Below, one piece after another: positions 1 through 64,000 of a stretch of 64,000 bases of DNA (positions are counted from its first letter, which is position 1; the number at the start of each line of letters is the position of its first letter). Source of the stretch: Panorpa germanica (taxonomy: Eukaryota > Arthropoda > Insecta > Mecoptera > Panorpidae); assembly GCA_963678705.1 (NCBI GenBank), contig OY783203.1, forward strand, positions 7,440,001 through 7,504,000. The letters run 5' to 3'. The position numbers and the translations under genes are program-made. The notes under the pieces were generated by a model, which had not been told where the DNA came from, searched no databases, and worked only from the letters and a program-made list of their open reading frames with translations.

Positions 1-1
1 A

Positions 2-311
2 ATGCTATTGAAGAATGATGAAGTAAGAAGAAGAAGAGATGCAGAGACAATAATAGGAAGTGAAGGAAAGGAATTAGAGCAAGGGAATTGGGATAATTTC
101 ACGGTGGATGAGATTGAACAGTAAATTAGATAAAATAGTTATAGTAGAGTTATAATAAGTTACCTTGTACATATTTTATTTGTTCCTATATAAACATATA
201 TTAATGTAATTGAAATGTAAAATTAAGGGGGATAGAATAAGTGGAAAAAGCAGCACATATGGGCGGAAGCCTAGGAGGTGCTATTAAATTTAATAAATGA
301 AAAAAAAAAAA
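2..311 (+). mobile_element. 3' end of a LINE-like retrotransposon (5' part outside window)
   Basis: The window opens in a reading frame that runs from base 2 to a TAA at 122-124. It encodes about 40 charged, hydrophilic residues (run of four arginines, then an acidic end), like the extreme C-terminus of a non-LTR retrotransposon polyprotein. An AT-rich untranslated stretch of about 175 bases follows and ends in an A-run at 300-311. Frame end, short 3' UTR and A-tail together suggest a LINE 3' end. The family cannot be named because no reverse-transcriptase motif is visible. It could also be the last exon and UTR of a host gene. Confidence 0.45.
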
Positions 312-1007
312 TGGCAGTAGCCTTCGTTTGTATTGACGAAAAAATTATAAGTGTTTTAATAGAACAACGAATTATCGTGAAATTTTATATGAAACTTATC
401 TTTCATGAATGAAGTGTTTGAACTGATAAATATTTATCACGTGCGCGAATTTTGAGTGAATTAAGCGTTTCCAAGATGAACGAGAAGATGTTGAAGATGA
501 CGCACGTCAAAAACAAATAAAAATATAGAAAAATTATTAATCTGATCCATTCTGACCAAAACTGTCGTATACAAACTTGGAACGTGAAAATTTTTGTAGT
601 TAGGTAACCACAGGTTGTAATTCATTTTGTAATGACACAGGGAGTTTCAATAAAGGCTTGAATCTGATAGAAAGTCGGTAGACTGCTTGATCAAAGTAAA
701 TAAGAAAGTGATGCAGATTAGAGTAATGCACCCCTCGTTTCTTTAAATAAAACATAAATAATGAAAACAATATAAGACACGTGTGTAAAATTTAATAAAC
801 ATATAATTTATAGTCCACCATAATTTAAAATTCTGTTCTAAAAAATATTGATAATCCACAAATCATTATCCTGTGTAATTTAAGAAAATAGCATAGGCAA
901 ATAATTTTCAAATGTTCTGGGTAATAATTCTTACATCGGTTTATATCTTTACATTGAAAATTTGATGTATTTGCATATATGTTGAATTATGAGTTCTTGT
1001 TTATTCT
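312..1007. other. AT-rich spacer, nothing recognised
   Basis: Between the LINE-like tail and the Nop58-like gene. No convincing ORF, RNA gene or repeat boundary is seen. The part next to 1007 would hold the 3' UTR of the Nop58-like gene; no long T-run, the mark of a retrocopy tail on this strand, is present. Confidence 0.5.
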
Positions 1008-2324
1008 CTACAGACTGTCACTGTCGTCACTATCGCTGCTTGTTTGATCTGTATCAAAAACCATTTCTTCATCGTAGGTCTTAGAGCAACTGCTGGTGGG
1101 CTCAGCATCACTTTCTTTACAAATGCTTCTTTCTTTACAAACGCTGTTACTCTCATCTAATTTAGCTTTTTTTCCTTTTTTCTCCTTACGTTTATCAGCT
1201 TTGCGTTTCGACTCTAATTCATAAAGGGGACGACGTTTGCTAGTAGAAGCACCCATACTAGCAACTAAAGAGAGTTTAGCAGCCAAATTTTTAAATTTCC
1301 TTTTCTTACTAGCTCTACTACCTTTTTTAGTTTTAAATAATTTAAGTAATGATTTTCTAAAATCAAAGCCTCTTGATGGTGGAGTCGAGGGGGGTGTTTT
1401 TGGTCGTTTAGTACATGTTTCAGGTGCTGAACTATTTTTCGGACCAATATCTTCTTTAGGTGGTGCAGTTAAGCTTGGGACAGTAGTATTCTTTTGATGT
1501 TTCAAATAATTAGCCAAGAAATCTCTATTCTCATATAATTTTATAATTTTTGCTGCAAGTTCTTTCATGTATATCGCTTCTAATTCGGATATGTCTCCCC
1601 CAGTTGATACCTGTGACGCTACAACAAGTTTGTCTTCAACTTGGACGGACACCAGCTTACTTAAATCACTATCTAATATATATCTACGGTGTCCAACTAG
1701 CTTTACAAAGTCTACGAAGGTTCTGTTATCATGTATAAGTTCAGAAAACTCCGGAAAGTGGAACCGGTACCACGTGTATAACCTTTTAGTAAACACTTCA
1801 ACACTCTTTTCTATTGTTTCTACCAAACCTTGTATGTTGACAACTTGATTGTTTTTAGGTGTAGGAGGTACAGTCTCAATATATTTCGAAGTGGATTGAA
1901 TTACTTCTACAGTCACGCGGCCTCCTTTAGGTGTATCCTTCAACAGGATGTGCAAATGTAGACGAAGACATCTTATTAGTTCCTGAACCGCAATATCAGA
2001 TATGCACTGAATTCCAAATCGATTATTTATTACTTGTCCCATTCTTGAATTATCTAACAACAACTCACCCTCCATATTTTTAACAACCTCTTGTAAGATG
2101 ATGTCTTCCAGGCGTGGTGATATCATACCTTGCACGGCATATTTGGTGGCAGCAAAAGCATCGGTAATATTATTAAATTCTTCATAAAATTGCAGCTGAA
2201 TAATTTTACGAGCTGAATCTGGCGTCTCGAAGTCAAGGTATAAGTGATTAAATTGTTGCAATTTCTCTTCGTCTAGCAATCTGAATATTGCTAAACCGAT
2301 TGCATTTTCTATAAGTATAAGCAT
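1008..2324 (-). CDS. Nop58-like protein lacking the Nop-domain core (intronless paralogue)
   Basis: One uninterrupted frame of 438 codons. Residues 1-130 match the N-terminal domain of the box C/D snoRNP protein Nop58/Nop5: FRLLDEEKLQQ, then LYLDFETPDSARK, then ELIRCLRLHLHILL. Residues about 165-270 match the coiled-coil region: WYRFHFPEF, LVGHRRYILDSDLSKL, a GGDIS turn, then YENRDFLANYLK. Canonical Nop58 then has the Nop domain with the GAEKALFRAL box that contacts box C/D RNA and 15.5K. That block is absent here; the sequence runs into a proline/threonine linker, then a piece resembling the distal Nop domain (KFKNLAAKLSLVASMGAS), a lysine-rich nucleolar-type tail and an acidic serine end. 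Family members are about 500-550 aa, so this copy is short. The intronless structure suggests a retrocopy, but the frame is open. An N-terminal plus coiled-coil protein could still bind fibrillarin or Nop56 without binding RNA; that is inference. Start chosen at the first in-frame ATG, which aligns with the Nop58 start. Confidence 0.75.
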   Translation of the reverse strand: MLILIENAIGLAIFRLLDEEKLQQFNHLYLDFETPDSARKIIQLQFYEEFNNITDAFAATKYAVQGMISPRLEDIILQEVVKNMEGELLLDNSRMGQVINNRFGIQCISDIAVQELIRCLRLHLHILLKDTPKGGRVTVEVIQSTSKYIETVPPTPKNNQVVNIQGLVETIEKSVEVFTKRLYTWYRFHFPEFSELIHDNRTFVDFVKLVGHRRYILDSDLSKLVSVQVEDKLVVASQVSTGGDISELEAIYMKELAAKIIKLYENRDFLANYLKHQKNTTVPSLTAPPKEDIGPKNSSAPETCTKRPKTPPSTPPSRGFDFRKSLLKLFKTKKGSRASKKRKFKNLAAKLSLVASMGASTSKRRPLYELESKRKADKRKEKKGKKAKLDESNSVCKERSICKESDAEPTSSCSKTYDEEMVFDTDQTSSDSDDSDSL

Positions 2325-3003
2325 ATTATTAGATATTTCTAATTTAATACGCTGATATAAAATTACTTCGGAAATGAAAATTTTAGCAAAATTCGCTTCT
2401 GTATTTTGTTTAAAATTGTGTTTTATTTCAATGTACCACTATATCAGAACCTACTCTAAAAATCACGTTGCGAAGTAGTTAAACTTTAAAAATAATAGAT
2501 GTGGTATTAAGATGCAATTACACTTGAATGGAATATTTGATATTGTTTAGTATGGAGTAAAAGAAAAGTAATTATACAATATTAAATATTTATATATATG
2601 TCGATTTATCAGCTTTCAGTTCAGTTTTCTATATCATTTTACCTATTCAGTATAAGAATTACTAGAAAGAAACGCAATACGATAAAGAAATTTCTAACTT
2701 TAATAAATCAATTGTTACCGACAAACACGTCTTTCTCTAAGTCAAGTCGACTAATCGGAGCTAACAAAGTTTCAAACTGCGTCACAATATGCTATAGGCA
2801 CTTAGATGATGGCTGAGAGGGTTGATATATCAACTTAGACTGTTTTGTCTTCATGGGTTTGGGTTCATGTCCAGAAGCAGCGCTATATTTTTAGGGTTGT
2901 TGTTAAGATTAGTAGATAATAATCTACTATAAAAACTGATATAAAACTAACATAGTAGGAGGACTCTATGAAAGGATTTCCTAATATATAAAATAGCCTG
3001 ACG
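2325..3003. other. AT-rich upstream region of the Nop58-like gene
   Basis: Would contain the promoter of the minus-strand gene if it is expressed. No distinct TATA or initiator stands out, and no other coding signal was found. Confidence 0.4.
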
Positions 3004-3303
3004 TCTATATATATAAATAAAAATCAATTACTGTTCATTGCGCATCACTTGAAAACGGCTGGACCGATTTGGCTAATTTTTGTTTTAAATGTTCGTAATA
3101 ATCTTAATAACGTTTTTAAAGATAGAAAAATTGGAAAATTATAAAAAAACTGAAAGTGGTTTTTTTTATGGGATTTTTGCTAGTCGTTTGACAATTGATT
3201 GTCAAATTATGAATCAAGCTCTAATAGAGACGAAAAATTGATATAGTTTAATTGAGAAAAAGTTTATTGAAATTTGGATAGGACATCTGTCCGGTTAGCT
3301 ATT
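3004..3303 (+). mobile_element. Short Helitron-like non-autonomous element (candidate)
   Basis: Starts TCTATATATATAAATAAAAA followed by a block containing GAAAACGGCTGGACCGATTT, a motif I associate with insect Helitron-like elements (recollection). Near 3281-3292 lies the palindrome GGACATCTGTCC, placed as a 3' hairpin would be, followed by GGTTAGCTA. The ends are not certain, the base before TC is G rather than the expected A, and no second copy lies in the window. Confidence 0.3.
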
Positions 3304-4062
3304 ATAAAATAAAATATACAAATCAATTTGTTGTTGAATAGGGGCGTACGGACTCTGACATAAGACCTGTGGCGCGGTATCTAGTATGGTGGCCTACCAC
3401 AAGTACCTAGTTAAACTATTACCCGTTTTAAATCCGATCATTTGTATCTAGCCAAACCGTTACCTTCCTTATCTAGCCATAATTAAACCGAGCTTTTGAG
3501 AGCCTATCTTAGGCCGGGACCTGCGGCGGACCATGACGTCTAACTGAAGCAAATTAAAAAGAAAATAAATAATATGAAATCACAGAAATTTTTGTTTTTT
3601 CATTAACGTTTTTATAATTTTCCTTCTGGATTTTTAAAGCTAAAGAAAGAAGTAAACTAAACAAAAAAATTATTTAAATTTAAATTCGTTTTCTCTCATT
3701 ACTTTACTAGGTAGTTAAATTGTTATAAACCTTTATATAGAGTACAAGTAGTTCTACCCATTCAATGAACTAGTCCTCTCTAAATGCCGTGGAATGGAAT
3801 ATCTAACATTAAGAGAATTGGCAGTCATACTAAAATAACTTGAAACAATTTAAAACTAAGAATACTGGAAATAGTGTGATTCAAGAAACTATGTTACGAA
3901 GTTTTTTGCAATTTATTTGAAATGTAAAAAGATAAAACTATTCGTGTCAAATAAACAGTAAATATTTTTGAGGTTATTTTATTATTTGGAAGTTTTTATT
4001 GGCCATTATGTTATAAAATGGATTACTGACGCGTTATTTACATTTCGCAAGGAAATTGTTTA
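3304..4062. other. Spacer, no gene recognised
   Basis: Mostly AT-rich. A slightly GC-richer patch at 3340-3540 has no supported ORF. Nothing else is supported. Confidence 0.4.
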
Positions 4063-4285
4063 TATAGTTCAAATTACGAGAGTTCGGCGGCGACTTATAC
4101 TTAAAACAAGTTGTGCCGTATAAACAAATGTGCCGATACAACGAAAAAACACAGACTCACTTATTTTTCTATAATGTATATAGAAACGAATAAGATAATA
4201 ATCATTATCGTATCATTCAATTATACGGCTCTTATAACCATTTTTAAGTATGAGTCGCTGTCGAACTCTCGCAATTTGAACTATA
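4063..4285. mobile_element. MITE family M1, copy 1
   Basis: About 223 bp with long inverted ends: left TATAGTTCAAATTACGAGAG, right the near-complement ending TTTGAACTATA. The symmetry continues inward through the GGCGGCGACT / AGTCGCTGTC pair, so the terminal repeats are about 45 bp. Flanking TA/TATA fits a Tc1/mariner-type or similar TA insertion. Copies 2, 3 and 4 are at 5849, 11988 and 55590. No coding capacity. Confidence 0.75.
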
Positions 4286-5633
4286 GTTTGATACAGTAAG
4301 TTTTGCATCGTCTCTTGTAACAATACATATTCAAAAGTACAGCCAAGAAATATTAGTTTTATGAATTTGAATTAGAATTCATAACAAAACTAGCGAAATA
4401 TTACTACCTAATTCGAAATTGGATTGGAACTGATGTATTTACCTTATATAATACACAAATTTCGTATTGCTCATATCATTATAATAATAGATAAAACCTT
4501 TTCTTTGATTCAAAAAAGATAATTCTTTTAGAATATGCAAGTACACTATAAATTATACAACAGAATTTATTAAAGGTTAAAAAGTAGAAGGTCAATAAGT
4601 TGTTTACTAGAGAACTCATTTGGTTTATATGGTTTAAATGAAAAGTTGGCTTCAGTACAAAAATTCTAATTTGACTCGTAATTTCAATTATGTGATAAAC
4701 TAAATCAAGTAACTTAAAATTGTATAATTATATACGCCACATACTTGTATGATATAACTGTTTCACTTAGAATATTTAAAATATATTATTTTTAGTTAAA
4801 ATTAGATTTGAACATGACCAACAAATTTAATGACGTCAATGACGGTACAGATTTTATAATGAATGACTTAACACGAATGTTATAACACTAGCGTCTGCAA
4901 GGTGAGGCAGACGGGGCACTTGCAGCCCCTTGAAATAATTTTCTAAAACCTAGGTTCTATTATGATCTAAATACGGTCGATTTCACTCAGTAGGTAAAAA
5001 AGAAAACCTCATACAGGGTACCTGCACTTAGTGTAAAATCTTTCGCTACTGAAAAAACTGCTTTTAGCCACATCATGTATGTCTGTATCTTCTTTGAACT
5101 AAAATTACTTGATGACTCTATGAGCGTACGTCAGATGAGGACTAGATAAGGACTCTGTGTTTATAATTAAAATATATTATTAAGTATTATGTAATAATTT
5201 CTTTTATACTCTGCACTGTTAACAAATTCGCTTCGATTATTAAGTCGCCGAGTGTAGGTTAGAAAACGTTATATTTTGTACGAAAAATAAAGCGTAAATA
5301 TTAGTAATTGTGATGATTCTAAATTATTTGTTAAAAAATATATATTTACTTAATTATAGTAATAAAAACAATTTACTAAATATTATATAAATTGCATTTC
5401 TCAATAATGTTACTGCAAAACATATGTTCCAAACACATGTGTACAAATTCAATACACGTGTACAAATATTTCAAGAACCAATTTAAAAAACATTTGTTCA
5501 TACATACTTGAATTACCTCAATTAAAAATAAGAATTCGAATTTTATTCCAATGATATTTATCACAATAATAATTGTAAATAATATACAACCCAGTAAACA
5601 TTTTGGAGTCACTTTGACATCATATTGAAGATG
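4286..5633. other. AT-rich spacer
   Basis: No ORF with recognisable content. A GC-richer patch at about 4885-4935 (ggtgaggcagacggggcac) is unexplained. Confidence 0.4.
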
Positions 5634-5848
5634 CGTCATGATTTTTTTGTCATGAAAGAGTTCATTTATAGTCCAGTTTCTCACATTTCTTCATATAAAA
5701 TGTCTACTTTATCGGCTACAAATGGTGAAATTACTCCACCTGTCGGAATACAAATGAAGATAAAGTTGATGCGAACTATAATTGAAGTGAAATAGTGATA
5801 GAAACGTCGCTAAATAGGGCACTTCACCAAATTGTTTACTGGGAATGA
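5634..5848. repeat. Dispersed repeat family D1, copy 1
   Basis: Shares the blocks TTTGTCATGAAAGAGTTC and a later CAAATTGTTTACTGGG-type block, in the same order and similar spacing, with 40335-40512 (intron 5 of gene B). A third, partial relative is at about 47900-47990. Directly abuts MITE M1 copy 2. Type unknown, non-coding. Confidence 0.5.
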
Positions 5849-6068
5849 TATAGTTCAAATTACGAGAGTTCGCCGGCGACTCATACTTAAAACAAATTGT
5901 GGGGTATAAACTGCCGATATAACTAAAAAGCACTGACTCACTTATTCTTCTATAATGTATATGGAAACGAATAAGATGAAATTCATTATCGTATTATATC
6001 GATTTCTACTGCTCTTAAAAACTCTTTTAAGTATAAATCGCCGCCGAACTATCATAATTTGTACTATA
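5849..6068. mobile_element. MITE family M1, copy 2
   Basis: Same layout as copy 1, about 220 bp. Left end TATAGTTCAAATTACGAGAG; right end is more diverged and finishes GTACTATA. The shared internal block includes CTGCCGATATAACTAAAAAG. Confidence 0.72.
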
Positions 6069-9000
6069 CAATACTTTTATTAATAAAATACACAACTCAG
6101 TGTCAAAAAAGTAGATATGTAATTAAAATTTAAAACGCCCGCGCAAATGATTATTTTCTTTAATAAAAATCTTTTTTCCTTAACCTGGTAGCACTGTACT
6201 TAATTGGATTGGATTGTGGCCATTGATAAAGTTAGTTACCAAAACCTCAATTTTCTAATTATTTTTATTCAATTCACAATACTATAATAATTAAAGTGGT
6301 AAAAATTAACAAAAAAATGTTATATATTTTGACGTCATTTCTTTACTTTCTTCCCCATTTGGCTACTGTCAACAAGTGTTGTAAAAGAGATGCAAAATCT
6401 AACGCCACAACGATAGCAGCTGTTCTCTTATTAAGGTTTCATATAATGTTGTGAAATTAAACGAAAAATATGTAAGATTACTTCTCGACAAGAATATTAT
6501 GCAGTAAAACAAAATTGAAACTTGAAATAGATATAAATCCGTCCATTTTTGGATATTTAATCAAATAAAATCGCCAATATACATTAGTAAACCAATATTT
6601 AAATAAAGAATTGAAAAAGCAACCACTAAAAAATCTATTCACAACTAAATTACCATGTAAAAGTGATATAATTCGGGGTGATAAAGTTATATGACGCCTG
6701 TCTTAATTCAACAATGCATATATTACATTAATTTTAAAAAATGTCATAAAAATATAATTTTAATATTCGTAATGTTGGTAACGGTGTCAAGAAAATGGGA
6801 GCAGCAATAACAATAGGTAAATGTTTCTGCTGTAATATGTAAATGTAAATCCATAAAAAAGTTTCTAATAAATTATTTTTATTACACCATACGAGTACGA
6901 GTACGAGTACATTGTTATTTAGTTTGTAGCTATCTTCACATAATTCGTACATCTGTTATTACAAAAAATATTGTATATAGCTTTCATAATTTTACACCTC
7001 ACCGGCATGGCGCTGTCAGCGCGGTAACTTTGATATAATAAACACTCTTACGTGTGGTATTAATAAGTTTTCTGACGTTTATTAATTTTGATCCTGCCTT
7101 CTACGCATTTTGCAGGGTTAACCTTAAACGAGTTTTCGCTTCCTTGCTCTTTACACGTTTCTGAATTTAATGTTTCATAATAATAATCGTATTATTCATA
7201 AATAAAAGCTCCATAGGCAAGTTTTGATATTGCACCATAATAGAAATATATATAAATGAAATATATATATATATATATAATATGCAAAGAAATTATATTT
7301 CATTAGTTGGTACAAAGCTCATCTGTCGGTAAAACAATGACCGTTCAGTAAAAACATATAGTCATGAACACCATAGATGACGCTGTAGGAATGATATATA
7401 TTTTTAGCTCTCGCGTTTTTGGGGCCTAGTCATAATCCACCAAGCCCTATTCTTAACTTCAGTTTTTAGGAGACTATTTGCAAATGCGGCTTGAGGCTGA
7501 CTGACACTTCTACCCCCCTCCCCTCCCCCCCATTCGGTACGCTGTTGCAGCCAACATTACATTAATAAACATATGTTTTTAATTACAAAGGAATGTGTGT
7601 GAAAAACATTAGAATTTTCAATGTTGTCATCATATAATAAACATCAGTAAATGCATATACTTACACTCGTATATTTTACTTATTAATGACGACAACAGTA
7701 AATTATATTCAAATGGCAGTAAACGGTCCGTCTCGTTATGAAGTATCCTTGTATATCAACACATGACATACGTTGTCGGACTCGTAATAACGTACGTCAA
7801 CGGACTAACGTAATACCCGTACTTAATTATGATTCACATAACCTCAAACTTAAATTTCGTTTTCATCTGTAGCCTAATTAGTATCCATAAATTCTTGCAT
7901 GCGTAATGACAAATGTTAATTTTAATTCTAATTTCTGAATATATTATTCAAAACAGATACAGTTAGAGAGAAATGAGTTATTCATTAGTTTCTGAGAAAT
8001 TAAATAACCTACAAATCCACTATATAACTAAAAGTGCAGAAAAATTTTATATAATGACAATAAGAATATTTAAACATATTTGTATAATGACACACACTTA
8101 TCAACATATTAGAAGATGACAATTCTATAACATGAAATGATACTTAAAAATGTACTAACACTTAAAACATCATTCAAATATTCTGATGATTGACAATTGT
8201 AACATGGTGTAACATTCTTTTATAACTACTCATCGAAACCAAACATAGACAAAGCTAATAACCTTATTTTCAGACAGTCTATCGCAAGTGTGCTCATCCT
8301 TATATATTACCATGACCTGTATCTGACTTAAGACTTGTCATCAGTGTACACTCTATCTAAGACGCAAACCTTCTTTCTTTCTTTTAAATACTTTTCAATT
8401 TTCTTACAAATTCCTTGTTTGTTGGATAATTCTCTTAATCTCGGAAGTAGATCAGACAATAAACAATTGGGAATTAAGTGCAAGTATACGATTCAGGTTT
8501 ATATAGATGGCTACAAGTAATAATAAATGTTTTTCCATTGTTACAAGATTTTTTATCGTTTTTGTAACAATCAACTGGCAGATAAATGGCTGCCAATAAA
8601 TCTCTGGATTAGACTTTACATTGAAAATGTCTTTAAAATAACATTTACTGCTAAGGAACTAAAGAAAGATAATACACATCATTTCAAAGAGTATAAAATC
8701 TTTTCTCTATTAGCAAAAATTTTTAAACTTTATTTATTAATTGAAAATTTTTTTTATTGAAATTTTAAACTAAAAATTCAAGTTACCAAAATCTTTATAG
8801 CAAGGCCAATTCATACTAATGCTATTGCATTTGGATTAATTGTATTGATATAAACTAGGTAAATCCTCATTCACACTTACTGTTTTGATATTTAATTTAC
8901 GTTTTTATTTAATATTTTAATCTAGATTTCAAGTTTTCAGAATAGGCATTCCTTGTCACATTTATGTTTTAATTAGAGTTTAGTTAAAATTGCTCCTCTT

Positions 9001-11987
9001 AATAAAAATTAGTAATAGAAATTGTTTTTACTTCTTTATTTTTGACAAACTGACATTGAACTACTTTTAAAAATAGATGCTACTGCATTTTGACAGATTG
9101 TCATATTTTGGAGGTTATAATATAACATAGTTTTTTTTTAATAAGGTTCTAAGAAAACAAAAAAAAAACTACGCATATTCCCATATGCTACACAATTGAA
9201 ATTAAATACAAAATTAAAACAGCGAGTGGGAATGATACTTAAAATTAGTTTGTGTAAACCATGTGTAGCTGGTAAACCCGCATTTCACGCACTGAATACA
9301 ATGAAGCTTTGATCTTAGCATATTATTAAAATACACTGATATAATCGTACTCGTATCACAATGCAAACATAATCCGCAAACGTAAACCTTGACATTAATT
9401 TTACTTACAAATTAGATATGTTAATTAAGACAAAGTGAATGCAATAAAGCTGTAATAAACACTACTTGTAAACGCTTGCAGATTATGATCTTAATCCCAC
9501 AATAATTAATATATTCTTAACAAGTGGTTAAACAATAAAAATTGTATTATTGTTTATAAATAACTAGCTAAACCTGGCTACGCATCGCTGTGGCTTAATC
9601 TGATATGAAATGAATGGGAACCGGTACTTCTCTGTTATACAATAAATCACTGTACTTAACATTTTAAAAAACTTTTGTACTGACGATCGAAAGCCATTTC
9701 ATTTTATTTATTTAAGCGGCATATTTCCGATGCTGAGTCCTATCACCGTGCTATTACGACTAGACCATACTCAAAAAGTCAAAGGTTGCAAGTAGTTGGT
9801 TACAGGGTTAGAGAATGCTTGTGACTTGTGAAATCTATTATTTGTTTAGCTTCTTTACAATAAATAAAATAAATGAAACAATCCACCACAAATTCAAACT
9901 GATTATGAACACCTGTATAACATATTGTTTTACTCGTATAATTATAAATACGTTATAATTTCAGAAAACGAATTTACCATGAAAGCTTTACTTCCGGTTC
10001 CGACTAACACTGTGAAAATTATTATGAACAGAACTTGATAATAAGCTTTGAGTGTTCAACGCAAGGTGGCAGGTATGTGCTGCTAGTACTGTTTTTACTT
10101 TTACGATTAAAGTGGAGATCGTTCTATATCGAATTCGATATATTCGATTCGAAACAGTAACAAACTTGTATCGAAATCAAATTATAGATTTCGATTGCTA
10201 TAAATAGTTGATAAGTAGACGAATTAAAGATCAATAAAAAATAAATGTATTATAAAATTCCCAGTTAGAAAATGTAATGCAATATAACACTTTAATTAGC
10301 TTATAAGAAGCTAGCATGATGTCTATTCTGTGTCATATAATAAAGTTTACAGTAAAATTTACATTTAGCCCATCCTTTAAGCATTTAATAAAGTTTAAAT
10401 ATTTTTTACAGGTTGAATTGAATTTGGCGCCAGAACAAAATTAAAAAAGATTATTTAATATATAATTGAAATTGAAATGAAGAGATGAGATGTACATATT
10501 AAGCCTATCATATTAAATGATTGACAAATGATTCTAATCAATGATGAAATAAAAATATGTAGTATTATTTTAAAATACAACAACAAATGTATAAGGATCT
10601 AATTTTTTTAATATATTACTGCTATTTCAACAGTTAGATTACATCCAGCATTAATTGTAATATAATAATTATGAGTTTTGAAGATTTGTTTATTATTAGG
10701 TTGGTATATTTGTTTATTTTTTTATTTATCTATCATCTAATAACTTAATTTTTCGCCAGTTATGGAATAAATTTATTTAATTTCCGGAAATCGAATATGG
10801 ACTTAACCATAACTGAGAAACATAATTTAGAATGACGAAAATATCAATGAAAAATACAGTTTTACGATAAAAAATATTGAGTAATTCTTGAGCTTTAAAC
10901 CAGGAAGTTGGTACTACTGTTACAATCTTTACACATACTAACACGTATAGGTCTCAACTCTAATGCTCATACATTTACAATCTACATTGTAGACTTAATA
11001 GAGTACTTGGGGGTGGAAATCACTGAAATTTATTTAAGGGTTAGGCCATTGTTAAGGCAACAATGTAAAGTGCAAACAAGAATTGAAAGAGGAAAGTTAG
11101 CAATTAATTTTGAAGTCTTAATGCCTCAGAATACTGTATATGATATATAATGTATTGTACTCGTATTATTATATTATATATTATTATAATATGAAACACG
11201 CACGAGTAAAAATGAAACCCTGAAATACGTTAAATTATGATAGTTGACAGTTTGTGACAAGTAATTAATCTGTATATATACATATACATCTTTATCGATA
11301 TATATAGTGAGCCAAGCAAGGTCTATTCCTCATTTCTCCCTATTTACTGCTACCATGACGGTCCTTTTTATCGTGACGGTATTTTTTTTTACCGTTTTTT
11401 TGTCGTCACGATATTTAAAAATACTAAAGACAGTCTTTAAAATAAAACATATGTAACATAATGTAACAGAACACTAAACTAAACTTCTAAGATTTCTACT
11501 TGCACAGCATGAGAACGATTACATTGTTATTGATAAATAAAATATTCCTCTTTATTTATTATATGTGTCAAAAAGAAGTCTTAAAAGTTATTTTCTTTAT
11601 AAAGAATACGAATTTATTGTGTGTAACATTGATACATTAATTCCTAAGAGAAAATAACATGAAATAAAGAAGAAATACCGAAAAATCAAGTCCCAGAGGT
11701 ATACAAACAAAGCCTATGGTACTTATGAACTTTTCGCTCCTCGGCGTTGATTCAACTCGACGGCTTGTCGTCGTTTATTTCTGTTTTTGTTAATTGAAAG
11801 ATACAAGAGGTAATCATTTTATATTAGTCTATATAAATAAAATTATATATACTACACTATAAATATAGACATCAGTTAACACGAAAGCAGAATTTATTAG
11901 ACAGTTATATAGCATTGGGTTACACTTACTTATAATTTAAGACTTCATCAAAACGGTTGCTAAAACAGATGTTTGTCATAAATATTT
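6069..11987. other. Gene-poor AT-rich region with microsatellites
   Basis: No coding exon or RNA gene is supported over about 5.9 kb. Simple repeats seen: a CGAGTA-type hexamer run at 6893-6912 and a TA run at about 7258-7281. A fragment of the SINE family below is at about 9712-9750 (CCGATGCTGAGTCCTATCAC). A C-rich patch lies at 7510-7535. Open frames in this stretch are short and low-complexity. Confidence 0.5.
9700..9765 (-). repeat. SINE S1 fragment
   Basis: Carries the diagnostic body block CCGATGCTGAGTCCTATCAC also found at 24661 in the full-size copy, next to the same TTTATTTAA-type tail. No tRNA-like head. Confidence 0.5.
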
Positions 11988-12092
11988 TATAATTCAAATT
12001 ACGAGAGTTCGGCGGCGACTCTTATTTAAAACAAGTTATGGGGGTATAAACTGCCGATATAACTAAAAAGCACTGACTCACTTATTTTTCTA
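11988..12092. mobile_element. MITE family M1, copy 3, cut by another repeat
   Basis: Matches the left half of M1 (CGAGAGTTCGGCGGCGACTC, then CTGCCGATATAACTAAAAAG) and stops abruptly at 12092, where repeat family R begins. The right half is not found nearby. Confidence 0.65.
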
Positions 12093-12765
12093 TCCTATAT
12101 TATAATGTTCCAAGTGTATATTTATGATCTTATATTCTTATGATGCTATATTCTTATATTATTTATATATTAATTGTGTATGCCTTTCGGCTTTACAATC
12201 TACAGTATTATATTTCTAATACATTTCTTATATTCTTATATGTTTGGTAGTAAACTTTGTATGGTGGCTCGAAAACGGCTTTTCAATGTTTTTGAAAATT
12301 TCCTATTTCGTAGAGAAAAATTCTGGCGTCCTCGGATTTTTCCTTGAATTTCCTCGAAACCCGTAATTTTGGAAAAACTGGAAAAAAAAGTGAGCCCCTT
12401 TTTGTTGTATTACTTTTAATTCGTAAAAGAAAGAAAGTTGAAATTTTGCATGTGTATTAAGGTATTCAATGCTGATATTTCTCAAAAATTAGAAATTCAA
12501 AAATTGAAAAAGGGGGGGTTGAAGAAATTTGGTGGCGCAGAAGGGAACTTTGGAGAAAGTTCATATTCTGAATTCTAGAATAATTAAGTATATTATTACT
12601 AAAAGAAAATTCAAAATTTCAAAATTTTATTTGGGGGCACGGGGGCAGTATTTACCGAGAGTAAAAATTGTGCTAGAAATTGTAATTGAAATTTTGTATA
12701 TAGGCTAACCTTAGTAACTTATTTACGAATCGAAAAAAAAAATCCCAAATTTTGAAAAAAAGTTT
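12093..12765 (+). repeat. Dispersed repeat family R, copy 1
   Basis: Begins TCCTATATTATAATGTTCC and continues through CGTAGAGAAAAATTCTGGCG, CCCGTAATTTTGGAAAAACT and a GGGGGCACGGGGGCA block to about 12765. Same order as copies at 42816 and 58511. All three copies start with TC and follow an A, which fits (but does not prove) Helitron-type insertion. No intact coding frame. Confidence 0.7.
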
Positions 12766-14324
12766 GATAAAGAAAATATATTTTTTTAGTCAATTTATAT
12801 GAAAAATTATTTTAACTATATTAATTAATAAATTTTAAATTATATTAACCACTCCAGTTGAAAGGGTTTTTTTTAAATTCTCAAATCTCCCAAAATCTCA
12901 ATTAAACAGATTCAACTTCATTCAATAAGATAAAAAGTATGTATGTATTATAATAATCTTTAAATGAACAATTATGTATAAAATGTAAATAATGTCCATA
13001 CATAACATCACACAAAACCTAAAATGATTCTCTTCAGTTTTATTCAGATCAAAAACAGATATTCCGTTTTATTTTTAGAAACCTTTTTGTTTTCGTTTAC
13101 CATAATGGAAAACGATTTTATTGGACTATTGCAAAGATTGTTTTTGATAGTAACGTTATTTTGAAATCGCTTTCAGTTCCTTAATTAAACATAAAATGAA
13201 TAAAAACCTTATGGTGTAACTAAAGAAATTGATTAAAAAAATTTATTGTAAATCTTAGAATGTTTTCCCAAGGTTTTCGACCATTGGACCTCCGTTGCTA
13301 ATAATTGTTATTCCTCATTTACCTTCCGCCTATTTTAAAGTAACCTAATTATAAATCCAACACTGAACAATTACTGTAATGTAGAGCTATATTACCCTAC
13401 ATTATATATAATCAGAGGTAGATTAAGCTTTGTGCCTTGACTAAAAAAATTCATGAGGGTTTTTCCATATAAAATTAAACATTTGTACTTATTGTCCTTT
13501 GTATCTAAGAGTTATAATTTGCTCTTATATGCTTATCAGGGTCTTAGACTTCAGCCTCGTCAGTTTAAGGCTGATTATAATATCTCAATCACACACCTAT
13601 TAAAAGTGTGGTGTAGTAGGGTGCAATACCAAATGGTCTCAAACAACTGAAGTAACTTAAAATTTAAGAAAACTAAATAAACCAACAACGAGTGCACATT
13701 AATTAATCTTAGGCGACACAAATAAACGAACAGCGCATACTCGACTCTATCAATTGTTCGATAAAATGAAAATTCGTAAACCACGAATTGCAGAAGAATT
13801 TCGTCCTAAAGAAAACCTCTAGGGACAGCTTATAATGAACTCATCGTCAATTGAATCGTATCTATGGCCCTTTATCAGCAGCCCTTTATGCACTACTGGT
13901 TATTATCGGGTTATATACCTTACTGATATTCTCTCCTTCATATTTGCTACAGTGTTATGTGTATAAGGAACTAGTAAAACAATCTGAACTGGTATTGTTG
14001 ACAATAGTTTAGTGTAGGGTGTAACACTGCCAACCCCTTTAAACCCCAAGTAGCAGAATCCCATCAATCCACTTAAAATTGTTCGTGTTACTCTAACAAC
14101 ACTATAGGCACTAGGCAGACTAGTGTAACAGCAGCACAAGTGTTACGAGTATAGTGTTATAGTGTTAGTCCGGGATTATTTCCCTTTTAATGTGTTTACT
14201 ATTATCTGACTAGAATAACATTACACAATATGTGATATCAGTTTCGAAACACTACTTCATCTAATAATAACTAAAACGTGATAATGATATTCTAAACGCA
14301 AAATAACAGTTGTTAACAACCTTT
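12766..14324. other. Spacer with a small shared repeat
   Basis: Around 13630-13700 a block containing AAACAACTGAAGTAACTTA resembles 16405-16470 (AAACAACTAAAGTAACTTA), each followed by an AACGAGT(G/A) element; an undescribed short repeat. Otherwise no feature. Confidence 0.35.
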
Positions 14325-14625
14325 AAGCGACGAAAGGAGACGATGGGGTAATGCGAATATAAGTGGGAGAATGCGAATTATTATGAGGAAAAGGAGAAAA
14401 GGAGTTGCTGAGAGGAGACAGGAAGGAGATGGATAGCGGAGATAGAGGGAAGAAAGGAGGAGAAAGAATGAGAGGTTAAAATGGTTAAGTTGAGGGGAAG
14501 AAGACAGAACGAGTTACTAAAAGATGAATAGTTCTAAGTAAATTTAATGAAATGTAATTGATTAAGTGTGGGAAGAATGTAGGTCCAGCGGCACGCTTTG
14601 CAAATTATTTATACAATACAATACA
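14325..14625 (+). mobile_element. Possible 5'-truncated LINE copy
   Basis: A strongly purine-rich plus strand (GGAG/GAAG-rich, translating to an Arg/Lys/Gly-rich stretch) is followed by an AT-rich tail and ends in a short CAATA tandem (tacaatacaatacaac at about 14611-14627). This composition is common for the C-terminal coding end and 3' UTR of non-LTR retrotransposons. It resembles, but does not clearly align with, the element at 2-311. Confidence 0.35.
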
Positions 14626-15255
14626 ACAACCTTTAAGCTGAAATAAGTATATCAAAATACTTTATTACATAATTACTCTTCTAACGGTAGAAGAATTCAT
14701 CTCGCACTTTATCTGCAATTTTTCTATTTACGAAAATACTCCTATTGTAGTTCTACATTATTTTAGTTCTGTTCTAAGTTATAATTAATACTTTTTTGTA
14801 CTCATTCCGATTTTAATTTGCATCTTCTCAAAATTATTTCTATTAACTTTCCCCCTCTGCTTTTAACCTACTTCCGTCCTCTACTTTCACATGAAATATT
14901 TCTATTAAAATTTCCAATTAATTCGTGAATATATAAATAAAACACAGTAAAGCTCCTGAGAAGCAGTACTTAATGAATATTTACAAAGCATCTTTGTAAG
15001 AGACATAGAACACAAATTTAAAAATGTAGCACGTACAGTACTGCTATATTAATATAGTTATTTTAATTAACTATTAGACAAAAGTGTTACGTAACTTCAC
15101 AAAAAGTGTAAACTACTTAATAGGATAATAATTGTTTTTGATATCTGAAATAAACATGCAAGTATATTAAATATTTATATGTTATAGTATGGTCATTTTT
15201 ATCTAAATAAGATGTAAATTTTGCGTTAAACTTTTATACAAAATGTAATACTTAT
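14626..15255. other. AT-rich spacer
   Basis: No coding or RNA signal seen. Confidence 0.4.
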
Positions 15256-15741
15256 CTATATCAATACTCGTGATCGTAAATAGGGAGACGATAAATAAAT
15301 TAAAAATATGTAAGGTATGTACTTAAGGAGTTTTCTGTATCCAAAATTTCTCAATTTCTCAAAAGAACTCAGCAAAAACTTGCAAATGAAGTAGATAAAT
15401 ATATTTTTCTTCAATTGTTTTAGATTTGTTTCAAAAAAGTTTTGCGCTTCATTAATATAATATGCAGTCATTCGTTTTTTGTCAATAAAGGACACTCTCA
15501 TAGATCTAAAACCACCAAACAATTCAGCACGCCTGCTTTCGATTGGAATCCACTGACGTATCCCATTGACTAACAATTTAGTTGACCAACGTGGACGCCG
15601 CCGACGGGCATCATCATAAAGAGAACACGTGTACACTATCTGATGAAGCAAGGTGTGTACTTTATATAGGGGGAATTCATTTCCTGGTGCTTTTTGTTCT
15701 TGATGAAGATCAAAATAAAGCCTACTGATAAAATAAATCAT
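15256..15741 (-). CDS. Uncharacterised 161-codon open frame
   Basis: I do not recognise this protein. The first about 110 residues are less AT-driven than chance frames here: they contain a run of arginines, WSTKLLVNGIRQWIP and YYINEAQNFFETNLKQLKK. The last 40 residues are low-complexity. A possible splice acceptor (ttattttatcag) falls near 15724, just inside the ATG, so the coding part may be an internal exon starting about RLYFDLHQE. No clear donor was found. Could be a gene fragment, a transposon relic or chance. Confidence 0.3.
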   Translation of the reverse strand: MIYFISRLYFDLHQEQKAPGNEFPLYKVHTLLHQIVYTCSLYDDARRRRPRWSTKLLVNGIRQWIPIESRRAELFGGFRSMRVSFIDKKRMTAYYINEAQNFFETNLKQLKKNIFIYFICKFLLSSFEKLRNFGYRKLLKYIPYIFLIYLSSPYLRSRVLI

Positions 15742-18700
15742 TTTAAATCCATTTGGCAGGAGATTGGCGGGCGGGAGCTTATAGGCTTCTACAAATTAAA
15801 CCTAAAATATATTAAAGCACAACAGCCATAGTGAAACTTTCATTTTTAAGGTGGTCTGATAAAAGCCTTCTGATAGTGAGTGTTACATAATCATTAGGGA
15901 GTTGATATTAAATGTATATACGTCACTGATATTAATTTACTTTTCTAGTAAAACAAACACAACTATCAGTAAAACTACTTGAATACGTTTACATATGGCA
16001 TAGACCCATGACCGTACAAAGGTGGTTTAAAAGACAATTTGATCATGTGTGTTAAAACCCCTGACCTATTTAGTATATTTATTCAGCTGTGTATACAGGT
16101 CCGCAAACGAAACCTTTTCCATGACTCACTAGATGTGGTCCAATTTGCCGATCGTCCTCAGGGACGCCACTAGCGCCCCGACGAATATTTTCTACCTCAA
16201 ATCGTAACTGATTAAGACGGAAAAAACAGAAGACATACGTTTGAAATTGATAGAGCATAAATGGCGGTAATTGCATTGAATTTCAGATTTTACAGATTAC
16301 CCTTATGGGCCAGCTTTGGTCACATATTTAGATTTTTGTACTTTACATTAGACCATAACGAGTGATGTAGTATGGCGCACCACTAAATACGAAAATGTCC
16401 TTGAAACAACTAAAGTAACTTAGAACTTAAGAGTACTTAACAAATCAACAACGAGTATACTCGAGCAGTTGACCAGATTTCTAATCTCACCTTCAGTGTT
16501 TTTTTTTTTAGAAAAACTATTTTGTCTAAATGTTATATTATATTATAATATAGTAGGTCTGGCGGCCCTGGGCTCTTGAGCTATAAGGTAACATACATTT
16601 ATTGTATTTTGTGGATATACTCGTATAATAATCTCGGGAAGAGATGTTTAATTCGTCCTCTGTAACTTTGTACGAAATCACATCTTTCATCCATTAATGA
16701 CGTCACACACAATGTGGGAGAGTGGCACAAATTTGCAAATGCAAAAAAAAATAGCATGAGAGCTAATTACTTCCACAAAGTTAAAAAATGCTATACCCTA
16801 CGTACTTTTTCCAAATTTCAAAAAGAAATTTTGTATCAATTGAATTGAATTGAAAATAGCATGAAATTTGTATAACGTAATTTATGGGTGGCTACTTACT
16901 TAAAAATTATAATAATTGGTCAATTTAAGTACAGGTTTTAGCTACTGTTAAATTATATATAGTATAAATTAATCTGGACTAATTAAAGTGGAAATTTTCC
17001 AGAGAAATTTTTTGCTTAGTATCCATAGATGTTTACCAGGAAAAAGTTCTTGAACGAGATTATTTATTATTGATTTTATTTGAAATTATGAAAACCGAAG
17101 AGAATAATTAGCAGAAGATTATCACAAGAAATAAAGACTCAAGGAGATTCTAAGTGAGGTACATACTTCTTATAAAAATAAGAACTCCGTATTCCAAATT
17201 ATCTAAAAGAATATCTTAAAAAATATGCCGCTAAACACAAATTGTAAACTCATAGATTATTGTGTATTATATTATAACCTCAAAAAGGTAACAATCTGTC
17301 AAAATGCAGTAGGATTTATTTTTAAAAGAAGTTTAATGTCAGTTTGTCAAAAATAAAGAAGTAAAAATAATTTCTATTGCTAATTGTTATTAGAAACAGA
17401 ATTCAGGCCACCAAATTGTAAATTCAAAAGTTGACATCGAATGGATTCGGGTAAAAAACTTAAAAAAAAAAGAAGAAGATCAGTGTCTAACACATTTCCT
17501 GTTTTCTAAGTTAATTCAAATCAATATTTAAATCATTCAGTACAATAATCAAAAAAAAATTGATGGGTTTATAGAAACTTATAAACACTTCACATTATTT
17601 TTAAATATGTTAAATACCTGTCATCTATGCTTAATTCCTAATATATATTTGTAATATAAATTGGGGTTATTCCAAATTGTGTAACAAATAAATAGTACAT
17701 CAAAACTACGAGTATTATCATATGTGTACGTGGCAGGTGTATAATAAATGTTGCAAGGCTTCATTTTTGTAATTAAATTTGAAGTAGATTTATGAGCCAT
17801 CAGTCATCAGTCATCAGTAATCATTCCCTATGGTGGCATTTGGCATTGTCGGTAGTGTTAATATTCAAAGGCTTATGTAATATTTTCGGCGGATGTGATA
17901 ATTACTGATTTGATTAATACCAGACCCGCATATTATCAGCGATACAGTTACATTATAAGTAGGCTAAACGCTAAACGCTAAACGAAGTATTACAATGTGT
18001 AAACGAAAAATACTGGTACTTTAGCAGAAGCAATATTACCAGTGGCGGTCATGTTCACAAGGCGCTTCGTCCAGAGTAAAAATAACTCCACGAAATATCA
18101 TGGAAGTTTTCTATTTAAATGTTTTTTTATGTTTAAGCAGTGCAAAAGATATATATAAACGCTGTTTTAGATGATCAGTTTGCACGATCCGATGCGATTT
18201 CAAACTGTATTATACTAACACTGTCTCATTGTAGCAGCCTTGGCTAAAGAATTAATTGTATGTCGAGAAAATAATTGAAAAAGTTGTGAAAGATGTTTAC
18301 TTATTGAATGATTCACATTATATTTTGATTTTGCTTCTTATGTATCGTATTAATATATTGCTTAGTTTTATAGAAATTAAATATACAAGTCCATTAAAAC
18401 ATCAGGAAGACAATACTACTCCTATCATCGCTGATCTCCGATTTGACATTTTTTATGGTAACTAGACCTTACAACTCCATCGCTGCCTCATACAAATATA
18501 ATTATATTTGCTAGTCAATTAAACGAAATGACAACCAAAATAAATAAACATAGCTATGATCCGGAAATCGAATAAGAAGATACAGCCACTGTACCATCCC
18601 ACGTAAAGATATATTATTTAACCATCTGTAGAATGATATGCTACATGTTATATCTTTCTATATTTTAAATGAATAAATATTATTTCTTGTTGAAATTTTA

Positions 18701-21700
18701 TTATCAAAATATGCTTGCTACATATTTTTTTCAACAAATAACTAGATTGTAAATATATTTGATGTTATACAGATTTAAAGAATTTTAAAATATAAAACTG
18801 TCAACGCCAGTTGGCGCTAAAATTCAACGGGGCAGTGAGGGGAGGTGTGGGGGTGTACATGTTCGCAAAAGACTATTCTGCATCATATAGAATGGAGATT
18901 TTATATTTGTACAAGTATGTATGTTTGTGGATATGAGACACTCACTGATTGTAAGGTTGGCACACAAGATTGTAATTTTATTTAAATAAAAAATTTAAAT
19001 GAGTAATTGAATGTATAATATTAAATTAATTCAGAAATAGAATTAAATTACTGTCATCAAAGATGAATAAAGAAATATTGTCTTAGTTATGATTTTTTTT
19101 AAAACCATTCAATTCTGATTCACTACAACGGAGACATGATGAAAAATGTTCAACCAACATAATATATTTATTACAGTAACATATTAAATTTATTGTGTGA
19201 AAATTTGAAGTCGATTGGAGTAAAACTGTCGGAGATATAGAGTTTTAAGTCATCACTTCTCTGGTCTGATTTCATCTTTCTTTGAAACTTTTAAACGTGT
19301 TTTTCTCACAGGTTACTTTTTTAGAGTCGGTGCCCTCTCTAGCTCAAAATCTACTGGACAGATCCTTTTGAAATTTTGTACACTCTTTCTTTACATAGAG
19401 TTACCTGCAGAAACTTATCAACTAATGAAATCATTTTGGTGTTTCGATTTCAGAAAATCCAGTGATGAGTTATGAGTGGCACCGCAATGTTACTTGTTTT
19501 TGTGACGTCTGCGGAGATTCGCTGTCAATGCCTCATTTCTTGATATTTATTTATGAAAATTTCACAAAGTATTCTTCAATTGTTATTTTATCATGTCGAT
19601 CAAAAAACATTATCGAAAATATGTTCTTTTTTTATCGATTTCACCTTAATTCAAATATATCTCAATAATACATGGTTTACACTTCTGCAATTTTCCGACT
19701 ATAAACAGCGAAAACTGATAATGTTCCAATCATTAAGAAAATATACTTACATAACAAAACTCAATCATTTTCTATTGTTAGGATTATATTGTACTCGTAA
19801 GTAAAGTGCCGCCTGCCGCTGTCCAAACAACATCATTTTCCGTCCATTTAGCTTTAGACATACAAGTTTTTTTTGTGGTGCCATTGTGAGCTGGGTCATA
19901 TAGAAAAAAAGAGAGTTTGATGACCCGGTCGGCGACGGAAGCGTTAAAGCTAACAAAAGCTTAGAAGTTGCTGTTGAATTTGAAGTAGTTGTGAGCATTG
20001 GTATGATGGGAGGGGGGAAGGTTGTAATGGCTAGGGAATATGCGAATATTACAGTTAAATACGTTTTGTTTTCATTCTACTATAAAATTATAGAAAAACA
20101 CATTAAAAATATGGTTATAGTTGTAAGAGACTATGGAATAACATATTTTTAATGGCACCCTTTTTTAATAGAGTCTGTGATATATTTAAATTTATGTAAA
20201 TAGTAAATAATAGAAAAATTTATCTGCAAAGGTTTTTAAAATTACTATTTAATAGAAACTGTAACGCAGTGTGTAAGATTCAATTTGTTAGCGTGCTACA
20301 ACCTAATTAAAGCATTACATCTACACCTCAGAATGTAGAAAATAATTAGTTCAAGAAATTAAACATCTCTTAAAATCAAATCTATTTAATAGCAGCAAAG
20401 AAAGTTTGAAAAGTTAAATTTTATTAAACGACAATGTTTTCAATGCGTTCTTCTTGGTGTTCACGATTTCATGTACAGCGGATCGTTAAGAAGGAATTTT
20501 TTGCCAGCATTTTGTGAAACGTAGAAAATAATTTATTTACAATTAAAATAAAAAGAAATTTTAATAATATATCATCATTATCTATATTTAATTCAGAAAA
20601 GCATAAATCTTAATGGAAAAAATGATTTTTAAGTTTTATACTTTATTAATTATTTAACGTTGAGTTAATCTTAAAACGTTATGGACTATTAAATATTTAA
20701 AACAGTTTTTAAAGCTTGCTACTACTTGTGAAGAAATGTTTCAATCATTTTTATAATTTATGGCAGATGATAAAGAATTAACATTTTAAGTTTTATGTTC
20801 ATTTTATAGACTGAAAATGGATTATAACTAATTTCAAAACGCTACTTAAATTGAATACATAGTAATTATAATAAACACATCGTTAAACTTGATCGCCATT
20901 ATTCAATAACATTTGGTTGGGGCCGCCTATGTAGCGCTTGCAAATATTTCTGCCAGTGACGGTTCGCTTGTACAAAAAACGATTTGAAAAAGAACCAATC
21001 TGAGAGACAAAACAGACCAAAGCAACATATGCAGATGCGCTGTTCAAGTAGGAATTAGACATAGAAATACAGTCTATCTAAAGGCAGCCTGTACGCTGAC
21101 CCTAATAGTCCTAAAAGTATTCTAACCTAAAAAACAACATGTACTAAATCAATAGCTGATTATCAAATGAGAGTCCACATTCAGAGGAAGTGTGGGTGGT
21201 AAGAGTACCATCAAAAATATATTGACGAATAAAATATAAAAACACAAAATAATTAACATTTTCAATAATTAACATAAACATAAACTTTTATAACAAACAT
21301 TTTACAGAAGATGCGGCACTGGTTTTGATATTTGTTTTGGAAAGCTTCAGTGGCTGGTATCCATTTGAGGGATTATGTGAATATAAGGCGGATTATAACG
21401 ATCATTTATTATCATGGTGGACTTATATTTCGCAAGGTTTATATTTAGTAATATTAATAAACTCAAACAACTTATTGTGGAAGCCTTTGTGAAAACTCTA
21501 ACTGCATTGGAACTTGTTAAGGGACGCGGAGTGAAAAGTACGTTTTCAACAGTTAAATGAATTAAGTATTAACCCAAAGTTTATAGACTTAAAAAATGTA
21601 ATCACCAAACTGCTAAACACATATAATACCAAAAATACCGGTAATCTACAAAATACTCGATTATTGTATTATAATTAATGCGATATTTAACCTAGTTATT

Positions 21701-23971
21701 GATATCGCAGTAATAAAATGAAACTTTAAAAACAATATCGTTTTCACATACAATAAATTTAGGTGGCATAAATATAAACTATATCAGGCTTTTTCACATT
21801 TTCTTATCTTTTTGTAGTATATGTAAATGTCTTATACTCCTACATATATAATTAAAAGTAATTAACTCTATAATTAGTCGTACTGCAATTACTATACATG
21901 CAAAGTTGTTAAAAATAGAACATTTTATCTACTTCATGTTGTTTTTGACAACCTTCGCATGCGAATTTTTCTTCAGAATGTTGTGCACTACTTGAATTTA
22001 GTTAAGATAAGCAGTAATTGAATGTAAGATTAACGTAATTTATTCGAGTATAATTTGAAATAGCCTCAACGTTGTCTATATTTTGAATGAGGGACGACTA
22101 ACAGAGCCGAACCCAAGAATCTTTTCTCCTCCGCCGTGAAATTAACACTTAATATTTTATAAGGCATTATGGTTGGTAAGCTTTGTTTCCTACAAGTCTA
22201 TACATGTCTAAGCATTTCATCTAAGTTATTTTAATATAAAACAACTCACAGAATAATGAGAGATTAAGAATTAAATGTTTTTTAATTTTATTTGTCGAGT
22301 AATGGCTATAAAAAGTTAATTCATTTATCATTATTTAATAATATAATATTAATAAAATTTTTCATATTTCTGGAATAACAGACTTGAATTTCTCACGTAC
22401 TATAATAATCTGTTGCATTTCTTATGTAGAGTCAAGTGTCACGTAATATATTCTTAATAATATACATTAACAATAAAAAAAATTCTTACGATATAAAATC
22501 GCAGATAAAAAAGTGGCAAGAATTTTGCTGTACCGGTAATTACAGTGTAATACACTACAAACAGAGATCTCTGCATCAGGCGACACCGTAAGAAGGCGGT
22601 TTAATCAGTGAAAGCAATATATAATTTGAATCATTCAATAATGAAGCAACTTTACGCAACTTTTTCAATAATATTCTGAACTTAATTCTCTGAATGAACG
22701 ATTCATGAACGAACGAATGAAAGGACGGTTTTTTGAAAAATTATTGTACTATTAAATCACTTTCCAAATCCGGAAGAGACCACATCGCTGTTCCTTAAAC
22801 TTAAGTCAATAAGTTCCTAAGGTGGCATATAACATATATGGCGCCAGTATTATTATAAATTCCAGATAGTATCAACCTTCAAACAATATGTGTCAAAATT
22901 CCATGACATACCGTCCAAGTTACGGTAATTATAGTGACGCTACTTTTGTGTCTTTCAAAATAATAGAAAAATCTGAATTTCGTGTGTTGATTTATCTCGA
23001 GTTCGAATAACATTAGTCCCATTAAAATGTACCTTAAGTAAGTAAATAAGACATATACCATAGTAACACTGGTTTTATTCTAAATTTATTAATCAAGATT
23101 TTTATTTTACAATTTACATAGGCAGGTAATGCGTAATAACATTTATTTCTGGCTGTAATTCCTGCTTTAATTTCAAGTTTCATATTTTCTGAATCAGATA
23201 TAAGTGCGCCCAGATATAAATGTCTTATATACACTTTTACAAGGACCCGGCTCTGGTAACTAGAAAACTTAGCAAGTATGTTGCAAGTAAAACCAAGAAG
23301 CTACCCACTTGAAATAAACATTAGAATCTGTTTTTGTTTTTGTATCGTTCATCGTTCAAGACGATTGCGTTTGAAATATGTTGGCCCCAGGTGTGTTGCT
23401 TTAAATGTCTTGATTGGTTTTATTAATTAAAAGACGTGCCGAATGGTTTACTTCAGAATAATTAAATGTTTTTAACCAGAGAAAGAGAGAGAGAGAGTAA
23501 CTAGGGGCCCTATGGTGTTGGCTCAACGCCGACTCGCCAACTCGCCAACCGCCGACATATGTGTCCTGGCTGGGAGGCTAGGAGACGGAGAGTGAGAGTT
23601 TGGAGAGTATATAATGTAGTATACTGAGCCCCAGAGATTTCAATGTATAAATTATAGTTCAGTAGGGCATGTGCAGATGTGTCTATACACATTATCCACA
23701 ATTCACCTCGTCTATATGATGCGATGCATAATTTATCATGGATGTCTTTCCGCTCTAATAGTCGCGTTAAATTGCGAGGTGCTTTTATTGTCAGTCGTAC
23801 TTTACGCCAAGTAGTGTTCAAGAGCGGTCAGAAATCCGTAAATCCCGTCGGGCAATTATACTGCAATAAAATTATAAATGGATACTTTGTTTGAAACGAA
23901 AATAATATTTACTGATGTTTCTAGGTGTATAAGAACAAGAACATAATCGACAATGGTAGATATTGAAAGTA
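15742..23971. other. Gene-poor AT-rich region
   Basis: About 8 kb without a supported gene. Seen within it: a 65-codon minus-strand frame at 16079-16276 of non-AT-rich composition (not recognised), a SINE head fragment near 18550 (tccggaaatcgaa), short direct repeats CATCAGT at 17800-17820 and CTAAACG at 17967-17985, and a GA run at 23484-23497. No RNA gene found. Confidence 0.45.
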
Positions 23972-24530
23972 TAGGTCCTTATTCTATAACTTTTAAAAAA
24001 ATCGACCTAATTTTTTCAGCGGTGGAAATATTTATTTTTTTCACCGCTCGAATAAGGTCGCTGTATTTAAAAAATTTCCACCGACCTTATAAGTATACAG
24101 CCGTGAAAAGGTATCAACTGGTATTGATGACGTATTCTCCGACGCCATCAATTATGTAATATTTCACCAATCACGACAAAGCATTAAATAGAAAAATATA
24201 AAATATTTTTTAGTGACAGTTGTACACATAATTCATACATGTCAAAATCTATTAAAAAAAAGTCAATATTGCATCTATGAAAAGATAAACGGGGAAATCA
24301 GTGGGGAAATAATTATTATAAATAGAATTTCAAAAATACAGCGATGAAAAATATTAAAGTCACCGCTGAAGGCGTCCTTATAATATGGTCGATTTTTTTC
24401 CAGCGACAAAAATAAAATCGATGAAAATTTCTTACAGAATACCAAATAAAAAATCATCGCTTTTGTGACGTGATTTTACAGCGATGAAATTTTTTCACCG
24501 GTGGAAATACTTCACAGAATAAGGCCCTAA
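23972..24530. mobile_element. MITE-like element with GGxCCTTATTCT ends
   Basis: Left end TAGGTCCTTATTCT and right end (complement) TTAGGGCCTTATTCTGT form an inverted pair about 560 bp apart. Inside, both arms carry a GGTGGAAATA / CACCGC motif pair in inverted arrangement and repeated AATAAGG blocks. No coding capacity. Superfamily not assigned. Confidence 0.55.
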
Positions 24531-24615
24531 GAGAGATTATTTCGACCCAACGAGAGCTAATGACCCAAACTATTATTTTGTTTATTTATACCTATTAACG
24601 ACATTAAAATCCCAA

Positions 24616-24868
24616 GGTCCGTAATAATTTTTTTTTATTTAATTTATTTAACGTCGGCCTATTTCCGATGCTGAGTCCTATCACCGACGACCTCCTTCAA
24701 TGTTGGCAGTATTTATGGTGTCGTGGCCTCATATATGTGGGCTACACCACTGCCTAATAACTGTACGATTATGTATGACCATAATCAATATAAGTTCATA
24801 ATAACCAAACCCAGAAAATATATATCTGGTCCGGGGATCGAACCCGAAGACACAGGGTCCGTAATAAT
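24616..24868 (-). mobile_element. SINE S1, full insertion with 13-bp target duplication
   Basis: The element body (24629-24855) is flanked by a perfect direct repeat GGTCCGTAATAAT at 24616-24628 and 24856-24868. On the minus strand it starts with a tRNA B-box-like GGGTTCGATCCCCGG and ends in an A-rich tail (T-run on the plus strand at 24628-24636). This is the layout of a tRNA-derived SINE; the head is 5'-truncated upstream of the B box. Confidence 0.8.
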
Positions 24869-24924
24869 GACGATACTGATTGCTTAAAGAATTTATTTTT
24901 TAACTTGGTATGATTTATGTTTAT

Positions 24925-25075
24925 TTAATTTATTTAATGTTGGTCAATTTCATATACTAGACCCATCCACGACGATCTTGTAGTATGTTAGCAGCACGAA
25001 ATCACAAAAACTGCCAACATAATAGGAGGTCGTAGGTGATATGACTCAGCATCGGAAATAGCATCAGCATCAACC
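24925..25075 (+). repeat. SINE S1 fragment, scrambled or inverted
   Basis: Contains GACTCAGCATCGGAAATA, the complement of the S1 body block, and a GTCGTAGGTGATA block, next to a TTTAATTTATTTAATG tail-like stretch in the opposite sense. Looks like two S1 pieces joined head to tail or an inverted remnant. Confidence 0.4.
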
Positions 25076-25786
25076 AACCACCTTACAACGAATTGATTGA
25101 AATTTACTTGTATATTTAGCTTGAACAAATATGGCCAAAAATAAAATTTTGATGATATTAAAGTTAAACACAATTTCAAGAAAATTACATGTATAAAATA
25201 ATTGAATGTCTAAAGGTATTACACATTCTTTAGTCTATTTATTATTCTCTACTCAATTCATTACTTTCCAAATCTAAGCTGAGAATGTTCTAACTTCAAT
25301 TAAAACTATTTAACTACTATTCAACAACTTCTATAACTATTCTAATTTGTTGTTTGGCATAAATTACATGGATCAATCGTAAACAATTCACCAAGTTATG
25401 TCTGAAGAAAGAAAAAGACATTTAATTCTATGATTTTAATTAATTGTCGTACACCCGTTATTCAAAGTTACAAAAATATGTACCATTCCAAATCTAAAAA
25501 TAATTTTTGCATTTAAAAACGGTACTGCAGTATTTTACGCACTAAACACAGTTATTATTGTATGGTATATTTGTTATTTATTTAACATAAAAACTTAATC
25601 GTTCAATAATCTTGTTTATTGTCATTAAAATGATAAAAAGACCTTGTTTTCATTTTTAAAATCATAAAAGAAACATTTTAGGCAAAATTTAAATATTTTT
25701 GGATAATTTTTAATATAACATAGACATTTTGTATTTAGCGGAAAGAAACTGTTCAAACATACAATGAATATGTAACAAAAATATAA
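25076..25786. other. AT-rich spacer
   Basis: Nothing supported. Confidence 0.4.
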
Positions 25787-25787
25787 T

Positions 25788-26036
25788 TTTTTTTTTCTTA
25801 TTTAATTTATTTAACCTTGGCCTATTACAGACGAGCTCTTACTATTTTGGCAGTTTCTTAGTGGAGTGACCTCATATATGTTTACTGCACCGCTGCTTGA
25901 TAAGTTTATGATTATGTGTATACATAATTTAACTGGTTAACAACCAAACCCAAAAAATATAATTCTAGTTCGGCGATCGAACCTGAAGACGCAGCAGTCA
26001 GCGTTAAGCATCAATGCTGTCGCCCACTGTGTCGTC
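25788..26036 (-). mobile_element. SINE S1, copy with longer tRNA-like head
   Basis: Same family and orientation as 24616-24868: T-run at 25787-25796 (tail) and body block GGCCTATTACAGACG. At the right end, on the minus strand, is a longer head with GTGGGCGACAGCATT as candidate A box and GGTTCGATCGCC as B box. No clean target duplication found, so probably older. Confidence 0.65.
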
Positions 26037-27048
26037 TAATATATTATTTATTAAATTTAAATCTTTAATAACATTTGCACAACTCGAAAGCTAAAAAAAA
26101 TAATAAACATATGTATTTATATTTTATTTTATTAAGAATTTCATATTCTAATATTTGTTCCATACTAATACATATATATTCACCATTATTTCGTTACATC
26201 ATAATATAAACAAAGCCGCTAATTTTAATTACGCCTCGAGTCTCTGAAAAGATAATTACTTACTATAAATGGTTAAAATATTTCTGTTTTATGTAGCAGT
26301 TGTGATGACTTCAGAGGTCTTCAAATTTATTTATTAATCTTTTAACAAACCAATTAGACCAATCAAACAAATCTAAATATTTTGACTTTAGTGATCATTG
26401 AGCGTCTGTACTCTTAATTACATTGAACGATAAATTATTAAGATGTGTACAAATGTAGCTCTCTAACGTAAGAACTGTCTAACGTAATAAGTTTGCGGAA
26501 TAATTTGAAGTGCGCCGAATATAAGTATCATTGAAGGAATATTCCAGTATATTCAGGTATATACCTGAACATTATGCTATCATATCATTATTACGATCAC
26601 ATACTATTTAGTTTTTACTTAAGTTCTTTAAGATTTTTTGTTTGATTTAAGATTCTTTTTAATTAAGAATTGAAAACGAAATATTTTATTTTCAAACTAA
26701 AACAATATAACTGGTTTTGAATTTTAGTTTCTGTTATAGTTACAAGTACCTACATATTTCAAATGTAGTATGTTCAATTTTCGTTTTAAAACAACTACAG
26801 AATTTGGCGCGAAATGGAAAAGATTATGATTTTAATCAGATACATTACATAAGATTCCGTAGTATAAGTGTTGTACGATTATAGCATATTATACATATGC
26901 TTGACGGTCCTGTTAATCTTTAATCAATGATAAAATCAAATATAAAAGAAAATGGAATGGGATCCAAAATATGTCATAAAATTAAATATTGCGAAGAAAC
27001 GTCATTATGTTACAAGTATATGAACTGATTGAAAATTTGGCCACTTAC
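26037..27048. other. Intron 1 of the LRR gene or spacer
   Basis: Lies downstream (minus sense) of the donor at 27048. AT-rich, with no second LRR exon recognised down to the left edge; later exons are presumably outside the window or not visible to me. Confidence 0.4.
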
Positions 27049-27488
27049 AGCTTTTCGACTTCCAACGATAAATCGGCAGGCACGTCGGTGAGTCCGGCGT
27101 TGCGACAACTGAATGTTAGCTGCATCTGCCCAGTAGAACATTGACATTGATGATTCTGAAAGCCGGTGCATTTTGAGACAGTAGTCCCAGAATTAGTAGA
27201 AGCACCTCCCAAGTTGTCAAAGGCAGCTGCACCACCCCATTGCTTAAGAGCGTGGTCATACAATTCCCGCGCTTCAGTTTCCGGATCTTTTGCAACCAAA
27301 ACGGTTTCTTGAACTTCACTAGATGAGACTTTGGAACTGATGATGTCATGATATTCGGGGGGAATCACTGTGCTACTGGCAGTACTTTTATCACTCACAG
27401 TACCTGTAACTGCTGTACTTACAGGGGAAGACATAATCAAAAATAAGCACAATGCCAGGAGATCCCCCCAGCCCCATCGCGGCCCCAT
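27049..27488 (-). CDS. First coding exon of a secreted or membrane leucine-rich-repeat protein
   Basis: The 146 codons start at ATG 27488 in a good initiation context (GGCATGG). Residues about 8-25 form a hydrophobic signal-peptide core (LLALCLFLIMSSPVS), so the protein should enter the secretory pathway. A Ser/Thr-rich stretch follows, then an acidic helix-like part. The end is a cysteine cluster of LRR N-terminal cap type: CQCSTGQMQLTFSCRNAGL followed by TDVPADL, the usual lead-in to the first repeat. The exon ends at CT|gtaagt (27049/27048). The remaining exons should lie at lower coordinates and were not found. The cap plus signal peptide supports an LRR cell-surface protein; which one I cannot say. 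Confidence 0.7.
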
Positions 27489-28900
27489 GCCTATCTGGGA
27501 TCACCCCGTCACAAGCGCGGGGCCCCAGAGGCTTACCATTGTTATTAAGGCACCGATTAATGGGCCACGTTATCTGTCTCTAATAAATCTGTATGGTAAT
27601 GGTAAATCAGAATATTCAATCTGGCCGGAATGGCTTTTCGATCAGCTAGTGAAAGTTCACAACATTAATATTGACAACAAACCTGCCTGCAATACAAGCA
27701 AAACGAGCACTACAATGGTGAGGAGTAGTTGGGAGAGAACGGGGAGTTGATACTTGTTGCCAGCAACTTGTATCAAAGACACGATCACATATCAAACATA
27801 ACTATTGCGAATCAGAATCTCACAATCACCGCGACGCAAACATGTGATGTTGCAATCAAGATGCAACAATCAGTCAACAACAATCATCTGTTTTGGTACC
27901 AAAGAATATTTATACAAATCAGATTGGCACAGAACTGCACTACAAGTCTAATTGTCACTCACACAGGCACATTTCACTACACAGTCAGCAGATGCACAAA
28001 CGCACAAATGCACTTAACAATTGGATCAAACACAGAATTCAAAATACAATAAAGTCATTCACAACAATCGGAAGTACCTCGTGGGATAACCTGTCGCCCA
28101 CCGGCCCACTGAACTCTGATTACGAGTTACAAGTTACGAGTTACGACCACCGTGTGACCAAACGCTTTACGGTACGAGTACAGACTACAGGCTATAGGCT
28201 ACAGGCTACAGGATTAGTATTTTACGGTTTGTGGCCGCGCGACGTACAGTACAGTGTGCGGATACGACAGATACCCTTGTTTATAATGAATTAAAACAGT
28301 TGGCAGCTCAGCAGCTGCACGTAGTGAAACACGTAGCGACCTTGCTCCACTGCAGCGGGGACTTCGCGGACCTGCGGACTCGGCGGTCTGTCGCGTTCTA
28401 TCGCCGCGACCGTACGAGTATATCGTGGTCGGTGCGACCGTGGCGTCCGTGGCGGCACAGTTGTTCTGAGCAAGATACGACGAGTATATACAGAATACGA
28501 ACAATCGCGCGAATTCTCGTAGCGGTAGTTGACTGGTTTAATAAAACCGTGACGTGCTCTCTGGCATCTCGCACACTCAGTACGAACGACAGAAACTAGA
28601 ATCATTTGCTACTTGTGTGTTCAAATATGCTACTTTGTTTCATATAATATACACTCTAACACTAGCATAACTTCGTTCGAACATGCTAAGAGTAGAGATA
28701 GCATACATGCTTTCTTGTGAACAACCTCCTACTGCTCATGCTCGAATGCTTGACTGTCGGTACTCGCTCTGTCCGTTGTCATGAAGTGCGGGTATGTCGG
28801 GGATCGCGCCTTTCTGTTGGGGGACAACATGACGTCAGGACCCTTCCCAAAGCCCCTTGGATATCCCCCGGGCCCCAGGCCCCGTACCATAATTGCAATT
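27489..28900 (-). promoter_or_regulatory. GC-richer, CpG-bearing 5' region of the LRR gene
   Basis: Base composition changes sharply from the AT-rich surroundings to a CpG-containing stretch, strongest at 28090-28600. It lies immediately upstream of the LRR start codon, so it probably holds the 5' UTR and promoter. A TATATA-like motif on the minus strand lies near 28484-28491. Short direct repeats (ACGAGTTACAAGTTACGAGT near 28120; TACAGGCTATAGGCTACAGG near 28186) sit inside. Frames on both strands here look like shadows of composition. Confidence 0.45.
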
Positions 28901-31900
28901 GCCCCCTTTTTGCAAAAGTACACGATATTCGCTGTAGTCTGATCAAAAGCCAAGTTCACAAATATTTACGCACCTTTATAGTACACACCTTTATAGTACA
29001 AATTTCAAAATTTTCAACCACTGTTAACTTGTTCAGATATTGTCATCCCCAAAACCTCTAAAACTAACGTCGCACTTCTAAGACCCCAACACATAGAAAT
29101 TTCCAGAGATGTGCACAAATAGTTTTCAAAAGTATTTAAATACAAAATAGACCGTATTCCAGAATTCCAGAATGTGCGGAATATCGTGTATTTTTCGCGA
29201 TCGTTCCACTTATATAATTTATATGGTTAAAAAACACGTTTAACATTCTAAAAGTAAGTATAAATGGAAATAAAATAAATACCTTAGGTTAGCTACAAAT
29301 TCATAAAAATTTACAACTGATTTCACGTTAATATTAAATATACATATCGAATGCGCTTAGATCTAATCTAGTGATAATTACAAAGAAAATGGCGCATATA
29401 TAAACGCTATTGATGTAAATGGGTCAACAAACGCTAAAAGACAACATAAATAATACCACTAGTACAAGAAGTAACTTAAATTTCAGTAAAATAAACTTTT
29501 CAATCATAAACTATAGTAATTAACAATTAACACAAATAAACCGCGAATGTTTATTATTGTAGAGTTATTTATTTGATCATAAACAAACGATTTGTGAACT
29601 TATCTTTACCTCTTCATCGTGAAGCATCGTTAAATACCGAATAGATACGATCTTACAAATAACGGTTATTCAAAAATATCGCATGTACATAATTCACATA
29701 TTATACACACTTGTTAAAAATGTTTAAAACAATCACGTAAGGGAATAATCTATTACATTTATATATTATTCTGTTCAAGTAATATTCGCATTACGTATTT
29801 ATGAGTTGTGCTGTAGCATAGTTATCTTGTTTAATGGTAGAAATCAGTTAACTGAAAAGTGCGCAAGGTAGAAGTATTAAAACATTTCTAACAGATGATA
29901 AATGACATCTGATGGGCAGTTTATAACCTTAAAGATAGGTTATGTCATAATAATGCATTTATAGTTTGTATTTGTTTATGTACAAGTACGGTTGATTTAC
30001 TTACAGTATGTACATTAACAAATAAAGCTGAATAGAATAATTGACAATGAGCTGGTAGTTTATTGACGTAGCAAAACAATTTGAATAAAATCTCTCCGAA
30101 TTCTTTTTTGCAAAGTCATACATTATGAGATCATGCAATCTTTTGTTTTGCCTTAAGTTTTTAAACACTTTCTTTTTTACATTTTTATATGATGAGTATG
30201 ATGAAATATTATTTAATCGTAATAGTAAGGCAGCAATGACGAATTTACAATTAGGCAGTTACAGAAAACGTGTACAAAACGGTATTTAATAAAATATTGA
30301 CATTAACGTAACCGGAAGTGAAACGGAATATTATTTCAATTTTTAAGAATCGTAATTTTTGAAACTTATTTCAAGACTGATTAAAAATGTTGTGGTTGAA
30401 ATCATTTCAGTATTTCATATATTTAATCAGCAGAGTATTTTAAAAAGTGTTTCTTCAAAAAAAAATCACCAATTGGTACAAAATGGTACCAATAAACGAA
30501 TTCGTTTTAAAGTACGTGTTCACAAGTTGGTATTACAGCATCGGATTTATCGTTTAAATATACATGAGAAAGGAAGCGGGGGGATTAGAGCGTACAGAGA
30601 TTACAGAGGTAACATCTCAGATTATACCGCCACACGGTTCGCTACTTGAGACGATTTGCTCTTCGAACCAGGGAACTTTCGAAATCCCGGCGGCATCTCA
30701 TTTAACGAGTTCGGAAACCTATACGAACTGTGGTGATAATGTCTACGCATTCCCTCTACTTCACTTCTCTTTCGTGTTTGAGCGATAAATTCGATGCGGA
30801 AATACCGGCTTTATGCTGATTTTTAATTTAACAATTTTAATCCCCAAAGTACTGGCAGGATCCGATCACCGGAGATGTTGATTATCACTATCTACAATTG
30901 AAACAAAAACAATTGTTTTAAATACAATACAGTATAATAGAAAGTTAAACTACTGAAAACCTGATTCCACTTCAAAATATAAAAATATTCTAAAATGCTA
31001 AATTATTACCGGATATAATTTAATCTTGGAGCAAAGTGATCTATCTTTCACTTAACACTTAATCCATAAAAAGGCCAGTAATATTTCTGACGAATTTAAT
31101 GCACTAAATAATTAATCCTATAATAATTTAATCTAATTTAATCCTATAATAATTTCCCTTACATTTATAATTTAATTTCTTAAATTTAAAATTTTGAAAC
31201 CGGAGGTTCGAAACGCAGTTTGCTTCTACGTGAACTTGAAATGACTTTTTTTATTTTAATGAAAAAAAGAATGTACATTTTAATTGGAATATATGGTCTG
31301 CAATACAAGTGATGGTGGTTTCTATTCAATAAAAAATCTTGCTCTCGTTGTTTTATTCATATAAAAATACCGTCCTGTATATCGGCAGAACAAAAAGAAG
31401 TGCAAACATAAACAACATTTTTCGAATAGAAACCACCATAAAGTAAGTTAAACGGCTTAGAAAGGTCGCAAGCAATCAGGCGCAGTTGTATTGATATATT
31501 TTATGTTCAAATGCTTAATAATAACATATCAAGTAAAATATTATACCAAGAGAAAAAAACTTACATTCTTGTGAATTGATTCACAAGTTTATATTATTTA
31601 CCTCCTTATAATTAAAAAATAAACCAACACTAGAAAACCAGTGCCTATTTCCGAAACCATTTCTACTGCGAAAAATCTCCTGTTGGCCATTGTTATAGTG
31701 GTGTTTACATTGGGCCCAAACTTCAGTGAAACTATAAGGCTGATCCGAAAATCGAACTGGAAAACACTTATATCCAAAATATAATTAAATGTAAATTCAA
31801 TCTTTATCATTAGGGTCTTCTTAATGTTTTGATAATTCTAGAAAAGCTGTACGAAAAGCTAATACGAGTGCATATATAATTTTAGTTAGTGTAAATTTTA

Positions 31901-32910
31901 ATTTTCCCCATCCTTTAATATCTTTATTGTTTTCTGTTTTAAGAAATCATTAATAATTATTTTTTTAAATGATTCAGGGCTTTAAATGTCTAAAATGTTT
32001 ATTATAATTGGGAACTACATTTACGTCGACGAATTCTTTATTTATTAAATTAAACTTTACAATGAAAGTTAAAGAAAAATGCCCACCACAAATAAGGACT
32101 GGTACAGAAAGATAATAAAATAATGTTAATTTAAATGCCATCTAGGAGACTAAGATGAATTAGAAAAATGATTTCTTTAAAAACAAGTCTGCGTCTTGGA
32201 TAATTGGTTTGAACTCTAGGTAAATAAAGTTTCTAATACTCTTTGTGATTCTGAAACTTTACAATATGGATTGTCAACATTTTATAAATTACTGTCCTAC
32301 ATCTAATCAAGATTTACTTAATTCTCCGAACAGTTTTTTAATGCGAATTTGAGGTTATAGTCTTGTATTTAATTACGCTTCCGAAAGATATTTGAAAATA
32401 TATTTATAGCCTCGAATGATGGACAAAGTAGTATCATAAACAAATTTCTGTTGCATTTATAGACACCTTATTCTTACCAAACTACCATAAATCCAAGCAT
32501 AAAAAGGTAAAATACACATAAGAAAATCTGCTAATATTTTACGTACTTTTTACAATGTAAAGTACAACTTATCATTTATACATAAACCTAGTTTGTTATT
32601 TAATTTTATTTATTTAATCAATTGATAATAATACATATTTAAATTTTAAAAAAAATTACATTTTAAAAAATATCTATAAAATTTACTTTTTTAATATTAA
32701 AACAATTTAAGTATAAAATAAACAGAATTACAAGTATATAATTTATGTTCAAATTTACAGTGAATAATATTTTTAATTTACATTACAAATATATCTATTT
32801 TTAATTTTAATTTCCTAAACAATATTAACAATAACAAATATATTCACGACTGACAAATACTATTATTTATAATTATTATCCTAAATAATTATATGTATGA
32901 TATTATCACA
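28901..32910. other. Spacer between gene C and the LRR gene
   Basis: No coding exon supported. A hAT-like end is at about 29103-29150. A GC-richer patch at 30570-30800 has unexplained composition. Otherwise AT-rich, including very AT-rich sequence at 32580-32890, which would include the 3' UTR of gene C. Confidence 0.4.
29103..29150 (+). repeat. hAT-type terminal sequence, isolated
   Basis: CAGAGATGTG followed closely by AAATACAAAATA, the same start and motif as at 56936 in the lilli intron, where a hAT transposase remnant follows. No partner end was identified. Confidence 0.4.
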
Positions 32911-33107
32911 TTATAATTTATAAACCATTTTTCCATCATTTTCTTTGTTTGCAGGTGAACACTCTCCGCTTACGTTTCGAGGAACTGGACCTCCAATATT
33001 CAGACGCCTTAATTTTCGAAGAACCTTTAAGACATAGCGCACTAATTCAGGCAGCGTGCTATTTATCATCAGCGGATAATATCTGAATTCCAATTGTTCG
33101 AAGAATT
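32911..33107 (-). CDS. Gene C exon 6 (last)
   Basis: 197 nt including the stop. Acceptor ttttaag. Encodes EFFEQLE, then YYPLMINSTLPELVRYV, then a tail of about 30 residues beyond the lilli end. That tail includes PANKENDGK, which contains a KEN-box-like motif. Confidence 0.82.
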
Positions 33108-36100
33108 CTTAAAATATAAAAAGAAATATAATTAAAGTAAACTGTTTTAACAAAATTAGAACAAAAACGTTGGCTCTGAACTTTCTATAGAAGGCTGTGG
33201 TAATCTAAGCAATAATTCTATACAATTATTACATTAGGCTATTATGAATCATACAGCTGCCTAATAAGTTTATGATTATGTATGTACATAAAAAAGTTAT
33301 GATAAATAAAATTTGATTAATTATATAAAACTTTATATACTAATAACTTTTAAGTAAAAGTCGATGCATAACAAATAAGTAAATTATTTAAAAGAATGCA
33401 AATAGGAGAACACTTGTACGTACCTTTATTATTGTGCCTTTTTTTGCACATAGCGCTACTGTGGGCTTCCTGGGCATACACCAAATAGTTTAAGTCTGCA
33501 ATATGTTCGCTCTGGGTTCCATACAGCGGCGTTGGTATAAATACAGGCGGAGGATCACGTATTGGTGCAGTGTCGATTTCATTTTCTACTGCAGCAAAAA
33601 TCACTGCAGATGCACCTGGAACCGTTAGTACTGCGATGTTCTCTATTAGGAAACGAGGTGGTACCTAAAGTATTTCCATTGTATATTTATCCTACATGTC
33701 ATTTCCGTTGATATTTCTTTTAGCGGAAAAGTTCCAATTTTGATTATAAATAAAACAAAAGAACAAAGAGAAGAATAGGAAGATTATGCAGTACACAAAA
33801 TTGAATATATATATATATATTAAATTATATTATTAATTATTAATTATATTATTTAATTTTATATATAATATAATAATTATTATATTCGTCAATTTTTTGA
33901 TGTTTAATAAAATAAAAAGACTAATATGCGTTTATTAATAAATATTTCAATTTAGAATTGGACCCATAAAAAAATAATTCATAACCCAATTCGCGAATGT
34001 TTTACCCTCAAAGTAAAACCCGTTGAATCGTTTGATATATAAAATGATTAACGTGATACAAATTCCGGATTATATTTTTTAAATATTAAATTATCTAAAT
34101 ATCTGCAATCTACGCTTGCATTCTTGCTATATAGCTAAGAAATGTATGAACAGAAGAAACAAGTAGAACAGTGCGCCTGATAGGAATAGGAATAGGCAAA
34201 CCAAGTAACACCGTATAGCGTTTAGCGTATAATTGTGTTCGTGCTATTAGCCCAATCATATTAGGTTAAAAAAGGGGTCAACCTCGGAATGAAAGATAAT
34301 AAGCTGCAAATTGGTATGAACCTTTGTTTTATCATTCTAAATGTTGTCTCGAAAGTCACAATCGTTATCGTGTCCGCGTCTCAAGATATTCAAGGTCAAA
34401 GGTCACAAAAATCGGTTTTTCGCGAATATCTGGCTTCCTATCGGTTAAATGAGATTTGCATTTATTATAAAAGTTGTAGGCTATAAAATTCCCTACAACT
34501 TTTGTTTAAACTTTTTTTTCATACAACCAACCGTTTTGAAGGTAGAGCGCGAAGAGTGCACATCGTACAGTCATATACGGCCTAATGCAAGGTCAAGCGT
34601 GAGTTATAGTTATGAGTACGTTATAAAGTCAATTATTTACTTGGAAATTATAATTATTAAACAATGCCTATTATTTATGTACTAACTATTAATTATTTAT
34701 ATTTAATTAAAGTAAGTAACTTGATTATTTATATATAATTATTCATATTTAACTATTTAAGTATAAAATATTATTAATTCTGGATTATATATTTTAGTTT
34801 TATTTTAAGTTAAAATGATAGTAAGAGTATATATTTTACACATATTTTTATTTATTATTAAATACGGCATAATATACATTTGTCAAAATGTGAGTTCAAA
34901 TATCAAAAGTATCTTTGTTGATTTTAATTGTAATGAAATTGGAAATGGAAGCTAATTATCTTCTTCTTCTTCGTCGTCTTCTTCTTCTTGTCGCTCAAAA
35001 ATGTTCGATTCATTGTCATCATCCTCATTATCTGTCATGTTCATCTCCAAACCTTCCAGAATATCGGGATCATATGTATTTTCTTCATCGGGATTACTTG
35101 GATACAGTGAAGCGTTGAGGCAAGCTTGTCCGTTGCACTGGCCGCAAGCTAAAGAACATTGTAGCCCTGATTTTCTGCATCCACAGCGGGAACCACAACC
35201 ATTTTTGCAATTGCAAAATATTACGTTTAGTAGTTCGGCTGGTGCTGGAGGTAATAACGTTCGTATGGGCTCCAGCATTTCATTTTCAAGCATCCAGCCC
35301 CATTCTTGAGGTTCTAAGTCCTTCCCTAACCACGTTTGAATCTGGTAGTAGACACGTTTTATGTGTTGATGAGCTGCTACACTTGTTGGTGGAAGTGTTG
35401 ACAGTTGTACAGGTTTATTTAGTTTTGTAAATTTGATGAATTGCGTGTAGCGGAAATGATCAATGTTGTCCTCAGATTTTGGAACATTATATAATGCCAA
35501 CAAGATGCGCACTCCATTTTCTAATAATGTTTGTTTTGGGCAGTTTTCTTGTTGAAATACTTCCACCAGTTTATCTAAATTAGGAATTTTTTCCAATGCT
35601 CTAGTAACAGTTTTTTTTCCTTTTTTAAATAGCGCAGAAGTCGTGTCACAGCCACTGAATGCGTGTAAAAATAAAATGTGCTTTTTAGTACGAGGATATT
35701 GGTCAAAACTTTTAGTAGAATATATTTGTGTTTTGACATTGCCTTTGCCAACTTTTTTCAAAAAAATTTCCTGATGATGTGACTGAGTACGTCCAATTAA
35801 AATAACGAGCAAATCGATATCTTCTCCTATGATGACAGCAGTCTTTTGATGTTCTGATAAGGCAATAGCTGTGTCAATGATGAGAACATCAGCATCATCT
35901 CTGGCTGAATAAAAAATCTCGTTCATTGCTTGAGTGACTTGATCATCTTGGCGAGGCTTTTTATCTGCAGATGGTACTCGGGTTAAAAAGTTGGTATAGC
36001 AAATAGTATGATACTTTGCTTCAGCAGCGATCAAATCATACTCGTAATATATACGTTCCTTTACTAATTCTCCTAAGGAATCGTTTCGTTCTTCTGCTCT

Positions 36101-38912
36101 CTTAATTACGTTGTCTTTGAATGCAAGAGTACTTACATTACTTATTGTCCGTCTATACTTTAATTTTTTTTTCTTTTCTGCTATTTCATCAGCTTCTTGG
36201 CCACAAAATAAGTATAACTTTCCAAAATCAAAGACTTCATTTCGTTTTTTACGAGGTGCACTTGACGTTGAAGGTTCACTCTCATCTGTGCGTCGTTTTG
36301 ATGCAATAATAACATTTTTACTGGTGTACACTTTTCGACACTCGGAATGCACATTTACAGAACTTAAAGTATTTAAATAGTCTATATGTCCATCATTTCT
36401 TTCAATACTTGCAGTTTTTAAAGTTTGTAAACCACGTACGACATTCACAGAAACACCTTCTGAAAGTTTCTTATCACATATAAAACACAAATCAGCCATA
36501 GCTCTTAAAACCGTACGTCCGTAGTTGCAACGGTACAATTTCAAACTAACGAATAATCTTGACTCATACAAAGTGGAGAGAGTGGCCTTGAATACTATAG
36601 AACATCTGTCCCGGCAATGAATAGAAAAGGGCATAGGGTAGGGACAAGTATTTCCAGGTATATAAGTATTGAGAAATTTACGCGTTTTAAAGAAAAGATA
36701 TATAATGTCGTGTTAACTTAAAATAAAACTAAAATATATAATCCAGAATTAATAATATTTTATACTTAAATAGTTAAATATGAATAATTATATATAAATA
36801 ATCAAGTTACTTACTTTAATTAAATATAAATAATTAATAGTTAGTACATAAATAATAGGCATTGTTTAATAATTATAATTTCCAAGTAAATAATTGACTT
36901 TATAACGTACTCATAACTATAACTCACGCTTGACCTTGCATTAGGCCGTATATGACTGTACGATGTGCACTCTTCGCGCTCTACCTTCAAAACGGTTGGT
37001 TGTATGAAAAAAAAGTTTAAACAAAAGTTGTAGGGAATTTTATAGCCTACAACTTTTATAATAAATGCAAATCTCATTTAACCGATAGGAAGCCAGATAT
37101 TCGCGAAAAACCGATTTTTGTGACCTTTGACCTTGAATATCTTGAGACGCGGACACGATAACGATTGTGACTTTTGAGACAACATTTAGAATGACAAAAC
37201 AAAGGTTCATACCAATTTGCAGCTTATTATCTTTCATTCCGAGGTGAAAGCCCTAATATGATTGGGCTATATGCTTTACAACACAGTTGCAATAAAACTG
37301 CAAGTAAAATTGGATGTTTTGAACTTTTCCGCTTGAGACTGGATAGTAAAATATATTTTGATAAATACCGCTGGATCGTAAGACTGGTTGGGACTAAATA
37401 TTGGTCCATTATAATCTCTTCTTAACTTAGATAATGTATAGTATAGAGATGCGGAACAATGTAGGCTGCAATGAGATAATAATCATGTGTAATGTATAAG
37501 TTTTGAATTTAAGATAGTTGTGTTGCAACAAGTGGAGTAGCAGGGGAGGTGGGAGACTCAAATTATGACAAGTTGTGACGTCACATGCAATATAAAAATA
37601 TAGAAGTCCTAAAAAATAGTGTAGGAAAAATAATTATTCTGGTTTTAGTTATTTTCCTATTTGAAGGTACGATTTATGATTCTATTAATATAAAAGAAAA
37701 GCATTTTATGATTGTAGTAGCAATAAAATGGTTTACATAACATTAAATTTAGTTTTTTTGCGTAAAAAGTAACTTTTATATTCTTCTAATTCAGAAAATT
37801 TTCATAGCGACACAACTACCTTAATTTAGAAGATAATGTAAACAATCAAAACAAACTTTAGTATCTCCAGAATGCTGTTTAGACTGACTTGTTGTCTTCG
37901 GGCCAACTGATGCTCCAACATGACACCTATATAACTGAAAAAAATTAACTGTAAATGTGGTGGTTATGGTAAGGATGTCAAAAAGAACAATTTATAGAAA
38001 AAAATTGTATCATGTACTTACCATACTACTTCTAGAGTTTGCACGTATACTTGGTAAACCAAGGAGTAGTTGCAAGGATTTTTACGACTCAAGGAGTATC
38101 CGGCCATGGTAAAATTCAATACAGCCTCTATGTACTTCATCATTCGTAGAGTGAGATGCATCGTTACGTTGTCTCCCTCGTGTTTCAGATATATTCCTGC
38201 TCCGTAGTAAATCTCAGGCTCACTGGTTATGAACAGAAATACACAAAATATGATATTAGAAATTATTTAATCTTAACAGAAGCGGTAATTTATTAAATAC
38301 GTCATACGCAGAGGGGGATGGGATGGTCCACAAAGCGTGACAAGATGTGATTAGGGAACGCGGAAGGGAAGACTACTGAAACAAGACGACGCAAATCAAT
38401 TAATATATTCCAACAAGTGTTTTGGTAATTAGTATGTTGATCAATTATCTAGTTCATGTAAAAATTAAAATTACTAAATTAATGTCCAGTATATTACTAA
38501 AATCTGACTACTTAAGCAATGCAAATTGAAATTAACAACGTAACTTCTAAATTACTGGAATATATAGAACATAGGCGTGCCTATGGTTGTTTCATTTATT
38601 AATTTGTTTTTCAGTAGTAAAAAAAACATATTTTCAATTATTCTTTTTTAGTTCTCACGGAGATTTTCATGAATAAGTTACTTTTTTCACTATATCCTCT
38701 TTTCACAAATGAAAAGAAAAAAATTTAAAAATTCGATTGAAATCGAATGGAAAACTGATCCTAAAAGCAGCTCTGATAATCTAAGATACAACATTAAGTA
38801 ATAATTATATCCACCTCAGATGACGCATCTCAGCATACGGTCTATCGAAGTAAGAGAATGGTCCTTTACTTATCTTATTGGGCGGTCCATCTTGCTGGTT
38901 TGGAGGATTCAT
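32911..38912 (-). CDS. Gene C: CHD-only paralogue of lilli (AF4/FMR2 family), six exons
   Basis: Joined from exons 38912-38815, 38222-38022, 37934-37857, 37465-37369, 33664-33424 and 33107-32911: 912 nt, 303 residues, all introns GT-AG and all phases consistent. It aligns along its length with the end of lilli. Exon 1 ends in a proline-rich lead (NPPNQQDGPPNK, then FSYF) like lilli [12 protein letters not shown] and FYSYF. Exon 2 carries the core (YIEAVLNFTMAGYSL against [15 protein letters not shown]). Exons 3 and 4 continue the helices (LHCSASLYYTLSKLRR against [16 protein letters not shown]). The last exon has YYPLMINSTLPELVRYV. In AFF proteins the CHD dimerises and contacts nucleic acid (family knowledge). 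No AT-hook or serine tract is present. The ATG at 38912 is the first candidate, but the frame stays open upstream, so a further 5' exon is possible. Intron 4 carries a young transposon. About 1 kb separates it from gene B. Confidence 0.82.
33424..33664 (-). CDS. Gene C exon 5
   Basis: 241 nt, acceptor ctttag, donor AAA G|gtacgt. Contains VPGASAV (lilli SPAGSVGS) and IPTPLYGTQSEHIADLNYLV (lilli [20 protein letters not shown]). Confidence 0.8.
34248..34813. repeat. Left terminal inverted repeat of the transposon
   Basis: About 566 bp. Starts TAGCCCAATCATATTAGG and ends TTTTATTTTAAGTTAA, pairing with 36713-37269. The length difference of 9 bp comes from the block near the outer end. Confidence 0.9.
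34952..36499 (-). CDS. Transposon-encoded protein with PIN/XPG-like motif and CXC domain
   Basis: 515 codons from ATG 36499; the frame is open 45 codons further to 36634, but the cysteine motif begins right after ATG 36499. Residues 4-65 have a CFIC...HSEC zinc-binding pattern, then KR-rich sequence. The middle has DADVLIIDTAIALS and VIIGEDIDLLVILIG, the acidic signature of PIN/XPG-type nucleases, then HILFLHAFSGCDTTSALFKK. Near the end is a tesmin/TSO1-like CXC module (CNCKNGCGSRCGCRKSGLQC, then CGQCNGQAC), followed by a strongly acidic tail. Insect proteins of this type that I recall are longer, with a large segment between the zinc motif and the nuclease motif; here these are close together, so this may be an internally shortened form. 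Frame intact. Confidence 0.75.
   Translation of the reverse strand: MADLCFICDKKLSEGVSVNVVRGLQTLKTASIERNDGHIDYLNTLSSVNVHSECRKVYTSKNVIIASKRRTDESEPSTSSAPRKKRNEVFDFGKLYLFCGQEADEIAEKKKKLKYRRTISNVSTLAFKDNVIKRAEERNDSLGELVKERIYYEYDLIAAEAKYHTICYTNFLTRVPSADKKPRQDDQVTQAMNEIFYSARDDADVLIIDTAIALSEHQKTAVIIGEDIDLLVILIGRTQSHHQEIFLKKVGKGNVKTQIYSTKSFDQYPRTKKHILFLHAFSGCDTTSALFKKGKKTVTRALEKIPNLDKLVEVFQQENCPKQTLLENGVRILLALYNVPKSEDNIDHFRYTQFIKFTKLNKPVQLSTLPPTSVAAHQHIKRVYYQIQTWLGKDLEPQEWGWMLENEMLEPIRTLLPPAPAELLNVIFCNCKNGCGSRCGCRKSGLQCSLACGQCNGQACLNASLYPSNPDEENTYDPDILEGLEMNMTDNEDDDNESNIFERQEEEDDEEEEDN
36713..37269. repeat. Right terminal inverted repeat of the transposon
   Basis: About 557 bp, near-perfect complement of 34248-34813. 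Outer end CCTAATATGATTGGGCTA. Confidence 0.9.
37369..37465 (-). CDS. Gene C exon 4
   Basis: 97 nt, identical in length and phase to lilli and gene B. Acceptor ttgcag, donor GCG|gtattt. Encodes LHCSASLYYTLSKLRR. The transposon right end lies only 99 bp past the donor. Confidence 0.75.
37857..37934 (-). CDS. Gene C exon 3
   Basis: 78 nt, identical in length and phase to lilli and gene B. Acceptor tttcag; donor AA|gtttgt is weak, but the length and phase match fixes it. Encodes CYIGVMLEHQ and LNSILEILK (lilli [10 protein letters not shown] and IHDKLAILR). Confidence 0.75.
38022..38222 (-). CDS. Gene C exon 2 (CHD core)
   Basis: 201 nt, the same length as lilli exon 56614-56814. Acceptor ccag, donor TG|gtaagt. 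Encodes YLKHEGD, then MMKYIEAVLNFTMAGYSL, then YQVYVQTLEVV, the paired CHD helices. Confidence 0.85.
38815..38912 (-). CDS. Gene C exon 1
   Basis: 32 codons plus two bases, ending CTG AG|gtggat. Equivalent to the end of the big lilli exon (GAG AG|gtacct), same phase. The ATG start is tentative because the frame is open upstream. Confidence 0.7.
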
Positions 38913-39946
38913 TTCACTTTGACTTAGAACGGAATATATGAACAAATTAATACCAAATTTATATTTTTTAATTATTTGTACAATGATAATTTTACATTCA
39001 TCTGAGAAATATTTTGGTAATCTATCCCATTCGATTTGAATTTAAAACTGATCTGTGTAAACGTCGAATTGGAATGTTTCATTCATTCTTCTCTTTTAAA
39101 TTGTGTTCATTGTTTTATAATTCTTTAAATTTTTTTGCGTACATTTAAATATCTATTTTATAAATTGAAACAAAATATTTTTTATTTAATATTTAATATT
39201 ATTTTCTTTTGCATTGAATTAATTTTAAAATATTAATTTCGTGAACAATATCAATGATTGTTCAGAAACAAAACCAATTTAATCTCTTTATTTTAAGTAT
39301 GTTTATAAGTTGTAAATTATGTAATTGTAATTGTTTATAAATATATATATGCTTTTTAAGTGCTAGTAACTTTTGAAAGATAATGCACTAAAAATAAATA
39401 TTAAAAAAAAAGAAGATTTTTCATGATTTTATGCAAACAGCATCTTGATATTTTTTAATAATTTGATATAACGCCAAGTAATATAATATCCAATAACAAA
39501 ATATTATCTTCATAAAACTTTTGATTTCGAAAACTATTTTAATTATTTATTTTTTTAATAAAATAAATTAATGCTAATATTTTTTAATAAGATTCCAAAT
39601 ATCCAATAAAAAATATGGAACAATCAAGTCAAAACAACATTTTAAATAACAATTTTTTTTATTAATGTTAAGTATTACTATAGGCTACAATTACTATAAC
39701 TACAATTTAATTTTAAGATTTTGAAAGATAGACTAAAAATAAAAAAGGGGATTATAATTCTATTGAAAACTTAATATTTACATATATGTATAAAAGTATA
39801 GTAATATATCGGTAATTGTATATCAAGTATATGGTATAAGTACATCCAAATATGATTTTAACCTAATTGACTTAATTAATAAAGATTAAATATAATGTAC
39901 CAATAAGTTTTAATCTAATTTACAAATGCCTGTTTTTATCAAGTTA
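38913..39946 (-). other. Intergenic region between genes B and C
   Basis: About 1 kb, very AT-rich. It must hold the 3' UTR of B and the promoter or 5' exon of C if they are separate transcripts. ATTAAA-type signals (minus strand) lie near 39909. No other feature. Confidence 0.5.
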
Positions 39947-40122
39947 TCATTGTAATATGCCAAATGGATCTTCTTCATGTTCGAACAATACCTCAAACCA
40001 ATCAGGCTCGTGCAATAAGAAAATTGCATTATTGACGTAATTTACAAATTCTAGGACCGAGCAGTTTACGTCTATAATTTTGGACAAGTCTGTCGACTTT
40101 GAATAAACTTCATCAAAGAAAT
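39947..40122 (-). CDS. Gene B exon 6 (last)
   Basis: 176 nt with TGA stop. Acceptor ttttag|ATTTCTT, nearly the same as lilli's acag|ATTTCTT. Encodes NFFDEVYSKSTDLS, VLEFVNYVNNAIFLL and an acidic-aromatic tail. Confidence 0.85.
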
Positions 40123-43100
40123 CTAAAACAAAATACAATTTTAATAACGACGATATAAAAAACATTGTTTTATGACAATTTCAAGGTTAGATTTGCACTA
40201 AGTCATATGGGAACTGTGTTTAAGGTTAGATCCGCACTGTCCTAAATCTGCAATATCTTGTAAATTTTCGTCTGATATCTAGCGCCTCAGTAAACAATTT
40301 GGATACCGTTTGAAATCATATTTAATCAAATCTATCAGTTTTTGTCATGAAAGAGTTCGCTCACAGTTCACTTTCGCACAGTAGTTCATTAAAATGTCAT
40401 TCTTAGGTTCGACGGAACAAATGATACGAACTAAATTGAAGTATAATAGTGACAAAAACTTCACAAAGCGAGACAATTCATCAAATTGTTTATTGAGCGA
40501 TAACAAATGAAAATAATTAACAAGCTAATAGCTGACACCAAAATTAATTCAAGCCACAAATAAACACTTCATCACATATTTAACGTACTCTCCATTTCTG
40601 CTGCATAAATGAGATCAAGTGAATCGTCCCATACTCTATTAGCATCTGTTAAGTAATCAGTACTTTGTGTCATTTCTTCTAAATGTTCTGGAATATCTGT
40701 TAAACCGGATACAGTTGATTCTGAATCATATCCACCAACACTACCTGCAGCATATAACTCAGAATTTTGCAGTTCTATGTCAAACGGAATATTTGACCAT
40801 GCTAAATTTAAATGTTCAAGTTTCTTCATAAGCTAAAATAATATTAACAAACAAACGTTATTTTATGTAATAAATTAACTTAACTTTGTTTTATATCATA
40901 AAAACCTCGTATTCGTGTTTCTTTTGAAATTGGGAAAGTTCTCCGACAGCATCTTTATTAGCGTTGTTAAGTTTGAAGTTCAAGACTCCTAGCGTTTGTA
41001 AGCTGAAAAATGCAAGAGAAAAGGTAACAATCTTTCTTATAATGTCATAATTTTTATAGAATATTGTTTCCCTACAAATAATTTGTCGTATCTTAGCAAT
41101 CTCGTATCAGAGAGCGGTTAGACAGTAGTTCAAAGCTTCATGTAATGTCTCACTAATGTCTAATAGGATTCTAATCACCATTCAGAGTGATACGATTCGC
41201 ATCTAATTGGATTCCGATCAAAATTGTTTGTAGGATGTACATTAATACTTCTTAGCGATGTTGCAGAGGAATCAGCAATCATTAGTGTACTTAGAAATTT
41301 TATTGTGTTCCAACTACAAACAGGTACAGTGCCAAAGTATATAACGTATGGTTCACACTTGCGTGTTTGGGATCGAATATTTCTCCCCACTTTAGACGAC
41401 CCACGACTTAGTTAACATTTTTGAATGTTAACACAGATTTCAATTCAAATTTATATGAACAGCATATAAGCATGGTAAGCGATTAATTAACGTATACGTA
41501 ACGTAAGACAAGACTGTCTTTAGACAAAAGATGAGTGACAAACTATTCTCTTGTAATTCTTAAATGAATTTTTAGAATAAGTACTAATCACCAATCACCA
41601 CAAAATGTTATGAAATGAAATAAATGATTATCATACCCTAATATATGCAGAACTTTATTTATTATTCTGTATGGTCCCTGTTTTGATAGATGATCATACA
41701 AGCCAATTACCTCTCTGTAAAATAAAAGTATTATAAAAATCAAGTGCTATTGAACACCTAAACACAGTTATGTAGTACTTAATTACTACATATATAAATG
41801 TTAAGCATATGTATATCATTAATTGTTATACCATCTCAGACACGGATGGCAACTGGATGGCCATGCCAGACCCGTCAAATTTTCACTTTTTGGTTTTTAA
41901 ATATATGTATTAAATTAGAAAAAAACTTTGTCTCGTCTATATTTGCAAATATAGACCAGTTGTTTGCAAAGAAGTATTGTTAAACTTCTCATTAATTTTT
42001 TTCCTATAATAATTACCTTTTTTATTTTTATTGTTATTAAATATCTGTTTTTTCTAGTATTTCTATTTGTTTATTTGACTAATAAAAAGATAATAGTTTT
42101 TATATATGTTAATAAAATGAAAAAATAATTTAAGATTAACACCTGTTAAAAATTATATTCAAGTAAAATATTTGGTTTTAAAAATAAAATTAAAATTTAA
42201 AGTAATATTACAAATTAATTTGTTAAATGTAAATGAAATACGTCAAACAAGAATTTATATTAATAATTTAATTAAAGATATTGTAAAAGAGTTTCGTAAA
42301 TGTGCATTAAATAATAAAACGTATCGTTTGGCAAAAAGATATTGCATTTTGTTTTTTTGTTATACATTTAATTAAATAGCAATTTATGTATCTTTTTAAA
42401 AAAATTCAAAATTTCAAAATAAAAGAAATTAAACCCTATTATAATTTTTTTTAAATTGACCTGTTAAATAAATAGATAAAATCAATTACTTACTTGAACT
42501 GAATTAGAGTTTGTATATAAATTTTTAATGCTAAGTGCATGCAATTCTGCTTATCTAAAGCATACCCTGCCATTAGAAAACACATAGCAGCTCTCAGATA
42601 CAGCGATCCTATTGCTATTTCACAGGGTTCTTCCATATTATCAGCAGTAAATTTTAGCCTTTTTCCTTCTCTTAAGTAATGAGTTGCAGGCCTATTTATA
42701 AAAGGTAAGTTTTATTTACAAGTATATCCAGTATTTTTTTTAAATTTCCATCCTGTAAACCATTTAGACTCTAAATCTACGAATTTTTATTATGAAATAG
42801 TTCCCTTTTCTCACATCCTATATTATAATGTTCCAACTGTTTGTTTATATTCTTATGATCTTATATTCTTATGTTCTTATATGTTTGGTACTGAATTTTG
42901 TATGGCAGCGCGAAAACGGCTCCCACGATCTTTTTGAAAATTTCCTATTTCGTAGAGAAAAAAATTCTAAGACTTTTGGCGTCCCCGGATTTTTCCCTGA
43001 ATTTCCTGGAAACCCGTAATTTTGGAAAAACTGGAAAAAAAGTGAGCCCTGTTTTGCTGTATTACTTTTAATTCGTAAAAGATAGAAAGTTGACATTTCT

Positions 43101-46100
43101 CAAAAATTAGAAATTCAAAAATTGACAAAGGGGGGGTTGAAGAAATTCGGGGGCCCGGTAGGGAACTTTAGAGATAGTTCATATTTTGGATTCTAGAATA
43201 ATTAAGTATATTACTAATAAAAAAAAAATTCAAAATTTCAAAATTTTATTGGGGGGCACGGGGGCAATATTTGCCGAGAGTAAAAATTGAGCTAGAAAGT
43301 TGAAATTTTGTATATAGGCTAACCTTGGTAACTTATTTACGAATCGAAAAAAAAAGTCCCAAATTTTGAAAAAAAGTTGGTCAAATAACGCATAAATTGA
43401 AAATATTTTTTATTTTGATCAAAAAAATATATTTTATTAGTAAATTTATATGTATCAATGTATATGTGCGAGTTTATTTATTATTTCAATTTAAAAATAG
43501 AACAGTTAAATATGAAATTTAATTACGAATTATTTTATTGGATTCAAATCATACACCCCAAAAAGACGTCACTTTGCGACGGGGGTAAACTCTAGACTTT
43601 AAAAGAGACTTTAAAGACTTTAAAGAGAAAAAAATTCTAAGACTTCTAGCGTCCCCAGATTTATCCCTGAATTTCTTGGAAACCCGTAATTTTGAAAATG
43701 ATGAAAAGGTTCAATTTTAGATTTTAAAAAATCATAAATTGTTTGTAATTTATAACTTTTGTAACTTTTTTTTCTAAAAATTTTTTTTGGATTTCTTGAA
43801 ATTTTTTGATGCAGTTATGTTCATTAGGCTTTAAATTAAAGAACTGCTTCATTACATTTTAATTATCTCCGCGATTCTGGCTTTTAAGCGACATTTTTTA
43901 AATTCATGGACAATTTTTTTCTAAATTTCTTTTTAATTTCTTGAACTTTTTTGATGCAGTTATGTTCGTTAGGGTTTAAATTAAAGAACTGCTTCATTAC
44001 ATTTTAATTATCTTCACAATTCTGACTTTTATGCGACCATTTTTAAATTCATGGACATTTTTTTTCTAAATTTTTTTTTTGATTTCTTGAAATTTTTTGA
44101 TGCTGTTATGTTCGCTAGGACTTAAATTAAAGAACTGTTTCATTACATTTTAATTATCTCCGCGGTTCTGGCTTTTATGCGACCTTTTTTAAATTCATGG
44201 ACTTTTTTTTTCTAAATTTTTTTTTTTGATTTCTTGAAATTTTTTGATGCAGTTATGTTCATTAAGTTTTTAATTAAAGAACTGCTTCATTACATTTTAA
44301 TTATCTCCGCGGTTCTGGTTTTTATGCGACCTTTTTTAAATTCATGGACATTTTTTTTCTAAATTTCTTTTTGGATTTCTTGAAATTTTTTGATGCAGTT
44401 ATGTTCGTTAGGCTTTAAATTAAAGAACTGCTTCATTACATTTTAATTATCTCCGCGATTCTGGCTTTTATGCGACCTTTTCTAAATTCATGGACTTTTT
44501 TTTCTAAAAATTTTTTTTGGATTTCTTGAAATTTTTTGATGCAGTTATGTTTGTTAGGCTTTAAATTAAAGAACTGCTTCATTACATTTTAATTATCTCC
44601 GCGATTCTGGCTTTTATGCGACCTTTTTTAAATTCATGGACTTTTTTTTCTAAAAATTTTTTTTGGATTTCTTGAAATTTTTTGATGCAGTTATGTTCGT
44701 TAGGCTTTAAATTAAAGAACTGCTTCATTACATTTTAATTATCTCTGCGATTCTGGCTTTTATGCAACCTTTTTTAAATTCATGGACTTTTCTTCTAAAA
44801 ATTTTTTTTGGATTTCTTGAAATTTTTTGATGCAGTTATGTTCGTTAGGCTTTAAATTAAAGAACTGCTTCATTACATTTTAATTATCTCCGCGATTCTG
44901 GTTTTTATTCGACCTTTTTTAAATTCATGGACTTTTTTTTCTAAAAATTTTTTTTGGATTTCTTGAAATTTTTTGATGCAGTTATGTTCGTTATGCTGTA
45001 AAATAAAAAACTGCATCATTAGATTTTAAATATCTACGTAGATACTCAAAAAATTGCATTGCTTTTAAAATCATAAAAGTGAACCTTTTCATCATTTTTA
45101 ACAAGATTATAGTCTTCTTTCTATATGGAGATTTAATATATTGATATATCATAAACTAAAATATTTATTTAAAAATGAATTATAAATTTGAAATCAGCAT
45201 TCAAAATTAAGTTAATATTCGTTATAAAATCACAAATATATTTTCTTCAATTTTTATGAAAAGTAAGAAGGTTATACTCTTTTTACTTTTCATAAAAATT
45301 GAAAATAAAAATCACTGGTTTTTTTAACGGTTTTTTAACATAATTTTTAATGCTGATTTCAAATTTATAATTCATTTTTAAATAAGTATTTTAGTTTATA
45401 ATATATCAATATATTAAATCTCCATATAGAAAGAAGGCTATAATCTTGTTAAAAATGATGAAAAGGTTCACTTTTATGATTTTAAAAGCAATGCAATTTT
45501 TTGAGTATCTACGTAGATATTTAAAATCTAATGATGCAGTTTTTTATTTTACAGCATAACGAACATAACTGCATCAAAAAATTTCAAGAAATAAAAAAAA
45601 AACTAAAAAAAAAAAGTCCATGAATTTAAAAAAGGTCGAATAAAAGCCAGAATCGCGGAGATAATTAAAATGTAATGAAGCAGTTCTTTAATTTAAAGCC
45701 TAACGAACATAACTGCATCAAAAAATTTCAAGAAATCAAAAAAAAAATTTTAGAAAAAAAAGTCCATGAATTTAAAAAAGGTCGCATAAAAGCCAGAATC
45801 GCAGAGATAATTAAAATGTAATGAAACAGTTCTTTAATTTAAAGCCTAACGAACATAACTGCATCAAAAAATTTCAAGAATTCCAAAAAGAAATTTTAGA
45901 AAAAAAAGTCCATGAATTTAAAAAAGGTCGCATAAAAGCCAGAATCGCGGAGATAATTAAAATGTAATGAAGCAGTTCTTTAATTTAAAGCCTAACGAAC
46001 ATAAGTGCATCAAAAAATTTCAAGAAATCCAAAAAAAAATTTTTAGAAAAAAAAGTCCATGAATTTAAAAAAGGTTGCATAAAGGCCAGAATCGCGGAGA

Positions 46101-48876
46101 TAATTAAAATGTAATGAAGCAGTTCTTTAATTAAATTCTTAATGAACATAACTGCATCAAAAAATTTCAAGAAATCCAAAAAAAAATTTAGAAAGAAAAG
46201 TCCATGAATTTAAAAAAGGTCGCATAAAAGCCAGAACCGCGGAGATAATTAAAATGTAATGAAGCAGTTCTTTAATTAAAAACTTAATGAACATAACTGC
46301 ATCAAGAAGTTTCAAGAAATCCAAAAAAAATTTTTAGAAAAGAAAGTCCATGAATTTTAAAAAGGTCGCATAAATGCCAGAATCGCAGAGATAATTAAAA
46401 TGTAATGAAGCAGTTCTTTAATTTAAAGCCTAACGAACATAACTGCATCAAAAAATTTCAAGAAATCCAAAAAAAATTTTTAGAAAAAAAAGTCCATGAA
46501 TTTAAAAAAGGTCGCATAAAAGCCAGAATCGCGGAGATAATTAAAATGTAATGAAGCAGTTCTTTAATTAAAAACTTAATGAACATAACTGCATCAAAAA
46601 ATTTCAAAAAATCAAAAAAAAAATTTAGAAAGAAAAGTCCATGAATTTAAAAAAGGTCGCATAAAAGCCAGAACCGCGGAGATAATTAAAATGTAATGAA
46701 GCAGTTCTTAAATTAAAAACTTAATGAACATAACTGCATCAAAAAGTTTCAAGAAATCCAAAAAAAATTTTTAGAAAAGAAAGTCCATGAATTTTAAAAA
46801 GGTCGCATAAATGCCAGAATCGCAGAGATAATTAAAATGTAATGAAGCAGTTCTTTAATTTAAAGCCTAACGAACATAACTGCATCAAAAAATTTCAAGA
46901 AATCCAAAAAAAATTTTTAGAAAAAAAAGTCCATCAATTTAAAAAAGGTCGCATAAAAGCCAGAATCGCGGAGATAATTAAAATGTAATGAAGCAGTTCT
47001 TTAATTTAAAGCCTAACGAACATAACTGCATCAAAAAATTTCAAGAAATCCAAAAAAAATTTTTAGAAAAAAAAGTCCATGAATTTAAAAAAGGTCTCAT
47101 AAAAGCCAGAATCGCGGAGATAATTAAAATGTAATGAAGCAGTTCTTTAATTTAAACCCTAACGAACATAACTGCATCAAAAAATTTCAAGAAGTCCAAA
47201 AGAAATTTTTAGAAAAAAAAGTCCATGAATTTAATAAAGGTTGCATAAAAGCCAGAATCGCGGAGATAATTAAAATGTAATGAAGCAGTTCTTTAATTTA
47301 AAGCCAAACGAACATAACTGCTTAAAAAAATTTCTAGAAATCAAAAAAAAAAAAATTTAGAAAAAAAAGTCCATGAATTTAAAAAAGGTCGCATAAAAGC
47401 CAGAACCGCGGAGATAATTAAAATGTAATGAAGCAGTTCTTTAATTAAAAACTTAATGAACATAACTGCATCAAAAAATTTCAAGAAATCAAAAAAAAAA
47501 TTTAGTAAAAAAAAGTCCATGAATTTAAAAAAGGTCGCATAAAAGCCAGAATCGCGGAGATAATTAAAATGTAATGAAGCAGTTCTTTAATTTAAAGCCT
47601 AACGAACATAACTGCATCAAAAAATTTCAAGAAATCAAAAAAAAATTATAGAAAAAAAAATCCATGAATTAAAAAAGAATCGCATAAAAGTCAGAATCGC
47701 GTAGATATTGGAAATTTACTTAAACATTTTATCAATTAAAAGTGTAGCGGATATAGATCAATTAAAAAATTAAACACATTTGAAATAATAATTATTTAAA
47801 AAAGAAATACATAACTCACACTCGTTGTCTTGCGACGGGCCGAACAGCTAGTGCATATATAATGTCATTGTTTTGGGCTAAAAATGCCAAAACCACTATT
47901 GATTGAAGAGCACAAGTGAAAGAAACTTTACAAAGTGTAACATTTTATCAATTTGTTAACTGGGCGGATGAAAATTATTTGTTTTTCAAGATCCAAGAAA
48001 GGGTTATCTAAGGTGCACTAAATAGAATTTACTACATTTCAATGTAACAGTGAATTAACAACCATTTTTGATACATCAGATTTACAAATAACAATTTTTG
48101 ACTTGTAAAAACTTGTTGTACAAAAAGAACTATTCTAGTTAATTCTCGACAATCATAACCATTGGCGAAGCAAAAATAAACCAATATGTTGAAGTGATCA
48201 ACTGGAGATCGTGGATTGCTTTAAATTTGATATTATAATATTTATAGAATTGGTTTATGTAGATCTATTTCTATATATAGTTTCTGTAGACATGATTAGA
48301 ACGATTTGAAAATTATATTTTATGAAAGACTGAAATGTACAGTGTTAATACTAACTAAATGTGAGAATGCCTTTCTCTCTTTTTCTATAGAGCGATAAAT
48401 ACCAATAACATATCCAAATATTAATAATGAAGTATAATTTACCTCAATTTATCATCTCTTGGGGCTGTAAAATCTATAGAGGACCACAAGTCCATTCTTT
48501 TACCTGTGTGCGGATTTATCTCAATAGATAGTCTGTCAATCACTATGTCTTTCTTTGGCTGAAATTGTTCCTGTGCTACTTCATTAACAGCTGCGCCTGA
48601 GACAGCCATTTCCTCGAACTTAACTGATAGCTTAACTACATTAGATGGATCAACATTTTTTTCAGTAGCGTTTGATTGTGAATCTGCAGGGGCCGTTAAG
48701 TTCGATGCATTACTACCTGGTGGTTGTGTTTCTTTGGGATGAGCACTGGTTTCTTGATCAGAATTTGAAGTTTGACTTTGGGAAATTGTGTCAGAAATCG
48801 ACCCTGAAGTATCTGATGTAGATTCTCCTGGCTTAAGTGCTCCTGCAAATTCATTGTTCATTTCTGGGGCACCCAT
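39947..48876 (-). CDS. Gene B: CHD-only paralogue of lilli (AF4/FMR2 family), six exons
   Basis: Joined from exons 48876-48443, 42691-42494, 41714-41637, 41002-40906, 40832-40589 and 40122-39947: 1227 nt, 408 residues, all GT-AG, phases consistent. Residues 1-145 are a Ser/Thr/Gln-rich segment of low complexity, then VKLSVKFEE and KKDIVIDRLSIEINPHTGK; these do not resemble lilli. From exon 2 on it follows the lilli CHD: YLREGKRLKFTADN (lilli [14 protein letters not shown]), LQTLGVLNFKLNN ([13 protein letters not shown]), AAGSVGGYDSES ([13 protein letters not shown]) and NFFDEVYSKSTDLS ([14 protein letters not shown]). It adds an acidic-aromatic C-terminus (DWFEVLFEHEEDPFGIL). An in-frame TAA lies just upstream of ATG 48876, supporting that start. 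In AFF scaffolds the N-terminus binds P-TEFb, ELL and ENL/AF9 while the CHD dimerises; B has only the latter, so a partner or competitor of Lilli is plausible but unproven. Confidence 0.85.
40335..40512. repeat. Dispersed repeat family D1, copy 2
   Basis: In intron 5 of gene B. Shares TTTTGTCATGAAAGAGTTC and CAAATTGTTTATTGAGCG with 5634-5848. Confidence 0.5.
40589..40832 (-). CDS. Gene B exon 5
   Basis: 244 nt, acceptor ttttag, donor GAG A|gtacgt. If the donor were skipped the frame would stop nine codons later. Contains AAGSVGGYDSES and WDDSLDLI (lilli WEQADTLI). Confidence 0.85.
40906..41002 (-). CDS. Gene B exon 4
   Basis: 97 nt, same length and phase as lilli and gene C. Acceptor tttcag, donor GAG|gttttt. 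Encodes LQTLGVLNFKLNNANK and ELSQFQKKHEYE. Confidence 0.82.
41637..41714 (-). CDS. Gene B exon 3
   Basis: 78 nt, same length and phase as lilli and gene C. Acceptor tttacag, donor GG|gtatga. Encodes VIGLYDHLSKQGPYR and INKVLHIL. Confidence 0.8.
42494..42691 (-). CDS. Gene B exon 2 (CHD core)
   Basis: 198 nt, one codon shorter than lilli. Acceptor aaatag, donor TTC AA|gtaagt. Encodes YLREGKRLKFTADN and LYLRAAMCFLMAGYALDK, then LALKIYIQTLIQF. Confidence 0.87.
42816..43381 (+). repeat. Dispersed repeat family R, copy 2
   Basis: In intron 1 of gene B. Starts TCCTATATTATAATGTTCC after an A, as in the other copies, and extends through the GGGGGGCACGGGGGCA block. A partial repeat of its middle (GCGTCCCC, then CCCGTAATTTTG) is at 43623-43695, next to the satellite. 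Confidence 0.7.
43700..47700. repeat. 4-kb palindromic satellite in gene B intron 1
   Basis: Units of about 146 bp, each with GATGCAGTTATGTTCGTTAG and AAAGAACTGCTTCATTACAT boxes. Nine units run forward (43700-45010) and about fifteen run inverted (45545-47690). The core 45010-45545 is itself an imperfect palindrome (arms such as CTACGTAGAT and CTCCATATAGAAAGAAG, centre near 45275). Unit-to-unit similarity is high, so the array is young or homogenised. Not coding. Confidence 0.9.
47900..47990. repeat. Dispersed repeat family D1, partial copy 3
   Basis: GAAAGAAACTTTACAAAG and CAATTTGTTAACTGGGCG resemble D1 copies 1 and 2. Just right of the palindromic satellite. Confidence 0.35.
48443..48876 (-). 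CDS. Gene B exon 1
   Basis: 434 nt from ATG 48876 to TTG AG|gtaaat. Low-complexity N-terminus. Same 3' phase as lilli's big exon. An untranslated upstream exon is possible (cag acceptor-like site just upstream). Confidence 0.8.
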
Positions 48877-49494
48877 ATTACTTTAAATTTTCTACTGATA
48901 AATTGATATTAAATTACTCGTATACACAATGTTTTTAATTAGGTAATAATTTTGCTCCGAACTATTACATCGTTTCAAATGCACTAAACATCGGAAAAAG
49001 AAGTATTCATTGCAACAATGCATTTTCTGTTCGTTCATTGTTCTATAATCATTGAACTGACATACTTTATTAATAATAATATTTTACAAAGAGATTGATT
49101 GATATTTGATAATAATAATTTTATCTAAACAAATTGTTATATTTTTAAATATTCCATTTTTATACAATAATGTACAATCATTAATGATAGTAACACTAAA
49201 TTACAAACCAATGCGCTTGAATTATTCATCAAAAAATTGGGCAAATTAAATTAAAGTCAATACACCATTTCATTCTTCATTCTTCATTTCATTTCATTAA
49301 CAAAATATTTTCAAAATTATTTAAAACTTCCAAATAAAATTTCAAATTGTTCAATAAGGTTATAAATTACAACGTCTGATCAAGATGAAACCATATGTAC
49401 AGTATAAATTGTTGCATGCTGATCAGTGGTTGAAAATAAATTTTTTCTATTATTTTAAATAGCAGACATTTCTTTTTAAAATTGATAAATATGT

Positions 49495-50725
49495 AATTTT
49501 TTAATTTTAGCAAAAACCAGATTTTCCACATTTCCTGAGATTAAAAAATGTTATACTCTTGTTTAAATTGAGAACTAATTTCTATTTTTAATTTTAGCAA
49601 AAATAAGATATTCCACATATCTTAAGATGAAAGAAGGTAAACTCTTGTTGAAATTGAAAAATATGTTGAATTCTTAATTTTAGAAAAAATAAGATTTTCC
49701 ACATTTCTTGAGATGAAAGAAGGTTATACTCTTGTTTAAATTGAAAAACATATTGAATTTTTAATTTTAGCAAAAATAAGATTTTCCACATTTCTTGAGA
49801 TTAAAGAAGGTTATACTCTTGTTTAAATTGAAAAATATGTTGAATTCTTAATTTTAGAAAAAATAAGATTTTCCACATTTCTTGAGATGAAAGAAGGTTA
49901 TACTCTTGTTTAAATTGAAAAACATATTGAATTTTTAATTTTAGCAAAAATAAGATTTTCCACATTTCTTGAGATTAAAGAAGGTTATACTCTTGTTTAA
50001 ATTGAAAAATATGTTGAATTCTTAATTTTAGAAAAAATAAGATTTTCCACATTTCTTGAGATTAAAGAAGGTTATAGTCTTGTTTAAATTGAAAAACATA
50101 TTGAATTTTTAATTTTAGCAAAAATAAGATTTTCCACATTTCTTGAGATGAAAGAAGGTTATACTCTTGTTTAAAATGAAAAATATGTTGAATTCTTAAT
50201 TTTAGAAAAAATAAGATTTTCCACATTTCTTGAGATGAAAGAAGGTTATACTCTTGTTTAAATTGAAAAACATATTGAATTTTTAATTTTAGCAAAAATA
50301 AGATTTTCCACATTTCTTGAGATTAAAGAAGGAAGGAGATTAAAATCTTATTTTTGCTAAAATTAAAAATTCAATATGTTTTTCAATTTAAACAAGAGTA
50401 TAACCTTCTTTCATCTCAAGAAATGTGGAAAATCTTATTTTTTCTAAAATTAAGAATTCAACATATTTTTCAATTTAAACAAGAGTATAAATTGTTTCAA
50501 ATGAAACTCTTGTTTAAATTGAAAAATATGTTGAATTTTTAATTTTAGCAAAAATAAGATTTTCCACATTTCTTGAGTTAAAGAAGGTTATACTCTTGCT
50601 TAAATTGATAAATATGTTGAATTTTTAATTTTAGCAAAAACAAGATTTTCCACATTTCTTGAGATGTAAGTAGGTTATACTCTTGTTTACATTGATAAAT
50701 GTTGAATTTTTAATTGGAAGAACGG
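49495..50725. repeat. 87-bp satellite with an inverted block, between gene B and lilli
   Basis: About 14 units with AAGATTTTCCACATTTCTTG and GGTTATACTCTTGTTTAAAT boxes. Neighbouring units alternate between two variants (GAATTTTTAATTTTAGC and GAATTCTTAATTTTAGA), giving a 174-bp higher-order period. The block 50343-50490 is inverted relative to the rest. 87 is a multiple of three, so long open frames appear by chance; I do not call them genes. Confidence 0.88.
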
Positions 50726-51747
50726 AAAAAGTAACCGAGATTTTTAAATGTTTGTAATAATAGATATTTGTTCTTTACTAACAACTTTGTAAAGACTTTA
50801 CATTAAATTCTTGTAACAGATATTAATAATTATTTTTCTAAAAGTAATTGTTAAACAATAATTTAAATATAAACTACGCCATCTATTAAACAGTAGCTAT
50901 AACAGCTTGAGTTAATTACTTGTTTCATAGATGGTTCTTTAGTCTATAAATTGATACGCCTGATCAGTATGCAATAATATATCCGTTAATGTATAAGTAG
51001 TTGCATGCTGAGCAGTCGTTGAAAATAAGATTTTTCGCAATATTTGGGATAGAAGGTGGTTGCTAAAGTATTTATATTTGCTTTTACTATAAACAGCGAT
51101 TGTGCAGTAACACCTAAATATATAAGTAGCTTTAGAAAGATTAGTAAAATAATTGTTGCTCCTAAAATTTGAATACCATTTCCATGAAGAATCCGTTGGA
51201 AACATGTTTAGTAACGACCAGTGACGTACTTTAAAATGGGCGAATCCTAGCATATCACTTGTACATACAACACAAAACTCTGATAGCAATAGCAATGCTA
51301 CCATCAAATATTATATTGTTATCAAATACGCATACCAAGGATAAAGAAAATAACTACAAACAAGCGTATATAAATGATTGGTAAATGTTTTAAATAAAAC
51401 AGTCAATGCTCATTTCAAATTAATTATTGTTTATTATAATAATTAAATACAAACACATATATTACTACATATCTTCTGTCGTATATATATTTAGATATAT
51501 CTATTCTAATTAATGATAACGATTCTCTTTGTCTCGTGCCAGTTAGTAATACTTCAATATGTATATACTGCAGTATTAAGATTAAGTTAAAGGCAAACCA
51601 TCAGAACAAGATTTTAGATAAATATAATAAAAAGATATTTACAAATAAAAATGTATATAAAATTTTAATAGTTTATTATACTAAGTGATGAAGTAAAATT
51701 CAGCTTTAAAATTATACATATCCATCCATGTACTCAATTAGAAAATG

Positions 51748-51749
<2 letters not shown>

Positions 51750-51796
<47 letters not shown>
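51750..51796. repeat. TA dinucleotide microsatellite
   Basis: More than 20 uninterrupted TA units. Confidence 0.9.
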
Positions 51797-51797
<1 letters not shown>

Positions 51798-54453
51798 CAA
51801 TTTTGTATGTTTTACAAAAAATTCTGTTTTCTTGATTTTTTAATGGTTATGCAATAACAAAATATTGCTGAAAATGTATAACAATAATATGGTTAAGTAT
51901 CGATAAATTAAAAACTAACACAACAAACAAGTAATTTTTTTAAATGTATAAATATATAATGTGTCTATATAAATATATAACGTATGCATTTTAATCTGCA
52001 TTTAAATACACATGTTATTACTTTTATTCCTTCAAAGATCCATAGACATATCTGCACATATCCATAAAACATACACTATACACATATCTGTATAACCCAG
52101 TCAATTCTATTACAAAGCTCAGGTAAAATGCAAAGAACATGTAACAGCTAACGTACACTTTTTGATGTTATGTAGCATTGACATCATGGTACGTGTTGTG
52201 TAAATGGTTACATGTCTGCATTATAAATAAGCTGTAACTGTTTACCAGGAATCTTGTATGTAGAAGAATTAAATTATATAATCTTAATCTAGCACAACTG
52301 GTGAGTTAAGCTATAATAATTGAATACACAACATATATATTAGATAATTATAATTTCTTACAATGATTTATATAATTTATAAATATATATGAATGATTAC
52401 ATTTAAAACATATCACACAGGTCACGCCAGGTAGAGTAAAGTATGGATATATTGGATATACATTTATATATATATATATATTCATCCAATACTTGAAATT
52501 AGCAAATTGGCATATAATCCAAGTGAACACAGTTAATATATGCAATACCTAAAGTAGAACGCAAATAATATTGTAATGTACATCACTGCAGCACACGGTT
52601 TTATTTATACAACAGAGGTGGTGTAATTTATATCTTATGATGTATATAGCATTTATAACAAATTTGTTATGCAAAAATGTTAGGAAAGGCTAACATTCAA
52701 AACAACAAGTTTCTCTGTCACTTTATAAGGTGTTGCATTCGATACCTGTGTCTACTTCGATTGAACTTCATACATCTAAAACAGATTATGTCTAACACAT
52801 TACACAATAGTTACTTTATTGTTTGAAATTCTAACAACCAAAATATGATAATTATAAAATGTGAAAACCTAATACATATAATTTAACAGTATATTTCAAT
52901 GCCTGCAGTTATTTTAAGTCATGCATAAACATATGTAGTGTATATATATCTTATGATATATACACATATCAGAGAGGCGATTATTTACCATAAAACTAAA
53001 GCCACAGTATATCAAATATAATAATCAAAAAGTTTCCAAAATTTTTGGCCATCATTATTAAGTAACACAGTAAAAATCCACTTCTTTACTTTAAAGTAAG
53101 TATTAAGTTAAACTAAATTTTTAGCATTTCAGCAACTTAGGTATATAAAAATAATTTATTCATTAACTATAATAGCATTTAGTAAGTATAATTTATAATA
53201 AATATCAAATAATTACTTTAATAAAAAGTAAAATATTTGTTGTAAACAAAAAAAATATATACTGTCATTTAGAATCTTAATTTAAACATAATATATATTG
53301 AAGCAATGAAAACAATAATCAATAAAATAAATTCATAGCAGATTCAAAAAATTATAATTTAAAAAAAATTGTTTTTTTTTCGACTATGTATGAACCAGAC
53401 GTAGTTCTCGCAATCTTGAGTATTATCGTTATTTGTACAGTGATACTTGAAGACCTTCAATAATCTTCATAATTAGACAAAAGAGCTTGTATGTCATTTT
53501 TACTAAATAACAATATCGTAAGTACAAAAAAAAATACAAAAATTAAGTTTAGAGACTAGAGTTGCCAGTAATAACTTATGCTATTTTATATAGTTTAATA
53601 GCTATGTACTGACATTAAATATATCAAATTATTAAACGTAAAAAATGATGTTTAAAATAGCGAAAACTAAAAAATTATCTAAATCACGAGTTTTATATCT
53701 GTAAATAGGATACACAGTTTTATGTGCAGAATTCGCACAATCTGATATGTATGCACAATTAGATAACAATAACGTTTCACAAATTTTAACAATAAAAATT
53801 TAAAAAAAAGGAAAGAAGTAGATGATCGATCAACAAAATATCGTCATTTAAGCCCTATCAGTAACATCGCTAATAAATATAAAATAAATTATAAAAGAAA
53901 GAAATCATAAATTTTTACTAGCTATATATCTTGAAATTTACGAACTATAATTTATGCTCTAAGTATTATTAAAATGATAATTTGTGGTCAGTGGCTTTCG
54001 CTATCGCTAATTCCTTCAGATATTTGGTGAATCTTTTTAGTTTGAAGGTTATATATTGGGGCCAATTGTGCAAACGTGGTAGCAATAAACATACTAATGA
54101 ATGCATTTTTCTCATATTATATTTTTAAAAATATATAACTTTGTTCGAAATTGTAAACGTTATACCCCGTCAAATGAGGGGGATGTGGAATTATCCATTA
54201 CTGCACTTCATTGCACTCCCTCGTGATAGGGATAATCACAGGGTAAAATTTTGGTCCCTAAATAGCCAGCTTGAAAAGTCTGTATGCACCAAGTAGGAAG
54301 GAAGCGATGGACCATCTTTTATATAATAATAATAAATATTTTTTTTGTTCAGATTTATGGAATTTAACTATATATTTAACTATCATCTAATTAGAAATAT
54401 ATGTATATATTTTAAGTCTCCATATATATTATGTATAAATAATATATATATAG

Positions 54454-54454
<1 letters not shown>

Positions 54455-54518
<64 letters not shown>

Positions 54519-54532
54519 TATATATATATATT
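54455..54532. repeat. TA dinucleotide microsatellite
   Basis: More than 30 TA units with one AA interruption; the longest simple repeat in the window. Confidence 0.9.
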
Positions 54533-55379
54533 ACATGTACAGTATATGATGGAAAATTACATTTATATGTATTCACATATACAATATTTATAATTTTTTA
54601 CTCTCTGCACTAATAAACTAATCTATTCACAACATTATGTCATTTTACAAAAACTGTAAAATACCTTTTACGCCATCCCCTAGGTCTCTTAGTACTAGTC
54701 CAATGTAAAAATTATTCATCTGACTTTTTTTATTATTTTATTTTATATATTTACAAAAATATATTTACATCTGATAAAATCTGTCAGTCCCAAAAACAAA
54801 TAATTTTCCTTTTATCATTAAAATAAGTTCAGTATAAAGTGAACGAGGGAGTTACAATTATTTGTATAATGTACAGTCTTCCTAAGAAAATTTACGATTT
54901 AGATTCGATTTACGATTCATTTAATTTAACTTAATTGCATTTTTACATTGGCTAATATTTCAAATTAAAAAAAAATGTATTTAACTATTTAAAAAATTAT
55001 GTTCACTTTTTAGCAAACACCGTCAACAATCACAGCTGTAACATACCTTCAGGAATTCCAAAAAGAAAAACAAAAAATTAATAATAAATTGGATTGGTTT
55101 TCCAGCGGATGGCCAAATTGGACACCAGGCTTGAAGTTGTGAAATACACAATTAAAACAGAACTTTGGTGAACAAATAAAATTAACAAACACCAATAATG
55201 TTCAGAATTATTTACAAATATTTATAATTTGGGCCCCTAAATATTTTATGTGCAATTTACATGATTGCACTTTTAAACTAAAAATATTAATTAATTATAC
55301 AATCAATGCTCGATTATCAAGTTGCTCTAAGGAAGAGATAATCAAATTGAAAATGGTAGGTGGTTGAAGATGAAATTGA

Positions 55380-55385
55380 TTTATT
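55380..55385 (-). terminator. lilli: Candidate poly(A) signal of lilli
   Basis: AATAAA on the minus strand 44 nt past the stop codon. It would give a very short 3' UTR; other AATAAA hexamers occur farther on, so use of this one is uncertain. Confidence 0.35.
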
Positions 55386-55428
55386 AAAAATGATATATAA
55401 ACGGAACGTTGTACTCCGATCTCCCTGT

Positions 55429-55556
55429 TTAGGTAGGCAAGCCAGCGCATAATTCTTTCAGCCCCTGAATGCCAGCACGAACATACCGCACTAGCTCCTG
55501 TAGTGAACTGTGTAATGTTAGAGGATAACATTGCTGCTCAAGAGCTACGAAGAAAT
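55429..55556 (-). CDS. lilli: lilli last exon
   Basis: 128 nt with TAA stop, acceptor tacag. Encodes [20 protein letters not shown] and [17 protein letters not shown], matching the AFF4 end (ELVRYV is NLVRYV there). Confidence 0.95.
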
Positions 55557-58500
55557 CTGTATTAAAAATATAATAACAAGTGAAGGATATATAGTTTAAA
55601 TCAATAGTTCGGCTGCGACTCATACTTAAAACAAGTTGTGGGGTATAAACTGCCGATATAACTAAAAAACTAAGTCAGTACTCACTTATTTTTCTAAAAA
55701 GTATATAGAAACGAATAAGATAAAATTCATTATCGTATTATAGATTTATACCGCTCCTATAACATCTATTCATCATTTTAACTAAAAGTCGCCGAAATAT
55801 CGTGATTTAGACTATATTTTTGTTAATGTCTTAAATAATGTAAACAATTATAAAAAGAATAAAAGTCTACCTTATATAAAATAAATAATAATCTTACTTT
55901 GGTGGTTTCCCTTTTGGATGAGAGTATCGGCCTGTTCCCAAAGATCATGACAACTCAATAAATAATTAAAATGCATATTCTGTTTTTGCATAGCGTTGTG
56001 GACGGCAATAGGTAATGCCATGCAAGGACCAGTAGGAGGCGCTGGAGGAGCCCCAGAGCTATATCCAGAGCTTTGTGATCCTACAGATCCAACAGAACCA
56101 GCAGGAGAAGGTGTTGGAGATAATGGTGATGGCGTAGAGACCTGATCATGATTGATCGGCGGGGTACTATTCGCCTAAAATAAATCATACAATTAAAAAT
56201 CTATATCCTCAACTTCTTCATGTTATATTTTTGCATATATACCTTTTGATGAAAGTCAGAGACTATTTTTAGTAATTCTTTTACTTCATATTTCCTCATT
56301 TTAAATAGCTTTAAATAAAGGAGTGACTGACAACGTAGACTATAAAATAAAAAGAACAATAAGAATGTTGTCTGAAATATTATTAGATGATAATGTAATA
56401 AAACAACTGTACCTTAATATCGCTAGTTTGTCATGTATGCTGCTTTGAGGTGTATTATTAGGTTGATTCCTAAACTTTGACGATATATATCTGTAAGTAA
56501 TTGAGCATAAATTAAAATTACACATCAATAAAGAATATATAGATGTTATACTTATCTTATGTGAACAAAAATAAATAAAATATACTGTAACTAATGTTTT
56601 GAAGACTACTTACTTTATTAAGCTGAGAGTATCTTTATACATTGTAAATGCAGCTTTTTCGGTACAACTTTCTCGTTCCATAGCGTACCCAGTCAACAAA
56701 AAGTACAACACCGCTTCTAAATATTGCATTCCTTGTGCAGTATGATCTGCTTCTCTATCTGCACCATGTTTCAGTCTTTTTGCTTCCGAAAGATATCGGT
56801 TGCTTATGCATTCCCTATAAAAAAAAATTAATAAAAAATGCATAATATAGCAAGTAACAGATTACTGTTAATTAAACAAAACTGTTCTATTTTATTATGC
56901 TAATTTTAGACAAATATATTTAAAGGTACAGAGATGTGTATAAATGCTTTTTAAAGGCATTTAAATACAAAATGCAAATACCTCGTTATTTTCCCATTTC
57001 AAATACAAAATAAAAAATAAATTTCATGTTAGTATTCAAATACAAAATACAAAATACGTATTTTAAAAATACTTTTTAGAAAATTGAATGTTCTTTATGT
57101 TACTAATATAAATGTTATTTTTTCTAATAATCATGAGAATTTACATAAAATATATATGTTATTTATTCGTGGATTTTAATACCACTTTTGTTCCAATAAT
57201 TTATCATTCATTTTTCGTCGATGAGGTCTCATTATAATTTTACCAAATGAAAAGAGATGTTCTACTGGGGCAGAATTTGACAAACAATGTTGTATTTTAA
57301 AAATATTTTCTTTATGTGTGGATAATTAATTTAAGAATATAAATTAGTATTATTGTCTTTTAAATACTGCAATGTTTCCATTTCTATGCTTGTGTTATCA
57401 TGACTGGCTGTCGAAGAGTTCAAGTCATCCACAAACATATAATAAGATTCGTTGTTTTCCTTTTTCTTATTAGTTGTATCACATACAGTTTTCATATCTT
57501 CTTGTTTTATTTTCCGTACTTCACAGACTAACAATTCTTTTACGTATCCTTGTTTGGCTTCGGCACCCATTTAAGTTTAAGAAATTGATAATGGATAACT
57601 TAAGTATAGGCAGGTAGTTTTAACAGGATTTAAAGATAATAAAATAATAGGCACATCTATCATTTTAAATTAAAATTCTAAGACAATGGACTTGTGTCCT
57701 ATGTCCTAATTTCTATAAAAGTGTACTATATATTGATAAAGTGGGTTACTAGAAACTCAAATGTTCAAATATTTTTTAATAACTCCATATATTTCAGGAG
57801 ATATTAACAATTAAAAGTCCTTTTTTCCCTTTAATTATTAAGGGGATTCAACGTTGTACACATTCCAAATGCATGTGACATCAACCGCTGCCAACCTTAC
57901 AGCTCATAAATCTCTGCTATATGTATTTATGTATCAAAATATCAAATATTATTTACAGCTATTTCAAGGAATAAAATTCCAATATTATGTATGTTTAAGC
58001 AGGGTTATATAAAATAAAAACTTATTCTTTGACTTGACTTGATTATTATGACTACCAACAGCTACAAAACATTACCACAGTACTGATCTACTCAACAAAT
58101 AACTGACTTAAAATGCATTTCTCACCATACAAATATGGCCGACCATTTCTAGCACTAAAACTACAATTAAAATTTTTAATTGCTATATCTCCGTCAACAT
58201 TTAGATATTTAATAAAATAGACACACTAATACACATTCATTAACATCAATTTCAATCAACAATTGAAAAATCGATCACTACAAAATGAGAACACAAGCTC
58301 ATTGCACAACTGGACAATTGCAGATACTTTTAGATCATAGATGCTGCTAATGTTAGTGGGGTTTTAAGTTTATATTCAAAAAATAATGTTTACTGATTAA
58401 CACTATGAAGTAACAAAAATGAAAAAAGTATTTTCTATTTCCCAAATAGGAAATAGTTTGTCAAAGTTTTCAAATAAAATATAAGTACAAATTTTTTTTT

Positions 58501-61500
58501 GGTTTTTTAATCCTATATTATAATGTTCCAACTGTATGTTTATATTCTGCTAAGAAAAAAGATTCTAAGACTTTTGGCGTCCCTGAATTTCCTGGAAACC
58601 CGTTATTTTGGAAAAACTGGAAAAAAAAAGTTGTGCTCTTTTTTGCTGTATAACTTTTTATTCGTAAAAGATAGACAGTTGAAATTTTGCATGTGTATTA
58701 AGGTATTCAATGCTGACATTTTTCAAAATTTAGAAGTTCCAAATTTTGTAAAAGAAACATTGGAGAAAGCTCAAATTTTGGATTGTGTAATATTTGAATA
58801 TCATATTAAAAAAAAAGAACTGAAAACATTGAGTGTCATTATATTTTTTTATTTATATGTGAAATTTATATATATATATTTATATATATATTTATATATA
58901 TATTAATATATATCTTAAATGATATATAAATACAAAATAGGAATTTTCTATTTTGTATTTGCATTTTGCGTATATCTATATGAAAAACGCATATCTTTGT
59001 AAAGGTACCTCTCGTCCTCTCCAGGAAGTTCTTCATTGTGTCTTACGAAGTAAGAGTAGAAGATTTTACTATTAGATGCTGGCGGTTGCCATGGTGCGGG
59101 CGGTTCCATCAACGGTACGGAATCCCGCTCATGGTTCGTAGGTATCATATCACTTTGATCATTGGTTGCTGAATGTGAAGACTGATGAGATGAAGTATTC
59201 GCATCCGCAGTTTTCCTTTTTTTATCTCTATGATGATCTTTATCTTTGTTAGTAGAAGATTTATCGCGTCTACTCGAATTGGAACTGCTTGATGATTTCT
59301 CTTTTCCACGATCTGTACTTCCGCCAGCTGCAGACACTGAACTACTACTTGCACTTATTGTCCGCTTCCGCTTGTGTCCACTGGATCTGTTCTTGTCTTT
59401 GTCGTGACCACTATTTGAACTATGTTCACTATAATCCTTATCACTTTTATTCACATCACTATGTCTGGACGATGAGGATTTTTTGGACTTATAATCGTGT
59501 GAATTAGACCCATGGCTAGATATGTGACTCCTTGACGTCCGTTCACTATTTTCTATAGAATCACATTTGCTTTCACGAATTTCACCATCTTCTAAATCTG
59601 GTGGTGGCATTAATTCTTTTTTCATATTAACTTCTCGTTTGCTAGACCTTGTATCTGAAAGATCAGATCGTTTCCGCAACTCTTCACTTTTCCTTTTATT
59701 TTGAATAGGGACGGCTGAGGGAAGGGAGGGTATGTTAGTAAGACGGCTTAAATCAATATGGCACATCAGCGACGGCTTTCCATCAGGTTTATAAATACCC
59801 TGAGGTTTTTCACATTTAGGTTTTACATCTGGTGCAGGTACATTTTCCTTATCTTTTTTGTTATTGTCTTTAATTGTACTTTCTGGTTTACAGTACTTAT
59901 TGTCAGTTATGTCAGATTCTATTCTGCTTTCGTTCTTCAAAGGTAGACTCTCACAATTTTGCAAAGGAGAGAGCAAAATATGCCCTGTTGACATATCAGG
60001 AATTGCAGTTTCTTCCGTAAAGTTCCTATCTCCTTCACATTCAACTATAAGTACTTGCCCTTTACCCTTTCCACCCTTTCCTCCACCTTTACCACCTTTG
60101 CCTCCTTTTCCGGCACCCTCTGTGTCTCTAGGACGCATAGAAAAGAGTTTACGTAACGTATCACTTTTCTTCTTATCTTGAATAGCGTTTTCTTCAATGA
60201 CTTTTACTGGTCTTTCGACCTTACCATTTTTCGCATTTTCTGCTTTACTCTTATCGTTGTCACTTACACTATCACTATCCGATGATTTTGGGTTAAAATT
60301 TTTGTCAGATGACTCGCTCTTACGTCTTTTACTTGGAGTACTAATTGGTTTGACAGGCAATACTTTGGCAGGAACTCTGGTTTCACGTATCTCTCTGGGT
60401 GGAGGATTGGGTTTCGTAGCAGTAACTGTTGTTACATCTTGTTCATCTGAAGATGAATCTTCTGAAGTAGGAATCGTTGCCACACTCTTAATTGAACTGC
60501 GGCGCCTCTTTCTAGCAACCTCTGAACGTTTTCGAGGAGAATCAGAGTTCCGACATCTGCTACTGCTCCTTTTTGAATTATTCCCCGTGTTCGTGCTTCT
60601 AACATCTTTTCGTTTAGCGCCCTTAGATGTTTCATTATCAGATCCTCGCCTTGTACGCTCAGTTCTTACAGGTGATTTGGTGATGTGCGTTGGACGCGCT
60701 ATAAGTTTGACAACTTCATTTTCGGACTCGCTATTTCTACGGATTGTTGTACTAGGATGTCTAATATTCCTAGAAGGTCTCTCCGGTGCGCGACTTTTAG
60801 ATCTTTCTCTATCACTTCCACTAAATGCAACATCAAAACCATTCTTCTTCGGCGATTTTCTCGCACGTAGTTTATCCTCCGTACTACTACTTGGAGACCG
60901 TATCTTGCTTGATTTAAGCGGACGGCCCCGCTTTTTCTTACCCTCATTTTCCGAACCACTGTGTGGCTGAGGCTTATTGGGTGGTCGCCCACGCTTTTTA
61001 ACTCCACTTTGCTTTTCGCCATCTGATCCATCCACTTTCACTTTACGTGGTCGACCAGGTCTTCCTTTAGGTTTCTTCTTCTCAGATTCCGTATTAATTC
61101 CATTAACGGTTACATGAATTTTATCTACGGTGGACCGATCTTCTTCTGAACCACTCGCAGAACTCAAAGATTTCGTTCGAGGGGTGGAACGAATAGATCG
61201 CTTGGTGATCGGAATGGTTGGTTGCTCATCATCGCTAGTGTCACTGGTGAGCACGCGATTCACGGAAATTGGCTGCTTCCGCTTCTTACGAGTAACAGGC
61301 TTTTTACGGGCTCCGTCATCACTATCCGATAAACTAGATACCAGACTCTCAGGTTTTATATTTTTTGCTTCTGCCAAAACACTTTCCAACTCCTTGTTTG
61401 AGTCATAACAATCAGATTCATCATTTCTAGTAATTTTGGAACACTTTTCAGGTTCTATAGGACTAATTGGAGGAACTGTAGAAACGACTGGAGTAATATC

Positions 61501-63945
61501 GTTTCTTGGAGGTAATACCATTGGAATCGGATTTGTAGCTTGAACATTGTTAAAGAATGTCCCCAAATTCCAGCGCTTTGTTTCCTGTTCCGGCTGTACA
61601 GGAGATAGTATATTCATCTGTGGTGATGTAATAGGCCCTGGAAGAAACATATCTAAACTGGGATTATAGTATACAAGTTCTATAAATCACATTTATAACA
61701 TAACCAGTAACTCTTCTAATACCGTACCTCCAGGTGGTGCCGAGGAAGGTGTCTCATCTGTTGAATCACTGCTAGAACTGTCACTATCACTTCCAGAACT
61801 ATCGCTATCGCTGCTACTAGATACTGATGGTGATCTGCTCTTGCTGATGGTTGGAAACAACGGATGCACTGGAGATAAGGATCTAATAAGAGGCTCAACA
61901 GTACGCTCATTGCATAAGTTGCTTGGAGGTGTTGCTGTTAGAGGTGCCATTAATCTAAAAATAATTACGGTGATATTATTATTGATTACTTTTGTGAGTT
62001 GGTAATGGATTTTGACGAGTGAAAAGGTGCATCTACCAAAATGTTAATTTATCTAATGAGATACATGTTATACAAATTATTACTTACGGTTCAATTGACT
62101 GGTGTAGAGTTGGGCTTAACGTCGGAATAGTATCATCGTCATCACTGTCTGACAGACTTAAGTCATGCTCTAACTCCCTACAAAAACAAAATTATCATTA
62201 TACACCTAATATAACAAGAATATTTATAAATAGAGCAAGATATAATAGGGCTATAGATTTTATGTAAGCGAATTTAAAAGTGTGTTTCGTATTACACTCT
62301 TAAATTCACTTATTTTTTCGCGATAAAAAATAATTTTTATTAAAAATGTATTTGTACATTAGCAATAATAAATAATAATCCATAGAAAATTCGCAAGTAT
62401 AACATTTATGTTGACTGCTAATTCTGCTTAATTTAATAAAGGTTTGCTTATAGATTTCTAAATGGGGCAAATTTTCATTTGAAGGAAATTGTATAGGATT
62501 GACTGCATAGTATTGTACTGTCATGTTATTTTGCAATGAAGATTTTATTTCAGTAAATATTTTGATATCGCTGAAATTTGATTTTTTGAAAACTTTAGAA
62601 ACTACAATGACGATTTTTACGATATTTAACCTGATAAACAAAAACTATTATGCTAAATAACTGTGTATAATAGAGACAGATTATAGTTTTGCTTTAATAA
62701 TCTAATAGGATTTTTTTTGTTGTGTAATGCATATAATGTATTTGTCTTTTATTGTTAAGTTTATAAAGAATCAATCTACTTGAAACTGTCACACTGTTGC
62801 CGAAGTAATATTATATGGGTTATGCTTGAACAAGTCAGAAAACCAGTCACTAGAAGACAGACGACATGAAACAAAAAATTATAATTACGACGTAGTGTAC
62901 ATCAACATCGTTCGCAATGATCGTCTTCATTCTATCAATAGCGTACGACGACTGATTTCATACACACACACACACATAAATAGTACTAACAGTAATCAAA
63001 GTTGACACACTACCAGAAATGGAAACAACAAACAACATCACATACTTGGCAAACTATTACATTTTTAATTCATGTTTTAAATGAAGTTAATAGTATCAAG
63101 CAAATATTAAATTAATTGTTATTAATATATGTTGCATAAACATTGCATTTCATATTATTCTATTTATAAGATTATAATTTTATTTTAGGTACCAGCTAAA
63201 TTATTAAGTCATTAGTTTTAATTATTTTTTCGAAAGAAATGCATTTAATAAAATATAAAAGAATAATTTATTTAAATATCATAAGATATATAAAACCCTA
63301 TTCAAGCTACAACTAGACTGATTTCCATTGATAAATGTATTATCAACAAATTTTTGCAACAAAATTAATTCTTGTTTTAGATTTATTTGTTCAGTGAAGT
63401 TAAACTATAATTTAAAGTTGTGCATGGTTTTAGTACAACCGTTGCATCAACAAACTGAGCGTAAACCGCAAATTGGACAGACTGTTAGTTTTGAATCTGC
63501 TTCTTCAATATTTTTAGATAGTGTTGTCTCCTGTATATAACCAGTGTAACATTTATTAAAATATTTCATAAGAAAAGACAACCCAATTGCAATAACAAAA
63601 AATAAGATTTCAAGTAAAAATGTTGTGTATTCTCAGCCCATACAAGCAATAACTAATGTACAACAAAACGTATAACAAACGTTTCTCAGAATATGTACAT
63701 CACTTTTCGAATGCAATAGGGAAAGTTTGAGCCCCTTGACACCTCTCCCCCACTTCTCAACTCTTTATAAACGACCTTGGCTGTTGTCCATGAGTTTCAT
63801 ACTGTATGCTACCAACTCGTTTAACAGATGTAAAACAGAAAGAAGATGAGTATAACCAAAATTCAAAGAGACAGCAATACTTACAAAGACATTATCGCTG
63901 GAGCAGGTGGCGGTAGAATCGGTGCCAACGCAGCTGACGGACGAA
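55429..63945 (-). CDS. lilli: lilliputian: AF4/FMR2 family scaffold (5' exons outside window)
   Basis: Nine exons joined in phase: 63945-63885, 62177-62088, 61954-61728, 61652-59009, 56814-56614, 56490-56413, 56339-56243, 56174-55898, 55556-55429; about 1266 residues, first exon(s) missing. AF4/FMR2 proteins are nuclear scaffolds of the super elongation complex with P-TEFb, ELL and ENL/AF9 (family knowledge). Visible in order: proline-rich lead and [16 protein letters not shown] acidic motif; Ser/Asp tract ([20 protein letters not shown]), the usual transactivation segment; [10 protein letters not shown], matching the conserved WxLxxFxNK-type motif; three AT-hooks ([25 protein letters not shown]) at about 60916-61068, as known for fly Lilli; a Lys/Gly run (60062-60118); long basic/serine region; PAPWQPP; and the C-terminal homology domain ([63 protein letters not shown]). 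The domain organisation is complete from the acidic segment on. Genes B and C downstream are its CHD relatives. Confidence 0.95.
55590..55815. mobile_element. MITE family M1, copy 4, in the last lilli intron
   Basis: TATAGTTTAAATC...GTTCGGCTGCGACTCATAC at the left, GACTATA at the right, with the internal CTGCCGATATAACTAAAAA block. It fills about 226 of the 341 intron bases. Confidence 0.7.
55898..56174 (-). CDS. lilli: lilli exon, SPAGSVGS and last helices
   Basis: 277 nt, acceptor attttag, donor CAA A|gtaaga. [20 protein letters not shown] is the family signature; then [20 protein letters not shown]. Confidence 0.95.
56243..56339 (-). CDS. lilli: lilli exon, CHD
   Basis: 97 nt, acceptor tttatag, donor AAG|gtatat. 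Encodes [20 protein letters not shown]. Confidence 0.92.
56413..56490 (-). CDS. lilli: lilli exon, CHD
   Basis: 78 nt, acceptor ttacag, donor AG|gtacag. Encodes [20 protein letters not shown] and KLAILR. Confidence 0.9.
56614..56814 (-). CDS. lilli: lilli exon, CHD core
   Basis: 201 nt, acceptor tttatag, donor ATA AA|gtaagt. Encodes [16 protein letters not shown] and [20 protein letters not shown]. Confidence 0.95.
56936..57600 (-). mobile_element. hAT transposase remnant in a lilli intron
   Basis: Minus-strand frames at 57331-57570 and 57160-57320. The latter encodes [20 protein letters not shown] and [11 protein letters not shown], the conserved C-terminal dimerisation region of hAT transposases; a stop and a frame change separate it from the upstream 79-codon frame. 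The left end is CAGAGATGTG at 56936, followed by repeated AAATACAAAATAC motifs. The right end was not found. Inactive. Confidence 0.75.
58511..58800 (+). repeat. Dispersed repeat family R, copy 3 (shortened)
   Basis: In the same lilli intron. Begins TCCTATATTATAATGTTCC after an A, contains GATTCTAAGACTTTTGGCGT, and decays after about 58800. Confidence 0.65.
59009..61652 (-). CDS. lilli: lilli large exon, AT-hooks and basic region
   Basis: 2644 nt, 880 codons. Acceptor tttag, donor GAG AG|gtacct. The open frame continues past this donor to 58948, but the splice is required to reach the CHD and matches genes B and C. Contains the three AT-hooks, the Lys/Gly run and PAPWQPP. Confidence 0.95.
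61728..61954 (-). CDS. lilli: lilli exon, serine/aspartate tract
   Basis: 227 nt, acceptor tttttag, donor GGA G|gtacgg. The pSer-type segment [20 protein letters not shown]. The next intron is only 75 bp. Confidence 0.92.
62088..62177 (-). CDS. lilli: lilli exon, acidic motif
   Basis: 90 nt, acceptor ttgtag, donor gtaagt. Encodes [15 protein letters not shown], the LxDxLxLSDSxD-type motif typical of AF4/FMR2 proteins. Confidence 0.9.
62178..63884. other. lilli: lilli intron
   Basis: AT-rich, with a CA run at 62963-62975. No repeat or nested gene recognised. Confidence 0.6.
63885..63945 (-). CDS. lilli: lilli exon, leftmost 5' exon visible
   Basis: 61 nt, acceptor ttttcag, donor TCT TT|gtaagt. 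Encodes [20 protein letters not shown], a proline-rich lead into the acidic motif. Confidence 0.85.
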
Positions 63946-64000
63946 CTGAAAAAAAAAACAATTGTTTAAAAGTTTGTAAAAAGAAATTGAAAGAGATATG

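Follow-up and report, generated by a model that had tools for sequence, protein, structure and literature searches.

Two predicted CHD paralogues of lilli in tandem behind the lilli gene of Panorpa germanica

The minus strand of the window (the whole stretch of 64,000 nucleotides of Panorpa germanica DNA analysed here) carries a gene that is lilli by homology and, behind it, two predicted genes: B, of 408 aa (48876-39947), and C, of 303 aa (38912-32911), each with a diverged copy of the C-terminal homology domain (CHD). AF4/FMR2 proteins are long scaffolds that are paired through the CHD, and the lilli product is a large scaffold for machinery sustaining gene transcription. The sequence evidence supports B and C as open-framed, strongly diverged CHD paralogues with signs of selective constraint. 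Our preferred explanation, to which we assign a rough probability of 0.38, is that B and C, in tandem with lilli, are paralogues of its 3' end and hold the CHD without the scaffold, with B predicted to pair with the Lilli CHD and C likely monomeric.

Architecture of the lilli locus

The large exon of lilli (59009..61637, minus strand), which encodes the last part of the scaffold ahead of the CHD, was placed within an open frame at 58948-61686 and closes with a phase-2 donor after ...EELPGEDE, this donor at 59009 being in frame with the CHD exons. Its acceptor at 61637 was inferred by eye, so that the exon start is approximate. The N-terminus of lilli lies beyond the window. The five CHD exons (55429..56814, minus strand: 56814-56614, 56490-56413, 56339-56243, 56174-55898 and, with the stop, 55556-55429) measure 201/78/97/277/128 nt in the gene as rebuilt from the sequence.

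Rebuilt in the same way, B has exons of 434/198/78/97/244/176 nt and C of 98/201/78/97/241/197 nt. Intron phases run 2,2,2,0,1 in both genes; those of lilli are identical when counted from the large-exon donor at 59009. Every internal join of the three rebuilt genes is GT-AG, and the 408 codons of B and the 303 codons of C contain a terminal stop only. An initial sequence-only reading had described CHD exons repeated exon for exon in both genes, and this is what we find (198/201, 78 and 97 nt, with all five phases the same); its further statement, that frames stay open and GT-AG is kept through six exons, holds as well, with three poor donors. Since exon lengths, phases and GT-AG joins agree, we retain its three-gene layout. 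A six-frame scan of the window (2786 stop-to-stop pieces of at least 15 aa, against a profile from human AFF4, lilli, B and C) gave 17 pieces with E ≤ 1; all of them overlap lilli, B or C exons, so that no fourth CHD copy is visible to that profile.

Exon 1 of B (48443..48876; this and all other exons of B and C are on the minus strand) supplies the ATG and 145 aa, 40% of which are Ser, Thr, Asn, Gln or Pro. It was assigned from phase and position rather than from homology, has an in-frame stop 9 nt 5' of the ATG, and shows no Pfam match and no genuine match to the lilli large exon. The CHD starts in exon 2 (42494..42691, 198 nt), which lies inside the Pfam match of B, and continues through exon 3 (41637..41714, 78 nt), exon 4 (40906..41002, 97 nt, the alpha4-alpha5 arm), exon 5 (40589..40832, 244 nt, the loop and alpha6) and exon 6 (39947..40122, 176 nt, the C-terminal part and stop). 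The exon 4 donor is weak (GTTTTT) and the exon 2 acceptor pyrimidine-poor (55%).

In C, exon 1 (38815..38912, 98 nt) holds the ATG and 32 aa, including a stretch, SYF, that can be matched to the last part of the lilli large exon. Its S is present in 114, its Y in 116 and its F in 109 of 120 listed homologues (out of 317 found in a length-matched lilli search, isoforms of one species included), and C retains all three. Because of this match, the tail of the lilli large exon was probably within the duplicated unit. Exon 2 (38022..38222, 201 nt) starts the CHD and lies inside the Pfam match of C; it is followed by exon 3 (37857..37934, 78 nt), exon 4 (37369..37465, 97 nt, alpha4 and then proline-rich sequence), exon 5 (33424..33664, 241 nt, the loop and alpha6) and exon 6 (32911..33107, 197 nt, the C-terminal part and stop). 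Weak donors follow exon 1 (GTGGAT) and exon 3 (GTTTGT), and the exon 5 acceptor is pyrimidine-poor (45%). Intron 4 spans 3704 nt and contains a transposon-like element (34281..37245, unstranded) with 543-bp inverted ends that are 99% alike. The term "CHD-only", applied to both genes in the sequence-only reading, fits C, where 32 residues precede the CHD, but not B, which has its own 145-residue Ser/Thr-rich N-terminal exon: the predicted C protein is strictly CHD-only, and that of B is a CHD plus its own tail.

Domain homology and signs of constraint

All three genes match Pfam AFF4_CHD (PF18876), with E-values of 4.9e-55 for lilli, 5.9e-14 for B and 8e-16 for C, and with 187.3, 52.6 and 58.7 bits, respectively, all above the curated cut-off of 24, a homology well outside what chance would give. 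Along the 264 positions of the profile, B aligns over 13-257, and C in two stretches, the best covering 28-123. Searches of the PDB at E ≤ 0.001 and at E ≤ 1 matched three AFF4 CHD sequences only; structures of the human AFF4 CHD (THD) are available as 6k7p, 6kn5 and 6r80. Within the aligned region, pairwise identity is 26.0% between lilli and B, 29.2% between lilli and C, 21.1% between B and C, and 34.7% between lilli and human AFF4, to which B and C are 24.0% and 25.8% identical. B and C thus share the CHD Pfam family with Drosophila and other insect Lilli proteins, the window lilli being their neighbour and probable parent. Lilli, however, is a long scaffold (658 to 1981 aa among the homologues listed by a size-limited search), whereas the B and C models have none.

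PF05110, which covers the AF-4 N-terminal and central region, is matched by neither B nor C at E ≤ 1, a test that is weak alone, since the lilli large exon also goes without a match and many listed Lilli homologues show PF18876 only. The AHD-binding motif for AF9 and ENL is given as LxVxIxLxxV/L (PMC8022399), and the lilli large exon holds a 10-residue stretch close to this consensus. A relaxed AF9-type pattern has one match, at residue 640 of the lilli large exon, and none in B or C; the strict pattern has no match in any of the three. Compared with the PDB, the motif peptide met chance matches only, in leucine-rich bacterial proteins, and was set aside. The sequences support B and C models that lack the SEC-recruiting scaffold.

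The open frames of B and C were compared with neutral drift of the lilli CHD, taking present-day lilli as the ancestor. In 300 runs to 30% identity each drifted copy acquired at least 5 stops (mean 13.2), and in a separate 300 runs at least 4 (mean 13.1), as compared to 0 in B and C. Neutral drift would leave several stops, and recent pseudogenes are therefore rejected as the main reading; the argument that the sequence-only reading had made against them is upheld (0 stops versus a mean of about 13). The best score to human AFF4 among the 30%-identity runs was 81, versus 119 for B and 117 for C, which as scored are slightly longer than the drifted CHD. Since the best of 300 runs to 35% identity reached 118, exceeding C, this score is a valid test only near the identity actually seen. 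BLOSUM values of the changed sites proved a weak test, with 3.7% of the 30%-identity runs reaching the value of B.

Retention of conserved sites points in the same direction. Restricting the test to columns where the window lilli equals the consensus of the 120 homologous CHDs, B retains 37/80 columns conserved at ≥90% versus 19/80 others (one-sided p = 0.002), and C retains 37/83 versus 20/78 (p = 0.009). Codon usage counts against this: in B it gives clear support in exon 1 only (68.8 bits over 144 codons) and mild support in exon 5, three of the five CHD exons being slightly negative; in C it is not decisive (65.9 bits for the true frame versus 68.7 for the +2 frame).

The dimer interface and candidate functions

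In the AFF4 dimer, alpha5 and the N-terminal part of alpha6 are described as forming a handle, and F1014 and Y1096 as lying at the centres of two hydrophobic cores; F1014A impairs the dimer and Y1096H disrupts it, while the matching AFF1 mutant of the former, F1063A, leaves the dimer intact (PMC7026398). At the F1014 (Core-1) position 68 of the 120 listed homologues have Tyr, 51 Phe and 1 His; B has Asn instead and C has Ser, both encoded in exon 4. The Y1096 (Core-2) position is occupied by Met in B and, as in the disruptive Y1096H, by His in C; it is not diagnostic here, since 103 of the listed homologues have Gln (5 His, 1 Tyr), and this departure of Lilli homologues from the human residue makes the human interface an imperfect guide. 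The F1103 position is Leu in 116/120 listed homologues, and also in B and C.

The columns of the alpha4-alpha5 arm hold 33 residues in lilli, 33 in B and 18 in C, compared to 29-43 in the 120 listed homologues (by sequence alignment). The arm of B has no proline. In C, the alpha5 handle helix is replaced by proline-rich sequence that extends from exon 4 into exon 5, with five prolines in a 43-residue stretch after alpha4, versus none in the corresponding part of human AFF4, lilli or B; this stretch was cut by eye, and the large alignment shifts the prolines of C into the loop. One or two arm prolines are not rare, occurring in 51/120 listed homologues. Relative to human AFF1 and AFF4, then, both B and C have replaced the Core-1 Phe1014, and C is by sequence also without the handle helix. 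Since the handle of B is of lilli length and that of C proline-rich, B may still dock with Lilli through its handle and C is probably not a canonical Lilli dimer partner, B being the likelier partner of the two.

A precedent for a CHD that pairs on its own, apart from the scaffold, comes from human proteins. The isolated AFF1 CHD is reported to bind AFF4 at a level like that of the full protein and other SEC parts far less, with near-identical behaviour of AFF4 (Lu 2015, PMC4499153); these constructs resemble B and C in their content, but are artificial truncations, whereas B and C are predicted genes. The same paper reports that tagged AFF1 and AFF4 formed heterodimers in cells and not homodimers, and that the heterodimer is dispensable for SEC assembly and mostly outside SEC, so that pairing through the CHD may be less important than supposed. 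Dimer-breaking AFF4 mutants, on the other side, are reported to lose transactivation with other SEC subunits still bound (PMC7026398). Flies have a single AF4/FMR2 homologue, Lilli (PMC6884579), in agreement with the sequence-only reading, and if Panorpa likewise has one Lilli, B and C would be its only hetero-partners.

By analogy with the isolated human CHD, we infer that B could act as a scaffold-less partner of Lilli. B and C probably arose as local duplicates of the lilli 3' end, and would be transcribed and spliced as modelled. The handle region of B (alpha5/alpha6) would dock on the Lilli CHD despite the loss of the Core-1 aromatic, giving a Lilli:B pair with one elongation-complex arm instead of two, and the Ser/Thr-rich tail of B might supply an extra contact of its own. 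B would in this manner titrate or re-aim Lilli; damping, re-targeting or no effect are all compatible with the sequence. C, its handle likely lost, would act as a monomeric CHD fold with another partner.

It is possible, although we consider it somewhat unlikely, that both proteins have been neofunctionalised, keeping the CHD fold without binding Lilli. Their TPR-like body would then act on a new protein or nucleic-acid partner, perhaps only in some tissue. The missing Core-1 aromatic in both and the missing handle helix in the sequence of C are in line with this, as are terminal branches of 2.8 (B) and 2.1 (C) versus 0.20 substitutions per site for the window lilli, yet with conserved sites preferentially retained; PMC7026398 also cites a reported preference of the AFF4 CHD for RNA over DNA. 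The lilli-length handle of B argues against it, as does the departure of Lilli homologues from human at Y1096. The proposal of the sequence-only reading, that B and C are both CHD-only competitors or adaptors dimerising with Lilli, draws on CHD homology and on the isolated human CHD. It is plausible for B, given its handle, but weak for C with its five prolines after alpha4, and the Core-1 aromatic is gone from both; for the two genes together we regard it as improbable.

A similarly low probability attaches to B, C or both being unexpressed or decaying copies. Weak donors and acceptors, poor codon-usage support for several CHD exons and the insertion with near-identical ends in intron 4 of C would fit such copies, but across 711 codons with 26-29% identity to lilli neither a stop nor a frameshift occurs, while drifting the CHD alone to 30% identity produced 4 or more stops in each run, and conserved sites are selectively retained. 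We consider it very unlikely that the cassettes serve as alternative 3' ends within a single lilli transcription unit, yielding isoforms that differ in the dimer domain. All cassettes are entered in phase 2, and the lilli large exon joins the B or C cassette in frame with no premature stop; duplication alone, however, would also give matching phase, lilli has its own stop with AATAAA ~43 nt on, 6.5 kb separate that stop from the ATG of B, and B and C each have their own ATG exon of matching phase.

Novelty and origin of the duplicates

Protein searches, which had been suggested as a check on B and C, returned nothing at E ≤ 0.001, either with B (2726 candidates) or with a C/B/lilli alignment (5227 candidates), with the limited sensitivity of a method that relies on shared 5-residue words and may overlook such diverged relatives. 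The searched database does contain insects, as the length-matched lilli control found 317 proteins. In these protein searches and in the literature covered, mostly outside subscription journals, we found no CHD-only AF4/FMR2 member, which within that scope and sensitivity agrees with the sequence-only reading, where no such member was known to have been described. We tentatively put forward, as a doubtful proposition, that a first CHD-only branch of the family sits at this locus: two tandem genes in which the dimer domain of Lilli has become a fast-evolving regulator of Lilli itself, so that an insect with one Lilli would gain the hetero-pairing that AFF1/AFF4 provide in vertebrates. Evidence on CHD pairing in the papers cited here rests on human truncations and point mutants; natural CHD-only genes would split pairing from recruitment in vivo, and so bear on the role of CHD pairing in elongation control. 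The loss of a near-universal aromatic while conserved sites are held would also offer a natural test of which CHD surfaces are important.

The tandem position of B and C with lilli favours local duplication. Their terminal branches, taken from a 27-taxon tree, are 10-14 times longer than that of the window lilli. B and C group together in this tree (support 92) and in a 113-taxon tree (95), where they fall outside all other homologues, beside human AFF4; both the grouping and this placement could reflect long-branch attraction. With the 27 taxa, a tree constrained to join B, C, the window lilli and flea has the best likelihood, above the result of the unconstrained search, and none of five trees compared was rejected (AU 0.39-0.61). 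The window lilli itself groups with cat flea, Ctenocephalides felis (73 in the 113-taxon and 79 in the 27-taxon tree). The lilli CHD exons show 65% identity to an AF4/FMR2 protein of that species; by raw identity among the matches listed, the flea (67.2%) is slightly below Ladona fulva (dragonfly, partial protein; 70.2%) and Chrysoperla carnea (lacewing; 68.5%).

Repetitive DNA around the CHD paralogues

The fourth intron of C, the second predicted CHD (C-terminal homology domain) paralogue of lilli, contains a transposon-like element (34281-37245) with inverted ends, which span 543 bp and match at 99%. This element carries an open frame of 586 aa on the minus strand (34952-36712), and a Pfam search with a 515-aa portion of this frame (from 36499 on) returned no match. 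The element probably inserted here recently, without disrupting the C exons.

Intron 1 of B, the first paralogue, contains two large repeat arrays (43764-45035 and 45515-47707) with a unit of 146 bp, and their consensus units and translations suggest that they lie in opposite orientation. A further tandem array, with a unit of 87 bp, occupies positions 49471-50715 between lilli and B. The open-frame list also yielded two dispersed repeat-like pieces (about 42801-43071 and 58450-58653), whose plus-strand translations are alike, with SKTFGVP followed by FPGNP.

A possible AF9/ENL-type motif in lilli

In the large exon of lilli, a ten-residue stretch at residue 640 of the open frame (59740-59769, minus strand) is near the AF9/ENL-binding consensus LxVxIxLxxV/L.

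Other open frames with Pfam similarity

A diverged NOP56/58-like sequence occupies a single open frame at 1008-2438 on the minus strand, with Pfam matches to NOP5NT (5.9e-9) and to the first half of the Nop domain (2e-19), followed by a lysine-rich tail; it looks like an altered retrocopy. The minus-strand open frame at 27045-27500 matches LRRNT (leucine-rich-repeat N-terminal) at 20.1 bits, below the cut-off of 25.8.
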